A DNA stretch of 49,543 nucleotides. It comes from a virus. The notes under the pieces were generated by a model. It ran no database searches. It saw nothing but the letters and a program-made list of their open reading frames with translations, and was not told the DNA's origin. Position 1 is the first letter of the stretch, and each line of letters opens with the position of its first letter. Both the position numbers and the translations under genes were made by a program. The stretch lies in IMG/VR virus record IMGVR_UViG_3300038678_000142, positions 1-49,543 of that record. One strand, 5' to 3'. Shown piece after piece: positions 1 to 49,543 of this stretch.

Positions 1-86
1 AGGTCAAATAACTAAGTAAAAAAATCGTTTCCTTCCTTCCCCGAGGGGCATTTCAGGATTATATCCGTCCCAGCAAAAATGAATGA
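1..86. other. Non-coding leader upstream of terminase; possible cos region
   Basis: This short stretch before the small terminase has an A-rich segment, a pyrimidine run and a perfect 10-bp palindrome CCCCGAGGGG at 39-48. In lambda-type phages with Nu1/GpA terminases the packaging site lies just upstream of the small terminase gene, so this is the natural place to look for cos. I see no lambda-like cos sequence, so the assignment is positional only. Confidence 0.2.
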
Positions 87-629
87 ATGAGTCAAACACA
101 ATCAAAAGTATCCCAGTCATCGGGAATTATCGGGACGCGCAAATTTGCAGCGGAAATGCTTGGCGTAACGGCCCGACAGCTTTCCAACTGGACGAAAGAG
201 CCGTGGTTTCCGGAAGACGGGAGGACGACTTCAGGCTGGGATGTTCCCTTGATCCGAGTGGCTCGGGACGCGATGGGGCGAGTAGGGTCAAACGGATCTG
301 ACCAGGCGAAAAAGATCAAGCTGGCGAGCGATGGCGAGAAACTAAAGCAAGCCATCATCAAAACGCAAATAGAAGACCTGAAGCTGAAAGAGCAGGAGCG
401 GGAGTTATTACCTCGGCGGTCAATTGAGTTGTTCGTGTCCTCATTTTTGACTTCATACGGGGACTGGGCGGAACAGCTTCCTGATTTGGTTGTCGGGGAT
501 CTTCCGAAAAGGCACCGGGCAGCGTTTAAGGCACGGCTCAAGGACGAACTGGACCGGAAGCGGGATGAGATGCGGGTGGATCTGGAATCGAAGATGCGGG
601 AAATCGACGGGGGGGATGCAGATTCTTAA
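87..629 (+). CDS. terS: Terminase small subunit (Nu1-like)
   Basis: A 180-aa protein expected to bind the packaging site and bring the viral DNA to the large terminase. Residues about 18-45 (FAAEMLGVTARQLSNW) read as a winged-helix or excisionase-type DNA-binding motif, as in lambda Nu1. A charged, probably coiled-coil segment follows at about 85-110, where small terminases oligomerise. The stop overlaps the start of the large terminase (TAATG). Three ATG codons lie in an ATGAATGAATG run (79, 83, 87); only the one at 87 opens this frame. There is no clear Shine-Dalgarno. The family is inferred from motif and position. Confidence 0.8.
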   Translation: MSQTQSKVSQSSGIIGTRKFAAEMLGVTARQLSNWTKEPWFPEDGRTTSGWDVPLIRVARDAMGRVGSNGSDQAKKIKLASDGEKLKQAIIKTQIEDLKLKEQERELLPRRSIELFVSSFLTSYGDWAEQLPDLVVGDLPKRHRAAFKARLKDELDRKRDEMRVDLESKMREIDGGDADS

Positions 630-2620
630 TGGTGATTTCGTCAATATTCTCTCCATCAGTTTATGATTGCATTCTTCCCCGGCCGTTCGTGCGGACGATC
701 GACTGGGCCGAAAAGAGCATCAACGCTCCGCCTCCGATGAACGGGAAGATTCGTTTCGACTTGTTTCCGTACATGCGGGAACCGGTCGATTGTATTGATG
801 ATCCAAAATACAACCGGGTCACGGTCCAGGCGGCGGCGCGGACTGGGAAAACGACCGGGGTTCAATGTGCGATGCTGAGGATCGCGGCTAAGAACCCTCA
901 CGATATGCTTTGGAGTGAGCCGGACGAGCATTCTTGCCGGCGAGTTTTGAAACGCTCTTGGAAGATGGCCGAAAGCTGTCAGGATCTCGCTGGCAAAATA
1001 CCTCCGCGACGATTACAGGCGGCTTCCCACATGCAGTTTACCGATTGCCTTGTGCATGGGGCATGGAGCGGATCGGCAACTAAGGTGGCGGACTTGGCGG
1101 CGTATCTGGCGGTGGTGAATGAAGCGGACAAGATGCAGTCTCGGAAGCGACGAGACGATAGCGGGACAGACGTAGGGGAAGCGGAGTTCGTGGATCTGGT
1201 TGCGGAACGTGTGATCGGTTTCCCCGGTGCGACGGTCGTAGAGCTTTCGACGCCGACAGTTCATGGATCAAGCCGAATCGAGCAGCAGCGGCTGTCTGGA
1301 GACAATCGGCAATTCTACGTTCCGTGTCCACACTGCAATCATTTTCAGACACTTCGTTCCGGCAATGGACGTGAACCAGGTGGCATCCGTTGGAAAAAGG
1401 GACCAGACGGACATTCCAATCCTCAGATAACCTTTGAAACAGCATGGTATGAGTGCGAAAAGTGCGAAGGCAAAATTCTTGATGAACATCGTTACTCGAT
1501 GATGAACGATGGAAAATGGGTGAAAGAAGGGCAGGTTATCAACCGCCGGGGCGTCATTCGCACGCCCAAAGGGGCAAAGGTCAAATCCGGATCTCACGCT
1601 TCTTTTGGGCCGATCGGCAGGCATTATTCCTTGCTTCCGGGGGTGACCTGGGGGACGATTGGTTCGGCTTATGTGGAAGCCAAGCGGGATGCTTCGGGTC
1701 GGAAGTGGCGGAATTTTCTGAATGCCGTTGAGGGTGTGACTTGGGACCCATCGCCGAATATGGTGAGACCTCACGAACTCACGGAACGCCTTGGGACTGA
1801 TGAGCCTTTGAAGATTTGTCCCGAGTGGGCATATTTCCTGACTCTCTCTGCCGATGTGGGGCGAGTGGGCGAGAATCTGTTTTTCTTCTGGTGGATCGAT
1901 GCTTGGGGTCGCGGACAGCGTGGCCAGCTTGTCGATTACGGCGTGTCTGGTAACGAGGATGAGTTCGCGGACTTATTGAAAGATGCGGTTTACCCTATCG
2001 CAGGATCTTCTGAGAAACTACGTCCTGTTCGGATTGGCGTGGATTCGGGGGAAGGTCACGTGTCGAATAGGATCTATGATTTATGCAAAACGATTCCGAA
2101 CGCATGGCCGATGAAAGGATCTTCGACCTCTGGTTTTCCCGATATGTATCAGATTGGTTTCCAGAGGAGTGACATCGCGGCTCGAATCTTAGCGCGAAAA
2201 CGCAAGTTGGGCATCGGTGATCTGCTCATCATCAATACCCAAAGATCCCAGGAGCGAATGGAAGACATCTTGACTGGCGTGATTAAGCCGGAAGATCCGA
2301 AGCGGTACACTATTCCGCTCGATGCCTTCACCGTTGACCCTGATCTCCCGGTGCAATTGCTGAATGAATACGCAATCGACGAACGATCCGAAAAAGGTCG
2401 GATCATCTGCAACTGGATCAAGAAAGGTGACAATGAGTGGCGTGACTGCGCTCGAATGAGTCATATCCTCGCGATGCACTACACCCAAAACGGACAACTT
2501 TGGGAGACGTTACGGCGGCGAGATGATCAGGGGCAAGTGTCGCGACATGTCAAAAAGCCAAAATTAAAAAACAAAGGCAGTGGCAAGAGGCCATTTATTC
2601 GGAAAATGTCAGGTAGATAA
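629..2620 (+). CDS. terL: Terminase large subunit, GpA family
   Basis: A 663-aa DNA-packaging motor: an N-terminal ATPase that pumps DNA into the prohead and a C-terminal nuclease that cuts it. The Walker A loop is at residues 68-76 (AAARTGKTT) and a Walker B-like strand at 159-167 (YLAVVNEAD). Paired CxxC motifs at 233-236 and 276-279 form the zinc-ribbon insertion seen in GpA-type terminases. Acidic residues in the nuclease half include D409 (SADV) and D472 (GVDSGEG). Length fits the lambda GpA family (about 640 aa). The start overlaps the terS stop, and the stop overlaps the next ATG, so translation is coupled on both sides. Confidence 0.93.
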   Translation: MVISSIFSPSVYDCILPRPFVRTIDWAEKSINAPPPMNGKIRFDLFPYMREPVDCIDDPKYNRVTVQAAARTGKTTGVQCAMLRIAAKNPHDMLWSEPDEHSCRRVLKRSWKMAESCQDLAGKIPPRRLQAASHMQFTDCLVHGAWSGSATKVADLAAYLAVVNEADKMQSRKRRDDSGTDVGEAEFVDLVAERVIGFPGATVVELSTPTVHGSSRIEQQRLSGDNRQFYVPCPHCNHFQTLRSGNGREPGGIRWKKGPDGHSNPQITFETAWYECEKCEGKILDEHRYSMMNDGKWVKEGQVINRRGVIRTPKGAKVKSGSHASFGPIGRHYSLLPGVTWGTIGSAYVEAKRDASGRKWRNFLNAVEGVTWDPSPNMVRPHELTERLGTDEPLKICPEWAYFLTLSADVGRVGENLFFFWWIDAWGRGQRGQLVDYGVSGNEDEFADLLKDAVYPIAGSSEKLRPVRIGVDSGEGHVSNRIYDLCKTIPNAWPMKGSSTSGFPDMYQIGFQRSDIAARILARKRKLGIGDLLIINTQRSQERMEDILTGVIKPEDPKRYTIPLDAFTVDPDLPVQLLNEYAIDERSEKGRIICNWIKKGDNEWRDCARMSHILAMHYTQNGQLWETLRRRDDQGQVSRHVKKPKLKNKGSGKRPFIRKMSGR

Positions 2621-2796
2621 TGGTGGTTCAGAAAATGAAGCCAGGAAGAAAACCGGGGCCACGAGACCAGCCTCCTAAGGTTTGTCCTATACACGAGATA
2701 CCGATGATTGTCCGATGTACTCGTGGTGCGGTGCGTTACGTTTACTGCCCCCGGTCAAGCTGCAAGCATTCCGATAAAGAAATTCGTTCGTTCTAA
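2620..2796 (+). CDS. 58-aa Cys/His-rich small protein
   Basis: The ATG at 2620 overlaps the terL stop (TAATG) and opens a 58-codon frame ending TAA at 2794-2796. A basic, proline-rich N-terminus (KPGRKPGPRDQPP) precedes a probable one-zinc ribbon: C22-P-I-H25, C33, YC43 and C48-K-H50. Small Zn-binding proteins at this position between terminase and portal occur in other phages, but I do not recognise the family. Its spacing and coupling to terL are the main evidence for expression. Confidence 0.6.
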   Translation: MVVQKMKPGRKPGPRDQPPKVCPIHEIPMIVRCTRGAVRYVYCPRSSCKHSDKEIRSF

Positions 2797-2850
2797 TTTA
2801 ATAGAACAAACGCATTCCCTGTTGAGATTGAGTTCTGTACCGTTTCTTTA

Positions 2851-3090
2851 ATGCCGACCACGAAACCAACCGCTGATTTCACTTACACGGATCAGGAGCT
2901 GCTTGATCTCTGGCGAGAGTGCTTGGCGGTAATTTCAATCAAAGGCAAATCGTACAAAATGGGAAGCAATGGCCGTGAATTTACCGCATTCGATCTCGGA
3001 GAAGTTCGGGGAATGGTCGAGTATTTCGAGCGGCGAGTCGGGTCACTCTCTGGCATCCAGTCAAACAAGGTCCGGATGAAACGCAATTGA
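2851..3090 (+). CDS. Head-tail joining protein, gpW-like
   Basis: A 79-aa protein whose pattern (TDQELLDLWRECLAVI, a small beta hairpin around KSYKMGSNGREFTAFDL, then a helix EVRGMVEYFERR) matches the alpha-beta-alpha fold of lambda gpW-type joiners, which fill the portal pore after packaging. Its place between terminase and portal is the same as W in lambda. The stop overlaps the portal start (TGATG at 3088-3092). Confidence 0.7.
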   Translation: MPTTKPTADFTYTDQELLDLWRECLAVISIKGKSYKMGSNGREFTAFDLGEVRGMVEYFERRVGSLSGIQSNKVRMKRN

Positions 3091-4703
3091 TGCACGAAGT
3101 CAAGCAATCAAAAACTGAAGCTACCCGCACAGTCACTGGTCGAATTGGTCGGGCGATTGACAGGGCTGTCTTCGCAGTTTCTCCCGGTTGGGGATCGAAA
3201 CGGATTGCAAGTCGTAATCTTTTGCAGTTGCACGAGCAGCGATTTGCTCAACTTTCAACTCAATGGGAAGGTGCGACCAAAGACCGGTTACACGGTGACA
3301 AATGGCTGGCATCCCGCCTCTCAACTGACAGCGGGCTCGAAGAAGAGCTTGGCGACCAGCGTAAACGATCAAACGAACTATTCCGGAACTTCGGTTTTTG
3401 CCGAGGGGCAATTGACACTCGCGTTGATAATGTTGTCGGGAAAGGGTTCCGATATCAATCTCAAATACGCGCTGTTGATGGCGTGATCTCTGAAGATGAT
3501 GCGGATCGATTCAATCGAGAAATTGAGGAAATCGTCAAACGCTGGCAGCCGATGGCGGGTAAGAATGGACGTTTCAGCTTTGGGCGATTGCAGAGAATTG
3601 CGGCACGTAGCTTGTACCGCGATGGCGACGTTCTCCGTGTCTTCTCAGATGTCGGCCGGGCTGACAAGCCTGTTCCGCTTCAGGTGGACCTGATCGATGC
3701 GAATCGGGTAGAAACGCCTCCCTCTAAAGCCGGAAGCTCTCGCGTCCGAATGGGCGTGGAATACGATTCATCGGGTGACATTCTGGGCTATCACGTTCGG
3801 AACAGTGATCCGGATGACACTCTCAATCAGGATCAGGCTTATACATTTTACGACACTGACCGGGCCGAACTTATTTTTGAACCGCTTTGGGCTCAACAAA
3901 GTCGCGGGATTCCGTGGTTTGCTTCCATTCTGAATGAATGTAAGGATCTCAAGGATTTCAAGGAAGCGGTCATCATTGCGGCACAAGTTCAAGCCTGCTC
4001 GACTCTGGTGATTTCGACCAGTAATCCTGTTGCGGCGGCGGAAGCTGCCGCAAATGCAATAAATAGCGATGGCACCCGCGAAGAAGACATGTATCCCGGC
4101 AAAACCCTGTATGTCGATAACGCAGACTTGATTCAGGGCTTTAATCCGACTCAGCCGACGACGACGTTCGGTATGTTTGCTGATTGTGTTTTGCAGGCTA
4201 TTTCTTCGGGTCTCAACTGGCCTTTCACCTGGTTGACGAAGGATTATCGTCGCGTGAATTTCATCTCCGGACGACTGGGAGAGATTGACGGCCGAATGGT
4301 TATTCGTAGCGACCAGCAACTTCTGACAGAGACATTTTTGAATCCTTGTGCGGATCGCATCATAACCGAGGCGGTTATCACTGGCGAGGTTTCGATTGAC
4401 CCGACGTTGTTTGATCGATCGAAGCACCATTTCCTGAAACACAATTGGATCGGTCCTGGTCGTCCGTGGGTCGATCCTCGAGAGGTCCAGGCGAATATTG
4501 CGTCGAAAGAGCATAACCTTGACACGCTTGCCGGTATCCATGCCCGGAACGGACTTGATACAGAGGAAGTGATTGCCGAACGTGGCCGGGAACGGGCTAT
4601 GGAGCGTGAGCAAGAAGCGGTTCCGCCGGGAACGCAGCCGGAGTTTGAAGAACCGGATTCGGAGACTGACAACGCAAAACAGACTGAAGGGGCGGCGGCT
4701 TAA
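3090..4703 (+). CDS. Portal protein, lambda GpB type
   Basis: A 537-aa portal: the dodecameric ring at the capsid vertex through which DNA enters and leaves. Features typical of the lambda portal family include RKRSNELFRNFGFCRGAID near the N-terminus, the conserved VDLIDANRVETP stretch and the region around residues 270-300 (WFASILNECKDLKDFKEA). Length matches the family (about 530 aa). A TTG at 3087 is in frame, but ATG 3090 gives the usual TGATG coupling with the gpW-like gene and is preferred. The C-terminus is acidic. The stop overlaps the protease start. Confidence 0.9.
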   Translation: MHEVKQSKTEATRTVTGRIGRAIDRAVFAVSPGWGSKRIASRNLLQLHEQRFAQLSTQWEGATKDRLHGDKWLASRLSTDSGLEEELGDQRKRSNELFRNFGFCRGAIDTRVDNVVGKGFRYQSQIRAVDGVISEDDADRFNREIEEIVKRWQPMAGKNGRFSFGRLQRIAARSLYRDGDVLRVFSDVGRADKPVPLQVDLIDANRVETPPSKAGSSRVRMGVEYDSSGDILGYHVRNSDPDDTLNQDQAYTFYDTDRAELIFEPLWAQQSRGIPWFASILNECKDLKDFKEAVIIAAQVQACSTLVISTSNPVAAAEAAANAINSDGTREEDMYPGKTLYVDNADLIQGFNPTQPTTTFGMFADCVLQAISSGLNWPFTWLTKDYRRVNFISGRLGEIDGRMVIRSDQQLLTETFLNPCADRIITEAVITGEVSIDPTLFDRSKHHFLKHNWIGPGRPWVDPREVQANIASKEHNLDTLAGIHARNGLDTEEVIAERGRERAMEREQEAVPPGTQPEFEEPDSETDNAKQTEGAAA

Positions 4704-5881
4704 TGAATAAGCAAACGGAAATAACAAATTCACTTCCCGTAGCTCATCTTTCTGTGCGCAAGCGTGGATCAAAAGCCACTCTTGAGATTTTCGGCGACAT
4801 TGGACCTGCGTCAATGGGAATGATTGACGCAAATAGTGTCAGCATGGCACTCCGAAAAGCAAAAGACGTATCTGAACTCACGGTCAGGATTGATTCTCGT
4901 GGCGGAGTTGGGCATCTTGGACTTGCTATTCACAATTTGATTAAAAGTCACCCCGCAAAGGTTACGGTGCGTGTGGAAGGGATTGCTGGTTCTGCTGCTT
5001 CCTTGATTGCCATGGCAGGCGATACAGTTCAGATGCCGCCAAACACCATGATGATGATTCACAATCCTGCGATTGTGGCATTTGGTGGAGAGAGCGAGCT
5101 GAAAAAAGCTTTGCGAGTCATCGAAACGACACGACAGGCTGCGGTTGTTACTTATGCAGCGAAAACAAAACTTTCCAGTGATCGAATCTCCGAATTGATG
5201 GATGACGAAACATGGATGACAGCTTCTGAGGCAGTTGAGCTGGGGTTTGCCGATGAAGTGATTGGTGATGAAGTCGAGATTGATTCACAGGACTCCCCGA
5301 CGCTGTTTGCTTTGAATAATATACCCGAACAACTTACGGGTTTGCTGAAATCAGAACCTCTTTTGATGGAGTTTTCCAAAATGGCCGACGAGCCCATTAA
5401 GACCGATCCCAAAACAAAGACCGATCCGGAAATGAAAACTGATCCAGTTCAGAAAACGGACCCTCCCGTAAAAACCGATCCCCCGGCGAAGACCAAACCT
5501 CCGAAAACAGAGGAAACCAGTCTTACCGCTCAGGAAGAGGCTCATCTTGCCGTGAAAACCGATCGGAAACGGATGTCGGACATTCGTTCGCTCTGCAATC
5601 AAGCACAAATGCCGAAACTCTCCGACCATTTCTGTTTCTCGACCGAACCGGAGTATTCTGTCGAAGACGTGCGGGTGCAGTTATTTGCAAAAATGTGCAA
5701 AGACAACGCGGTTCCCGGCGATACCGGAGAAGAAAGCAACTCCGACGATCCGGACGCCAAGTTCAAGGCGGAGTTTCAGAAAAGCAAGGCTCAATTGAGC
5801 TGTTCCGAAGACGAATACGTGCAAACTCGTCGAATTGACGAGGGGCTCGATACTCTCGTCGCCGGTTCAGCTACAAAATAG
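4703..5881 (+). CDS. ClpP/S49-type prohead protease with C-terminal scaffold
   Basis: A 392-aa head maturation protease. The first about 200 residues have the ClpP/SppA fold: RIDSRGGVGHLG oxyanion region at 62-73, the nucleophile Ser97 in GIAGSAAS and His120 in MMMIHNP. From about residue 230 a repeated lysine-threonine-aspartate-proline motif forms a low-complexity linker, followed by a charged helical domain, as in lambda C/Nu3-type fusions where the C-terminal part acts as scaffold. An in-frame internal start at 5381 with its own GGAG suggests that the scaffold is also made separately. The protease probably trims scaffold and portal during capsid maturation. Confidence 0.88.
   Translation: MNKQTEITNSLPVAHLSVRKRGSKATLEIFGDIGPASMGMIDANSVSMALRKAKDVSELTVRIDSRGGVGHLGLAIHNLIKSHPAKVTVRVEGIAGSAASLIAMAGDTVQMPPNTMMMIHNPAIVAFGGESELKKALRVIETTRQAAVVTYAAKTKLSSDRISELMDDETWMTASEAVELGFADEVIGDEVEIDSQDSPTLFALNNIPEQLTGLLKSEPLLMEFSKMADEPIKTDPKTKTDPEMKTDPVQKTDPPVKTDPPAKTKPPKTEETSLTAQEEAHLAVKTDRKRMSDIRSLCNQAQMPKLSDHFCFSTEPEYSVEDVRVQLFAKMCKDNAVPGDTGEESNSDDPDAKFKAEFQKSKAQLSCSEDEYVQTRRIDEGLDTLVAGSATK
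5381..5881 (+). CDS. Putative nested scaffold protein (internal start in protease)
   Basis: The ATG at 5381 (codon 227 of the protease frame) is preceded by GGAG at 5368-5371 with a 9-nt gap, a better ribosome site than the full-length gene has. It would yield 166 aa: MADEP, the KTDP-rich linker, then a charged alpha-helical domain. This is the arrangement of lambda Nu3 inside C, where an independent scaffold is made in excess over the protease. The frame and ribosome site are seen; separate expression is inferred. Confidence 0.5.
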   Translation: MADEPIKTDPKTKTDPEMKTDPVQKTDPPVKTDPPAKTKPPKTEETSLTAQEEAHLAVKTDRKRMSDIRSLCNQAQMPKLSDHFCFSTEPEYSVEDVRVQLFAKMCKDNAVPGDTGEESNSDDPDAKFKAEFQKSKAQLSCSEDEYVQTRRIDEGLDTLVAGSATK

Positions 5882-5955
5882 TTCGCTGTAAATTTCAGCG
5901 ATTCAAAAATATTACAAACGCGAATAAATCATCGTTTTAAGCGAAAGGTATCATC

Positions 5956-7245
5956 ATGGCGGTTACCGAAAACCAATTGATCACACGACAGGACGGCATC
6001 AAGGGGTCTGGACCGATTGCCGCCAGTACACGACTTTACCAGGGATCGCTCGCGTACTTTAACGCTGCTGGGAATGTCGATGACGATGTTGCTGCTGGCG
6101 TGAACTTTTTTGCCGGTGTCTCAATCGCCGACTATAACAACAGCTCCGGTTCGGCAGGCGACGTTGACGCCGAATTCTGGACTGAGGGAGTTTTCGATCT
6201 GGTTGGATCCGGATTCACGCTGGGTACGGTCGGTTCGGATATTTATGGTTCCGACAATTACACTGTCACTACGTCCTCAACAAATACCACGTTCCTTGGT
6301 CGTTGCGTTGGTTTTGTTTCTACGACGAATATTCTCGTCAAGATCATGGTCCACAATGCCCCTGGTAATATCACAGCTCTCGATCTGGGCGATGATGAAG
6401 AGGCAAAGTTCGGGACCGGTGATGACTTTTCGATTCTCTGGTCTACCGGTGACGCCAGCAACCATGCTGCTGTTCTCGCCATTGGTGACACGAGCCAATC
6501 GTTGCACATTACGGACCTCGGAGCCAAGGCAACCGACTGGAATGTCGCTGCCGACACTCATCCCACGGTTTATATTCATTCCAACACCACTCCGGCCACG
6601 GACTACATCACAATCGGCGGTCATGATGGGACCACGGCGACGATTGATGTTGTCGGCGGGACCACGCTGAATATCGATATCGCCGGGACCACTTCGGTTC
6701 ATCTTGATGTCGATGGAATCGGTTTGGCGGATGATGTGAGCGTGGTATTGGGTACCGGTTCCGATTCGGAGCTGCTGTGGTCAACTGGCGATGCTGACAA
6801 TCATTCTACTGTCCTGGCTTTGGCAGACGCTAACCAGGCAGTCCACATCACGGACTTGGGGGCGCGGGCGACTGACTGGAATGTCGCGGCTGCGAGTAAT
6901 CCCGAAGTTTTCATCCACTCTAATACCACTCCAGCGACTGATTACGTGAGAATCGGAGACCACGACGGAACCGAAGCAGATATCGATTTGGTCGGCGGAA
7001 CTTCCCTGGCCTTGAAAATTGCTGGGACCGAATACGCATCACTTCGCGTAACTGGCCTTGCTGTCGGAACCTATGTGGCGGCTGGGACTCCCGGAACGGA
7101 TCAAGTGACGATCAAGTCTACTGGAACCGCTCCTGCTGGAACCGGTGCGAACGTCGGTCACTTGTTTGCCGATTTTGAAACCGACGATGACGAATTGTTC
7201 TGGCTCTCCGGAACCGTGGGAACCGCCACCCAATTGACTACATAA
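5956..7245 (+). CDS. Head decoration protein (DUF2190-like) with two 113-aa repeats
   Basis: A 429-aa structural protein. The first about 130 residues resemble DUF2190 capsid decoration proteins (MAVTENQLITRQDG, glycine-rich beta strands, FAGVSIADYNNSSGS). Two tandem copies of a 113-residue unit follow, starting near nt 6391 and 6730 (exact 339-nt period), sharing LLWSTGD-x-NH, HITDLGA-ATDWNVAA and HSNTTPATDY motifs. A glycine/threonine-rich tail ends the protein. The position directly before the capsid gene supports decoration, with the repeats probably exposed on the capsid surface. A GAAAGG ribosome site precedes the ATG. Confidence 0.75.
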   Translation: MAVTENQLITRQDGIKGSGPIAASTRLYQGSLAYFNAAGNVDDDVAAGVNFFAGVSIADYNNSSGSAGDVDAEFWTEGVFDLVGSGFTLGTVGSDIYGSDNYTVTTSSTNTTFLGRCVGFVSTTNILVKIMVHNAPGNITALDLGDDEEAKFGTGDDFSILWSTGDASNHAAVLAIGDTSQSLHITDLGAKATDWNVAADTHPTVYIHSNTTPATDYITIGGHDGTTATIDVVGGTTLNIDIAGTTSVHLDVDGIGLADDVSVVLGTGSDSELLWSTGDADNHSTVLALADANQAVHITDLGARATDWNVAAASNPEVFIHSNTTPATDYVRIGDHDGTEADIDLVGGTSLALKIAGTEYASLRVTGLAVGTYVAAGTPGTDQVTIKSTGTAPAGTGANVGHLFADFETDDDELFWLSGTVGTATQLTT

Positions 7246-7296
7246 AAAGTTTTCGCGGCTATTTTGTGGCCATTGAAACATAAAATCATAACAGAA

Positions 7297-7698
7297 ATGG
7301 GATTTCCCGTGTCAAACGAACTGGAAGAAAACGAAACGCTTCAACTCGATGAGCAGAAACGGGAAACCGTACACCGGTTTGAGCAGTGTTTTCACCGCAA
7401 TCATCGGTATTGCGATTGCGCCATCCCGATGACACAAAAGAAATGGAACGAAGCCCTGGGGACGTTCGTTGTTCTTCGGCTTTGTTGCATGGCTCGGTCA
7501 CTCGAAAAGTTGACCGGAATCCCGATGATGGAGGTGTTCGATTTTCCGCCTGGATGGGTTTGGGATTGCGATGAACTTCATCAGTGCGAGACCGAAGGGA
7601 CCGTGACGATGAAGCCTCGTGGCGTTCCTCCTCAGTGGTTGCAGGATCGGATGAAAGCAAAAGGAATCGAAATCAAGAACATGCCCGGCGGCGAGTAG
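7297..7698 (+). CDS. Hypothetical protein in head operon, Cys-rich
   Basis: A 133-aa protein of unknown function. It has a CDC pair (RYCDCAIPM), a CC pair in a hydrophobic helix (VVLRLCCMARSLEKL) and the segment FDFPPGWVWDCDEL. Starts are ambiguous: a TTG at 7264, ATG at 7297 and GTG at 7309 (GGGA six bases upstream) are all in frame. Its location between decoration and capsid genes suggests a minor head role; nothing in the sequence shows one. Confidence 0.6.
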   Translation: MGFPVSNELEENETLQLDEQKRETVHRFEQCFHRNHRYCDCAIPMTQKKWNEALGTFVVLRLCCMARSLEKLTGIPMMEVFDFPPGWVWDCDELHQCETEGTVTMKPRGVPPQWLQDRMKAKGIEIKNMPGGE

Positions 7699-7747
7699 TT
7701 TCGTTGGGATTATTTTTAATTGGGAATTCGATATTGGGAGATCGAAA

Positions 7748-7894
7748 ATGAATGTGAGCATTGAAACGCTGCTGGCCAAGGTCGGCATCTTGGTGATCGA
7801 AAACGACGAACTGAAAAAAACGAATCAGGAGCTGTCAAAGGAAATCGTTCGGCTGAATCAGGAGGCGATTCCAGCTCCGGACAATATCAAATAG
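7748..7894 (+). CDS. 48-aa leucine-heptad peptide
   Basis: A 48-codon frame with GGGAG about 8 nt upstream of the ATG. The translation has a hydrophobic-acidic heptad pattern (IETLLAKVGILVIEND, then ELKKTNQELSKEIVRLN), so it should form one long coiled coil or amphipathic helix. No family is recognised. The good ribosome site and the otherwise empty gap between two head genes favour a real gene. Confidence 0.5.
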   Translation: MNVSIETLLAKVGILVIENDELKKTNQELSKEIVRLNQEAIPAPDNIK

Positions 7895-7903
7895 TTGGAG
7901 TCA

Positions 7904-7957
7904 TTCACGGATAGGCCGACGGGCCGAAAAATAGCTTTCCCAGCTATTCTCCGTGAA
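7904..7957 (+). promoter_or_regulatory. Possible three-way-junction RNA upstream of the capsid gene
   Basis: Outer arms TTCACGGA (7904-7911) and TCCGTGAA (7950-7957) are perfectly complementary. Inside them sit a GGCC/GGCC arm (7914-7925) and a 7-bp hairpin AATAGCT/AGCTATT (7930-7948, loop of five). Together they form a compact branched fold about 60 nt before the capsid start. Possible roles are an RNA end that stabilises capsid mRNA or a processing site. No rich T tract follows, so it is not a simple terminator. Confidence 0.45.
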
Positions 7958-8019
7958 CGAAATAATGGGTAAAAGATGCGACGGGAGGCATTGGCCATGA
8001 AATTCAAGGAATATGACCG

Positions 8020-8943
8020 ATGGCACTGGACACTGCAAAAGCGACCGTCACATTACGAGACTTAACCGGGAAATTTGATAACGCCGTGCGCGGGTCTACT
8101 CCCTGGTATCCCAGAGTTTGCACCGTTATCCCTTCAACCGGTGCCGATGAGAAGTACGGGTTCCTGGGTAATATGGCGGGAACTCGGGAGTGGCTGGGAG
8201 ATCGTCAGTTCAATGAACTGCGGGCCGCTAACTTCATAATTGAAAATAAGCATTGGGAAAACTCCCTGCTGATCAAAAAGACCGACCTCGCTGACGACCG
8301 CATGGGGCTGTATTCCATGTTGATGAGCCAGCTCGGTATCGAGGCGGCTTACCATCCAGACGAATTGGTCTTTGAGACGTTGATTGCCGGAGGCAAGACG
8401 ACAGCCTGTTTTGATGGTCAGTTCTTTTATGATACTGATCACTTATGGGGTGATTCTGGAACGCAATCGAACGATTTGACGCCATCTGCTGTTGATACGG
8501 CAAATGTAACGCCTGCTGAGTTCAAGTCAGCGTTTCATGCAGCCTTAGTCGTAATGATTAAATTCAGAAACGATCAGGGAAAACTGCTCAACCGTCCCGT
8601 GCATACCGGACTCAATAAACTGATGGTTGTCGTACCCCCAGAACTGTGGGATGCGGCTGTCACCGGCATCAAGTCTCTATTACTCGGCGGAGGTGACACG
8701 AATGTTCTCCTCGAAATGCCCGAGATTGTTGTTTCTCCACATCTGACAGCTTCAACAGAATTCCATCTGTTCAATCTCGGTTCCGTCCTCAAACCGTTTG
8801 TGTTCCAGGCTCGCGAACCGTTGACACGTCAGATGAAAGATTTGAACGATATCGAGACAAAAGATGTCAAATTTATGACCGAGGCTCGATATAACGTCGG
8901 CTACCTGGCGTGGTGGACTGCGGTTTTGAACACGTTCACGTAA
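8020..8943 (+). CDS. Major capsid protein, Mu gpT-like
   Basis: A 307-aa protein matching the Mu gpT major head subunit family: an early GSTPWYPRVC segment, the LGNMAGTREWLGDRQFNELRA stretch, an E-loop-like ENSLLIKKTDLADDRMG and the tail NVGYLAWWTAV. Length agrees with Mu T (about 305 aa). AAGGA at 8006-8010 lies 9 nt before the ATG. A 22-codon frame (7997-8065) with GGGAGG in front overlaps the start and could couple translation. Pairing a Mu-type capsid with lambda-type terminase and portal is a mosaic head. A terminator follows. Confidence 0.88.
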   Translation: MALDTAKATVTLRDLTGKFDNAVRGSTPWYPRVCTVIPSTGADEKYGFLGNMAGTREWLGDRQFNELRAANFIIENKHWENSLLIKKTDLADDRMGLYSMLMSQLGIEAAYHPDELVFETLIAGGKTTACFDGQFFYDTDHLWGDSGTQSNDLTPSAVDTANVTPAEFKSAFHAALVVMIKFRNDQGKLLNRPVHTGLNKLMVVVPPELWDAAVTGIKSLLLGGGDTNVLLEMPEIVVSPHLTASTEFHLFNLGSVLKPFVFQAREPLTRQMKDLNDIETKDVKFMTEARYNVGYLAWWTAVLNTFT

Positions 8944-8985
8944 GCCAATTCATTCCGCTTTGAAATCTGGGATTGCTCACGGATG

Positions 8986-9017
8986 CCGGGGCTGGAGTGA
9001 TCCAGTCCCGGTTTTTT
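8986..9017 (+). terminator. Rho-independent terminator after the capsid gene
   Basis: An 11-bp stem (8986-8996 with 9001-9011, one G-U pair) has a GTGA tetraloop and is followed by six T residues. This is among the strongest terminators in the window. It would give high head-gene expression and attenuated read-through into the tail genes. Confidence 0.88.
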
Positions 9018-9045
9018 GAATGACAAATAAAAAGAAAGTGATGTT

Positions 9046-9339
9046 ATGACGAAACAAGAACCGCACTTGATCATGCTGAAACCGAGTTGGCCGGGCAATT
9101 TCCGTCGTTCTATCCGGAATAAAAAAGGGGATGTCACGAAAATCCTGGAATTCACCCCTGGGGAAGCGGTCGAAGTTACCAAATCTGAACTCGAATCGTT
9201 GGGGCCGGATATTGGCGTCTGCTTGTTTCCGGCACGCCTTGACGATAGCGGTCGCGGTCGAATGGTCGAGATGACGGCCGATGAGGTCAAGGAAGAATCT
9301 GGAAAGGAATCCGAGGACGGAGACAGCTCGGAAGAATAA
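9046..9339 (+). CDS. Hypothetical protein, start of neck cluster
   Basis: A 97-aa protein with a beta-rich, basic first half (PSWPGNFRRSIRNKKG, LEFTPGEAVEVTKSEL) and a strongly acidic tail. It is the first gene after the capsid terminator and ends one base before the next ATG (TAAATG). Capsid-proximal proteins of this kind often act in head completion, but there is no recognisable motif. Confidence 0.6.
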   Translation: MTKQEPHLIMLKPSWPGNFRRSIRNKKGDVTKILEFTPGEAVEVTKSELESLGPDIGVCLFPARLDDSGRGRMVEMTADEVKEESGKESEDGDSSEE

Positions 9340-9708
9340 ATGGGATTCAACGATTTGATCGCCGACGACATTTTGGACGTATTCGCTGACGAAGATTATC
9401 ACGGCGCGAGCGTAGTCTATTATCCGAAGCACGGCGGGAAGCGGACCATATCGGCGGGGATCCAAGAGGACGCGACTACGGAACTTGAAAAGGGTCAGGT
9501 TCACGAAACGAAAAAGATGATGGTTACGCTGTTGTTTTTAAAGAGCGGCACGGACGGAATCAGCAAGGTAAGTAAGGGCGACACGGTTGATTATCTGGGG
9601 GTTCTCTGGGCCTTTCACAGCGTGATCCACGAGGACGCGGTCAGTTTAGCGATTCAGTGGAAGCGGGAAACGGTCATTTCGGCAGGCATGCAAAGCACGG
9701 GGTTCTAA
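9340..9708 (+). CDS. Putative head-tail adaptor/neck protein
   Basis: A 122-aa beta-rich protein that begins directly after the preceding stop. Segments such as GASVVYYPKHGGKRTISAGI and GDTVDYLGVLWAFHSVIHED suggest the compact beta-barrel of gpFII-like neck proteins, which seal the filled head and bind the tail. The call rests on size, predicted fold and gene order (capsid, neck, terminator, completion, tube); no diagnostic motif is visible. Confidence 0.45.
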   Translation: MGFNDLIADDILDVFADEDYHGASVVYYPKHGGKRTISAGIQEDATTELEKGQVHETKKMMVTLLFLKSGTDGISKVSKGDTVDYLGVLWAFHSVIHEDAVSLAIQWKRETVISAGMQSTGF

Positions 9709-9709
9709 C

Positions 9710-10225
9710 ATGACGCTTTTGGAAGTCAGGGGGAGCTTGTCGATTCCGGTGACGAAAGTCATCCGGATGCTTTCGCTGTCGTCAGAGTTCCAGATTCAGT
9801 GCGGGGTTGATACGGCGGATGATGCACTCCGAAACATATCTGTCACCCGTAGGGACCAAGACAGGATACAGCGGCCGTTTGCGTGCGTTAATGTTGGTGA
9901 TTCTCATACGTACAGACAGTTTTCAGGTGGCAGCAAGAATCATTTAACTCCCGGCGGTGCGATCGGTCTGTTTATGACGATGGACACAAATCCGGAATAC
10001 AGAATGGATTTGGATTCAGCATCACTCGAAGCGGGTAATTTCTTTGGTTCGGTAATGGACGATATTGTTGCACTGTCAGGGGAAGACGATCCGGACGCCC
10101 TGGAATCTCACCTTCCTATTAAAAACGTCGAACGGACTGCGTTTACAAATTCAGAAGATGGAGAGGAAGATGTCATAGGCAGCTTCTTTTGGACAGTGTA
10201 TCAGCTCGACTGGGGGTTTGAATAA
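9710..10225 (+). CDS. Putative tail terminator protein
   Basis: A 171-aa protein in the slot where tail terminator (gpU-like) proteins occur, between the neck protein and the tail completion/tube genes. It begins with an alpha-beta segment, has a central RPFACVNVGDSHTYRQFSGG strand-turn region and ends in an acidic stretch followed by FFWTVYQLDWGFE, a C-terminal strand as in tail terminators. The stop overlaps the next start (TAATG). Assignment is positional. Confidence 0.4.
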   Translation: MTLLEVRGSLSIPVTKVIRMLSLSSEFQIQCGVDTADDALRNISVTRRDQDRIQRPFACVNVGDSHTYRQFSGGSKNHLTPGGAIGLFMTMDTNPEYRMDLDSASLEAGNFFGSVMDDIVALSGEDDPDALESHLPIKNVERTAFTNSEDGEEDVIGSFFWTVYQLDWGFE

Positions 10226-10719
10226 TGGTCGTTCAACTCCGCAGCGTCGTACTGTCGAAAACTCGCGGTCTCGGTAAAGACCTCAACAAGATTCGCCGGG
10301 TTGCGATGCGTGATGTCGGTGAATTCTGGCATCTTGAGATACTTCCCGGGCACTTTCGACCGGCTGCAAGGACGGAATACAACCACGACCAGCGGAGGGC
10401 AGATTGGATTGAGGACAAGCGGAAGATTCTCGGCGGCGGCCGTCCGGACAACGTTTTTACGGGTAGAGCAAGAAGATTCATAATGCACTCGCCCAGGATC
10501 ACAAATACGGCACGCGGCGTAACTGTCCGAATGGATGCTCCGCTGTATTTCGTCCGACCTCGGAACCGCAAGCCGGATCACCCGGACAAAGCTGCTGAGA
10601 TCACGGCAATTTCACAACGCGACCGGGATGCTATTTTCGGAAGGACTTCAAAACTGGTTGTTCGTCTTTCAAATCAGTCTCTTCAAAATACAGCACTCCG
10701 AAAGGTGTTTAACCGATGA
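10225..10719 (+). CDS. Putative tail completion protein (HK97 gp10-like)
   Basis: A 164-aa basic protein. The stretch LPGHFRPAARTEYNHDQR, then GRARRFIMHSPRI and MDAPLYFVRPR, recalls minor tail/completion proteins of the gp10 and lambda Z group, which join tail to head. A C-terminal strand-helix pair ends in an arginine-rich tail. It is coupled on both sides: the start overlaps the upstream stop and the next ATG overlaps its end by 4 nt. Confidence 0.5.
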   Translation: MVVQLRSVVLSKTRGLGKDLNKIRRVAMRDVGEFWHLEILPGHFRPAARTEYNHDQRRADWIEDKRKILGGGRPDNVFTGRARRFIMHSPRITNTARGVTVRMDAPLYFVRPRNRKPDHPDKAAEITAISQRDRDAIFGRTSKLVVRLSNQSLQNTALRKVFNR

Positions 10720-11645
10720 CAATTTCAAGACTCGACCTGATTCAACTTCCGGGTCCGGCGTACATCGACCAGATCAGCAATCTTTCCCAGAATATGAACG
10801 TCGAGGAAGAGGACGGGTACGGGTCCGCGAACGTGCATCCGCTCCTGTCAGCGATTTCCGGTCAAACTCCGACGATTGAGTTCACGACATCGCAGCTTGC
10901 ATCGTTGCTGGCCAGCGTTCCTTTTGTCGGATCTGGAATCGTTGCGTCGAGTGCGTTTTTCTGGAAGGCGACATCACAGACCGGTAATGTTGCCAGAGCG
11001 ACGGCAACCCACCAAAAGACGACAATGACGCTCGGGTACATTCATTGGAATCAGATCCAGCTCAATCACGACTCCTCGGGGTCGGCTGACGTGATGGTTA
11101 CGGTTGGCTATGACGGCACGAACGAGCCTCTTGTTCCGGCCGGGAGTACGGCACTTCCGTCTGCGATCACGGATACAGAGCGGTTTGTGCAAGGGCCGGT
11201 CTACATCAATGGGGCTCAGCTTGGCGCGGGGACGATCCAGTCGTCCACGATCACGAGCGGGATCGAACTTGAAATCATCGGCGGTGACGGCATTGTCTGG
11301 GCGACGCTGATCGCTCTCAAGATCACGAAACCGGTGATCACGGTCGTTACTACTGAAGTTTCCCCGTTGATCACCACCGGCGTCGATGGCGTCGCCTTGA
11401 ACGGCACGACCGGGATAGTCGTCTACGGGCGTAAGATGACTACGAACCAAGCGGGTGGCGTTGCCAGGGTCGCGAATCTCACGGCCCAGCATCTTTCGTT
11501 CACCGGACTGAACGGGAAATATCACGTCGAGACAGCCGCTGCGGAGGGTAATACTCCGGCACTGACGACGATTCGCGCTCCGTTGACGGCATTGAATGAC
11601 GCGACATTGCCGCTAGTCATCGCTACAAATGCAGTAATTCCATAG
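10716..11645 (+). CDS. Putative major tail tube protein
   Basis: A 309-aa beta-rich protein just ahead of the chaperone and tape-measure genes, where the tail tube subunit is expected. Regular strands rich in V, T and G (VMVTVGYDGTNEPLVPAG, IELEIIGGDGIVWATLIAL) fit a tube beta-barrel, and the last about 90 residues resemble an extra Ig-like domain (TTEVSPLITTGVDGVALNGTT). It is larger than the smallest tube proteins but within the range of tubes with C-terminal decorations. Confidence 0.55.
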   Translation: MTISRLDLIQLPGPAYIDQISNLSQNMNVEEEDGYGSANVHPLLSAISGQTPTIEFTTSQLASLLASVPFVGSGIVASSAFFWKATSQTGNVARATATHQKTTMTLGYIHWNQIQLNHDSSGSADVMVTVGYDGTNEPLVPAGSTALPSAITDTERFVQGPVYINGAQLGAGTIQSSTITSGIELEIIGGDGIVWATLIALKITKPVITVVTTEVSPLITTGVDGVALNGTTGIVVYGRKMTTNQAGGVARVANLTAQHLSFTGLNGKYHVETAAAEGNTPALTTIRAPLTALNDATLPLVIATNAVIP

Positions 11646-11654
11646 GGGGAAAAG

Positions 11655-11921
11655 ATGAACGAATCAAAGGTTATTTCACCAGAAGTACAAAAAGTAATTG
11701 ACGACCGTGCTGCGGCTGCTTCTGCGGTTGCGGTTGCTCGCAATATGACAATTCCTGAAGCCTACGAAGTCGTGGACGACTTTATCGAAGAGGCCGAACA
11801 GAAGGGGGTGAGCTTTGCCACATTGTGCTACGACATTACGCAATTAAAGAAAACCAAGAAAACCAGCAGCGTTAAACAGGTTGATCAGACACCGAAGACA
11901 CCAGAGGGGACCGAAAAATAA
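11655..11921 (+). CDS. Hypothetical tail-assembly protein
   Basis: An 88-aa largely helical protein (VQKVIDDRAAAASAVAVARNM, EAYEVVDDFIEEAEQKG) with a polar, threonine/lysine-rich tail. GGGGGAAAAG lies before the ATG, and the stop overlaps the next start (TAATG). Its position between the tube and the frameshifted chaperone suggests a tail assembly role; the family is unknown. Confidence 0.55.
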   Translation: MNESKVISPEVQKVIDDRAAAASAVAVARNMTIPEAYEVVDDFIEEAEQKGVSFATLCYDITQLKKTKKTSSVKQVDQTPKTPEGTEK

Positions 11922-12733
11922 TGGCCGGATTTCTCTACTTCTTCCCCGGCGTGGACGCTTGCCACGTTACGCCAGAGCTGATTCGAGGTCGCGGACTTGC
12001 CCCCTCTTTCCGCGACCTCATCAGCCGCTGGCAGCCGGGACACAACGTGATCGTGGCTCCTATTTCGCGTGGCCCCAGTGGGACTGGTGGCGTCTACGTG
12101 TACCAGGTGCCGATCAACGGCAATTCTCCGCGAACGAACGGATACAAACCCGAGGAGCAGGACTGGGAGGAGCATGACGGCTATTGGCTGGGCGTCGATA
12201 CCGAGTTGATGCCGACGCCGGCCGATCTGATCCGACCCACGATTGTCTCCGGCTACGACTATGAGCTGGGAGACGGTCAGGAGTGGACTTGCCCGGTGAT
12301 CCGCGAGCCGAACGGTACTGAATCAGGCCGTTGCAATCTTCCTCAGTCGTGGGGCGAAAACGGACAGGGATTCTTTGAAAAGGTTCTCCATCAGTGGGAC
12401 TGGGCATGGGAATTGTGTGCGAAGGTTTGGGATGTGTTCGTCGGCGTGATCGACATGGAAACGCCGGAAGCGTGGGACGTTTGCTGCCAGTTGCTTTCGA
12501 TGAACTACCGGATCGGCAAACATGAAATCACAAAGCTCGGTCTGGTGACATCTGGAAATTATGACACAATTTTCAAAGCTGCTGTTGATGGAGACGTGAT
12601 TCTATCACTCCTGAACGACCAAACAGAGCAAAAAAAAAGCGAACAGTCAGAGCCGATTTCTGCGAACTCCTCCGATGGCTTCGAGGTGGTGAGTCTGGAT
12701 TGTACAGACCATCCCGAGGAGCAATCTACCTGA
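11921..12733 (+). CDS. Tail assembly chaperone, G-like product
   Basis: A 270-aa protein directly upstream of the tape measure gene. Two-thirds is a compact, tryptophan-rich domain (WQPGHNVIVAPISRG, WAWELCAKVWDVFVGVIDMETPEAW); the last about 35 residues are polar and look disordered. A run of nine A at 12630-12638 lies near the end of the frame. The -1 frame is open across it and continues to 12795, which is the G/GT layout of lambda-like tail chaperones that hold the tape measure during assembly. It is longer than typical G proteins, so it may carry an extra domain. Confidence 0.6.
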   Translation: MAGFLYFFPGVDACHVTPELIRGRGLAPSFRDLISRWQPGHNVIVAPISRGPSGTGGVYVYQVPINGNSPRTNGYKPEEQDWEEHDGYWLGVDTELMPTPADLIRPTIVSGYDYELGDGQEWTCPVIREPNGTESGRCNLPQSWGENGQGFFEKVLHQWDWAWELCAKVWDVFVGVIDMETPEAWDVCCQLLSMNYRIGKHEITKLGLVTSGNYDTIFKAAVDGDVILSLLNDQTEQKKSEQSEPISANSSDGFEVVSLDCTDHPEEQST

Positions 12734-12795
12734 AGTCAATCGGTTACGGACAGGATGATCCGGTCGCTGTGATCGGTGTACCAGTGAGGCGATGA
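11921..12795 (+). CDS. Tail chaperone frameshift product, GT-like (-1 frameshift)
   Basis: Slippage by -1 on A_AAA_AAA (12631-12637) would join the first 239 residues to 52 residues read in the -1 frame from 12637, stopping at TGA 12793-12795. The -1 segment reads like real protein (RADFCELLRWLRGGESG, then AIYLKSIGYGQDDPVAVIG), has no start codon with a ribosome site, and ends 9 nt before the tape measure ATG. Total is about 291 aa. The frame and the slippery run are seen directly; the event itself is inferred from the conserved G/GT mechanism. Confidence 0.6.
12630..12638 (+). promoter_or_regulatory. Slippery A9 run, probable -1 frameshift site
   Basis: Nine consecutive A residues are read in the zero frame as CAA AAA AAA AGC, giving the canonical heptamer A_AAA_AAA. 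The -1 frame is closed just upstream (TGA at 12586-12588) and open from 12589 to 12792, so the run lies in the only window where a switch yields the extended product. I did not identify a clear downstream pseudoknot by eye. Confidence 0.6.
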
Positions 12796-12804
12796 GGCGG
12801 GACG

Positions 12805-14265
12805 ATGGCCGATATAAAACTCAAACTTGAAACGGAGATTGGGAATTCCAAACAGGTTCTCACGTCTTTGGAGAAGAAGGTTGAGAAGCTGGGGAATAAG
12901 CTCGACGCGGCATCGAAAAAAGGTTCTCGCGGCTCAAAGCGGATGGGTGCCGACATTGCGAGGGCTGGAATGCAGTTTGCGAAAACTGCGTTGCTGGCTG
13001 GTGGGATTGGAACTGCTCTTGCTGCGGGCGTGTCACACGCAAAAGAACTCAGGATGGAATCAGAGCGTGCAGCGATCGCAGCGGAAAAATCCGGAAAGCG
13101 TCTTCAGATTCAGGCAGGCCTGACTGACCTGCAAACGGAAAAAGCTCAGAAGAAGATTGCTGCGATTGCCGCAAAAACTGGTTTTACACCGGAAGCAGTT
13201 GAAAGGGTCGCTACGGAGACCACATCGCAAGGATTTATCAGGCCGTTAGAAACAGGCACTGTTGAATCAATTATTGCGTTCATGCAGTCAACACTTCAGG
13301 GGCCAGAATCTGACATAGAACTTCTTGTGAAAGGGCTTGCAAGACAGCAAACAGGTCAGGGAAAACCGCTCACCGGTAAAGCTTTGTTGCCGACACTGAA
13401 AAGAATCGGCGGTCTGTTTTTCGAGACGCCCCTTCAGACTCCACAGCTTGCCGATATCAGCAAGGCTGCTTCGGTAACAAAACAAGTCAATCTGACTGAG
13501 GAAGATTTTCTATCAGCAGCAGTTATTCTTCTTAGAAAATTGCCAGCATCTGAAGCTGCTACAGGATTGAAAAACACGGTACTCAGGCTTGGGGCTCCGG
13601 AGGATACCGGGATTGAAGCACTCGAAAGGATTGGACTTAAAAAGGAAGAAGTGGATCTCATTGGGGAAACGCTTCCTGCTGCTCTGAAAAAACTCAACGC
13701 GGCAATTCAGGCTCTTCCGGAAGAGCAGCGGCTTCCAGCACTAAAGGATATATTTGGTCAAAAGGTTCTCGTCTCTGCTCAGATTCTTGCGGGCGGTGCG
13801 GAAGAGGGGCTTTTTGAGAAGTTTGCAAAACTTCAGAAAAACGATGAGCGATTCCAGGCTGCTGTCAAAGTTGCCAGGAAAGGTGTTGGGCCGGGTATCG
13901 AGAAGATTAAATCTGAAACAGCAGAACTGCAACGCAAAGGTATCCTGACAGGTGATATCACCGAGGCGGAGGCACTGGAATTTCAAAAATTACGGCTCCA
14001 GCGTGATCTGGCAGGAAAGAGCCAGTTTGAACAGTTCCTGATTTCCGCAGGAGAGAGCATTCTTGTTGGACCGGTACGACAGGCGGGGCAGTTGAGGAAC
14101 GTGCTTCCGGAAGACGCACGTAAAGAGATTCTCAGGAGAAGAGAATCCGATTTTAGCTTAGAGAACCTCGAAGAAAAAATGAATGAGAACAACCAGTTGA
14201 TGAGAGAGCAGAACGATATTCTAAAAGGCAAAAAAGTCATCCAGCGGAATGCCCAGCGGGAATAA
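12805..14265 (+). CDS. Tail tape measure protein
   Basis: A 486-aa protein of TP901-like tape-measure character. The basic coiled N-terminus (TSLEKKVEKLGNKLDAASKK) is followed by a glycine/alanine hydrophobic segment (FAKTALLAGGIGTALAAGV) that could insert into the host membrane, then a core of repeating helices including PASEAATGLKNTVLRL and KLNAAIQALPEEQRLPALKDIFG, which are signature-like for this family. The C-terminus is a charged coiled coil. At about 0.15 nm per residue it predicts a short tail of roughly 70 nm (inference). Confidence 0.85.
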   Translation: MADIKLKLETEIGNSKQVLTSLEKKVEKLGNKLDAASKKGSRGSKRMGADIARAGMQFAKTALLAGGIGTALAAGVSHAKELRMESERAAIAAEKSGKRLQIQAGLTDLQTEKAQKKIAAIAAKTGFTPEAVERVATETTSQGFIRPLETGTVESIIAFMQSTLQGPESDIELLVKGLARQQTGQGKPLTGKALLPTLKRIGGLFFETPLQTPQLADISKAASVTKQVNLTEEDFLSAAVILLRKLPASEAATGLKNTVLRLGAPEDTGIEALERIGLKKEEVDLIGETLPAALKKLNAAIQALPEEQRLPALKDIFGQKVLVSAQILAGGAEEGLFEKFAKLQKNDERFQAAVKVARKGVGPGIEKIKSETAELQRKGILTGDITEAEALEFQKLRLQRDLAGKSQFEQFLISAGESILVGPVRQAGQLRNVLPEDARKEILRRRESDFSLENLEEKMNENNQLMREQNDILKGKKVIQRNAQRE

Positions 14266-14278
14266 GAAAAACAACTCA

Positions 14279-14443
14279 TTATCCATCAGACTTATTGTCA
14301 GGAATGATTTCTATCAATGTAAGACCGAGAAGCGATATGGCCATAACAATTAGTGTATTGCCGTAATCTGAATTTCCACTACCACCAAGAACCATTGAAA
14401 ACAATACCAGCAATACTGTTGCGATTCGATAAACAACTTTCAT
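14279..14443 (-). CDS. Small antisense two-helix membrane protein
   Basis: A 54-aa frame on the minus strand, in the only sizeable gap of the tail operon. It starts MKVVYRIATVLLVLFSMVLGG, then a short polar loop (SGNSDYGN) and a second membrane helix (TLIVMAISLLGLTLIEII), ending in a charged PDNKSDG. GAGG lies 9 nt before its ATG. Its CATG start is shared with the divergent plus gene at 14442. The region is A+T-rich compared with its neighbours, as for cargo (moron) genes. A membrane role such as exclusion or lysis timing is only a guess. Confidence 0.55.
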   Translation of the reverse strand: MKVVYRIATVLLVLFSMVLGGSGNSDYGNTLIVMAISLLGLTLIEIIPDNKSDG

Positions 14444-14894
14444 GTCAAACATCCTCGGATCATTCAGTTTCGTTGATCTAGTGTCCCTTGCGGGACCGAA
14501 CGGAGCCCCTGCGCTCCCGCGCGAGGTGAATGAGATTATACAGCGTGCGGGCGTCAATGGAACCGGTGTTCGCAGAATGGGGATCAAGGCCGACCCGTTC
14601 CAGATGGCTTCAATCCGCGATTCACTTTCTGTTTCGGACGGAATTGAGACGACAAAAAACTATGTGCAGCTTACGAAAGACCCTGCACAGTCGATGGTGT
14701 GGCGTGGTTTCGATTATGAGAGCATCGGTCTAAGGTTCATTGTTCTGGATGTCGGTGAATTGGACGTTCAGCCGGTCAGAAATAAAGTTGGCGGACTTGA
14801 AGGAACTGATGCCGAGGCTGCCATTATACGAGCAATTTGGACGCTGCAACCGGTTGAGATATCGCATCTCGGCGGACAGCTCACGAACGGATAA
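14442..14894 (+). CDS. Distal tail-associated protein
   Basis: A 150-aa protein after the tape measure. The motif FVDLVSLAGPNGAPALPREVNEI, then GTGVRRMGIKADPFQMASIRDSL and LRFIVLDVGELDVQPV, is of a beta-rich type found in phage tail modules, but I cannot name the family. There is no ribosome site before the ATG, and its first bases overlap the divergent minus-strand start, so read-through from the tape measure may supply its transcript. It could be a distal tail protein. Confidence 0.55.
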   Translation: MSNILGSFSFVDLVSLAGPNGAPALPREVNEIIQRAGVNGTGVRRMGIKADPFQMASIRDSLSVSDGIETTKNYVQLTKDPAQSMVWRGFDYESIGLRFIVLDVGELDVQPVRNKVGGLEGTDAEAAIIRAIWTLQPVEISHLGGQLTNG

Positions 14895-14907
14895 TCAGGA
14901 GAAAATC

Positions 14908-15396
14908 ATGTCGGTACAATCCGCAATTCAGTTCCTTATGACGACCGTCGAGACGCTAGAAAACGGCGTAGACGGCTCAACCAGACCGACGATCACGCAC
15001 GACGGGTTCAATGTCAGCGGCATAAACCGGAACGCCGCAAGCAGCATTCCGGTGACGAAAGCCTCATACCAGACTTACCCGCTGGTTGCTGGGGCGAAGA
15101 CGCTCGACCTCACGGCACTGGAGGGCGTTGAGAATGTTTTGCAGGATTGCAGCGGTCTGAAGCTTCAGTCAATGATCATCACCAACCCTCTCGGGAACAG
15201 CGTAATGACTGTCGGTGAGGGTGCCGTAAACGGTTATGCTCTGTTCGGTGCGGGAAATAGCGTTGCCATTAAGCCGGGAATGACGATTGCTTTTGACGCT
15301 CCGGAAACTCTCGACGCTGTCTCCGGAACGGATAAAACGATCGACATCGCAGGCATATTAGTCGAAACAATCGATATCGGAATGATCCTCGGGTAA
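14908..15396 (+). CDS. Tail-associated protein, beta-rich
   Basis: A 162-aa protein. The start at 14908 is chosen because CAGGAG lies 6 nt upstream and the longer in-frame version (14740) would run back into the preceding gene. Strands rich in V, T and G (VAGAKTLDLTALEGVENVLQD, NPLGNSVMTVGEGAVNGYALFGAG, KPGMTIAFDAPETLDAVSG) suggest a virion beta-sandwich. It is followed 3 nt later by the large tail gene. Confidence 0.6.
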   Translation: MSVQSAIQFLMTTVETLENGVDGSTRPTITHDGFNVSGINRNAASSIPVTKASYQTYPLVAGAKTLDLTALEGVENVLQDCSGLKLQSMIITNPLGNSVMTVGEGAVNGYALFGAGNSVAIKPGMTIAFDAPETLDAVSGTDKTIDIAGILVETIDIGMILG

Positions 15397-15399
15397 TGT

Positions 15400-17652
15400 A
15401 TGGCGACTCCAATAACAACCAGCGCAGACACAACTCGCACGATCGAGAAAATCAAGGTATGGACAGCCAGTAACCCCAACGGTACGTGGTTGGAGCAACC
15501 ATCCTTGCACTTGAACCGGCTTTCTATGGTTGCCGGGCCGGACATTGACCAGGCAGAATTTGAATTCAAATATGGATTATACGCGGACAATGAAGTTGTT
15601 CAGCCTTTGGATCTCAATCGGCACTATATTCGCGTCGCAATGCGAGATGTCGATTCAGAACCTACCGGAAGTGATATCAGCATTCTCGCCACGGCGTTTC
15701 ACATCTGGTACGGTGTCATCGAAGTTGACGAAAAGGACATTTTCGGGACAAGGGTCTTCGATTTTCGGAACACGCAGACGACTGTCAAAACTGGAAATCA
15801 GAAGATTACCGCGTTCGGCCTGCTGAGAGAACTTGAGAATACGCCAGTCAATCAGTCGATCGTGAAGCAGGCAGCCAGCGCACAAAATCAAGAAATCCCG
15901 CGCGGCATCCCGTTCAACTTTAATGAGAACGGACAATTCCCCGACCGTGGCAATCGGTCTGAAAATGAGGAAGGGGTTGAAGCGACATACGTCTTCAGTT
16001 TTGAGCCGAATGGCGATTTTAAATGGAACGGGGCTGACGCTCTTAACTATACGATCAAGAATGATGTACCGCTCGACAGCCAGGGGAACAAGGCATATCG
16101 ATGGAACTTTACCACAGGCGGCTCACTCGAATGGTTTGACGTGACTGTTAAACGCGACAAGCGATCCGTGAAAGATGTGGTTGATGATATCGTTGATCGA
16201 AGGCGGGCGGTTGGGTATTACGTTCAGGGTGACGAACAGGGGGCTTCATTCGAGTCAATAGTTCGCGTTTTCACATTTCTTGAATCTTCGATACCACTGA
16301 ACGACAACATCACGATCCTGCCTAATCCCCGGCAATTCACGCTCGACTTCGAGAGTAGTTTTGACGTGACCGAGGCATTGCTGGTAAACAGTATCACGCA
16401 TAAAGCCGATGTGATCACGGTGCGGGGCGCGAAGGTCACGTCCACGTTTTCGATTTGGGTTGATCCTACTTTGTTAGAGGGGGGCTGGACTTCAGCCAAT
16501 GAAACGGCATATCTTGAAGGCGCGTTGAATACGGCGGGGTATGCGGCCCTGGAAGAAGATGACCAGAAAGAGGTGAATCAGCGAGCCCGAACTCAAGATT
16601 CACTCGGAGACGTTTTTTCTAAATTCGTGATGGTTGATATATGGGATCTTCAGATTTCGGATTCAAAATCACCAGGAGCAACAAATTATTGGATTGCAGT
16701 TGCTCCTGGTGATTTTCAATCTCTACCGGCCGATCCTGACGACCTTACTGGAGACTTTTCGGTCGATCTAAATCCAGACGGTTCGTTTGTAAATCCACCG
16801 GACAAACTATGGAGCAAGGGTGCGAAATTCGAGAGATTCCTGTCAATCAAAAAAGATTCGGCGGATGAGTTAAGCGAATACAAAGACCCATTGGTCATAT
16901 TTCAAACTGACACGGATGCTGGGGTATGGGAGTTTGGCGAGCAGCTTAACTCAAGATCGGGAATGGAACACGAACAGTCTCGGAAGTTCTCAACTCGATT
17001 AAACATGCTTGATAAAGAACTCGGAATCGAAGTTATTGTCGGGGCGGCGGGGGCGCAACAACTGATCGCATTAGAAAACTGGGCAGGTGCCGAGCCGACG
17101 CCTGCTAATTACGACCCGGAGACAGAGGAAGGGAACGGTGTCGATTATTTCGAGATGATCGCGACAGTCAGCATGAAGTGGGACCGGCATGTTGAAGCAG
17201 TCGTTTTTCCTCGCGGAACACCATTGAACTCGCTGGAGCCGGGAGTTCCAAAACGAGAAACATTCATTGATGTTCCCGATGCCCGACTTGACTACCTGAT
17301 TCCCGGAACCGTTACGGACATTGACGATGCGGGAGCATTGGTCGTAGACACAACCGGCAGCATTCTCCGTGATGATCGCGATCGAATGAAGCGAATAGCC
17401 TCGCTAGCCGAGATATGGTACGGGGTGACGAGACAAGCTCTCACGCTTACGTACAAACAACTCCGCGCTGTCGCAAACGAAGACGGCTCAATAAGGCTTC
17501 GCATCGGTGATTTGATCACGTCAATCGGTGCGCAGTATTCCGAGACTGACGTGAATTCTGTCGTCACCGGAATCACGTTCGACAATGGCGAATCTCCGAC
17601 GACGACAATTCAGCTTTCATACGCACATTTGGACTTTGCAGATGCCATCTGA
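15400..17652 (+). CDS. Large distal tail/baseplate hub protein
   Basis: A 750-aa protein after the tape measure genes, where distal tail and hub proteins are encoded. Early segments (DIDQAEFEFKYGLYADNEVV, HIWYGVIEVDEKDIFGTRVFDF, KITAFGLLRELENT) resemble the beta-barrel start of tail hubs, with long beta-rich arms after them. The C-terminal part (TDVNSVVTGITFDNGESPTTTIQLSYA) resembles the end of hub proteins that bind the tail tip. No enzymatic motif is seen. The stop lies inside the next gene's start. Confidence 0.55.
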   Translation: MATPITTSADTTRTIEKIKVWTASNPNGTWLEQPSLHLNRLSMVAGPDIDQAEFEFKYGLYADNEVVQPLDLNRHYIRVAMRDVDSEPTGSDISILATAFHIWYGVIEVDEKDIFGTRVFDFRNTQTTVKTGNQKITAFGLLRELENTPVNQSIVKQAASAQNQEIPRGIPFNFNENGQFPDRGNRSENEEGVEATYVFSFEPNGDFKWNGADALNYTIKNDVPLDSQGNKAYRWNFTTGGSLEWFDVTVKRDKRSVKDVVDDIVDRRRAVGYYVQGDEQGASFESIVRVFTFLESSIPLNDNITILPNPRQFTLDFESSFDVTEALLVNSITHKADVITVRGAKVTSTFSIWVDPTLLEGGWTSANETAYLEGALNTAGYAALEEDDQKEVNQRARTQDSLGDVFSKFVMVDIWDLQISDSKSPGATNYWIAVAPGDFQSLPADPDDLTGDFSVDLNPDGSFVNPPDKLWSKGAKFERFLSIKKDSADELSEYKDPLVIFQTDTDAGVWEFGEQLNSRSGMEHEQSRKFSTRLNMLDKELGIEVIVGAAGAQQLIALENWAGAEPTPANYDPETEEGNGVDYFEMIATVSMKWDRHVEAVVFPRGTPLNSLEPGVPKRETFIDVPDARLDYLIPGTVTDIDDAGALVVDTTGSILRDDRDRMKRIASLAEIWYGVTRQALTLTYKQLRAVANEDGSIRLRIGDLITSIGAQYSETDVNSVVTGITFDNGESPTTTIQLSYAHLDFADAI

Positions 17653-18055
17653 AATTGAACAACTCAGAGTGCAGGTCGACGAACTTCGTCGGGAGTTGTC
17701 GCGTCAAGTTGCTCGACATGATCGATATCCGATCATCGGAAGTGGTAATTGTCACACGATCAGATTTGAGATTGTGTCATCGGACCCGGATACCCGGACG
17801 GCTCTTGTGCTGATCCAGGCAAGGCCGGTCGGATGCTCTGAAGTCCCTGATTCATCGCTTGAAGGCACGGCTGTCGAGGTATGCGACCCGCAAGGGTGCT
17901 TCTTTAATGAACCGACCGAAGAGATGACGGGGCGTCATGGGTGGGCGGAATACATGAAGCCAACCGTTGAAAATATCTGCCAGTCAGATATCTACGCTCT
18001 CGAAAATCAATGGGAAGTTTTCTCGCTTTGCTGTCCATTATCGGAGTGTACATAA
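17642..18055 (+). CDS. Small tail-tip protein with N-terminal coiled coil
   Basis: A 137-aa protein. ATG 17642 is preferred over the longer 17585 frame because it gives only an 11-nt overlap with the hub gene. Residues 3-25 (SEIEQLRVQVDELRRELSRQ) form a clear coiled coil, probably a trimerisation stem, followed by a beta-rich domain with several cysteines (GSGNCHTIRFEI, CDPQGCF, LCCPLSEC). The stop overlaps the next start (TAATG). Confidence 0.6.
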   Translation: MPSEIEQLRVQVDELRRELSRQVARHDRYPIIGSGNCHTIRFEIVSSDPDTRTALVLIQARPVGCSEVPDSSLEGTAVEVCDPQGCFFNEPTEEMTGRHGWAEYMKPTVENICQSDIYALENQWEVFSLCCPLSECT

Positions 18056-19293
18056 TGGGTGCGAAAGGCGGAAAAGAATGTTGTTGTGATGGTTGCCATG
18101 ACCGGCCGAGCCAGAACCTGGGGACGACAAATCTCCAGCCGATGCAACAGCGATGCTGCGCGTGCATCCCGCGCCAGCTATGCGTTCGCGTCACGTATCC
18201 CGACGACTCTTTCGTGAATACCATCATCGACTGCGGTGGCTGTAATGTTGATGCGAGCGATACCAAAATCTACTGCGGTCAAGTGTTCATCAACGGCGAA
18301 TCGGTTCTGATCGAGATTCATTTCACGATCAACGACGACGGCGATTGCTATATGTGCATCGTGTCCGAACCCCTGGGTATGGATGGCACGATCCCCGGAG
18401 ATTGCCACGGTGCAATTGATGCCACGGAGCGAGCCGCGCCAACGTGCTTCTGCCGCGAGATGGCTGCGGAGTGGCCGATATACACCACCTCGATCGGTGA
18501 TGGAGAACACAGCACTGCAACTTTGAGTACGTTTGCTGCTGATAACCAGAGCCTGAAGCGTGCAATCGATTGTGGTGGATGCAATTGTATTTGCCGATGC
18601 GCGTGCATTACGGTGGCGACTGAGAGCGGTGCGGGTACAGAGCAGACGTGTGTCGAAATCTACAACAATACGGCAGTTTGGATCACAGATGGTGGTGTTG
18701 AAATCCACATGGTTCCGAACGCTGAAACCAACTGTTGCGAGCTTGAGCTGATCAGTGCCGGTGACGGTATATCGCTGGCGTCTTCGCCGCCAAACGTCGA
18801 ACTCGGTGAGGCGGCTTTGAATCCATGCCCCAGCCCGATTGCTCGGTGGGATGCAACCGACACGGAAGGCGGAACCGTCACCGTTATTTGGGAGTGCGTT
18901 GAATGCGGAGAATGTGCCGGAACCGGTGGCGGGGCCGATTGCTGCTCTGGATCGCTCCCGAGAGTGCTGACAGCGTCCGTGGATGGCGGGATCGATTGTG
19001 ATTGTGCAGTTTTCGATCTACCTCTGATTTTCGACGACGTGAACGGATACTGGGAAGGGACCAACGACACTGCATGGTGCGATCACTCTATAACGATCCA
19101 GTTCATTTGTGAGGCTGACGGCCGGTTTACGCTTTCGCTACTTAATGCGGGACCGTGTACCAATACTTCCCAGACATTGTACGGGCAAGATTGCGACCCG
19201 CTATCGGCAGCGTTCAGTTTGTTGGTTGGTGGGATCGGATGTTGCGGGGGCGTTTCCAGCAGTAGAACAATAGGGGTGACGGTGACCGAATGA
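18055..19293 (+). CDS. Cysteine-rich triplicated tail protein
   Basis: A 412-aa protein with about 39 cysteines (near 9.5%). A Cys-cluster leader (KECCCDGCHD) is followed by three divergent units of about 110-140 residues, beginning near QRCCACIPRQLCVRV, CICRCACITVATES and DCCSGSLPRVLTASV, each with cysteine pairs and beta strands. The repeated CGGCN motif closes leader-like subdomains. The density suggests metal ribbons or a disulphide-locked fibre. It is coupled to the gene upstream and overlaps the glycosyltransferase-like gene by 4 nt. No enzyme motif is seen. Confidence 0.6.
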   Translation: MGAKGGKECCCDGCHDRPSQNLGTTNLQPMQQRCCACIPRQLCVRVTYPDDSFVNTIIDCGGCNVDASDTKIYCGQVFINGESVLIEIHFTINDDGDCYMCIVSEPLGMDGTIPGDCHGAIDATERAAPTCFCREMAAEWPIYTTSIGDGEHSTATLSTFAADNQSLKRAIDCGGCNCICRCACITVATESGAGTEQTCVEIYNNTAVWITDGGVEIHMVPNAETNCCELELISAGDGISLASSPPNVELGEAALNPCPSPIARWDATDTEGGTVTVIWECVECGECAGTGGGADCCSGSLPRVLTASVDGGIDCDCAVFDLPLIFDDVNGYWEGTNDTAWCDHSITIQFICEADGRFTLSLLNAGPCTNTSQTLYGQDCDPLSAAFSLLVGGIGCCGGVSSSRTIGVTVTE

Positions 19294-20393
19294 ATGAAAA
19301 TTGCAAATGTGACGGTCCTGGTCTTTGTGCCAGGCATCAAATCAACAAGACGAGCAGGGAGTTCGATCTCTGCAAGGGGGTTGCAAATACGGGCAGTTGC
19401 GGTCTGAATTATTGGGTGGCTTGGGAGAATGGAAAGCTCGGTGCGACGGCACCAGCGGAACCGATTTTGAAACCAAAAGGATTCCGTCAGTCGGCAGACA
19501 CCAATCGCCGTGGTCTGGGGGACACGGTATCTCGTGGAATAGCAGGCGTTTCGGGCGGAAGGATAAAGCCGTGCATCGGATGCAAAGATCGCGAGGCAGT
19601 TTTGAATCACTGGCTGCCGGAAGAGATGCCGCCAATTGAGCCGATGCCTTTTACGGGGCCGATTCGGAGAAACTTTCTTTATCACGTCTATCCTGATACG
19701 GCACACCGGGAAATCTGGCAGCGAAATATCGACAACATTCTGAAGAGAATGGACATGTTTAACGGCCATCGGGCGGTCGGTATCGTCACGGCAAAACACC
19801 TCGACCCGCCCGAGATGGTGATGGACGCCTTCAAGGGCGAGGTTGACGATTTCTACGTCGCTAAAAACGTCAAGAAACTTCGCGAGGTCATCACGTTCGT
19901 CCCATTGCTTGAAAAAGTCGAGAGCATGGACCCGAACGATGTGACATTCTGCGCCCACACCAAGGGCGTCACTCACAACGACGGTGATTGGACCACGGTT
20001 CATCGGTGGGGCGACTTGATGTATCGAACGTGCCTGGACGATTGGCCGGCGGTGGAGAAGATGCTGGAGTCCAAGGCGATGGCCGGATCATTCAAGAGTT
20101 ACGGCCAATTCCGAACGCGGAAAAATCACCGGTGGCATTACAGTGGGACATTTTACTGGTTCAGGAACAAGGATGTTTTCTCACGAAACTGGCGGTACGT
20201 TGATCAGCGTTACTTTGGAAACGAATCGTGGCCGGGACTGATGTTCAAGCCGGAAGAAACCGGGTGTTTGTTTCTCGACCATGTTGGTGATCCTTACAAT
20301 GGGGAATATTGGGAAAATACTGTTCAACCGGAATTTGATAAATGGAGGATTAAAAATGAGCGTTCCAAAAACTTTGTTCCCAGCGGACAATAA
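19290..20393 (+). CDS. Glycosyltransferase-like protein with N-terminal Zn motif
   Basis: A 367-aa protein. The first about 30 residues carry a Cys motif (CKCDGPGLCARHQINK, then LCKG); I recall comparable heads in planctomycete proteins. From about residue 128 (NFLYHVYPDTAHREIWQRNID) a Rossmann-like domain follows, with GIVTAKHLDPPEMV, the probable D/N-rich sugar-nucleotide site TFCAHTKGVTHNDGDW and a C-terminal HYSGTFYWFRNKDVF that matches glycosyltransferase acceptor loops. It leads a cassette with an oxygenase and a methyltransferase. The substrate is unknown; a surface glycan or a virion protein is likely. Confidence 0.5.
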   Translation: MNENCKCDGPGLCARHQINKTSREFDLCKGVANTGSCGLNYWVAWENGKLGATAPAEPILKPKGFRQSADTNRRGLGDTVSRGIAGVSGGRIKPCIGCKDREAVLNHWLPEEMPPIEPMPFTGPIRRNFLYHVYPDTAHREIWQRNIDNILKRMDMFNGHRAVGIVTAKHLDPPEMVMDAFKGEVDDFYVAKNVKKLREVITFVPLLEKVESMDPNDVTFCAHTKGVTHNDGDWTTVHRWGDLMYRTCLDDWPAVEKMLESKAMAGSFKSYGQFRTRKNHRWHYSGTFYWFRNKDVFSRNWRYVDQRYFGNESWPGLMFKPEETGCLFLDHVGDPYNGEYWENTVQPEFDKWRIKNERSKNFVPSGQ

Positions 20394-20553
20394 ATCTAAT
20401 TTCAAATTCTGTACAACGTGCGGGTTTCCGCTCGTAGATGTAATCATTAAAAGCTCACACTGCATGAAAACAGGAAAGAAAAATAATACTGTTCGGAAAA
20501 AATGCTCAAATCCCGTGAAACGTGCATTTTTCAAGCGGCATACTGGCGATTGA
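20356..20553 (+). CDS. 65-aa zinc-ribbon-like protein
   Basis: A 65-aa basic protein overlapping the end of the glycosyltransferase-like gene. GGAGG at 20344-20348 sits 7 nt before the ATG, an excellent ribosome site. FKFCTTCGFPLVD supplies a CxxC knuckle, with SSHC and KKCSN giving two further cysteines for a four-Cys zinc site. The C-terminus is lysine/arginine-rich. Function is unknown; it may bind nucleic acid. Confidence 0.6.
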   Translation: MSVPKTLFPADNKSNFKFCTTCGFPLVDVIIKSSHCMKTGKKNNTVRKKCSNPVKRAFFKRHTGD

Positions 20554-20560
20554 AATTAAA

Positions 20561-21202
20561 ATGAATTTTGAAGCCAAGCTCATAACTCATTCTCTGATAC
20601 CATTCCCGCATTGGGTGATCGACAACGCCTTTGCTCCCGAGTTGGTGCGATCAGCGTACGCGCAGTGGCCTCCAGGGGACTGGCCTCATTGGTACAGCTA
20701 CTCGGACGAGAAGACCACAAAGCTGGCGACTCGCGACGAATACAGGCTCCCTCCGGCCTGTCGTGAACTGATAAATCAAATGTGTGCATTGCCGATATCT
20801 GAGATCACCGGGATTGACGGTTTGTTTCCTGACTTTGATCTGTACGGCGCGGGGATGCACTCGATCCCGTCCGGTGGAAAACTTGGCGTGCATCTCGACG
20901 GCGCGAAACATCCAATCAGCGGATGGAAGCGGCAATTGTCTCTCGTGCTTTTCGTGAACCCGGAATGGGAAACCGAATGGGATGGGTGCCTGGAGTTGTG
21001 GGATAACTCAGGTAAAGAGTGCATTTCAAAGGTCGAGCCGCGATTCAACCGGCTGGCGATCATGGCGGTGGGCGATGATACATATCATGGGATTCCCGGT
21101 GAAGTGCGATGCCCGGCCGGTGAGATGCGGAAGACACTGGCGGTGTTTCACTGGTCGTTCGATGTTGCGGATGAGAATCGAACTAGAGCGGAGTTTGTTT
21201 GA
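20561..21202 (+). CDS. Fe(II)/2-oxoglutarate-dependent oxygenase-like protein
   Basis: A 213-aa protein with the jelly-roll iron motif: H111-L-D113 (GVHLDGAKH), distal H176 (DDTYHGIPG) and R190 (MRKTLAVFHW) for 2-oxoglutarate. Length and spacing fit prolyl-4-hydroxylase-type enzymes. It would hydroxylate a protein side chain or sugar using O2 and 2-oxoglutarate. It sits between a glycosyltransferase-like gene and a methyltransferase and is coupled to the latter (TGATG). The substrate cannot be read from the sequence. Confidence 0.7.
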   Translation: MNFEAKLITHSLIPFPHWVIDNAFAPELVRSAYAQWPPGDWPHWYSYSDEKTTKLATRDEYRLPPACRELINQMCALPISEITGIDGLFPDFDLYGAGMHSIPSGGKLGVHLDGAKHPISGWKRQLSLVLFVNPEWETEWDGCLELWDNSGKECISKVEPRFNRLAIMAVGDDTYHGIPGEVRCPAGEMRKTLAVFHWSFDVADENRTRAEFV

Positions 21203-21921
21203 TGGCAAGTGAATGTAAATGCTGCGGTTCATCATCGACGTTGGAATACAGCAAAGTGTCCGGGGCCACAATCGATGGTGCGAAGTGGTTTCAGTGCCAG
21301 GACTGCAACAGCCTGTCGGCAAATTATTCCTATTCCGATGTCTGCTCTGTTTACGATGAAGAGTATATTTACCATCTGTTGAAGCACGCAAACGACGATC
21401 GCGGATTCCTGCTCTCGCAACTTGGGGAAAACCTCCGGCTGATCTCTGTGGCAAAGCAGTCCGGGAAATTCCTTGATATCGGATGCCTCGACGGATGCGC
21501 GTTGCAGCGAATGCGGGAATCAGGTTTCGACTGCTACGGCTTTGACGTGATCCCTCAGGTAAAGCAGAAGGCGGCGGAATGGTCTGGCGTCCCTGGAGAT
21601 CACATTCTGATTGCCGACGAATATAATTCAACTCTGTTCGATGAAAAATTCGACGTAATTATGTGCCGCGAGGTGATCGAGCATGTCGAAAGACCGATGC
21701 GGCTTTTGGATGAGATCCGGAAGTCGCTGAAGCCGGGAGGGATCGCGCAGATCCAGACTCCACAGATTTCAGCCGATGGCGGAGTATGGGATCAACAGGC
21801 ACACATCCACATCTACTCACCACATCAGTTGAGGCAGTCGATCGAGTTCGTGGGCCTTGCTGTGATAGATTCGCTGTCTATTCAGTGGGACGGTGGTCAG
21901 TGCTGGACCTGCCGGGTGTAA
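21202..21921 (+). CDS. SAM-dependent methyltransferase, sugar-modification type
   Basis: A 239-aa protein. An N-terminal four-Cys zinc ribbon (CKCCGSS and CQDCNSL) precedes a class I SAM fold: motif I FLDIGCLDGCAL, acidic loop GFDVIP and post-I FDVIMCREVIEHVE. This architecture is typical of Methyltransf_23-type enzymes that methylate sugars or small molecules, not DNA. ATG 21202 overlaps the oxygenase stop, so both are made together. It closes the putative glycan-modification cassette. Confidence 0.75.
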   Translation: MASECKCCGSSSTLEYSKVSGATIDGAKWFQCQDCNSLSANYSYSDVCSVYDEEYIYHLLKHANDDRGFLLSQLGENLRLISVAKQSGKFLDIGCLDGCALQRMRESGFDCYGFDVIPQVKQKAAEWSGVPGDHILIADEYNSTLFDEKFDVIMCREVIEHVERPMRLLDEIRKSLKPGGIAQIQTPQISADGGVWDQQAHIHIYSPHQLRQSIEFVGLAVIDSLSIQWDGGQCWTCRV

Positions 21922-21937
21922 CCGTGATCGCGCCGTA

Positions 21938-21978
21938 TTAGCCGCAAGCCAGCATGGTAGCAATCCATTTGCCGCTAA
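21938..21978. terminator. Bidirectional hairpin between convergent genes
   Basis: TTAGCCGCAA (21938-21947) and TTGCCGCTAA (21969-21978) form a 10-bp inverted repeat with one central mismatch, lying between the plus methyltransferase and the convergent minus gene. CTATTTTC follows on the plus strand. This fits a weak two-way terminator. Confidence 0.45.
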
Positions 21979-21989
21979 CTATTTTCAGT

Positions 21990-22265
21990 TTACTTTGATC
22001 TGAAATTAACGCTATCGGTGTCCGAAACCAGCACATACCGTACTTTTCCGGATACACCGTCGTTGATCCTGAAGATCCCCTCGGACACTTCAGTGACCCT
22101 GCCTCTTATCTCGTATTCTTTCACGTTTCGATCAGGAGCAGTAACAATCATCACGCCACGTCTTGTAGCGTTGTGCCTGCGGAGTCGGTCTTTCCATCCT
22201 TCCATCTCAGTTACGATGAAGGCAAGGGTTAAACTCACTGAAACCAATGCTATAAACTTTTTCAT
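21990..22265 (-). CDS. Small membrane-anchored protein on minus strand
   Basis: A 91-aa protein reading opposite to nearly all other genes. Residues 3-19 (KFIALVSVSLTLAFIVT) are a signal anchor; the rest is polar, with a beta-rich tail (EYEIRGRVTEVSEGIFRIND, then KVRYVLVSD) that looks like a small OB- or SH3-type barrel outside the membrane. It is transcribed convergently to the glycan cassette and divergently from the early genes. Cargo genes such as superinfection-exclusion proteins often have this size and orientation; that role is a guess. Confidence 0.65.
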   Translation of the reverse strand: MKKFIALVSVSLTLAFIVTEMEGWKDRLRRHNATRRGVMIVTAPDRNVKEYEIRGRVTEVSEGIFRINDGVSGKVRYVLVSDTDSVNFRSK

Positions 22266-22312
22266 TCAGTTTCCGACTTTCTGATTTCTTTTGAAAAATA
22301 ACCAAATCACAG

Positions 22313-22341
22313 TTGACACAAACAGAATCTAACGATACCGT
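22313..22341 (+). promoter_or_regulatory. Candidate early promoter
   Basis: TTGACA at 22313-22318 is a perfect -35 box. With a 17-nt spacer the -10 box is TACCGT (three of six). It lies about 45 nt before the HTH gene, at the switch from minus- to plus-strand transcription, where an early promoter is expected. Confidence 0.45.
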
Positions 22342-22382
22342 CTGAAACATGCAAGTTACATCTTGAAACGAAATGGAACACG

Positions 22383-22583
22383 ATGGTTACTAAGGCAAGA
22401 AAAAAATTCGGTGATCGCGGGCTGATGACAATCAGGAGTGCTTGTTCGCGGTTGAACATCAGCCGAACAACTCTCTGGCGTCGGATTCGTGATAACAGGA
22501 TAAAGGCGAAGCGTGACGGGCTGGCGGTAAAAATCTGTACGCGGTCGGTTGAGGAATATATCGACAGGCTTCCAGAGTGGTAA
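22383..22583 (+). CDS. HTH DNA-binding protein, excisionase/AlpA-like
   Basis: A 66-aa protein that is essentially one winged-helix HTH: MTIRSACSRLNISRTTLWRRIRDNRIKAKRDGLAVKICTRSVEEYID follows the excisionase/MerR pattern, in which the helix pair binds DNA and the R-x-G wing follows. GGAA precedes the ATG. It is the first gene after the candidate early promoter. As no integrase is visible, a transcriptional regulator is more likely than a true excisionase. Confidence 0.7.
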   Translation: MVTKARKKFGDRGLMTIRSACSRLNISRTTLWRRIRDNRIKAKRDGLAVKICTRSVEEYIDRLPEW

Positions 22584-22782
22584 GCCGAACAACTACGCGG
22601 CACGTTCCGGACCAACTTTACTATCAAATTTTTAGATCTGGGAAGCATGAGATTCGCAATCTGAAATGCTGAAGTGCTGTGGTGTCAAACCGTGGCGTGC
22701 CGTTTTCTGACTGGTAATTTCTGAGGTCGAAAAAACAATCAACGATATTTCTGATTAGAAAATATGCGCGGACGGAGACGAC
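22584..22782 (+). other. 199-nt gap with a distant inverted repeat
   Basis: No convincing gene is seen. CGGCACG (22598-22604) pairs with CGTGCCG (22696-22702), which is followed by TTTT. The loop of about 90 nt makes this a weak terminator at best. The last part is A+T-rich and may hold a promoter for the csrA group, but no pair of boxes stands out. Confidence 0.3.
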
Positions 22783-23094
22783 ATGAATCCGAACTTATAC
22801 GGCTACACCAAAACAGAAATCATCCTTTCATTCGCCTGCACAATGGCAGCGTTCGTCGGGATGGTGGCGGTGGGGCTTTGGAGATCACGAATCAACCATC
22901 TCGAACCGAGGACCGGTCACCGGAAAATGGATTGTACGGAGACGCCCAATCCGCAAGGTAGCGGCGGTGGCCGGTCTGGTGCGGGGAATGTTGAATATCG
23001 TCGGTGTAGTAACAAGAAATGCCAGCGTGCGACCGTTAAGCAGTGTTTTAAGTGCCTGCGATGTTCCAGGTGCTGTAGATGTGAATCATTTTGA
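22783..23094 (+). CDS. Membrane protein with C-terminal Cys-rich ribbon
   Basis: A 103-aa protein. One membrane helix ([22 protein letters not shown]) lies at about 11-32, then a glycine-rich linker, then a Cys-rich tail with seven cysteines (RCSNKKCQR and [13 protein letters not shown]) able to bind one or two zinc ions. CGGAG precedes the ATG. The tail is expected in the cytoplasm next to the csrA gene that follows 11 nt later. Two other frames overlap this region, but only this one has a coherent domain plan. Confidence 0.5.
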
Positions 23095-23105
23095 AAGGAA
23101 TCGAA

Positions 23106-23273
23106 ATGCTTGTGCTTTCGAGGAAAATTGGACAGAGAATTATTATCGGCGATGACATCACGGTCACGATTGTGCGGATCGGACCAGGCACTGTTCGGGT
23201 CGGAATCGATGCGCCGAAGGATGTCAATATCGTTCGGGAAGAAATCTCGGAACAGAATGAGAGGGCGGCGTGA
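23106..23273 (+). CDS. csrA: Carbon storage regulator CsrA
   Basis: A 55-aa CsrA/RsmA protein: a dimeric RNA-binding regulator that blocks or stabilises mRNAs by binding GGA motifs in hairpin loops. The start MLVLSRK and the strand IVREEI carry the RNA-contacting residues L4, R6 and R44. Length is slightly below the usual 60-65 aa. AAGGA sits 7 nt before ATG 23106; an upstream in-frame TTG (23091) has no support. In this phage it leads an early operon. It could redirect host mRNA use or control phage transcripts; both are inferences. Confidence 0.95.
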
Positions 23274-23611
23274 CGAACATAGCCCACTGGGAATGGCGAG
23301 ACGAAGACCGCGAGATTTGTTACTCGGTCGCTCTGCACTACTTAGAGAGCGACGGTGATTTTTCCGTCAACGTCATCGATCTACAGGAAGTAGTTGACTG
23401 GTATTACGACCGCAAACAGGGCGTCGTATGCGAATACAACACCGAAGAAACCAAGATTGTCGAGAACTGGATTTCAGGCCGTATTCGTGACAGCGAGTCA
23501 GTTCGGTCGTCTGCTGAAGCGGCGTGTCGGAAGGACTGGTTGGGCATGGTGGAGTCGCGGCGGTGCGAGAAGATTAAAACTGGAATTTCAAGTTTTTTTG
23601 ATGCACTCTGA
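23270..23611 (+). CDS. Hypothetical early protein
   Basis: A 113-aa protein with a GTG start that overlaps the csrA stop (GTGA). The sequence is helical and acidic-aromatic ([31 protein letters not shown]) with no motif I recognise. Tight coupling to csrA suggests a functional link, such as a partner or modulator. Confidence 0.55.
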
Positions 23612-23621
23612 AAGAGACCAG

Positions 23622-23804
23622 ATGAAAGTCAAGTCAGTTCGCCTGAGTGATGGAGCCTTAATCCGGTTCCAGGAGCCGCAGGAGTTCGACATCGGCGGTC
23701 GTTACGACACGAAACGAACAGTGGTTGAGATCAACCCTGAGATACAAGACAGCGATCCAGACATTCGAGATTACATATTGGAAATGATCGGACATTTTGA
23801 CTGA
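23622..23804 (+). CDS. Small hypothetical protein before the exonuclease
   Basis: A 60-aa beta-rich protein (KVKSVRLSDGALIRFQEP, RTVVEINPEIQD). ATG 23622 is chosen; ATG 23601 in the same frame is also possible and would overlap the upstream stop. Its stop overlaps the exonuclease start (TGATG), which suggests an accessory role for recombination. No family is recognised. Confidence 0.5.
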   Translation: MKVKSVRLSDGALIRFQEPQEFDIGGRYDTKRTVVEINPEIQDSDPDIRDYILEMIGHFD

Positions 23805-24703
23805 TGGAACTTCCAGAACCAGGAATCTATCACGGAATATCGTTCGCAGAGTACGTGTCGTGGCCTGCGATCAACAGCAGTTCTCTGAAGTGGGCGGAGG
23901 TGTCGCCGTTGCACTGCAAGGCTGCACTCGACGGCAAGATGAACGATGACTCGACAGCAAAGAAGTTCGGTCGTGCGATCCACTGCCGACTATTGGAGCC
24001 GGAGAAGTATAAGGAAGAGTTCATTACCTCGGATAAGTGTTGTGCGAGAACAAAAAAAGAAAATACGCCATGCAAGAGCAATGGAAAGTTCTACGACGGT
24101 GAGAACTGGTTTTGCGGCACGCACAAAACTTCTGATGCAGAGTTGGTTGATTGCATCTCAACTGAGGAAGGCGTCTACGTCGAGAGAATGGCGGAAGCAC
24201 TTCACAATCACGAGTCAATGGTCCTGTTTGCTCGCAAGGGATGGTCCGAAGCATCAATCGTCTACGAATACAAGAACCTGATGTTCAAGTCTCGCTTGGA
24301 TCGTTTTATCAATGACGATAGACCAGTGATCTTAGATATCAAAAGTGCCATTGTCGGCAAGGCGACGCGCGACGCGATGAAAAAATCAGTCACTGAATAC
24401 AAGTGGCACCAGCAGGCGTATTTGTACCAACTTGGCATTGAGATCCTAACCGGAAAACGACCTGATTTTGCGTGGATCTTCATCGAGAAGGGTGAACCGT
24501 TCGACGCGAACGTGATGCCGATCGACGAAGTCTCACGCGAGATTGCGGAACAGGAAGTCAACGAACTTATCGATATCTATCGCAGGGCAAAACGTGCTGA
24601 TCGTTTCCACGGGTATGTCTTCAACGAGTTCAGTATCAAGCCGGGCGGTTTAACCGACTGGGCAATCAAGCAACACGAAAGGATTCACCAATATGACAAC
24701 TGA
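23804..24703 (+). CDS. RecE/exonuclease VIII-like PD-(D/E)XK nuclease
   Basis: A 299-aa exonuclease expected to resect double-stranded ends and make 3' single strands for RecT. Key residues fit the RecE nuclease core: H60 (FGRAIHCRLLEPEKY), E149, D166 (FKSRLDRF), D178-x-K180 (VILDIKSA) and Q204-x3-Y (WHQQAYLY). Unusually, residues 79-107 insert a Cys/His cluster (CCARTKKENTPC and WFCGTHK) that looks like a small zinc finger. It overlaps recT by 11 nt. Confidence 0.85.
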   Translation: MELPEPGIYHGISFAEYVSWPAINSSSLKWAEVSPLHCKAALDGKMNDDSTAKKFGRAIHCRLLEPEKYKEEFITSDKCCARTKKENTPCKSNGKFYDGENWFCGTHKTSDAELVDCISTEEGVYVERMAEALHNHESMVLFARKGWSEASIVYEYKNLMFKSRLDRFINDDRPVILDIKSAIVGKATRDAMKKSVTEYKWHQQAYLYQLGIEILTGKRPDFAWIFIEKGEPFDANVMPIDEVSREIAEQEVNELIDIYRRAKRADRFHGYVFNEFSIKPGGLTDWAIKQHERIHQYDN

Positions 24704-25616
24704 ACTTATTTTGCCACCCGCAAAGAATCCGGGTACTCAGATAATTCTCGATAAGCAGGCGACGATTGAAACGCGGCTGCCGCCGAACGTGAATCCTCAG
24801 AATTTTATGACGGCGGTTGTGACGGAAATGAACTCACTGACTCGTCCCTGCACTCCAGCGTCGATTGCAATTGCTGCATTCAACTGTGCGGTACTGGGAT
24901 TGATACCTGGGTCAGCGTTGGGTCACGCCTACTTCATTCCTTACAAAGGCGTTTGCACGCTTATTCCCGGATACAAGGGTTTTCTCGACCTCGCCTACGG
25001 AAACAAGTTTCTGAAGTCCGTCCACTGCGATGTCGTACTTCGCGGCGAGGAGTTCGACTACTGGAAGGACGAGACGGGTCCGAAGCTGAAGCATCTTGTC
25101 TCGCTTGAACGGAACCTCACGAGAGATAACGTGATGGCGACGTATTGCATCTATCACACGGCTCTCGGCGGTCATGGAATCGTTCTCGTCAACAAGAAAG
25201 AACTGAACAAGATCGACACCGAAAAGAACGTGTGGAAGTCCGACTATGTTTCGATGGCTAAAAAGACGGCGGTTCGCCGTGCTGCCAAGGAATGGAAAAT
25301 AACTCCGTCCCTGGGACTTGCGATTCAGCTCGACGAGCAAGCGGAGCGCGGCGACACACAAACGGCTGACCCTTCATTCGGGAACATCGAAGATCTGACC
25401 GCCGAACCGGAGTCATCCTTCAGTCTGAGCGGTGACGGTGAGAAGCCGAAGTCCGGTTACGATGCAGTACGTGAAGCCGTGGACGCGGTGACTGACCACG
25501 ATTCGATGAAGAAAGCGGTCGAGGTTCTTGTCGAGAACAGCAAGGCGTTGACGGAGGAGCAGAATAACGAACTGAACCAGCTAATCGATGAGAAGGAGGC
25601 GTCAATCGGTGGCTAA
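24693..25616 (+). CDS. recT: RecT single-strand annealing protein
   Basis: A 307-aa RecT-family recombinase. Typical segments are NPQNFMTAVVTEMNS, then AIAAFNCAVLGLIPGSALGHAYFIPYKG and the core LIPGYKGFLDLAYGN, VSMAKKTAVRRAAKEW. It coats and anneals single-stranded DNA produced by the upstream nuclease, for repair and recombination-dependent replication. The acidic C-terminus (from about 225) probably interacts with host proteins or modulates DNA binding. Confidence 0.93.
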   Translation: MTTELILPPAKNPGTQIILDKQATIETRLPPNVNPQNFMTAVVTEMNSLTRPCTPASIAIAAFNCAVLGLIPGSALGHAYFIPYKGVCTLIPGYKGFLDLAYGNKFLKSVHCDVVLRGEEFDYWKDETGPKLKHLVSLERNLTRDNVMATYCIYHTALGGHGIVLVNKKELNKIDTEKNVWKSDYVSMAKKTAVRRAAKEWKITPSLGLAIQLDEQAERGDTQTADPSFGNIEDLTAEPESSFSLSGDGEKPKSGYDAVREAVDAVTDHDSMKKAVEVLVENSKALTEEQNNELNQLIDEKEASIGG

Positions 25617-26010
25617 GAAACGCAAGAAAAAACAGCCTGAAGTGATCACGATCACGGTCAAGCACGCGGTTGCAAAGCTTGTCCTGGAATCGCTCCGGGC
25701 GGAGTATCGGAACCGTCCAGATACGGCCACGAAGGAAACAGGTCTTCTGTTCTGGGCCGCACTGGACGGCAAGAGTCCGGTCGAGAAGATCAGTCTCGAA
25801 ATCGAAACCGAGCGGCTTATGGATGTGATCGTGATTCTGCTGAGGGACAAAGCATCGAAGAGTCAGTACGCGGCTGCCCTGCTCAACCAGGAGATCCACA
25901 GGGCCAATGGACGGCGTGACAGGGCTGCTGATAATACTAAGGCCTCGGAGACCGTTGAATCGGTCGAGGAACTGAAGATTGAATCGGAATTGACAAAACG
26001 GAGCGTGTGA
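25609..26010 (+). CDS. Hypothetical early protein with basic N-terminus
   Basis: A 133-aa protein starting at GTG 25609, set by a perfect AAGGAGG 9 nt upstream. It opens with KKRKKK and a strand-helix (VITITVKHAVAKLVLESLRAEY), then acidic helices (EKISLEIETERLMDVIVILL). It overlaps the end of recT by 8 nt, so its role probably lies in recombination or replication. No family is recognised. Confidence 0.6.
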   Translation: MAKKRKKKQPEVITITVKHAVAKLVLESLRAEYRNRPDTATKETGLLFWAALDGKSPVEKISLEIETERLMDVIVILLRDKASKSQYAAALLNQEIHRANGRRDRAADNTKASETVESVEELKIESELTKRSV

Positions 26011-26059
26011 ATTATGGTGTGGTTGCTGAATGCTTACGAAACAATCAGACAATACATGA

Positions 26060-26144
26060 GGCCGGGAATCCGGCACGTTTTGGAGTTTTACTCCAACAGG
26101 TATCGTAAGTGCCTGAGCAGCGTGTTGGGTTCCCGGCCTTTTTT
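26060..26144 (+). terminator. Branched terminator between recombination and replication genes
   Basis: GGCCGGGAA (26060-26068) pairs with TTCCCGGCC (26130-26138), followed by six T residues. The loop of about 60 nt contains its own hairpin, TTGGA/TCCAA. The 9-bp GC-rich stem plus T run fits a terminator or attenuator just before the replication initiator. Confidence 0.6.
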
Positions 26145-26176
26145 GTTGGTACGGTTTTTTGTTTCGGGAGTCAGGG

Positions 26177-26908
26177 ATGGCCGGTGACTGGATAAAGATT
26201 CACCGAAGAATCGAGAATCATAAAATATGGAAAGACGATCAGTTCAGTCGCGGGCAGGCTTGGATCGACCTGATTATTCTTGCCAATTGGAATGAGGGAT
26301 ACGTGAGAATTCGAGGCAAGAGAGTGCCACTAAAGCGAGGTCAATTGGCTGGAAGTTCGCGATTTTTGGCGGACCGCTGGAAATGGTCCCGAGGCAAGGT
26401 AAACAGGTTCTTGGACGAACTGGAAACGGACCACCAAATAGACCAGCAAAAAAACAACGTAATTACTTTGATAACAATAACTAACTACGACGAGTATCAG
26501 GACGACAGGACCACAGATGCTACCACAGACAGGACCACAAACAGGACCACAGATGCTACCACAGACAGGACCAATAATAAGAAGAAACAAAGAAGAAACA
26601 AAGAAGAAACAAAGAACAACCCTGTTCCATCAGAACTGGACACCGTCGAATTCGGGAACGCTTGGTCTGAGTGGGAACAGCACCGGCGCGAGATCAAAAA
26701 GAAGCTGACTCCGCTGGCCGTTAAAAAGCTGATGAACTCGCTGGTGAAGATGGGGCATGACCGGGCAATTTCGGCGATCCACAATTCTATCGCCCAGGGG
26801 TATACGGGGATCTACGAGGGCAATCAACGCGGAAACGGGAACGCAAAGCCTGAGATGTTTTCCGGGATAAAGGATTTTTTGGAGGAAGACGAGAATGACC
26901 AAAAATGA
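26177..26908 (+). CDS. Replication initiator, O-like, with internal iterons
   Basis: A 243-aa protein. The N-terminal half is a winged helix of the phage replisome-organiser type (WIKIHRRIENHKIWKDDQFSRGQAWIDLI, then GSSRFLADRWKWSRGKVNRFLDEL). A low-complexity linker at about 110-150 is encoded by tandem DNA repeats (26505-26613). The C-terminal helices (LTPLAVKKLMNSLVKMGHDRAISAI) probably recruit the helicase loader. ATG 26177 has GGGAG 6 nt upstream. In lambda, O binds iterons inside its own gene; the same arrangement is seen here. Confidence 0.75.
   Translation: MAGDWIKIHRRIENHKIWKDDQFSRGQAWIDLIILANWNEGYVRIRGKRVPLKRGQLAGSSRFLADRWKWSRGKVNRFLDELETDHQIDQQKNNVITLITITNYDEYQDDRTTDATTDRTTNRTTDATTDRTNNKKKQRRNKEETKNNPVPSELDTVEFGNAWSEWEQHRREIKKKLTPLAVKKLMNSLVKMGHDRAISAIHNSIAQGYTGIYEGNQRGNGNAKPEMFSGIKDFLEEDENDQK
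26505..26576 (+). repeat. Six tandem 12-bp iterons, probable replication origin
   Basis: Six consecutive 12-bp units: ACAGGACCACAG, ATGCTACCACAG, ACAGGACCACAA, ACAGGACCACAG, ATGCTACCACAG, ACAGGACCAATA. They share an ACCACA core and two subtypes, with four copies of ACAGGACCA at 26505, 26529, 26541 and 26565. They lie in frame in the initiator gene, as the lambda ori does in O. Confidence 0.65.
26581..26613 (+). repeat. Three 11-bp purine-rich repeats beside the iterons
   Basis: GAAGAAACAAA is repeated exactly at 26581, 26592 and 26603, with no pyrimidine other than C on the top strand. Eleven-bp phasing equals about one helical turn. A+T- and purine-rich tracts next to iterons usually act as the DNA-unwinding element of an origin. 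Confidence 0.55.
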
Positions 26909-27461
26909 ATTCGCTGCCGCTCTCGCGGTTCTGGAAGCCGGGATCGGAAAATCACTCATCGGTGAACAGGTCAAAGTTTGGTTTGACTGTCTGTCCGATT
27001 TGCCGATCGAAGCCTTGCAAACCGGAATTAAGCTTTATCTCTGCCAGGGCGACGATTGGCCGTCAATCGCCAAGATTCGGAAGCTGGCCAGTTCTGCGAT
27101 GCACGGGGAGTGCCTGTCGTTCGGTGAAGCCTTCGATTTGATGATATCCGCTGTTCGGAAGCACGGATTCTACGACGAGCCGGCAGCGCGTGAGAAACTG
27201 GACGATCTCACGTGGCAGGCGGTCAGAGGATTAGGCGGCTGGGAGGCTGCGTGCGACTCACCAGTGGACCAGAGGGCCACGATGCGGGCTCAGTTCCGGA
27301 TGATCTACGAAGGGCTGAGGAGCCGCGAGGAGTCCCACAGGGCTTTGCCAGAGGGGCTTCGTCCGAGTATAGAGAATCCGAACAATCAATTGCCGGAGTC
27401 TGTACGGCCCCGGTTGCCGGAAGTCACCAAGGTTGCTGATAGCATGAAAATCACGGGGTGA
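26895..27461 (+). CDS. Putative helicase loader (P/G39P-like)
   Basis: A 188-aa protein coded immediately after the O-like initiator and overlapping it by 14 nt. The N-terminal helices (MTKNEFAAALAVLEAGIGKSL, VWFDCLSDLPIEALQTGIKLYL, DWPSIAKIRKLASSA) follow the pattern of phage helicase loaders of the G39P type, and the tail is proline-rich and flexible. It probably brings the host replicative helicase to the origin. No phage helicase or polymerase gene is visible, so host enzymes would be used. Confidence 0.6.
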   Translation: MTKNEFAAALAVLEAGIGKSLIGEQVKVWFDCLSDLPIEALQTGIKLYLCQGDDWPSIAKIRKLASSAMHGECLSFGEAFDLMISAVRKHGFYDEPAAREKLDDLTWQAVRGLGGWEAACDSPVDQRATMRAQFRMIYEGLRSREESHRALPEGLRPSIENPNNQLPESVRPRLPEVTKVADSMKITG

Positions 27462-27475
27462 AGGGAGTTGCTGAC

Positions 27476-27910
27476 GTGGCAAATCGAAAGAAGAGCAGTC
27501 GCGAGGATCATTTTAAAATATTTTGGAATGAGCTTGCCCCGAGTGGGTGGAATCCGGTCGAGGAACACCGGTTTCATCCAGTAAGGCAATGGCGTTTTGA
27601 TTTCGCGTGGCCGACGAGAAAGATTGCTGTCGAGATTGAGGGTGGAACATTTACCGGCGGTCGTCACACGATCGGCCCTGGTCACCACAACGATTGTGAA
27701 AAGTATAACCAAGCGGTGTTTCTCGGATGGAGGGTGTTGCGGTACACGTCTCAGCACCTTGAGCGAGAGCCGTCGCGAGTAATTGACGAAGTCGTCGCAT
27801 TTTTGAAAGGAAGACCGATATGCCAGGAGAAGAAACCACCATTGCGGAAGAGACGGAAACCGAAGAATCGAAAAGCGAAAAGTACCACCGTGAAACGGTC
27901 GCGGAACTGA
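27476..27910 (+). CDS. Small PD-(D/E)XK endonuclease, resolvase-like
   Basis: A 144-aa nuclease. The core RQWRFDFAWPTRKIAVEIEGG shows the acidic pair F-D...-E-I-E of the restriction-endonuclease fold, followed by ECKYNQAVFLGWRVLRYT-like helices (here CEKYNQAVFLGWRVLRY). In phages this type replaces RusA-like Holliday resolvases or acts as a debranching nuclease. GTG 27476 has GGGAG 8 nt upstream; GTG 27458 is in frame but weaker. The strongly basic tail (RKRRKPKNRKAK) probably binds DNA. It overlaps the next gene by 91 nt. Confidence 0.7.
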   Translation: MANRKKSSREDHFKIFWNELAPSGWNPVEEHRFHPVRQWRFDFAWPTRKIAVEIEGGTFTGGRHTIGPGHHNDCEKYNQAVFLGWRVLRYTSQHLEREPSRVIDEVVAFLKGRPICQEKKPPLRKRRKPKNRKAKSTTVKRSRN

Positions 27911-28374
27911 TCACGAAAAGGCACGAGGTTCGGGAAGCGGAGAGCGTTCACGAGTCGAAAAAGCTAGAAGCCAAGAACGCGAAGATCAACCTCGAAGCCA
28001 AGCAGGAGCGAATGAATCGACTTGTCGATCAGCTTGAGGATATCGAGAACGGGAACTACCAGCCGATGCTCGACTTTCCTGAAGATGATCCGGTTGACGA
28101 CCCAGCAGGCACAACAAGCATCGAAGATTTGGGCATTCCCGATGGCCAGACGGAGAAGTTGCTGGGGTCGGAGATCGAGACGGTCGCCGATCTCGAAGTC
28201 GCGATCAAGGATGGGAAGATCCAGCACATCAGCGGGATTGGACCAGCGGCAATCGACAAGATCACGGACATTTACATGGCATGGCGAAATAGCAATCCCA
28301 TGCCGATTGTGGATGACGACCCTGAACCTGCTGACGATGAAGCTGGAGGCGAGACTGTAACGGAGAAAACATAA
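27820..28374 (+). CDS. Coiled-coil protein with helix-hairpin-helix motif
   Basis: A 184-aa acidic protein. A coiled coil at about 20-75 (ETVAELITKRHEVREAESV, KKLEAKNAKINLEAKQERM) precedes a C-terminal domain with IEDLGIPDGQTEKLLGSEI and the helix-hairpin-helix HISGIGPAAIDKI, which contacts DNA non-specifically. GGAAG lies 6 nt before the ATG. Its long overlap with the nuclease gene suggests the two work together, perhaps at branched DNA. Confidence 0.65.
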   Translation: MPGEETTIAEETETEESKSEKYHRETVAELITKRHEVREAESVHESKKLEAKNAKINLEAKQERMNRLVDQLEDIENGNYQPMLDFPEDDPVDDPAGTTSIEDLGIPDGQTEKLLGSEIETVADLEVAIKDGKIQHISGIGPAAIDKITDIYMAWRNSNPMPIVDDDPEPADDEAGGETVTEKT

Positions 28375-28381
28375 CGAAACA

Positions 28382-28445
28382 CCCCTCGGGCTGATGCTCC
28401 CGGATGCTTTGTCAGACTCCTTATCCGACAGCCCGAGGGGATTTT
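28382..28445 (+). terminator. Terminator at the end of the replication operon
   Basis: A 12-bp perfect stem CCCCTCGGGCTG (28382-28393) with CAGCCCGAGGGG (28429-28440) is followed by ATTTTAAG. The loop is 35 nt. Its edges (AACAC before, GGGGATTTTAA after) resemble those of the terminator at 43953 and of other intergenic elements in this region. Confidence 0.7.
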
Positions 28446-28448
28446 AAG

Positions 28449-28505
28449 ACAACGGAAGAACCCCGCGTTCACTCGTGGGACAAACAAATCAAGCGAGAAC
28501 TGAAA
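28449..28505 (+). repeat. Intergenic start-associated element, copy 1
   Basis: The gap before the 28506 gene carries GGAAGAACCCC, TTCACTCGTGGG and AAGCGAGAAC just upstream of the ATG. The last block matches the one before the gene at 32214 (AAGCGAGAACAAAAG). It belongs to the dispersed family described in the findings. Confidence 0.4.
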
Positions 28506-28673
28506 ATGAGCGAATCGACGGAACGAAAACAACGGATGATGCACTGGACGTGCCGGAAGTGCAGCCACAAATGGGATACGCGGATTCCGATGGAACAGAA
28601 TTCAATGTTTCAGGACGACGCGCATGAAAAAACGATCTGCGATAAGTGCATCGACGAGATGGGGCAGCGGTGA
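28506..28673 (+). CDS. 55-aa zinc-ribbon protein
   Basis: A 55-aa protein with CRKCSHKW and CDKCIDEM knuckles, a compact four-cysteine zinc ribbon. ATG 28506 is used because the longer frame runs back into the upstream terminator. Small ribbons such as this are common in this part of the genome; role unknown. Confidence 0.6.
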   Translation: MSESTERKQRMMHWTCRKCSHKWDTRIPMEQNSMFQDDAHEKTICDKCIDEMGQR

Positions 28674-28729
28674 CGAAAGGTTCATTGTACTTATTTTATA
28701 GGGCGAACGTACTAGAAAAGGGCATAGCT

Positions 28730-29347
28730 ATGGGCAAGAGTAAGTCATCCGCATTAGAGCTGATCCAGCATGTCTGGGATCATAACCGGGAAGGCACTGG
28801 CTTTTCCTGGGAGAGGTTGAACCAGTCGATGTATTCGTCAGTGAAATTGGCGATCGGGTCCGGTTTAAAGTTCGGGAAATCAGACTTTGAATACATCGCA
28901 GAGAAGATGCGGGTGGGGTATTGGTGTGGGGCCGATGGTGGCGAGCCTTGGTATTCGCTTGCAATCAAGATGGGTAACTCCAGTGCGATCGCAGCATTTG
29001 AGCAATGGAAGAACCGAAAACCATTTCTGATTCAAACAGACTTTGAAAAGCCGGTAAGGATCAGGATGCAGGTCGGTTCAAGGTTCTGGTGGACGAAAGA
29101 TTTCGAGGAGAGATTTTACGTCACTCTAACCAGCTTCTCTGGAGATCAAGACTACATCACAGCAGTCACCTACAAAGAACGACCAGAGCCTCAAAAATGC
29201 AAATGGTGCAATCAACAGGAGCATCAATACGACAGTGTAAAAATAAAACGGCGTTTCAAAATAACCCATAAAGATATCAAAGATTATCACGCGGCATTGA
29301 AAGACTTAAAAAAGGAAAGAGAAGAGAAATCCATGTCGGCAGCTTAA
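28730..29347 (+). CDS. Hypothetical protein with C-terminal Cys knuckle
   Basis: A 205-aa protein. ATG 28730 has AAAGGG 7 nt upstream; an in-frame GTG at 28670 is an alternative. The sequence is rich in aromatic residues (MRVGYWCGADGGEPWYSLAIKMG, QVGSRFWWTKDFEERFYVTL) with a CKWCNQQEH knuckle and a lysine-rich helical tail. I do not recognise the family. Confidence 0.5.
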   Translation: MGKSKSSALELIQHVWDHNREGTGFSWERLNQSMYSSVKLAIGSGLKFGKSDFEYIAEKMRVGYWCGADGGEPWYSLAIKMGNSSAIAAFEQWKNRKPFLIQTDFEKPVRIRMQVGSRFWWTKDFEERFYVTLTSFSGDQDYITAVTYKERPEPQKCKWCNQQEHQYDSVKIKRRFKITHKDIKDYHAALKDLKKEREEKSMSAA

Positions 29348-29348
29348 C

Positions 29349-29396
29349 GAACCGGTAAGGGTTACTCCCACGCCACTGTAGCGGAAAGATACAAAA
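29349..29396 (+). repeat. Intergenic start-associated element, copy 2
   Basis: After the stop of the previous gene come CCGGTAAG, ACTCCCACGCCAC and GTAGCGGAAAG, then the ATG. ACTCCCACGC recurs near 31627 and similar blocks precede other genes downstream. Confidence 0.4.
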
Positions 29397-29687
29397 ATGA
29401 TCGCAACAAACAATATCGGCCAACAGGATAACTGGCGTGGTGTGGATCGCGGAACAGGTGATTCGTTTACGACCACCACGTTTGCGAACGTCACGGCTGA
29501 TGGTTGTATTGCGATGGTTGACGAAGATTGGATTGAGATTTGGTATCGGGAAGATTTCCTCGAATTTATCTCCGAGGGTGTTCCATCCCTTTGGATGCAC
29601 GGAATCATAAAGGGGCGGTCCCTGAAGTTCGTCAAGTTGCCGTGTACGAGGTATGCACGCGGCCGAACGGGGAAAGGGGCGGGCTGA
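29397..29687 (+). CDS. Hypothetical protein
   Basis: A 96-aa protein with a polar glycine/threonine-rich start (NWRGVDRGTGDSFTTTTFANV) and an aromatic acidic centre (EDWIEIWYREDFLEFI). It stands alone between two intergenic gaps. No motif is recognised, and no strong ribosome site precedes it. Confidence 0.45.
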   Translation: MIATNNIGQQDNWRGVDRGTGDSFTTTTFANVTADGCIAMVDEDWIEIWYREDFLEFISEGVPSLWMHGIIKGRSLKFVKLPCTRYARGRTGKGAG

Positions 29688-29773
29688 CCTGATCAAGACA
29701 CACCAAGAATAAACCGAGACTTTAGCGTTGCTTACTAGTGACGTTGGGGAGTTGGGAGACGACGCCCTTACCT

Positions 29774-29799
29774 TCCGGTGCATAGGTCAACCGGGTTTT
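29774..29799 (+). terminator. Weak terminator before ASCH-like gene
   Basis: CCGGT (29774-29778) pairs with ACCGG (29789-29793), followed by G and five T. The 5-bp stem makes it weak. It sits in a 132-nt gap (29688-29819) without a gene. Confidence 0.35.
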
Positions 29800-29819
29800 T
29801 GAAACAACTGAGGAAAACC

Positions 29820-30548
29820 ATGACAACGAAAATCAAAACACGACGCCTGATCCTCACCCCGCACGAAGCGTCTGGCATCCCCGGCGGTACGGTTACGCAG
29901 ATACGGCGTGTGGTTGATCCGCAGCCGCCAAGTATCGAGGCAGTGAAAGAGTTGGCCGGAATCGGGTACGACTGGATTGAGCCTAACGGCACGTTTGATT
30001 ACTGGCGTGTCGCTGGTCCCGTTTGGGCTGTCAAGGAATTGATGGGGTTGGAAAAAAGCCCCAAGCTGAAATGCCCGTTCGGATATCCAGGGCAGCGGCT
30101 GTGGTGCGCGGAGACTCACCAATTTAAGTGGCCTGAAGATTGCTTCGATCCTGAAATTAACGGACTGTTTGAGGATTGGGCCGAAGCTGTTTACCGAGCA
30201 GACGGCTATGACATTTCTGATTTATGTGATGCTGACACTGGCGAGGATCTTCATTGGCTCCCATCGTCCCAGATGCCGCGTTCCGCCTGCCGTACCGTGG
30301 TCGAGGTGCTGTCCGTTCGATTTGAGACGTTGCAGTCGATCACTCCAAAAGATGCAATCGCTGCGGGCGTACCAACCGAGCCGTATGAAGGGACTCTGAA
30401 TGGTGAGCCTGCAACGATTTATCCAACAGATCCAGTCTATATGTTTGGGGCGTCGTGGAATTTGATTCACAAAGTTGGAAGCCCAACCGACTGGAACGCA
30501 AACCCATTCGTTTGGGTCGCGGACGTGAAACCGTGCGAGAAGGAATAG
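29820..30548 (+). CDS. ASCH/PUA-like phage protein
   Basis: A 242-aa protein. ATG 29820 (MTTKIKTRRLIL) is used; GAGG lies 8 nt upstream. QIRRVVDPQPP near the start, CPFGYPGQRLWCAETHQFKW in the middle and the C-terminal WDANP-like block (here WNANPFVWVADV) match a phage family with an ASCH-type fold that probably binds RNA or modified nucleotides. The function in phages is unknown. Confidence 0.6.
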   Translation: MTTKIKTRRLILTPHEASGIPGGTVTQIRRVVDPQPPSIEAVKELAGIGYDWIEPNGTFDYWRVAGPVWAVKELMGLEKSPKLKCPFGYPGQRLWCAETHQFKWPEDCFDPEINGLFEDWAEAVYRADGYDISDLCDADTGEDLHWLPSSQMPRSACRTVVEVLSVRFETLQSITPKDAIAAGVPTEPYEGTLNGEPATIYPTDPVYMFGASWNLIHKVGSPTDWNANPFVWVADVKPCEKE

Positions 30549-30597
30549 CTCACGCATGCGGCATTTTGCAACAGATTGAGGAAATTATGGATGCGAT

Positions 30598-30852
30598 ATG
30601 AAAATATTCGACCCGAACAAAATAAAGCCAGGGGAGTCATTATCTGGCGTCATCTTTAAGTGCGATCTGTGCGGGCGTCGTGGGCGATGGTCGATATCAT
30701 GGTCTCGATTCTGTGGGATCGATGATAGTTTTCCAGAGACACTGTTTTCGTGTGGATGCAGAGTCCCGGACGAGACAGAGGCAGAGATTCTAAGGCGGCG
30801 TAAGATTAAGTCTGGCGGGCGTAATGTCAGGTCTGCCAGGAAAGGGTGCTGA
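30598..30852 (+). CDS. Zinc-ribbon protein
   Basis: An 84-aa protein with CDLCGRRG and FSCGCRVP, a four-Cys ribbon flanked by a basic tail (RRRKIKSGGRNVRSARKGC). GAGGAAA lies in front, and an ATG in another frame lies 10 nt upstream. It resembles the other small ribbon proteins of this region. Confidence 0.55.
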   Translation: MKIFDPNKIKPGESLSGVIFKCDLCGRRGRWSISWSRFCGIDDSFPETLFSCGCRVPDETEAEILRRRKIKSGGRNVRSARKGC

Positions 30853-30913
30853 CGACGGTGGAAGTGAATATCACGCAGCGAAAAATCAAACACTTTGAAG
30901 GGAGAATTAGACC

Positions 30914-31057
30914 GTGACAAAACTGGAGATTATGACGAAAGCGTTTTCCGCACTGGGTGACACGCAAATTAAACGGATGAAGCAATACGTTGATGCTGGG
31001 AGAAAGTTCCTCTGCGGTAATAATTACCTTTTGTATTGCAAGGACGGGATGGGCTGA
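30914..31057 (+). CDS. 47-aa small protein
   Basis: A GTG start at 30914 has AAGGGAG 9 nt upstream, one of the better ribosome sites here. The 47 residues are helical and basic (FSALGDTQIKRMKQYVDAGRKFLCGNNYLLYC). The same frame stays open for 73 codons after its TGA (31055-31057), which is unusual. Function unknown. Confidence 0.55.
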   Translation: MTKLEIMTKAFSALGDTQIKRMKQYVDAGRKFLCGNNYLLYCKDGMG

Positions 31058-31351
31058 CCCGGTGCTGTTGCAGGTGGCGGTCCGCTACTAAAAACCACTG
31101 TCAGTGGTGCCAACTTAAGCCAAAGTCAAAGGAACAGATGGGGTCCGCAGATTAATATTCTTACGGATGCAGTATTGACGGTTGATAACGAAGGCTTCCT
31201 TGGCATGTTGGAAAAATGCACAAACACGACACTCAAAGCAGCCGTGAACAGAACCTACAAGAATCGTTTTGAAGAGTAGTGCGAAGAAATGGAAACTCAC
31301 GCAGCGTCTAACGCAGCGGTAAGTATTGTCTTTTCAATTGGAGGTGATGTG
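31058..31351 (+). other. Gap with 15-bp palindrome and open frame lacking a start
   Basis: No gene with a start is seen. ACCACTG-T-CAGTGGT (31094-31108) is a perfect 15-bp palindrome, operator-like or a tight hairpin. From 31058 to 31279 the frame of the preceding 47-aa gene stays open, so this may be a broken C-terminal extension. The segment 31277-31322 contains a copy of the dispersed element (TAGTGCGAAGAAAT, ACTCACGCAGCG and GCAGCGGTAAG). Confidence 0.35.
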
Positions 31352-31603
31352 ATGGCTGCAATTGCTTTGAGTAAAGAGTGTCTTTCAATTCTGGATCATA
31401 CGGTTTGCCGAGCGGCGCAAGGACGGTACTGCGGTGACTCGCCGGAGATGCAGATTCTTGTTTCGATGGGACTGATGGAGTCAGCAGGCAAAGTGTCGTG
31501 GGTTCCTGACGAGTATTTCCATATCACCGAAGAGGGGCGTCGAGTGCTGAGCGACTTCCAAAAGAGTGCCGGATCGGTGCCGGGGGGATGGGAATCGAAA
31601 TGA
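31352..31603 (+). CDS. Small winged-helix-like protein
   Basis: An 83-aa protein. GGAGGT lies 6 nt before ATG 31352, a near-perfect ribosome site that rules out the longer 31289 start. LSKECLSILDHTVCRAAQG, then MGLMESAGKVSWVPDEYFHITEEGRRVLSDF, has the helix-helix-wing layout of small winged-helix proteins, ending with the ITEEGRRVL motif seen in such folds. It could bind DNA, although the recognition helix is not basic. Confidence 0.55.
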   Translation: MAAIALSKECLSILDHTVCRAAQGRYCGDSPEMQILVSMGLMESAGKVSWVPDEYFHITEEGRRVLSDFQKSAGSVPGGWESK

Positions 31604-32172
31604 ACCAACCAAGCGAGAAGGTCAACTCCCACGCTACATGCCCGAGATGCAACGACACGAAGAAAGTACAAGGCATAGATGCCGCGAGCGGTCGTATTGT
31701 TGAGAATTCGGAGACGGACTGCCCAGCCTGCGTGTCGAGCAGTTCCGATCCTGCGCCGGAAGATGGGGGCAGCGTGATTATCGACGGACTGATAGATGAA
31801 AACAAAGAGCTGAAAATTCAGCTTGAAGCGGTGACGCAGAAGTTTACGGATCTTGTGCATTCATACGACAGGGTGACGGCGGAGCGGGACCGGCTGAAGG
31901 AATCGATGGATTTCATCAACGGAAAAGTACGTGGGTTTATGGCCGAGGTCAATCCACTGCTCGGGCTGGACGATGACGCCGATTCAGTTGATCTGACTGA
32001 GTCCGTCAAAGCATTACTGAAGGAACTGGAAGCGGCAAAGAGGATTATTGATTTACTTCCAAGGTTAGATAGCACTTTGGGGCTAATCCAAATGGAATCG
32101 GAAAAGGCTGCGGAGGAGTGGGAACAGGCGATTGATGAATGGCACGAAATTGAAAAGCAGTCGAAGGACTAG
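31600..32172 (+). CDS. Zinc-finger coiled-coil protein
   Basis: A 190-aa protein. CPRCNDTKK and CPACVSS form a DnaJ-like zinc knuckle at about 14-46, followed by a long coiled coil (NKELKIQLEAVTQKFTDLVHS, RVTAERDRLKESMDF) and an acidic helical tail. ATG 31600 overlaps the upstream stop (ATGA); ATG 31588 is also in frame but sits inside the likely ribosome site. Role unknown. Confidence 0.55.
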   Translation: MNQPSEKVNSHATCPRCNDTKKVQGIDAASGRIVENSETDCPACVSSSSDPAPEDGGSVIIDGLIDENKELKIQLEAVTQKFTDLVHSYDRVTAERDRLKESMDFINGKVRGFMAEVNPLLGLDDDADSVDLTESVKALLKELEAAKRIIDLLPRLDSTLGLIQMESEKAAEEWEQAIDEWHEIEKQSKD

Positions 32173-32213
32173 CGTTTCTCCCGTGATCGGGAACTACTAA
32201 GCGAGAACAAAAG
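32173..32213 (+). repeat. Intergenic start-associated element, copy 3
   Basis: TCCCG-TGAT-CGGGA forms a 5-bp hairpin, followed by ACTACTAAGCGAGAACAAAAG and the ATG of the DUF5131 gene. TCCC-A/G-TGATCG also occurs at 36691, and AAGCGAGAAC at 28488. Confidence 0.45.
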
Positions 32214-33149
32214 ATGGCTGAAAACACGAAAATCGAATGGACGAATCACTCGGCGTCTCCATGGTATGGATGCAGCAAGGTCCACACGGGATGTGACCAC
32301 TGCTACGCTGAATCGATGAGCAAGCGTAACCCCGATACCCTTGGTGTCTGGGGCGACGATGGCACGCGAGTGAAAAGCAAGTCGTTCATTTCCAATCTTG
32401 AGAAGTGGAATCGGCTTGGCGAGAAGGAGCAGAGAGTCCAGTCCGTCTTTCCGTCTCTGTGTGATCCGTTCGAGGACCGGCCGGAGATGGAATCGTGGCG
32501 TCGAGAGATGTTCGAGGCTGTTGACCGGCTGCCGTGGGTTCGGTTGTTACTGCTCACGAAGCGACCGGAGAACATCCGGAAGATGTGGAATAGGAAACCG
32601 GGCTGGGCATGTCACAGAGACCACACGCGAGACGTTGGCGGATGCCGAACCTGCGTTCCTGCGACAGATTACCGCTCCAACGTCTCCCTCTATTACTCCG
32701 CGTCCGACCAGGAATCACTCGAAGCCGGGATCGGTGACCTGTTGAAGTGCAGGGATCTCGTGCCGGTGCTGGGGTTGAGTCTGGAGCCGCTGGTGGGGCC
32801 GATTGACCTGCATCATGCGATGTGTGGATGCGATTCGATGACTCTTACCGAACCAGTAGTAGGTTGTCTCGACCACGTCATCGTAGGCGGAGAGTCTGGG
32901 CCGGGGGCGAGACCGTGCGTGATCGATTGGATATTAGACATCCTGTGCCAGTGCAGGTCTGCTGGCGTTCCGTGTTTCGTGAAACAACTCGGTGCTGATC
33001 CAATAAAGACTGTGCAGCAACCACGGGAACGGCCTGTCACTCGATTCAAGACGGTCCCCCTGAAGGACTCAAAGGGCGGGGACTGGTCAGAGTGGCCGGA
33101 ATATTTGAGGGTACGAGAGCAGCCGGAGACGGCGGGAGTTGAACAATAA
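32214..33149 (+). CDS. DUF5131 (phage Gp37/Gp68) protein
   Basis: A 311-aa protein with the hallmark start KIEWTNHSASPWYGCSKVHTGC-DHCYA, three cysteines arranged as in radical-SAM-like Gp37/Gp68 proteins, and the downstream motif WVRLLLLTKRPENI and VGGESGPGARP. The biochemical role is unknown; the fold suggests a TIM barrel with a metal cluster. It is coupled to an ASCH-like gene (TAATG), a pair often found together in phages. Confidence 0.85.
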   Translation: MAENTKIEWTNHSASPWYGCSKVHTGCDHCYAESMSKRNPDTLGVWGDDGTRVKSKSFISNLEKWNRLGEKEQRVQSVFPSLCDPFEDRPEMESWRREMFEAVDRLPWVRLLLLTKRPENIRKMWNRKPGWACHRDHTRDVGGCRTCVPATDYRSNVSLYYSASDQESLEAGIGDLLKCRDLVPVLGLSLEPLVGPIDLHHAMCGCDSMTLTEPVVGCLDHVIVGGESGPGARPCVIDWILDILCQCRSAGVPCFVKQLGADPIKTVQQPRERPVTRFKTVPLKDSKGGDWSEWPEYLRVREQPETAGVEQ

Positions 33150-33511
33150 TGCGGAATATGAGTTTTTCACTGACAACTGATCAATTCCTCGACGGTTCAA
33201 AAGACGTGACTCGTCGTCTCGGATGGTGGTTCCTGAAACCCGGCGACAGGTTTCGCGCTGTCCGTAAAGCGATGGGACTCAAGAAGGGCGAGAAGGTTGA
33301 GCCGCTTGGAGTCTGTGAGGTGGTTGAAGCGTATCCTGTACGCCTCTGCGATATCACAGAGTCGGACGTCAAGCGCGAGGGGTTTAAAGGGGTGAGCGAG
33401 GGGGACTTTGTTTCGATGTTTTGCAAGCACATGAAATGTCTGCCCGCAACCGAAGTCAATCGGATCGAGTTCAAGCGAATTGAGCCGGTAACGGCGGGAG
33501 GCGAAGAATGA
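33149..33511 (+). CDS. ASCH-domain protein
   Basis: A 120-aa protein. NMSFSLTTDQFLDGSKDVTRRLGWWFLKPGDRF followed by LGVCEVVEAYPVRL, the ITESDVKREGF helix and FVSMFCKHMKC is a classic ASCH domain (a PUA-like fold that binds RNA or modified nucleosides). Coupled to DUF5131 upstream and overlapping the next gene by 4 nt. Confidence 0.8.
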   Translation: MRNMSFSLTTDQFLDGSKDVTRRLGWWFLKPGDRFRAVRKAMGLKKGEKVEPLGVCEVVEAYPVRLCDITESDVKREGFKGVSEGDFVSMFCKHMKCLPATEVNRIEFKRIEPVTAGGEE

Positions 33512-33864
33512 ACAAGCAATTGAAATTCCCGGAGTGCAAGGGGATCAGGCCACCGAGACCGACCCTGCGAACGCCAGCAGTGGCTATGCGATTCGCACAA
33601 CTGATTATCGATGATCTTGATCCAACAAAAGACTGGTATTGGACAGCCGATTCTGCCTCGGATCGTATGTTTGAGATGCAACACGTGGTCGTATCGGGAA
33701 CCGGACTCCGCAAAGTCATAAAGGCTCTTTTACGGGAGTATCCGAAACAATGCTGGGGGCGTGATGAAATCGAGGAACATTATCTGTCTATCTTCCGGAA
33801 GGTCGCTGACAAGGTTGTGAGCGAGGCGGTCGATCACTGGAATAAAACATACTTCGGATTTTGA
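33508..33864 (+). CDS. Hypothetical protein
   Basis: A 118-aa protein, helical, with FAQLIIDDLDPTKDWYWTADS and KVIKALLREYPKQCWGRDEIEEHYL. Its start overlaps the ASCH gene by 4 nt, so it belongs to that operon. No motif is recognised. Confidence 0.55.
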   Translation: MNKQLKFPECKGIRPPRPTLRTPAVAMRFAQLIIDDLDPTKDWYWTADSASDRMFEMQHVVVSGTGLRKVIKALLREYPKQCWGRDEIEEHYLSIFRKVADKVVSEAVDHWNKTYFGF

Positions 33865-33900
33865 TGCGAGAACACACTACTCAACCGTTGCGGCAAAATT
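33865..33900 (+). repeat. Intergenic start-associated element, copy 4
   Basis: TGCGAGAACACACTACTC then CCG-TTG-CGG and CAAAA lie between the stop of the previous gene and the ATPase gene. The block GCGAGAAC-ACAC-ACTC aligns with other copies. Confidence 0.4.
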
Positions 33901-33926
33901 GAACAGAATTCAAGGAGCGAGTTTTC

Positions 33927-35609
33927 ATGGGAATAAAAATATCACAAAAACTGACGCTGCCTGACGCGGCGGTCACGTGGAAATGCGGTCTACTCGGGCG
34001 GACCGGCTCCGGAAAAACGAACACCGCTGTTGTGATGGCCGAGCAGATGATCCAGAACGGTGACCCGGTTGCCATCCTCGACCCCCAGGGCGACTGGTGG
34101 GGGTTGCGCTCAAAATACAAGATTGTCATTCTCGGTGGTGAACACGCGGATATTCCGCTGGAGCCTTCCGGCGGAACAGTGGCAGCCGACTTTCTGATCA
34201 ATGAGCGAATTCCCGTTCTATTCGACCTGTTCACGATGGGGGAGGGGGAAATGGTCCGGTTCGCCGGAGACTTCGCAAAACGTCTCTGGCAAGCGAACAG
34301 AGGTCCGCTGCATATATTTCTGGATGAGGCCGATTTGTTTGCTCCTCAGAACATGACAGGCAAAGGGGGCAAGGCTGTCTGCCTGGGAGCCTGGCAGAAC
34401 ATTGTTCGACGCGGACGGTCCCGTGGATTGGGTTGCACGATGATCACTCAGCGATCAGCGGTGATCAACAAGGATCTTCTGACGCAGGCCGACCCATTAT
34501 TCGTTCATCGGCTGACCGCTCCGCAGGATCTGGAGGCTGTTAAGAGATACCTGGACTTCCACGGGCAATCCAGAGATCAGATCAAGCAAACATTATCTGA
34601 GGTAGCAAAACTGAAGGTCGGGGAATGTTTTGTGATCTCTCCTGGGACTCTGGAGATCGAACCGACAAAGCTCTCCGTTCTGAAGCGTAAATCGTTCGAT
34701 TCGTCCGCAACGCCAGAGTCAGGGCAGAGTATTCGGAGCCCGAAATCGTTCGCCGATGTGGACCTATCCGCACTTAAAAGCCAGATGGCCGACACAATCG
34801 AGCGTGCGAAGGCCAACGATCCGAAGGAATTGAAAAAGAAAATCGCTCGCCTGGAAAAAGATCTGAAGTCTCAGGCTCCAGTGGCAGACGAGAAAGCGAT
34901 TGAGCGGGCCAAGATGGACGAGCGTAAGCATTGGCAGGGGGAGATTCGGAAGCTCCAAAAGAATCACGAATCACTCACCGGGAAGCTCTCGAAGATCAAC
35001 GCCCTCAGTCAGATGAATGGGGATGCTTCGATCGCCGTTGTTGAACCTCCGAAGCTTCCCGCTCCGATGCGCGGATCTACAGTACATCGTCCCGTGCATA
35101 ATTCAGCACCAAAACAACAACCCTCATCACACGCGAACGGGGACGTTCAACTAAGCAAGCCAGAGCGCGCGATCATTCAGGCGTTTTACTGGCTCAAAGA
35201 CGAGCAGGCAAACAAAGCAAAAATCGGTTTCTATTCCGGCTACTCAATGAAATCGAGCGGACTTGACAAGGCTATCAGCAGTCTGCGGACTCGGGGATTC
35301 GTGTCGGGCTGGGCAATCACCGATGAGGGAGAATCATTTATGGTCGATCTGGTTGAGCCAAAGCCCGGTGGTGAAGAACTGAGGGAGTGGCTTCGACCGA
35401 AAATTGGCAAACCCGCAAACGTCGTTCTCGATTCTCTTATCGAGCGATACCCGGATCGATTACGGAAGGAAGAGGTTGCCGAACTAAGCGGCTACAGCGA
35501 CAGAAGTTCTGGGCTCGATAAGGCGTTGAGCTTTTTGCGAACAATTGAAGCTGCGAGCGGAACCGACCGAGACGGCGGCACAATAGCAGCGGACGTATTT
35601 TTTGAATAG
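33927..35609 (+). CDS. HerA/FtsK-like ATPase with tandem winged helices
   Basis: A 560-aa protein. The N-terminal P-loop ATPase has Walker A GRTGSGKT (24-31), Walker B HIFLDEAD (129-136) and an arginine-rich RRGRSRGLGCTMITQRS segment, as in HerA/FtsK/DUF87 proteins. A coiled coil follows at about 265-345. The C-terminus has two copies of a winged-helix unit sharing YS-x-x-SSGLDKA and LRT (about 430-470 and 515-550). DNA translocation or remodelling is likely; its phage role is unknown. GGAGCGAG lies before the ATG. Confidence 0.75.
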   Translation: MGIKISQKLTLPDAAVTWKCGLLGRTGSGKTNTAVVMAEQMIQNGDPVAILDPQGDWWGLRSKYKIVILGGEHADIPLEPSGGTVAADFLINERIPVLFDLFTMGEGEMVRFAGDFAKRLWQANRGPLHIFLDEADLFAPQNMTGKGGKAVCLGAWQNIVRRGRSRGLGCTMITQRSAVINKDLLTQADPLFVHRLTAPQDLEAVKRYLDFHGQSRDQIKQTLSEVAKLKVGECFVISPGTLEIEPTKLSVLKRKSFDSSATPESGQSIRSPKSFADVDLSALKSQMADTIERAKANDPKELKKKIARLEKDLKSQAPVADEKAIERAKMDERKHWQGEIRKLQKNHESLTGKLSKINALSQMNGDASIAVVEPPKLPAPMRGSTVHRPVHNSAPKQQPSSHANGDVQLSKPERAIIQAFYWLKDEQANKAKIGFYSGYSMKSSGLDKAISSLRTRGFVSGWAITDEGESFMVDLVEPKPGGEELREWLRPKIGKPANVVLDSLIERYPDRLRKEEVAELSGYSDRSSGLDKALSFLRTIEAASGTDRDGGTIAADVFFE

Positions 35610-35610
35610 A

Positions 35611-35648
35611 TACGAGAAACCACAACTCATTGTACTAGGCGCGAAAAG
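35611..35648 (+). repeat. Intergenic start-associated element, copy 5
   Basis: TACGAGAAACCACAACTC, then TGTACTAGGCGCGAAAAG directly before the ATG at 35649. Same block order as other copies: GCG-GAA, CACAACTC, then a GCG-GAA block ahead of the ATG. Confidence 0.4.
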
Positions 35649-35921
35649 ATGAATCTGATCGACATGAATAACGCGACTGCTGTTCTTGACCGTATGAAGC
35701 ACTGGACGGTTAAGAGCGTGAATCGCAGTGGAAAGCCGAGGCGATACGAATGCACGATCCTGGAAGCGGGAAAGAGGGTGACAGGGCAAGGAAGAACTCC
35801 GGTCGCGGCCGTCTCCCGTGCCCTGTCCAAGCTGCACACGGAATCAGTCCGTGCGAAATCAGCCGAGACTGGAACTCCGTCTCGGGGGCCGTCGTTACGC
35901 ATTGCCTCGTTTGCGGAGTGA
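35649..35921 (+). CDS. Small beta-beta-alpha protein
   Basis: A 90-aa protein with strands HWTVKSVNRSGKPRRYECTIL and EAGKRVTGQGRTP and helix VAAVSRALSKLHTES. The order resembles a minimal double-stranded-RNA-binding-like fold, though the match is structural only. A terminator follows its stop. Confidence 0.5.
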   Translation: MNLIDMNNATAVLDRMKHWTVKSVNRSGKPRRYECTILEAGKRVTGQGRTPVAAVSRALSKLHTESVRAKSAETGTPSRGPSLRIASFAE

Positions 35922-35971
35922 GTAAGAGACGGTAATCACAACAATCCCCGCACTGGAGGCGGGATAACCCC

Positions 35972-35999
35972 GAGCGGGACGGATGCCCGCTCACTTTTT
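35972..35999 (+). terminator. Terminator after 35649 gene
   Basis: GAGCGGG (35972-35978) pairs with CCCGCTC (35986-35992), followed by ACTTTTT. Just before it, CCCCGC-ACTGGAG-GCGGG forms a second hairpin preceded by ACGGTAATCACAACAAT, a copy of the dispersed element. Confidence 0.7.
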
Positions 36000-36016
36000 C
36001 TGAGGAGAAAACGACA

Positions 36017-36478
36017 ATGGGACTCACAACTGATCCAGAGGAAGCCAGGGACAGCGGAACTAAACCAGACGGGCAGCAGAATATGTATGCCGTGCTTTCA
36101 GAGGAGGAACGCGAAAAAGGCTTCGTGCGACCTCTGCGGGGCTCATACACGCATGTCGGCATTCCAGGGCCAAAGTATCCGCTACGTGATTTGGATGAAG
36201 ATGAAAAGGAGCGTTTCCACTCGGTTGGCTATGTGAAATATGAGGAATACTCCGAAGAAGAATCTCCAGTAGCTGGACGGTATTGGACCCAAAAGGATCT
36301 TGATCGCATCGATTGTGGCTGCGGTGCGGTCACAAATATGGCGAATGAGATCGCGGAGACTTACGGCAGAAAACCGAGCTACTACAGTGGCACGTTCTGT
36401 TGTAATTGCAGAACGCATCTACCAGTCGGTGAGCAGGGGGAATTCATTTGGGAAGACGGTTCACGGGTGGGGACATAA
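36017..36478 (+). CDS. Zinc-ribbon protein of unknown function
   Basis: A 153-aa protein. AGGAG lies before the ATG. An acidic first half (SEEEREKGFVRPLRGSYTHVG, RDLDEDEKERFHSVGYVKYEE) precedes CGCGAVTNM and CCNCRTHLPVG, likely one zinc site. HVG and ENRA-like motifs occur in a widespread phage family whose role is unknown. It is coupled to the next gene (TAATG). Confidence 0.6.
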   Translation: MGLTTDPEEARDSGTKPDGQQNMYAVLSEEEREKGFVRPLRGSYTHVGIPGPKYPLRDLDEDEKERFHSVGYVKYEEYSEEESPVAGRYWTQKDLDRIDCGCGAVTNMANEIAETYGRKPSYYSGTFCCNCRTHLPVGEQGEFIWEDGSRVGT

Positions 36479-36675
36479 TGAGAATCGGCATTGTGATAGA
36501 CGATTGGAAGTTGGGAGTCTTTCGAGAGATCCTCACGGATGAAGGTTACAAATTCGAGCAGTCCGACGGCGTTACGAAGGATACCCGGTCTCTGTTTGTT
36601 GAGACTGACGACCCGGTCGGGTTGAAGCGAGTCGTTGAGAAATGCCAACGCAAGTCGGCTGAATTGAAGGGGTGA
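36478..36675 (+). CDS. Conserved small phage protein
   Basis: A 65-aa protein with a ferredoxin-like pattern (IGIVIDDWKLGVFREILTDEG, then SLFVETDDPVGLKRVVEKC). IDDWK-x-x-F with a beta-alpha-beta layout occurs in many phages, function unknown. ATG 36478 overlaps the upstream stop. Confidence 0.6.
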   Translation: MRIGIVIDDWKLGVFREILTDEGYKFEQSDGVTKDTRSLFVETDDPVGLKRVVEKCQRKSAELKG

Positions 36676-36722
36676 CGCGGTAACAACACGTCCCATGATC
36701 GTCTAAAGCAGCGGTAACAAAA
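36674..36722 (+). repeat. Intergenic start-associated element, copy 6
   Basis: Begins at the TGA stop with CGCGGTAACAACACGTCCC, then ATGATCGTC, and ends AGCAGCGGTAACAAAAC. GCGGTAAC occurs at both ends of this copy. It is upstream of the cytosine methyltransferase gene. Confidence 0.45.
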
Positions 36723-36747
36723 CTTACACAGTTGTTTGGAAGCAAAA

Positions 36748-38052
36748 ATGAGTTTAACAGTTGGAAGTCTTTTCGCCGGCATCGGCGGCTTCGATCTCGG
36801 GTTTGAACGGAGCGGAATCGTACCTGTCTGGCAGGTCGAGAAAGACGACAATTGCAACAGGATCTTAGAGAGGCACTGGCCCGACGTGCCGAGGTACAGG
36901 GATGTCACGGAATTCGGAAAATCAACTACCACTGTTCAGCCAGACATCATCTGCGGAGGATTTCCCTGCCAAGACATCTCAGTGGCTGGTTGCCGCGCAG
37001 GATTGGCGGGTGAGCGATCCGGACTCTGGTACGAGTACGCCAGAATCCTTGATGAGTTCCGTCCCAGTTGGGTTTGTATCGAGAACGTCGCTGGCCTTCT
37101 GTCAAGTTGGAGTGCCATCGAACCGGAGGCGATGCAAATACCGTCTGACGCGAGCGAAGGATGGGAAATTGAAGTGGAAGAGAGTAGCGACCTTGAGACG
37201 ATCCTCTTTGAGTTGGAAAAACTCGGGTATCGGTGGCTCTACTCTGTCAGTGACTCTCAGTGGTTCGGAGTTCCCCAGCGACGCCGTCGCGTGTTCATTA
37301 TCGGACATCTTGGAAACAGGACCGGTGGACTCGAAGTATTATTTGAGCCCGAAAGCATGTCGGGGGATTCTCCGCCGAGCCGAGAGGAGAAATCGAGAAT
37401 TGCCAGCACGCTTACATCAGGCGTTAGAGTCAGTGGCAACGCTCCAGGACGACGGAGAGAAGACGACGTGAATATCGTGGCAGCAACTTTAAATAGCGGT
37501 GGCAACTCGGGCGGGTTCAGGACCGAGCCTGGGGAGCATCTGGTAGCCGATACGTTCCGGATATGTGGCTTCGGTGACTACGCTGCCTCTGCCTCTGCCT
37601 CTGCCGTCAAAGCGAGGGACCATAAGGACGCGACGGATCTGATTGCCTACCAGTGCCAGGGTTCCAATGTTGGTCCGATGGGTACGCTTCGGGCGGGGAA
37701 CGGGAATGAGACAGGTGGGGTTCCGTTTGTATGGGCCCTGCATTCTGAGAACTCAAACGCTGGTAAGAACGGAGTGGGCCCCGCAATCGCAGATAGGGCG
37801 AGATGCTTGGATGTGAATGGCGGATATTCAACAAGCCAGGGAGGGAACCTTGTACAGGGGGGCCCGGAAATGTCTGTTCGCCGGCTGACACCACGGGAGT
37901 GCGAGAGGCTTCAGGGTTTTCCCGACGATTGGACGCGATTTGACAGCGAGGGGAAACAACTCAGCGACTCGGCGCGTTACCGGGCCCTGGGGAACGCGGC
38001 AACGGTGAATGTGACGGAATGGATCGGGAGCCGGTTCCCGACGAGCGGGTAA
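36748..38052 (+). CDS. C5-cytosine DNA methyltransferase
   Basis: A 434-aa enzyme that transfers a methyl group from SAM to C5 of cytosine in a specific sequence. Motif I is SLFAGIGGFDLGF, motif IV GGFPCQDIS with catalytic C74, motif VI ENV at 112-114, motif VIII QRRRRVF and motif X GNAATVN near the end. The target-recognition region at about 215-375 is glycine/serine-rich. The enzyme probably protects phage DNA from host restriction. ATG 36748 is used over the 36736 start. A long overlapping frame at 36902-37471 runs inside it. Confidence 0.93.
   Translation: MSLTVGSLFAGIGGFDLGFERSGIVPVWQVEKDDNCNRILERHWPDVPRYRDVTEFGKSTTTVQPDIICGGFPCQDISVAGCRAGLAGERSGLWYEYARILDEFRPSWVCIENVAGLLSSWSAIEPEAMQIPSDASEGWEIEVEESSDLETILFELEKLGYRWLYSVSDSQWFGVPQRRRRVFIIGHLGNRTGGLEVLFEPESMSGDSPPSREEKSRIASTLTSGVRVSGNAPGRRREDDVNIVAATLNSGGNSGGFRTEPGEHLVADTFRICGFGDYAASASASAVKARDHKDATDLIAYQCQGSNVGPMGTLRAGNGNETGGVPFVWALHSENSNAGKNGVGPAIADRARCLDVNGGYSTSQGGNLVQGGPEMSVRRLTPRECERLQGFPDDWTRFDSEGKQLSDSARYRALGNAATVNVTEWIGSRFPTSG
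36902..37471 (+). CDS. Overlapping ORF inside the methyltransferase gene
   Basis: A 189-codon frame (+1 relative to the methyltransferase) with GAGG (36891-36894) 7 nt before its ATG. The translation is serine-rich, then ends in VACSLSDILETGPVDSKYYL followed by SPKACRGILRRAERRNRELP. I recognise that C-terminal pattern (SLSD-x-LE, KY-YLSPKA, GILRRAE-R) from many phage hypothetical proteins. The host frame in the same bases encodes LFEPESMSG, also a familiar phage methyltransferase stretch. So the region may encode two proteins, or one set of database entries may be a shadow. Confidence 0.45.
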   Translation: MSRNSENQLPLFSQTSSAEDFPAKTSQWLVAAQDWRVSDPDSGTSTPESLMSSVPVGFVSRTSLAFCQVGVPSNRRRCKYRLTRAKDGKLKWKRVATLRRSSLSWKNSGIGGSTLSVTLSGSEFPSDAVACSLSDILETGPVDSKYYLSPKACRGILRRAERRNRELPARLHQALESVATLQDDGEKTT

Positions 38053-38082
38053 ATACTATCTCATTAAACGAGGAGAGAGCCG
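38048..38082 (+). repeat. Intergenic start-associated element, copy 7
   Basis: GGGTAAATACTATCTC-ATTAAAC-GAG forms a small CTC/GAG hairpin before GAGAGAGCC and the GTG. ATTAAACG also occurs in the copy before the adenine methyltransferase. Confidence 0.4.
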
Positions 38083-38307
38083 GTGGGGAAGAAAAAATCT
38101 AAAACGATACCTGTTTTGAGCTTTAGTCCGCCACATTCAGGGGAGGCGGTCAATTACAGGATTGACTCAGATTATGGTTGGAAAGAAGCCCTCGGAGCGA
38201 TTCGCAGATTTATTGATATCGAACCCGGCGACGATCAGCTAATGATCACAAAGCGTGAGATGAATCTGGCAGAATTTGAATCATTACCAGAGCATGATGG
38301 ATGGTAG
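38083..38307 (+). CDS. Hypothetical small protein
   Basis: A 74-aa protein with GTG start and GGAGAG 5-8 nt upstream. It begins GKKKSKTIPVLSFSPPHSGE and ends in an acidic helix (MNLAEFESLPEHDGW). No family is recognised; it lies between the two DNA methyltransferase genes. Confidence 0.5.
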   Translation: MGKKKSKTIPVLSFSPPHSGEAVNYRIDSDYGWKEALGAIRRFIDIEPGDDQLMITKREMNLAEFESLPEHDGW

Positions 38308-38345
38308 TGCGAAGAAATCTTGGTTCTCGCAGAGTGAACAAACAG
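38305..38345 (+). repeat. Intergenic start-associated element, copy 8
   Basis: TAGTGCGAAGAAAT, then TTCTCGCAGAGTGAACAAAC. The first 14 bases are identical to those at 31277-31290, and in both places they contain the stop codon of the gene or frame just upstream. Confidence 0.5.
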
Positions 38346-38358
38346 AAAGGGAATTGAA

Positions 38359-38634
38359 GTGAATATCCATATACACGCACCAAATTCAAGCGTCGGGCGA
38401 ACAATCAGACGCTGCACAACATGCCGGTGTCGGAGGCGATTCCTTATTAAGTTCTTCGCTTGGTATGCGTCTCAATGGACGTGTGGTGGATGCGGTTACG
38501 AGTTTGTCTCCGGCGAAGGCCGGGAATCAACCGGCATGCACCAGAGGGCGAGAAACAAATCGTGGGTTCGGAGTCAATGGGGATCGGCTTCAACCAAGAA
38601 GAATGCGATTGATGCCGTTCTTAAAAATGTGTAA
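38359..38634 (+). CDS. Small zinc-ribbon protein
   Basis: A 91-aa basic protein with a GTG start. CTTCRCRRRF and CGGCGYEF supply a four-Cys ribbon, followed by a basic helix (RESTGMHQRARNKSWVRSQWG). It may bind nucleic acid. GGGAA before the start is a weak ribosome site. It overlaps a longer in-frame version of the next gene, but the next gene's real start is 38672. Confidence 0.5.
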   Translation: MNIHIHAPNSSVGRTIRRCTTCRCRRRFLIKFFAWYASQWTCGGCGYEFVSGEGRESTGMHQRARNKSWVRSQWGSASTKKNAIDAVLKNV

Positions 38635-38671
38635 CAGCGGTAACCAGGAGTCCATTAAACGTGGGAATATT
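38632..38671 (+). repeat. Intergenic start-associated element, copy 9
   Basis: TAACAGCGGTAACCAGGAG, TCCATTAAACGTGGGA and ATATT directly before the adenine methyltransferase ATG. AGCGGTAAC also occurs in the copy before the cytosine methyltransferase. Confidence 0.45.
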
Positions 38672-39544
38672 ATGACTACAGAAATGAAAGTGAAGGCGAT
38701 CGCACCGTGGTTCGGCTCCAAACGCAATCTTGCACCGGATATCATTGCTGAATTGGGTCCGCACCGCGCCTATTGGGAGCCGTTCTGCGGTTCAATTTCC
38801 GTGCTGCTTGCCAAGCCTCGAAGTTCAATGGAAACGGTAAACGATCTCAACGGCGACCTGGTGAACCTTGCACGCAGAATCCAAGACCCCAAAACCGGAC
38901 TGGATCTGTATCGACGTCTTCGGAGAACTTGGATGTGTTCCGACCTGTTCCGGGATTCGGCAGTCATTATTAAAGAGCATCCGTTCCAAGCAACTCCGGA
39001 GAGAGCGTTTCATTATTTTGTCTTTTGCTGGATGGGGCGCAACGGAGATTCGGGGACAACAAAAGTCGGATACCATTTCTGTAGGAGATTTACGAAAAAT
39101 GGTGGCCATGCAGCCACGCGGTTCAAGAATGTCGTCGATTCCATACCCGCTTTCAACGACAGGATGCGAAATATAACAATTCTCAATGATGACGGTTTCG
39201 GTCTTCTGGAAAGGATCGAGGATGCCGATGGCGTCGTTCTGTATCTCGATCCGCCATACATCGAGAAAGGTGCTAAATATGTCCACGATTTTAATCAGGA
39301 TGATCATGCTCGGCTTTCGGAACTGCTTCAGAGATTCAAGAAAACCCGCGTCGTAGTCAGTTACTATGAACACCCTTTGCTCGACAGTCTTTATCCAGGC
39401 TGGACGAAACGACGATTGAAGGCAACAAAAGCGATGGTCAATCAGGGGCGACGTGACAAGGGTGGCGCGGTAGCTGCTCCTGAAGTTCTTCTGATCAACG
39501 GCCCGAGTCTTGTCGAGTCATCCGGCCAAGGAAACCTGTTTTGA
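38672..39544 (+). CDS. N6-adenine DNA methyltransferase (Dam-like)
   Basis: A 290-aa enzyme that methylates adenine N6. FxGxK motif PWFGSKRNL (12-20) binds SAM and the catalytic DPPY is at 193-196 (LYLDPPYIEKGAKY); the region between holds the target-recognition domain. ATG 38672 is used; in-frame starts further upstream run through the neighbouring gene. Together with the cytosine enzyme it would give two layers of protection against host restriction. There is no cognate nuclease nearby, so these are likely orphan phage methylases. Confidence 0.9.
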   Translation: MTTEMKVKAIAPWFGSKRNLAPDIIAELGPHRAYWEPFCGSISVLLAKPRSSMETVNDLNGDLVNLARRIQDPKTGLDLYRRLRRTWMCSDLFRDSAVIIKEHPFQATPERAFHYFVFCWMGRNGDSGTTKVGYHFCRRFTKNGGHAATRFKNVVDSIPAFNDRMRNITILNDDGFGLLERIEDADGVVLYLDPPYIEKGAKYVHDFNQDDHARLSELLQRFKKTRVVVSYYEHPLLDSLYPGWTKRRLKATKAMVNQGRRDKGGAVAAPEVLLINGPSLVESSGQGNLF

Positions 39545-39618
39545 GTAATCGAGAAGCGGCACCTCCACGCGGGGGCGTGCGAAGGATGATATTTCAACCG
39601 TTTTGGAGAGTTGAGGCA

Positions 39619-39831
39619 ATGAAGAAGTTTATCGCGTATTTCATCGTCTGGACGTTTCGGTTTGCTGTCGGATTGTTCTACACGGCGGTAGCAGCCGGAC
39701 TCGGCTTCATTGTGATTACGCGATGGGATACCCCTTCTGTTTTAACTGGGGCTTTTGCCGTCGCAGGCATCCTTGTCTCGCTCTTTTCGTTGGCGTATGT
39801 GTACGAGTGGGCCAAGCGAATGACGCGGTAA
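39619..39831 (+). CDS. Small two-helix membrane protein
   Basis: A 70-aa protein with two membrane helices (FAVGLFYTAVAAGLGFIVI and VLTGAFAVAGILVSLFSLAYV), an N-terminal MKKF and a basic end (WAKRMTR). GAGG lies 2 nt before, and GGAGAG about 9 nt before, ATG 39619. A longer in-frame start (39541) overlaps the methyltransferase and is less likely. The topology fits a small holin; whether it is one is not shown. Confidence 0.55.
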   Translation: MKKFIAYFIVWTFRFAVGLFYTAVAAGLGFIVITRWDTPSVLTGAFAVAGILVSLFSLAYVYEWAKRMTR

Positions 39832-39861
39832 AACGCAGTTCCACGAACCAGACCGTCACCT

Positions 39862-39885
39862 CGCCGGTAAGCCACCCGGCGTTTT
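39862..39885 (+). terminator. Terminator after membrane protein gene
   Basis: CGCCGG (39862-39867) pairs with CCGGCG (39876-39881), followed by TTTT. Short but GC-rich. The region 39829-39870 also carries GCGGTAAAACGC and CACCTCGCCGGTAAG, a partial copy of the dispersed element. Confidence 0.5.
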
Positions 39886-39964
39886 GATTCGATGGCAAGA
39901 ATCATTCCGATGAGTGCCGTGTAAAATACTTGTTGAGCGGCAGCCAAAGTGGTGCGGAAAAGGG

Positions 39965-39991
39965 TTGGCGGTCTGGTTTTTTTGGTACACT
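39965..39991 (+). promoter_or_regulatory. Candidate promoter
   Basis: TTGGCG and TACACT are separated by 15 nt, shorter than the usual 17, in a 201-nt gap (39832-40032) after a terminator. The next gene has its own strong ribosome site 40 nt downstream. Weak evidence. Confidence 0.3.
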
Positions 39992-40032
39992 GCGAAGATA
40001 ACGACCTCATCACTGACTGGAGGATTGAAGCG

Positions 40033-40221
40033 ATGATTTTAAACGTAGGAGATTTAAGAAGAACCACGGCTGACTTGCCCGACGACACTACGATCATTTT
40101 TACTTTTACTCCAAAGGGTAAAGAGCAATTGGATGATGTTTTCGTCGATAGCGTGGATGTCGATCTTCAAGGACCGATTGTTTTGTTTCATCTTCACGAG
40201 GATGCAATGACCGTTCGATAG
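40033..40221 (+). CDS. 62-aa hypothetical protein
   Basis: A 62-aa acidic, beta-rich protein (MILNVGDLRRTTADLPDDTTIIFTF, then VFVDSVDVDLQGPIVLFHL). GGAGG 9 nt before ATG 40033 fixes the start; the 39949 start has none. Small two-sheet proteins of this composition are common in phages; role unknown. Confidence 0.6.
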   Translation: MILNVGDLRRTTADLPDDTTIIFTFTPKGKEQLDDVFVDSVDVDLQGPIVLFHLHEDAMTVR

Positions 40222-40306
40222 TGTCTTAATTTGAAACGCGAATTTTTTGCTTTGGCATGGAATTTGTGTTGATTGAGGCACTGTCCCTGAAAAAAGGGTA
40301 GTGAAA

Positions 40307-40546
40307 ATGACGGAAAGTGAACTCAAGAAAATTGCCGCGAGCTATGCCGTTGCAGCGGGCATCTCGCCTGAGAACCTAATAGATCGAATCATGTCACCTC
40401 ATTGGGAAAAGTCGTTCGGTCAATGGGAAAACCTGGTTCCTGAAGAGTTGCAACCCATTTGGGGTAGACTGACTATTCAGTCTCGTATTGCCGTATTTGT
40501 TGTTTGCGCTGAATCTCTACAAAACTCTCTCGAATTGATGGAGTAG
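40307..40546 (+). CDS. Hypothetical helical protein
   Basis: A 79-aa helical protein (ESELKKIAASYAVAAGI, ENLVPEELQPIWGRLTIQSRIAVFVVCA). ATG 40307 is used; an in-frame GTG at 40301 is possible. AGGG lies upstream. No motif recognised. Confidence 0.5.
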   Translation: MTESELKKIAASYAVAAGISPENLIDRIMSPHWEKSFGQWENLVPEELQPIWGRLTIQSRIAVFVVCAESLQNSLELME

Positions 40547-40582
40547 AGCCAACGATAACTAACGACCACCGTAATTTGTGGA

Positions 40583-40780
40583 ATGGGTGATGCGATGAGC
40601 GAAAGCCAGGGCAATGAGCTTGATCAAAAAAGATTCTATCGATGCTGTGACATGACCTGCGATGGCCTTGCCGATTCTCAGTATTTGCCGGACAGGAGTT
40701 TTTATTGCCCAAAGCACAGAAAGCAGTTGCAGGACGGTGGCCACACGTCGTTTATCCCAATCTATAAAAAGACTCGGTAA
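40583..40780 (+). CDS. Small zinc-binding protein
   Basis: A 65-aa protein with a Cys/His cluster: YRCCDMTCDG and FYCPKHRK, consistent with one zinc ion. ATG 40583 and 40595 are both in frame. No ribosome site is clear. Another small ribbon protein of this region. Confidence 0.45.
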   Translation: MGDAMSESQGNELDQKRFYRCCDMTCDGLADSQYLPDRSFYCPKHRKQLQDGGHTSFIPIYKKTR

Positions 40781-41002
40781 CAGACACTTCATTCATCCGT
40801 TTCCAGAGCAAGTCATTGTAACTCCCCTCCGCGACACGCCTTACATCTTTGCCAGAATTTTCGCAGGATGCCGCGACGTGCCGTGGTTATTTGGACTTGC
40901 AAATAAAATTCATGATGCGATAATCTGCGTTACCAGGGTGTCGATAGTTGAAATTATGAACTGAACCACGATGCCCTGGTAAGCTCGTGCTATAGCAAAA
41001 AA

Positions 41003-41038
41003 CCCCAGCAGGCATCACTGTCTCGCTGGGGTTTTTTT
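41003..41038. terminator. Strong terminator overlapping the next gene's ribosome site
   Basis: CCCCAGC (41003-41009) pairs with GCTGGGG (41025-41031), extended by A residues upstream and T residues (41032-41038) downstream, so it could act in both directions. The 3' arm GGGG is also the only Shine-Dalgarno candidate for the ATG at 41039. In the 202-nt stretch before it (40781-40982) I see no gene. Confidence 0.75.
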
Positions 41039-41329
41039 ATGGCATCCGAAAAGTCGAAAACAGCCTGGTGGATCATCGGACTTCTCAGCACGGCCATGAT
41101 TACAGGGGCAACATCCTGGTTTACGTTCGGCGGCGGAATTACGAAATCTGAAGCTGTGACGATCGTTCGACAGGTCAACGGCCAAGACAAGGTTGTGACG
41201 CGACTTGAAGTCTCGCAAATGATTCAGACTGAATCGCCATACCAAAAAGATAAATCTGGAATACAGCAGCAACTTCGCAGCATTGAAGACACGCTTGACC
41301 GTATCGTCAACAAGTTGGATGCGAGGTGA
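41039..41329 (+). CDS. Membrane-anchored coiled-coil protein, lysis-associated
   Basis: A 96-aa protein. One membrane helix (AWWIIGLLSTAMITGATSWFTF) near the N-terminus is followed by a soluble part that ends in a coiled coil (GIQQQLRSIEDTLDRIVNKL). The layout recalls phage spanin- or XhlA-like lysis accessories. It is followed 2 nt later by the hydrolase. Its ribosome site is inside a terminator hairpin, so translation may depend on that structure opening. Confidence 0.55.
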   Translation: MASEKSKTAWWIIGLLSTAMITGATSWFTFGGGITKSEAVTIVRQVNGQDKVVTRLEVSQMIQTESPYQKDKSGIQQQLRSIEDTLDRIVNKLDAR

Positions 41330-41331
41330 GC

Positions 41332-41883
41332 ATGATCCATAAATGGCACATCCCCATCTCCGGCTTCACCCAGGGCATCGACCGTGCGAACGGATTCGAC
41401 AAACTCTGGCTGAAACTTCGAGACAAAGCAGGTGAGAATGTCAGCGTGGTCACTCCGCAACGGTGGTCGGCTGACTTCGATTCGTTGGCCGACTTTATCG
41501 ACCGGATGAGTCCGGATGGGAAGACTCCGGAGATCAACATTTACGCCTATTCGTGGGGATGTGGTCGCGGATTTATCCAGCTTTCTGAGGAGCTTGGAAA
41601 GCGGGGGCTGATCGTCCTGAACGCTGTCCTCTGCGATCCGGTTTTCTACTCCCGGTGGCGTCCATGGCGGGCAATGGTCGCGTCACCGGCGATCACGATC
41701 CCGAAGAACGTGAATCAGGTCTACTGGTTCTACCAACGGCAAAACAGGCCCTGCGCGACGGAATTGCGTCCTTTGGCGAGTACGACGGCGATTGCCCCAG
41801 GGGTTGAGCTTCGACGTGAACACGCTTGGATGGACGATGCCCCGCAGTTTCACGAAAAGTGCATGGAGGTCGCGGCTATATGA
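41332..41883 (+). CDS. Alpha/beta hydrolase, possible lysis enzyme
   Basis: A 183-aa alpha/beta hydrolase. The nucleophile elbow is AYS74WGCG, a GxSxG variant with Ala at the first position. D102 (LCDPVFYSRW) and H164 (RREHAWMDDA) complete the triad. It lacks the long lid of most esterases. Location in the lysis region and the small size suggest a cell-envelope lipid or ester target, but no lysis domain is present. Start ATG 41332 has GCGAGG 5 nt upstream; GTG 41326 overlaps the previous stop. Confidence 0.7.
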   Translation: MIHKWHIPISGFTQGIDRANGFDKLWLKLRDKAGENVSVVTPQRWSADFDSLADFIDRMSPDGKTPEINIYAYSWGCGRGFIQLSEELGKRGLIVLNAVLCDPVFYSRWRPWRAMVASPAITIPKNVNQVYWFYQRQNRPCATELRPLASTTAIAPGVELRREHAWMDDAPQFHEKCMEVAAI

Positions 41884-43061
41884 AATGTTCAATTCTATTG
41901 CTACTCCTATTGTTGCCGGCGACCGTGAACGCCACAGAAGGTCCATCAGTCCCGGTCATGTGCCAGGAATGTAGTGCATCTTCATGCCGTACGTTTCGAG
42001 GAAGTGGAACCGTCATCCGATACGATCAACGCTATGCCTATGTCTTGACAAATAAACATGTCATCAAGAAAGATGGAGGTGTTCAATGGAAACAGAACAT
42101 CTTTATTTGGGCATATAGCCGGTATCATTCCGGCACAGTGATTGCCGTGGCGTCTGATTCGGACCTCGCCATCATTAAAGTACCTATTCGTACGGAACTG
42201 AACGTGCAAGTAGTTTCTCAAGTACCTCCACGTAACGGAGATTCAGTGACTTTGTCTTCATTCAAACATGGTTCCCGATTTCACCGAGATAACGGTCAGA
42301 TATATCTTACCCTTCCAGTACAGAATGGATATAAGCACGATCCGCATGCCGCCTACGTCACTATTTCCTCCGAACCGGGACAATCCGGAGGAGGTCTTAC
42401 TGATTACTCGGGTCAATTGATTGGAGTCAATTACGGTACGGAAGCAGAAGTATTTAATGGGATACGATATTCGTTGTCAGTTCGTTACGAACACGTAAAG
42501 AACTTCTTATTGAATTCCGGAATGATATCTCGACCACCTCCCATAAAACCGAAAGCACCTCCGCCTCCAAAGGAAAAGCCCAAATCAAAACTGTCTCCCC
42601 GCGACCCAATTGTGGTGAACCCGCCAAAGGAGAAGTTGTCGATACCTGTTGAGGAACCGAATCCTACGCCACCCCGGAAGCTGGTCGGAATTGCGCAGGT
42701 GGTTGAGAACAAAAGCAAAGAGGCCGGATTCCCTTGGGTCGAACTCGCATGGGCAGCGGTTGGTATTGCCATTCCCGCCGCAGGTTGGGCAAGGTCAGCA
42801 TACAAGGCGGCCAAAGTCGTGAAAGCAGTAAGAGGTGCGGTTCCGCAGGGGACTGACCGGACATTCGTTGTGGATGCACCACCGGTCACATCACCAACAC
42901 GAATCGACACGCAATTCGTGAATGTCGAGAGTGATAATTATCAGAGGGCACATCAGCAGGCCCGCCAGGAGATAGCGCGTCGCTACCCCGGTTCTCAGGA
43001 AATATTGGAGGCGGAGTTGAGTCTGACGGAACAGTTTTTGTCCGGACAACCAGCCAGTTAA
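41880..43061 (+). CDS. Secreted trypsin-like serine protease
   Basis: A 393-aa protein. A signal peptide (MKCSILLLLLLLPATVNA) precedes a trypsin-fold domain with H60 (TNKHV), D95 (SDLAIIKV) and S169 (EPGQSGGGL). After about residue 210 a proline-rich linker (PPPIKPKAPPPPKEKPK) leads to a helical region with a hydrophobic stretch (VELAWAAVGIAIPAAGWA) and a C-terminal helix. The protease would act in the periplasm or at the surface. Such an enzyme is unusual in phages; degrading receptor, envelope or lysis-inhibitor proteins is possible. Confidence 0.8.
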   Translation: MKCSILLLLLLLPATVNATEGPSVPVMCQECSASSCRTFRGSGTVIRYDQRYAYVLTNKHVIKKDGGVQWKQNIFIWAYSRYHSGTVIAVASDSDLAIIKVPIRTELNVQVVSQVPPRNGDSVTLSSFKHGSRFHRDNGQIYLTLPVQNGYKHDPHAAYVTISSEPGQSGGGLTDYSGQLIGVNYGTEAEVFNGIRYSLSVRYEHVKNFLLNSGMISRPPPIKPKAPPPPKEKPKSKLSPRDPIVVNPPKEKLSIPVEEPNPTPPRKLVGIAQVVENKSKEAGFPWVELAWAAVGIAIPAAGWARSAYKAAKVVKAVRGAVPQGTDRTFVVDAPPVTSPTRIDTQFVNVESDNYQRAHQQARQEIARRYPGSQEILEAELSLTEQFLSGQPAS

Positions 43062-43076
43062 AGCGGAGGAAAAACA

Positions 43077-43937
43077 GTGCCAGTAATCAATACAGATGCA
43101 GTTTTATGGTACAATGTGGGCGAATTCGGCCAGCTTGGATACGGGGTGCCGAACCCGTCCGACGATCCTGGTTCACTCAATCCGGCGATTATCGATCTGG
43201 TTGAATTGGCGGGTCGAAACCTTTTCGGAATCATGCACCACGAAGACTGTGACATGACTGTCCCGCCGTCGATCAATACGGTTCGGAGGATTCACAAGCT
43301 CTACGTTCGACTGGGGCAGATTCTTGTCTCCCGAGGAGTTCCGTCCGGCGAATTGAACATGGAGACGGATCATATCCAACCGGCTGGAGAAATCTTCAAG
43401 CTCTACCCGATTCCGTATTTCAAGGTGCGGAATAAGTTCATGAAGCGGTGGGCAGAGTTGATTCTGATGATGATCTCGGAAGCCATGCAGCACACTGAAA
43501 ACCGAAAGAGCATGGAAATTTCGGAGACGTTTGCGGGTGCGGTCGGTCAATACATGACTCGCGTGTATCGCAATCTGGCGTCCGAGTTGTTCGGAAAGAC
43601 TCGCGCTGAGGTTCACGTTCCGGGGTTCCTGCTGACAGAGCAGGAGCTTGCGGCCTACGATCCGAGCCAGTTCTTTACGTCGATGGAAATGATCGATACT
43701 GTCCCTCATCTCGGCCACGTCTTCACAGAGGACCGGCTCTCTGTGATTTCAAGCGGAATTCCCGTCACCAGCCTTCCGGAGTTGCTGCCTTGGCCGACAA
43801 ACCTGACCAGCTACTACAACGCAACAAAGGCGTTTCGTGACGCGAATAGCGATGACGCGAACGTGGATGATCCTACCGCAACGGCGGCACCAAGTCCTGG
43901 AGGTGGTCCGATCATTCCGCCACCACCTGGGGCGTAA
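43077..43937 (+). CDS. Structural protein of unknown role
   Basis: A 286-aa protein with GTG start and GCGGAGG 7 nt upstream. A beta-rich start (VLWYNVGEFGQLGYGVPNPSD) and helical core (MKRWAELILMMISEAMQHTENRKSMEI) end in a proline-rich tail (GGGPIIPPPPG). It lies between the protease and the fibre genes and is followed by a terminator. Virion location is probable but not shown. Confidence 0.5.
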   Translation: MPVINTDAVLWYNVGEFGQLGYGVPNPSDDPGSLNPAIIDLVELAGRNLFGIMHHEDCDMTVPPSINTVRRIHKLYVRLGQILVSRGVPSGELNMETDHIQPAGEIFKLYPIPYFKVRNKFMKRWAELILMMISEAMQHTENRKSMEISETFAGAVGQYMTRVYRNLASELFGKTRAEVHVPGFLLTEQELAAYDPSQFFTSMEMIDTVPHLGHVFTEDRLSVISSGIPVTSLPELLPWPTNLTSYYNATKAFRDANSDDANVDDPTATAAPSPGGGPIIPPPPGA

Positions 43938-43952
43938 CGCAGTAAACACAAC

Positions 43953-43985
43953 CCCGCTCTCACTCCCCAGTGAGGGCGGGATTTT
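43953..43985 (+). terminator. Terminator before fibre operon
   Basis: A 12-bp stem (43953-43964 with 43969-43980, one T-G wobble), CCCC loop and ATTTTAAC. The bases before it (CGCAGTAAACACAA) match the first half of the dispersed intergenic element. Confidence 0.8.
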
Positions 43986-44018
43986 AACGTAAACGGTGGA
44001 ACGAGGGATTACCGTATT

Positions 44019-44390
44019 ATGGCAGACATGCACGTAATAACTGGCCGCGACGAGAAATGGTCAATCGTCATGCACTTCGCGGTCCCAGACTCGAACAACG
44101 CAGTTGCCGTCAATTACCGCACTGCGATCATTAACAGCGGCATTGGCGGATCGACCGTGTTGATTGCTGGTGATGGCACGAATGGAACAATCGTTGCTGC
44201 TGAGTCAGCGAACATAGATTCAGGGGCAGTGTATGAGCATGTTGTGCCGTTCATTGTCGAAAGCGGTGGAACCTCAAATGCGGAACTGAGGGCCACTCTC
44301 AGGGCATTGTATGCCTCTGAAGAGACAACTGTGATTAACCGCTTGAAGAAACAGCTTCGGTACTTCGGACACACGGAGAGCAAAGCATAA
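44019..44390 (+). CDS. Virion protein of the fibre region
   Basis: A 123-aa beta-rich protein (WSIVMHFAVPDSNNAVAVNYR, GGSTVLIAGDGTNGTIVAAES). The stop overlaps the next start. It probably forms part of the tail fibre or baseplate; no specific motif. Confidence 0.55.
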   Translation: MADMHVITGRDEKWSIVMHFAVPDSNNAVAVNYRTAIINSGIGGSTVLIAGDGTNGTIVAAESANIDSGAVYEHVVPFIVESGGTSNAELRATLRALYASEETTVINRLKKQLRYFGHTESKA

Positions 44391-45016
44391 TGGCAACATT
44401 CACGCCGAATAAATCAAATAGTGTTGTGGTCCTTGCTCACCAAGCCGTGACCCACCCTGTGACGATTGTCGGGTCGTCCATCGCCGCACTCACCAAAAAG
44501 GCCGTGACGATTTTCATGTTTCACGGATTTGCAGAAGCAGGGGCTAACACTAACCCCGGCAAATTCAAAGTGCAGATTCGACCTGACGCTGGTGATGGAT
44601 CTGTAAACGAACATTGGGTCACGATTGCCACATTCGTGACCAGTTCTAATACGACTGTCAGTGAGGCGTTCACGGCCACGGAAGCGGCGGGCGTTAAGGT
44701 TTGTGCTGTCTCCTCAACGACTGGTTTCGCTGCGGAGGATAAGGTCTACATTCGCCACACCACATTAGCGAGCAGTGAATGGGCAGAGATTCAAGAAATC
44801 GTAACGAACACGTCCATTGATATTCTCGACGGTCTGACAGCGGAGCAAACAGCAGCCGCCAGCACGTTTTTCAGTGACGCCACCAATTTTATCTGTTCTC
44901 TGAATCTGAACGCAAACGAGTCTTATCGTGTCATCTGGTCTCACGAAGGCGCGACGGGAATGAACGGTCACGTCAAGGCATTGGCGATAACCCACGATTC
45001 GGACGGTTCCGCATGA
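44390..45016 (+). CDS. Virion protein, beta-sandwich type
   Basis: A 208-aa protein with repeated V/T-rich strands (SNSVVVLAHQAVTHPVTIVGSS, WVTIATFVTSSNTTVSEAFTA). It resembles a fibre-associated beta-sandwich. Overlaps the next gene by 4 nt. Confidence 0.55.
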   Translation: MATFTPNKSNSVVVLAHQAVTHPVTIVGSSIAALTKKAVTIFMFHGFAEAGANTNPGKFKVQIRPDAGDGSVNEHWVTIATFVTSSNTTVSEAFTATEAAGVKVCAVSSTTGFAAEDKVYIRHTTLASSEWAEIQEIVTNTSIDILDGLTAEQTAAASTFFSDATNFICSLNLNANESYRVIWSHEGATGMNGHVKALAITHDSDGSA

Positions 45017-45837
45017 GTTTTGTTTATGACGGACAAATTGACTGGGTTGATCCTGTCAACCGGCTCCACTGGCTCAACCGTGACCTTGAGGCGTGGTATC
45101 TGGCATTGCCGGGAATGGGTGGATCTAGCTGGCAAGACCTCACGAAAGCACATGATGCTGAATTTGTGAATGGGCCGTTATTTGTCAACACGCAGGACAG
45201 GCTCGGTGGATTTGGATCTGTTGAGTTCGATGGAGATGACGACCGTGCGGACACTGGAACAATAGCTGCTGTAATGATTGGTGCTGAACTGTCGCCGTTC
45301 ACAATTTGTATGCAAGTGTATTTCAGAACTATTACGAGCAACGACAGGATATTTGGTAGCGATGGCGTATCGCCGGGACGTTTTTATATCTCCACGCAAG
45401 CTGCGAGTGTGTTTTGGGGGCTTGGTTCCAAGTTTGGAAATCTTAGTTCCAATGCAGTTGTAACAGGTGTTTGGACGCATTTAGTGTGGACGTTTAGCGG
45501 TACGATTATTAAGTTTTATCTTGATGGTATCCAGACTGAAACATACGACTTTAGTGGAGACTCACTGACATGGGGCAGTGATACAATCCTCATCGGTGAT
45601 ATCCCCGGTGCTTCGTCGCAGCCGATGGACGGATATCTCGATGACATCCGGATTCTTAGGCGGGCCATATCGCCAGAAGAGGTAATTGAAGTTTGTAATG
45701 AATCAAGTCTTGGGCATCCCGGCACATTAAACCGGATCGAATCGATCAGCTATGCGGAGCCGGAAGCAGGTGGGACGCCGACTTCTCGCAGACTCCCGAG
45801 GGGTGAACTCCGTGGCATATTAAGAGGCGTAGTTTAG
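45013..45837 (+). CDS. LamG/concanavalin-like fibre protein
   Basis: A 274-aa protein. From about residue 55 (PLFVNTQDRLGGFGSVEFDGDDDR) to about 225 it follows the LamG/concanavalin-type jelly roll: GVWTHLVWTFSGTIIKFYLDG and YLDDIRILRRAISPEEV are the signature strands. These domains bind glycans or receptors. A short basic tail ends the protein. The next ATG follows the TAG directly, so the two are co-translated. Confidence 0.75.
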   Translation: MSFVYDGQIDWVDPVNRLHWLNRDLEAWYLALPGMGGSSWQDLTKAHDAEFVNGPLFVNTQDRLGGFGSVEFDGDDDRADTGTIAAVMIGAELSPFTICMQVYFRTITSNDRIFGSDGVSPGRFYISTQAASVFWGLGSKFGNLSSNAVVTGVWTHLVWTFSGTIIKFYLDGIQTETYDFSGDSLTWGSDTILIGDIPGASSQPMDGYLDDIRILRRAISPEEVIEVCNESSLGHPGTLNRIESISYAEPEAGGTPTSRRLPRGELRGILRGVV

Positions 45838-48800
45838 ATGTTGAGAAAATATGGTGTAGACCAATACTTCACGTTTCCGCTGATTTCGGCCAGCGCGCAG
45901 GACTTTGATACGGGTCCGACGCTCGCTGCCGGGGACGCCAAGGTCTGGACCGACAATCAGATATTCACAAATTTATCTGCCGAGGCCGTCGCGTTCACTT
46001 TAGGCTCTGAGAAACCGACGCTGGGAGACACTATTGACGGTGCCACCAGTGCCGCCAGCGGGACATTCATGTTTGCGGTTGTTTCGTCGGGGACATTTGG
46101 CGGCGGTGACGCGGCTGGCACGCTGTTCCTTAAATCGGTGAGCGGTACATTCCAGTCCGAGAACCTCGATATCAATGGCGGCACGGCCAACGTGATGACG
46201 ATTGGGGCCGACACAACTGCCGGTTTGATTGGCGAGGTGAGCAACGGAATGTTCTGTTGTGCGTTGACGGCAGCGGAAATGCAATGCACGCAAGCCGAAA
46301 TACACATTATCGATTCCGCTACAAAAGAGTGGGAGGACCAGGGGATAAAGATTGAAACGATCGGTCATGCGTCCGCGATGCACCCGCAGTTTGATGCAAA
46401 CGTCACACAGATTTCAGGAGATGCGACCGCAGCCGACAACCTGGAACTTCAGTACGACGGAACCGGATTGACTGGCGACACGTTCCCGGCTCCGCAGTCG
46501 CAGGTGGGATCAATCGGCTCCGCAGGTGGTGGTGGTCGTAACTTTGCAGCCGATCACGACAACACTACCCGCGACACGATCGACAACGCGGCTGCTGTAG
46601 ACAAAGGGGGCGGACTTGTTGGAATCCCCGTCACGGGCCATGCGTTCTTTGCTGGTAATGAAATCACAATTGCTGGATCAACAAACTACAATGGTGCTGA
46701 AGACATCGTTAGCCAGACGACTAACGAAATCGTAATTACGGCACCGTTCGTGTCGGAAACATTCGCTGGCACAGAGACGATTGTTTCGTCGATCAAAGGC
46801 ATCATTTTTGTCGGTACGCTCTCTAGTGGTACGTTTGCTGACACGGAATCAGATGACGGGGTGTATCAAGTAATCGCACACGACAGCAATGCCTTCGACA
46901 TCGTGTATCGAATTCCCATCGGTGCCGCCCGGCTGGGGACCGACATATTTATTCTAGGATACCTCAATAGCGGGAACGATCAATCCAATGTTCAAGTGTA
47001 CGATTTCATCGGGTCCGTGTGGAAAACCGTAAAGATATGGGAAGGGCAGAACGGTGCCGCAGACACTCCTATTGATGCTAAAATTCTGGATAAGCACACT
47101 GGTACGGGTGCAGATTTAGGAATTTGCCTGTTGAGAATTGTGACAACAGGACAGACGGCACCAACCCTGAATGTCGAGCAATTGCTGATCGAGGCGGTTT
47201 CCAGCGATATATCCGTGGGGTACGTTCGCGATGCTGCTGTCAGCTATGATACCGATCCTGCACGAGGTGAAGCGGGGGTCGATCCTGAACGAAATGGAAC
47301 CGCAGACAACCCGAGCGACAATGAGGCCGACACAACTACGCTGACCGTGTCTAAGAAACTACCAGGGATACACATAGCGTCGGGATCTGTATTCACGTTC
47401 GACCAGAACTATTCCAAATACACTTTTAGCGGGGGTGGTGGGCAGGTTGCCCTTGCTGGTTTTGAAATCAGCAGGTGTCGATTCTTTAATCTATCGATAT
47501 CCGGTGTATCAACTGGATCGGTCAGGACTGTTTTCACATCATGTGCATTCTTCTCAGCTACCACAGTGGAACTTGGCACCTGGATCGGTTGCGCAATTGC
47601 AAATACCATTACGCTGTCTGGGGCGAACACGTACAGATTCAGGCAGTGTGATTTCACCGATTCCGGAGAACTAGATTTCGGGGCCGTGGGAGCGCAGACG
47701 ATTTACGTTGACCATCACTCAGGTCATATGTTGGTGCAAAATTTAGCAGCCGGGGACGCTATATTCATTCACGGCACAGGGAATGTTACCCTCAATGCCA
47801 ACTGCACGGGTGGGACTGTAGATCACTCATCAGATGTTGTGGTTACCGACAATTCGGGGAATGTTAGCTTGTCGGTCGATCCAACGTCCGCTAACGCCAT
47901 CCAACTTGACGGCAGCACCCAATCGCTGACGGACCTGAAAGACTTTGCCGACGATGGTTATGATCCGGCAACGAACAAGGTGCAAGGGGTTGTTCTTGTC
48001 GATACCACCACGGTAAACACCGATCAGCGTGGGACGGACTCAGCACTGACAGATAAGGACGGATTCACATTATCAGTCGCCGGGATCTTGGCTGTTTGGC
48101 ATCAGGCTCTCGCCCAAATCGTGACGGCCGGAAGTGTCGGAAAACTTCTCAAGGATGAAATCACATCAGTGCGGATGGCAACACTCACGGACTGGATCAA
48201 CGGTGGGCGACTGGATCTTCTGCTCGATGCGATCCCGACCGTTACAGAGTTTGAAGCACGGACGATTCTTGCAGCGGCGTACTTTGATCCAGCAGTAGAT
48301 CAAGTCTCCGCCGATATCACGGCCATCGCGGGCAACACGCCTCTTGCAACCAGCCTCAAAGAATTCATCGACGCGAATGTCATCGAGTCCGATACGGCAC
48401 AGGGGGGAACATCCACGACGATAACTCTTGCTGCTGGCTCCAACGGGACTGATGATTATTACAAAGACTACGGGGTCTATATCAACGGCGGAACCGGCGT
48501 AGGGCAGTTTGCGAGGATCAACAGCTACAATGGAACAAGCAAAATTGCCACGATTGCCACGCCGGTAAACGGCTGGGCTGTTACGCCGGATGTTACTTCG
48601 ACCTACATTTTATTATCGTCTGGCGTGGAGACTCATGTCAGCGAGATTCATTCAGGAGCAATCTCCGCTGCTAGTTTCTCCGCCGATGCGATTGATGCGG
48701 CTGCGGTGGCGGCTGACGCTTCTCAGGAAATCGCGGATGAAGTCCTGAAACGCGCAGTCTCGAACGTCGAGGACACGGCAGACAGGCACTCCCTGGCCGC

Positions 48801-48936
48801 TGGTGTCATGGTTATGACGAACAGCAGCATTTTCGGGACGACACTGACCGCAAAGAAACCAAGCAACGACAATGTATTCCAAACATACACCGTAGTGGTC
48901 GATGCCGCTGCTGATCCAATCACGGGGGTAAGCTAA
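45838..48936 (+). CDS. Long tail fibre / receptor-binding protein
   Basis: A 1032-aa protein, the largest in the window. It is a string of short V/T/G-rich strands; around residues 500-640 a beta-helix-like segment is visible (YTFSGGGGQVALAGFEISRC, TVELGTWIGCAIANTITLSG, QTIYVDHHSGHMLVQNLAAG), as in fibres and pectate-lyase-like spikes. An alternating Ala/Asp helix occurs near 955-985. No catalytic residues are clear. The stop overlaps the next start (TAATG). Confidence 0.75.
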   Translation: MLRKYGVDQYFTFPLISASAQDFDTGPTLAAGDAKVWTDNQIFTNLSAEAVAFTLGSEKPTLGDTIDGATSAASGTFMFAVVSSGTFGGGDAAGTLFLKSVSGTFQSENLDINGGTANVMTIGADTTAGLIGEVSNGMFCCALTAAEMQCTQAEIHIIDSATKEWEDQGIKIETIGHASAMHPQFDANVTQISGDATAADNLELQYDGTGLTGDTFPAPQSQVGSIGSAGGGGRNFAADHDNTTRDTIDNAAAVDKGGGLVGIPVTGHAFFAGNEITIAGSTNYNGAEDIVSQTTNEIVITAPFVSETFAGTETIVSSIKGIIFVGTLSSGTFADTESDDGVYQVIAHDSNAFDIVYRIPIGAARLGTDIFILGYLNSGNDQSNVQVYDFIGSVWKTVKIWEGQNGAADTPIDAKILDKHTGTGADLGICLLRIVTTGQTAPTLNVEQLLIEAVSSDISVGYVRDAAVSYDTDPARGEAGVDPERNGTADNPSDNEADTTTLTVSKKLPGIHIASGSVFTFDQNYSKYTFSGGGGQVALAGFEISRCRFFNLSISGVSTGSVRTVFTSCAFFSATTVELGTWIGCAIANTITLSGANTYRFRQCDFTDSGELDFGAVGAQTIYVDHHSGHMLVQNLAAGDAIFIHGTGNVTLNANCTGGTVDHSSDVVVTDNSGNVSLSVDPTSANAIQLDGSTQSLTDLKDFADDGYDPATNKVQGVVLVDTTTVNTDQRGTDSALTDKDGFTLSVAGILAVWHQALAQIVTAGSVGKLLKDEITSVRMATLTDWINGGRLDLLLDAIPTVTEFEARTILAAAYFDPAVDQVSADITAIAGNTPLATSLKEFIDANVIESDTAQGGTSTTITLAAGSNGTDDYYKDYGVYINGGTGVGQFARINSYNGTSKIATIATPVNGWAVTPDVTSTYILLSSGVETHVSEIHSGAISAASFSADAIDAAAVAADASQEIADEVLKRAVSNVEDTADRHSLAAGVMVMTNSSIFGTTLTAKKPSNDNVFQTYTVVVDAAADPITGVS

Positions 48937-49136
48937 TGGGGGCAGGATGGATCGGAATACCCGGGATGTTCCCGTACGTGATGGCGGCTGGTGGCCTCGA
49001 CGCACCACCGGACAGCGTCGGCCCCGAATTCGTAATAAGACCAAATCGTCCAACCTTCGCCATTCGAGACAACAGGCCAGAGCCAGTGATACCAACCAGC
49101 CGACCGACCTTCAGAATACCAGACGAGGAATGCTGA
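48936..49136 (+). CDS. Small fibre-associated repeat protein
   Basis: A 66-aa protein with three copies of an N/S-R-P-x-F/P-x-I unit (RPNRPTFAI, RDNRPEPVI, PTSRPTFRI). This repeat is common in small phage virion proteins and may be a fibre cap or trimer tip. It is coupled to the fibre stop. Confidence 0.55.
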   Translation: MGAGWIGIPGMFPYVMAAGGLDAPPDSVGPEFVIRPNRPTFAIRDNRPEPVIPTSRPTFRIPDEEC

Positions 49137-49137
49137 C

Positions 49138-49485
49138 ATGCCAGCAAACACGGCAACCAAACGATTCAGTGTCAGGGCAGGGGAGACGCTCAACGCTGCC
49201 GTTGATATCAAGGGGCTGCTTCCAATCAACTCAGCGGGTGCGTCCACTGAGAAGGCGACAGGCACGCCCGTAATCATAGAGATCAACACCGGCGTCCTCG
49301 GACTGAGCAACAAGGCGGTGAGCATTGCCACGTTGTTCATTGATGGCAACGACAGGGTGGCAGGCGAGGCTATCCAGTTCACCGTCACGGGGTTTGTCAG
49401 CGGGTCGTATGGCATCGACATCACGTTCGTCACAACGGGAACACAGACGAGGGAATGCACGGTGTATTTCGACGTCAAGAACTGA
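49138..49485 (+). CDS. Virion protein at window end
   Basis: A 115-aa beta-rich protein (SVRAGETLNAAVDIKGLLPINS, IEINTGVLGLSNKAVSIATLF, SYGIDITFVTTGTQ). It starts 1 nt after the previous stop and ends the tail-fibre operon. No motif identified. Confidence 0.5.
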   Translation: MPANTATKRFSVRAGETLNAAVDIKGLLPINSAGASTEKATGTPVIIEINTGVLGLSNKAVSIATLFIDGNDRVAGEAIQFTVTGFVSGSYGIDITFVTTGTQTRECTVYFDVKN

Positions 49486-49504
49486 GGGGAGAGAGTGGTG
49501 TACA

Positions 49505-49523
49505 TTGTATGTATACTATACAA
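49505..49523. promoter_or_regulatory. Imperfect palindrome at window end
   Basis: TTGTAT-GTATACT-ATACAA is an inverted repeat with six perfect outer bases and a GTATAC centre, A+T-rich in a 58-nt non-coding tail. TATACT on the top strand is also a good -10 box. It could be an operator or a promoter for the next genes if the genome is circular. Confidence 0.35.
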
Positions 49524-49543
49524 AACAGTAGGTACTCCTAAGG

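Follow-up and report, generated by a model that had tools for sequence, protein, structure and literature searches.

The nearest described case is that of the cluster F1 mycobacteriophages (Che8, Rita), in which glycosyltransferases encoded by the phage are believed to act on its own virion proteins (PMC11256854, citing Freeman et al. 2023). The major capsid protein is reported there as the target, and in the F1 phage described the genes are located close to the 3′ end of the genome (PMC11256854). The locus analysed here is similar in that a putative phage-encoded glycosyltransferase would act on one of the phage's own virion proteins. Unlike the F1 genes, the enzyme has a cysteine-rich neighbour in a tail position and carries a Cys module to which, across relatives, different catalytic domains are joined. 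The gtrABC serotype-conversion cassettes of temperate phages, which are defined by the membrane flippase GtrA and the polyprenyl transferase GtrB, share with this locus a phage-borne sugar transfer that could alter phage–host recognition. A gtr-type cassette was rejected as GtrA (PF04138) was absent from 13 records, comprising the window and 12 records of phages with the module, in a search for which the controls were positive in seven genomes. The open-access literature yielded no description of the Cys-rich/transferase arrangement, in line with the sequence-only reading, to which no phage tail module of this combination was known. Our preferred reading, held tentatively and at a little under an even chance, is that of a tail-tip glycosylation module: the transferase would glycosylate the Cys-rich tail protein, and an oxygenase and a methyltransferase would finish the added group.

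The window, meaning the whole stretch of DNA analysed, is a complete IMG/VR record (IMGVR_UViG_3300038678_000142) of 49,543 bases from a tailed phage. It encodes a GpA terminase, a lambda-type portal, a ClpP-like protease, a Mu gpT-like capsid protein and a tape measure, and the block 17585-21921 is placed after its tail genes. The first gene of the block encodes a 156-aa tail-tip-like protein (17585..18055) with no match in Pfam, PHROG or NCBIfam; it shares 58% identity with the C-terminus of a 289-aa protein at the same place in L015/L042, and its C-terminal part is retained ahead of the Cys-rich gene in relatives. Directly downstream are the genes for the Cys-rich protein (18055..19293), the putative transferase (19290..20393), a 65-aa protein with four cysteines (20356..20553), an Fe(II)/2-oxoglutarate oxygenase (20561..21202) and a SAM methyltransferase (21202..21921, with an alternative TTG start at 21199). 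The coordinates and gene order that the sequence-only reading gave for the cassette at 18055-21921 were right, and all genes of the block are on the plus strand, those of the cassette in tight spacing. The ATG of the Cys-rich gene at 18055 overlaps the upstream stop (TAATG), and its own stop overlaps the transferase start at 19290 as ATGA; these overlaps indicate that the Cys-rich and transferase genes are coupled, which is a point for tail glycosylation. When collections of phages, plasmids, viruses and genomes were searched with single proteins, the enzyme included, no close relatives emerged, the sole return being one distant terminase. The same gene order, which had been suggested as something to look for in other phages, was met again in dozens of other contigs, so that the arrangement is more than chance.

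The 367-aa enzyme had been called glycosyltransferase-like, and structure prediction agrees. In an AlphaFold2 model with a mean pLDDT of 92.6, residues 117-353 (19638..20348) form a Rossmann-like GT-A fold by Foldseek and VIA-align, matching ArnC, LH3, glucuronyltransferases (GlcAT), hyaluronan synthase and others with Z about 10-11 and rmsd mostly 3.3-5 Å. Some nucleotidyltransferases score equally and the fold is therefore no proof of sugar transfer; the protein is probably a GT-A glycosyltransferase. Relatives came from a search for a degenerate form of the HYSGT(F/Y)xWxR motif, which returned 19 viral stretches; an enzyme homologue was confirmed in all of these except L003 (18/19), and an alignment of 15 sequences was then extended to 47. 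At the position of the GT-A DxD motif, after the fourth strand, the strand formed by residues 217-223 ends instead in HxK (H223, K225), as in 46 of the 47 family members. This counts against tail glycosylation, although GT-A families that lack DxD exist and HxK does not therefore exclude GT-A membership. The domain also has the HYSGTF motif, and residues N193, E199, W240, G266, S285, G286 and E312 are invariant; E312 might act as the base if the enzyme is of the inverting kind.

The family is without a useful match in Pfam, PHROG or NCBIfam. Pfam has no match to the catalytic domain among the 47 members, NCBIfam matched only the fused GT2 part of L119 in the three phage copies scanned, and of the PHROGs, 32048 is matched by two members and 13558 by one, neither having an assigned function. 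Membership of RgpF (PF05045, Rhamnan synthesis protein F) was considered for the HxK and SGTFxW motifs; HxK and SG(T/S)xFW align in register with RgpF in a single profile comparison. The assignment is not supported, as hhalign against one RgpF sequence was not significant (probability 6%, E 0.006) and the Pfam RgpF model matched none of the 47 members. The HYSGTF domain also occurs in bacterial chromosomes, mostly of Burkholderiales, within proteins of about 1000-1360 aa that appear to be an unnamed cellular family (L024, L025, L027, L029, L030, L033-L035); in the two of these scanned it is fused to Glyco_trans_1_2. The chromosomal proteins were rejected as the same system because they have no Cys-rich neighbour and the catalytic part alone aligns.

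Support for the accessory genes is uneven. The 65-aa protein does have four cysteines, but the small zinc ribbon proposed for it is a possible assignment only, the matches being weak (Pfam DZR E 0.003, below the cut-off), and phmmer found no match to it in related loci. The two enzymes named in the sequence-only reading are both borne out. The 213-aa oxygenase matches 2OG-FeII_Oxy_3 (PF13640, E 4e-12; 47.5 bits, cut-off 27) and has an intact HxD...H...R set (H111, D113, H176, R190) that is invariant in 30 aligned homologues; its closest solved chains are a putative hydroxylase and prolyl hydroxylases. The methyltransferase matches Methyltransf_23 (PF13489, E 1e-22, 80.6 bits against a cut-off of 27), bears an N-terminal CxxC...CxxC ribbon and has the sugar methyltransferase TcaB9 among its distant solved relatives. 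Among the 30 module loci that had 1.5 kb or more of sequence downstream, the oxygenase was found in 18, the methyltransferase in 22, both in 15, a radical SAM/SPASM enzyme in 2 and none of the four accessory types searched in 5, counts that are approximate because each profile was built from one seed. The oxygenase and methyltransferase are thus recurrent options and not a fixed set. Relatives that keep the Cys-rich gene also keep the transferase or replace it on a shared N-terminal module, so that the expected retention of the cassette holds for this gene and in part breaks down for the others; a fixed five-gene cassette was rejected, and as a unit it is not general. Radical SAM/SPASM-type genes were seen just downstream of the transferase in L022 and L044 (Pfam) and in L042 (profile built here).

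The coupling of Cys-rich protein and transferase, first proposed from the one locus, was upheld. In the collection from the motif search, a Cys-rich gene adjoins the enzyme in 37 non-redundant loci, mostly with 19-61 cysteines (4-11% Cys); one of these, L047, whose 39-Cys protein is one gene farther upstream, was included by hand, and L041 is borderline. A narrow profile (A5) recovered only L042 and L043 again, and an unbiased test was therefore run through a neighbouring tail protein, A6, a conserved 280-aa protein upstream in some module phages whose loci were gathered with no selection for the enzyme. Among the 34 non-redundant A6 loci with enough downstream sequence, 19 had both genes, 3 the Cys-rich gene only, none the enzyme only and 12 neither (Fisher p 8e-7, a guide only, as the threshold of 18 cysteines for a heavily Cys-rich protein was set after the data were seen and related phages are not independent). 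One of the three exceptions, L136, is not a real case and reflects a miscounted, over-extended GT2 reading frame; in the two real ones, L121 and L147, a different enzyme takes the place of the transferase, the next gene having the N-terminal module fused to a phosphoribosyltransferase. On the enzyme tree the Cys-rich-linked copies cluster, with 3 changes against 15.8 in shuffles.

One explanation for these data other than tail glycosylation is that the enzymes remodel the host surface glycan after infection, blocking superinfection or releasing progeny from receptors, and that the Cys-rich gene adjoins them since host-recognition and receptor-masking genes are co-inherited. Surface-polysaccharide loci commonly contain glycosyltransferase, 2OG, methyltransferase and radical-SAM genes, types that are found in the window or in relatives, and the Burkholderiales chromosomes carry the enzyme domain apart from any Cys-rich gene. 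However, the cassette has neither a membrane flippase nor a polyprenyl transferase, consistent with the lack of GtrA noted above, and a near-obligatory pairing with a tail protein together with translational overlap is more than would be expected of cargo; we consider this explanation unlikely. A cluster of sugar enzymes next to a tail gene can also be a cargo hot-spot, a tail-adjacent site that gathers glycan genes functionally unlinked to the Cys-rich protein. The variable downstream genes, and the module loci in which all four accessory types are missing, would fit such a site; the near one-to-one association of the Cys-rich gene with the transferase, or with a substitute that shares its module, in a collection gathered independently of the enzyme does not, and neither does the clustering of linked copies on the tree, and we regard a hot-spot as improbable.

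The A6 pairing and the absence of GtrA were counted in favour of tail glycosylation, as were the domain swaps at the enzyme position. Proteins at this position have in common an N-terminal Cys module (19290..19598 in the window) with the pattern CxC...GxCxR...C, then GxxLxxxI...CxxCxxxxxxLN, which is retained in relatives with swapped catalytic domains. Through their first ~180 residues L119 and L122 share 84% identity; thereafter they are unrelated, the C-terminal part being this transferase plus GT2 in L119 and a phosphoribosyltransferase (PF00156) in L122; L122 also shares 75% identity over 134 residues with the glycosyltransferase of L054. The second half of the module precedes GT2 domains in L136 and L177 (37-55% identity), and the Mannosyl_trans3+FkbM protein at the enzyme position in L152 has weak similarity to it (36-41% over 29-42 residues), so that a mannosyltransferase domain is probably fused to the module there. 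The phosphoribosyltransferase is no obvious glycan enzyme and counts against tail glycosylation. For a constant module with exchangeable catalytic domains, next to one kind of tail protein, the best reading is that it would serve in docking or targeting. The least probable of the readings, that the module mounts the enzyme on the virion and the enzyme acts on the host during adsorption or once inside, would make the swapped C-termini (GT, GT2, phosphoribosyltransferase or mannosyltransferase, on a constant N-terminus directly behind a tail protein) alternative payloads, but the module is missing from the oxygenase and methyltransferase, which look like pathway enzymes, and there is no delivery signal.

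The proposed acceptor, the 412-aa Cys-rich protein read from ATG 18055, has the 39 cysteines first counted, a content of 9.5%, whereas the other proteins of the window that were checked have 0-5%. That it is triplicated is suggested by the model, which has three beta domains, but is not shown at the sequence level, the three being weakly alike by profile (E 0.003, 0.26, 0.5); a repeated domain is clear by eye in relatives such as L063. Homologues of the protein were found in L042, L022, L043, L023, L057 and L026, and none among solved structures by sequence. The model is of moderate confidence (pLDDT 69) and a fold search gave no clear match, the best (Z 7) being a common beta-barrel arrangement, both of which count against tail glycosylation; an uncharacterised phage model, A0A6J5NZC7, matches it with E 6e-7. 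In relatives the Cys-rich gene comes after the tape-measure and distal-tail genes, and this context, counted in favour, suggests that the product is probably a distal tail or receptor-binding protein.

The Cys-rich proteins of L147 (10247-12181) and L156 (10216-11439) have an FGE-sulfatase domain (PF03781) as a mid-sequence insert, with E 4e-33 and 1e-33 respectively, and that of the window lacks it. This domain has the C-type-lectin fold, which is used by some phage receptor-binding proteins. The inserts, also counted in favour, fit a receptor-binding role for the Cys-rich protein and liken the family to phage variable proteins of the FGE-sulfatase/C-type-lectin fold, a likeness that the window protein does not extend to. 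The proteins of L147 and L156 do look variable-protein-like; no reverse transcriptase (PF00078) was found in the window and six records, the L147 and L156 contigs being fragments. Other variants were also observed. L026 (8140-13207), from a Planctomycetota metagenome-assembled genome (MAG), has two copies of the Cys-rich gene, one on either side of the transferase, and after them a very large open frame, and L198, from the same genome, encodes a short Cys-rich protein, a stand-alone protein resembling the Cys module and the start of a large repetitive protein. In L046, L049, L136 and L152, the Cys-rich or neighbouring tail protein has long Ser-Gly repeats.

The hosts of the module phages are probably Planctomycetota, and judged from the sequences of its nearest relatives the same is probably true of the window. 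The Cys-rich/transferase pair is present in Planctomycetota MAG contigs L022 and L026, and a single further instance comes from a MAG with the label Elusimicrobia (L023); between L022 and the window, the enzyme is 50% and the Cys-rich protein 32% identical. Tail protein A6 was found in 9 of 392 Planctomycetota genomes and in none of 398 from Pseudomonadota, the phylum of Ramlibacter. The transferase itself occurs in only 4 of the 392 Planctomycetota genomes, a rarity to be expected of mobile DNA.

Elsewhere in the window, the right end carries a Laminin_G_3 (concanavalin-like lectin) protein (45013-45837) followed by a 1032-aa protein with no family match (45838-48936). This pair is an alternative candidate for the fibre or host-binding unit, and the presence of another candidate host-binding gene, the Laminin_G_3 gene, counts against tail glycosylation. 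Soon after the cassette lie a 103-aa protein (22783-23094) with an apparent membrane segment, a Gly/Ser linker, a Cys-rich tail (10 Cys) and no family match, and a phage-encoded CsrA (23091-23273; PF02599 E 1e-22) that may possibly control host translation; a CsrA-like gene was seen by eye downstream of the module in L051 (13895-14086). The window also encodes C5-cytosine and N6-adenine DNA methyltransferases (36736-38052 and 38465-39544) and a trypsin-like protease (41826-43061).

To return to tail glycosylation, we propose that the Cys-rich protein may be a distal tail adhesin or receptor-binding protein, that the N-terminal module would dock the GT-A enzyme on it or keep the enzyme near, and that the enzyme would then add a sugar to the tail protein. 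The oxygenase and methyltransferase may trim or cap this sugar, or modify the Cys-rich protein as well. With tail protein and dock constant across relatives and catalytic domain and downstream enzymes exchanged, the chemistry of the tip would vary. A more specific and more doubtful proposal is that this is an undescribed modular system of Planctomycetota phages in which a conserved Cys dock brings sugar-transfer domains of interchangeable kinds to a receptor-binding tail protein rich in disulfides, and the phage diversifies its own tip chemically through exchange of enzymes and not through mutation of the adhesin. If tail glycosylation is right, the locus would represent tail-borne glycosylation among the phages of a phylum in which very little phage work has been done, and would add an enzyme family absent from the descriptions of Pfam, PHROGs and NCBIfam. 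The module may also be a marker for Planctomycetota phages in metagenomes, and a fixed dock with an exchangeable enzyme would open the question of phages chemically modifying their own receptor-binding proteins.

Follow-up and report, generated by a model that had tools for sequence, protein, structure and literature searches.

A stop-associated intergenic motif in a virus accessory region, and intergenic linkers of related phages as possible recombination joints

Known intergenic elements and the present locus

The idea of conserved boundaries is of lambdoid origin. Short conserved boundary (linker) sequences have been proposed for phage mosaicism (discussed in PMC3029335). The locus studied here belongs to the window, i.e. 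the whole analysed stretch of 49,543 nucleotides, a 49.5-kb virus record. Its linkers and those of its relatives are comparable to the boundary sequences in layout, with a short conserved border sequence and unrelated genes between, which is explained by homologous recombination at the border. However, in the present case almost all junctions within an array of single genes carried a border sequence. Its copies followed one consensus at all positions, each had a spacer of its own, and they were anchored to stop codons. A short sequence common to phages between non-homologous genes was found in elements 1-4 of the relatives G002 and G003. The promoter early stem-loop (PeSL) cassettes of T4-type phages (cited in PMC4503421) are also repeated intergenic elements proposed to shuffle small early genes. 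As with PeSL, the cassette was kept in G002 and G003 while the flanking genes differed. In contrast to PeSL, no promoter excess was seen (7 sites in the window versus 13.7 ± 3.9 in shuffles, for the sigma-70-like class only), and a stem-loop was not part of each copy (mean folding z 0.00 from the site to +45 nt), with few copies adjoining hairpins. The same value gave no support to the short hairpin that the preliminary description had placed in the repeat.

The start-associated sequences (SAS/ESAS) of cluster K mycobacteriophages lie 3-7 bp before starts and have a tight 13-bp consensus (PMC3203893). The preliminary description named them as the closest analogue, and called the window element start-associated. 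In agreement with SAS, the window motif was a repeated intergenic sequence confined to the non-structural region and to one orientation, and the upstream stop codon may overlap in both. In contrast, the anchor was the stop and the consensus was loose. The main sites began -6 to +8 nt from the end of the upstream stop, which lay inside the motif in four cases, whereas the distance from motif to start was 30-264 nt. The dispersed motif is thus stop-associated, not start-associated, and the label was wrong. Moreover, the 13-bp GGGATAGGAGCCC-like consensus had 0 matches in the window at up to 2 mismatches, so the analogy fails on both position and sequence.

Stoperators of cluster A mycobacteriophages are 13-mers bound by a repressor (PMC9283540). 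They are likewise asymmetric, orientation-matched sites in short intergenic spaces, but no such repressor or consensus was found here, and the L5-type consensus stood at chance level. Integron attC cassettes carry a single ORF with a site at its 3' end in one-way arrays (PMC8618304), as do the arrays described below. Unlike in integrons, no integron integrase was found here, the sites were about 25-30 nt long, and the linkers kept their order instead of new cassettes entering at one end. AAC...GTT ends, as in the attC R''/R' boxes (RYYYAAC...GTTRRRY), were seen by eye in some G002 and G003 copies only.

The stop-anchored motif of the window

The left part of the window contained a lambda-type terminase, portal and capsid module. 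A block of exonuclease VIII-like/RecT-like and DnaD-like genes occupied 23-27 kb, and the accessory region (28-44 kb) encoded a DUF5131 protein, a HerA-like ATPase and two DNA methylases. The exonuclease VIII-like protein (23804-24703) and the RecT-like annealing protein (24693..25616, + strand) gave PHROG hits (phrog_148, phrog_412), and are candidate recombination machinery of this phage. The HerA-like ATPase lay at 33927-35609, and genes 28-46% identical to it were present in at least 11 otherwise unrelated viral contigs, with a DUF5131 gene near in 4 of them. In addition, an open frame without a start codon at 31058-31279, 3' of the short gene 30914-31057, ended in LTVDNEGFLGMLEKCTNTTLKAAVNRTYKNRFEE and a stop; it is possibly a frameshift, a pseudogene or an assembly error. 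Upstream of the capsid gene, 7895-8019 gave a near-threshold Rfam int-alpA match (35.6 versus 35.8 bits, E 0.0009), and no such match was obtained at the capsid leader of five relatives. The major capsid gene leader in relatives (L108, L110, L112, L114, L116, L118, L119, L124, L125, L128, L129) began with GTGTCTCCGT and had a consensus fold with 8 pairs changed on both sides. The region upstream of the capsid gene is a possible capsid-leader RNA.

A 16-nt motif, CG(A/G)(G/T)AA-N7-(A)(C/T)TC, was obtained by expectation-maximisation (EM) in 22 curated accessory-region gaps. The gaps were taken from hand-curated gene ends, and each contributed the 14 nt that precede the end of the stop and the 45 nt that follow it. 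In the null, the stop codon was kept fixed and the flanks were shuffled. The log-likelihood ratio of the motif was 76, against 52.5 ± 2.9 under this null. The leave-one-out (LOO) Fisher p was 4e-9, and 1e-8 without three doubtful gaps. The identical test gave 0.2 for HK97, 0.2 for lambda, 0.88 for PS3 and 7.6e-6 for Lodos, and the last value indicates that other phages can carry stop-side motifs. The motif was absent from structural gaps, from stops without a gap and from the reverse strand. A site profile reached z=7.5 over all window gaps, on which it had been trained, versus z=-1.4 at ungapped stops and z=0.6 at the stops of structural genes; in the named control phages and the HerA relatives |z| was up to 2.2. 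When 80 TerL-matched loci were pooled, the profile scored z=3.6, and 7.8% of their gaps had p<0.05. This small general excess is far below that of the window, but it shows that the null was not perfect. The motif carried some 10-13 bits of information, the 7 nt at its centre varied, and the sequence after its core was C-rich and G-poor (C 36%, G 15%).

The degenerate motif claimed earlier for the 28-44 kb gaps was borne out by the two-block model of the preliminary description as well (z=5.5), and so was its end at the structural genes (z 0.8 in structural gaps); the model gave z 0.1 on the reverse strand of the gaps and -1.6 in coding pieces. The exact repeat TAGTGCGAAGAAAT was indeed present at 31277 and 38305. 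A pair missed earlier, CGTCTAA[C/A]GCAGCGGTAA at 31305 and 36700, was 17/18 identical and longer than in any of 40 shuffles. Gap pairs with unrelated neighbours had these notable 14-nt and 17/18-nt blocks in common (31277/38305 and 31305/36700). The repeat AAGCGAGAAC was found at 32199 as claimed, but its other copy lay at 28491, not 28488, and its one-mismatch count was not above chance (6 versus 4.0 ± 2.0). ACACAACTCCC alone was not clearly enriched (17 versus 11.6 ± 3.2), and the copies listed at 28449 and 32173 were weak or lay elsewhere in the gap. Exact k-mer sharing among window gaps was high, but came mainly from gap 31280, and it was demoted as proof since several control phages reached equal levels. 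The evidence for the motif is independent of k-mer sharing.

All copies given here lie on the + strand. At the left of the region, CGGTGACGAAAGGTTC (28668..28683; EM and LOO p 0.05-0.06) included the stop TGA of 28506-28673 and was followed 3' by ATTGTACT, which is common to 35610. It was followed by CGGTAAGGGTTACTCC at 29353..29368, 5 nt 3' of the stop of 28730-29347 (LOO p 0.04-0.12), and by a probable copy, CGAGAAGGAATAGCTC, at 30536..30551, which spans the stop of 29820-30548 (LOO p 0.003-0.05, and 0.94 in one run). At 31277..31298, the stop TAG was followed by TGCGAAGAAATGGAAACTC (EM and LOO); the first 14 nt, counted from 31277, were identical to 38305-38318. The block CGTCTAACGCAGCGGTAA at 31305..31322 was the 17/18 match to 36700-36717. 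Further copies were CGAGAACACACTACTC at 33867..33882 (LOO p 0.007-0.02) and CGAGAAACCACAACTC at 35613..35628 (LOO p 0.003-0.007), the latter continuing into ...CTAGGCGCG as in G002 linkers. A weak copy, CGGTAATCACAACAAT (35930..35945; EM at w=20), lay 5' of the hairpins and terminator at 35946-35992. The gap with CGGTAACAACACGTCC at 36678..36693 (LOO p 0.04-0.09; p 0.015 with the two-block model of the relatives) held a second core, CGTCTAAAGCAGCGGTAA, at 36700..36717.

In the right part, GGGTAAATACTATCTC at 38047..38062 enclosed a stop TAA (LOO p 0.03-0.06), and ATTAAACG, 3' of it, was common to the 38638 copy. The exact repeat recurred at 38305..38326 as the stop TAG and TGCGAAGAAATCTTGGTTC (EM). 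The copy CGGTAACCAGGAGTCC within TAACAGCGGTAACCAGGAGTCCATT at 38638..38653 (LOO p 0.007-0.02; p 0.005 with the relatives' model) was the window copy closest to the relatives' element. The copies CGAGAAGCGGCACCTC at 39550..39565 (LOO p 0.003-0.04) and CGGTAAAACGCAGTTC at 39826..39841 (stop TAA inside; LOO p 0.003-0.03; terminator at 39862-39881 downstream) were followed by CGATAACTAACGACCA at 40553..40568 (LOO p 0.003-0.02) and CGGTAACAGACACTTC at 40775..40790 (stop TAA inside; LOO p 0.003-0.01). The last copy, CAGTAAACACAACCCC at 43940..43955 (LOO p 0.04-0.13; hairpin z about -5), lay directly 5' of an intrinsic terminator at the border to the structural genes. At 40222-40306, in an intergenic gap that lacks the motif, there was a strong long hairpin (-21 kcal/mol, z=-5.7), and no T tail was obvious.

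Copies thus preceded terminators at 35922, 39832 and 43938, and one stood further upstream in the 40781 gap. For the attenuators suggested in the preliminary description, these few copies before intrinsic terminators agree with the idea, but most copies formed no hairpin. An ECF-like promoter was considered for a faint CGTG 16 nt 3' of the core (columns 22-25), but since some copies directly precede terminators, it was dismissed as a general function. Regarding boxA/nut and Rfam families, there was no Rfam match in the early region.

Linkers of the relatives and their order

Searches of the collections with the terminase, RecT and HerA found no near relative of the window. The first relatives, via HerA (28-46%) and TerL (about 22-31%), were too distant and had no gaps in common with it. 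Through a distant match to the terminase, a contig was reached whose capsid module is syntenic. The capsid protein of this contig (63% identical) in turn led to about 25 relatives with 51-65% capsid identity. The major capsid proteins of the newly found relatives were 58-63% identical to that of the window. Five long relatives (G001-G005) were read, and the detailed comparison covers two arrays. G002 and G003 had small-gene arrays with a clear, analogous stop-associated element, AACAGCGG-N8/9-TTCCG(A/C)TAG. A model built on 18 copies had about 18 matches in G002 (33.26-39.02 kb) and about 7 in G003, where the copies used for building match by construction and several further array copies were found by the model. 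In 85 other loci (1.35 Mb) it had no match at E<0.05. An ORF ended within -10..+4 nt of 13/18 G002 elements, versus 9% at random. The element, placed at the 3' end of single-gene cassettes, forms an imperfect inverted repeat around a spacer of 8-9 nt, and its left and right arms occurred in mixed combinations. Some G002 copies formed good hairpins. As a general feature the hairpin was weak, and the covariation between arms was equalled in 56/500 shuffles.

The window and relatives' elements gave z 2.0-2.6 overall, with spacing that differed by about 2 nt. As judged from the sequences, the window linkers resemble those of the relatives only suggestively overall; the layout appears alike, and gaps 38635 and 36676 are clearly similar. 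The window position weight matrix was not enriched in the relatives, which carry their own version. In pattern scans of viral contigs, the motif consensus had no match, and CGTCTAAMGCAGCGGTAA had four, all in coding sequence and three from one phage type. No similar array was found in deposited phages.

Elements 1-4 of G003 best matched elements 1-4 of G002 in the same order, spacers included, and two elements of G004 best matched G002 elements 1 and 2. None of 300 spacer shuffles kept all six assignments. The genes between were different: the G002 array proteins had no BLASTP match to G003, and the slot 1 protein pair gave nothing at E<=100. In slot 2, the match for G002 was weak and R2K ATP-grasp-like (below the Pfam cut-off), and the gene of G003 encoded a DUF6884 protein. 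Across the 33-39 kb array, element 3 itself was the sole stretch at which the DNA of G002 and G003 matched at E<1e-5, and similarity resumed at the gene after the array (39.15 kb), 93% identical in protein. In G004, elements 1 and 2 abutted at the contig end, joined by 6 nt with no gene between, which is apparently an empty slot. The preliminary suggestion of recombination joints that let small genes shuffle is supported by these ordered elements, by the unrelated genes between them and by the empty slot. The mixed arm combinations and the blocks common to window gaps with unrelated neighbours are in line with it.

Two further observations were made in the relatives. A promoter-like sequence, TTGACA-17-TAAGAT/CATGAT, lay directly 3' of the last array element in G002 and G003 (L189 19018-19060, i.e. 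G002 39.02-39.06 kb; G003 oriented 16800-16835), before the 93%-identical gene. A DNA methylase block (L189 1226-3157, i.e. G002 21226-23157) was 82-86% DNA-identical in comparisons with G004 and G005, whereas the capsid genes of these relatives were only about 67% identical; the modules therefore have different histories.

Possible roles of the linkers

That the linkers are homologous-recombination joints for single-gene exchange between phages is the reading we favor, and we give it an even chance. Each small accessory gene would end in a short conserved linker starting at or within the stop codon, and the linkers of one phage, with their common degenerate consensus, would provide the homology for joining. 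In co-infected cells, a gene between two linkers would be swapped or deleted by annealing or homologous recombination, with linker order left intact, and the exonuclease VIII-like and RecT-like proteins (RecET) might perform the exchange. Since the searches yielded no relative of the early module of the window itself, no exchange was observed at the window linkers; we infer the joint role there, and recombination at linkers and its extension to the more diverged window linkers are both presumed. Several points count against the joint model. With a length of 20-35 nt, the joints are short for general recombination, the elements of window and relatives are only suggestively alike, the empty slot of G004 is at a contig end, and the detailed comparison covers only two arrays. 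Moreover, selection for an expression role could preserve the order of the linkers even if the genes were replaced in some other way. A more specific form, an array of addressed cassettes, is put forward with considerable doubt: a common frame (for recognition or expression) would be combined in each linker with a spacer of its own, and recombination would be limited to linkers of the same number in different phages. Genes would then be swapped slot by slot; linkers of one genome would not recombine to delete what lies between them, and no dedicated recombinase would be required.

Alternatively, the linkers may be expression signals (3'-end processing, attenuation, Rho/terminator-related or translation reinitiation) selected at every junction, with gene replacement incidental. 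We hold this as a tentative possibility. The stop-anchored and strand-specific motif, the copies upstream of terminators, the C-rich, G-poor tract and the good hairpins of some G002 copies are in its favor, but the window had no general hairpin, covariation in the relatives was weak, and phages with different genes have position-specific spacers in common, which a generic signal does not need. Since some copies precede terminators, an expression role may coexist with the joint role. A product of chance and of generic features (stop codons, leaders rich in A, and degenerate blocks that were read flexibly) is unlikely. Any two gaps alone were not unusual, k-mer sharing was matched by control phages, and the initial leave-one-out tests, which covered only the stop and the sequence 3' of it, were weak; however, the stop-keeping leave-one-out test was far stronger, 3/4 control phages were negative, and two relatives had parallel, clearer elements.

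The asymmetry, single orientation and short intergenic, non-structural placement of the motif would also fit an asymmetric site to which a repressor or roadblock protein of the phage binds, similar to stoperators. This is equally improbable, for the low information content with its variable centre, the lack of enrichment of the L5 stoperator consensus, and the lack of a repressor candidate linked to the motif all speak against it. The inverted repeat at the 3' end of the relatives' cassettes and the tyrosine integrase encoded by G002 recall a tyrosine recombinase core site in a site-specific, integron- or dif-module-like cassette array. But neither the window nor G003 yielded a tyrosine or serine recombinase (no PF00589 match in either, and the records may be fragments), which makes an integron-type system unlikely; moreover, each site had its own spacer, the window copies were barely symmetric, and all copies pointed in one direction. 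We consider this reading very improbable.

It is an old question whether phage mosaicism arises via conserved border sequences or illegitimate recombination, and border sequences are usually not found. In this lineage, successive single-gene junctions carry border sequences whose order is fixed; the genes between them are unrelated, and one slot is apparently empty. The border model thereby becomes directly testable, and the linkers may help to locate accessory-gene hot spots in related phages.
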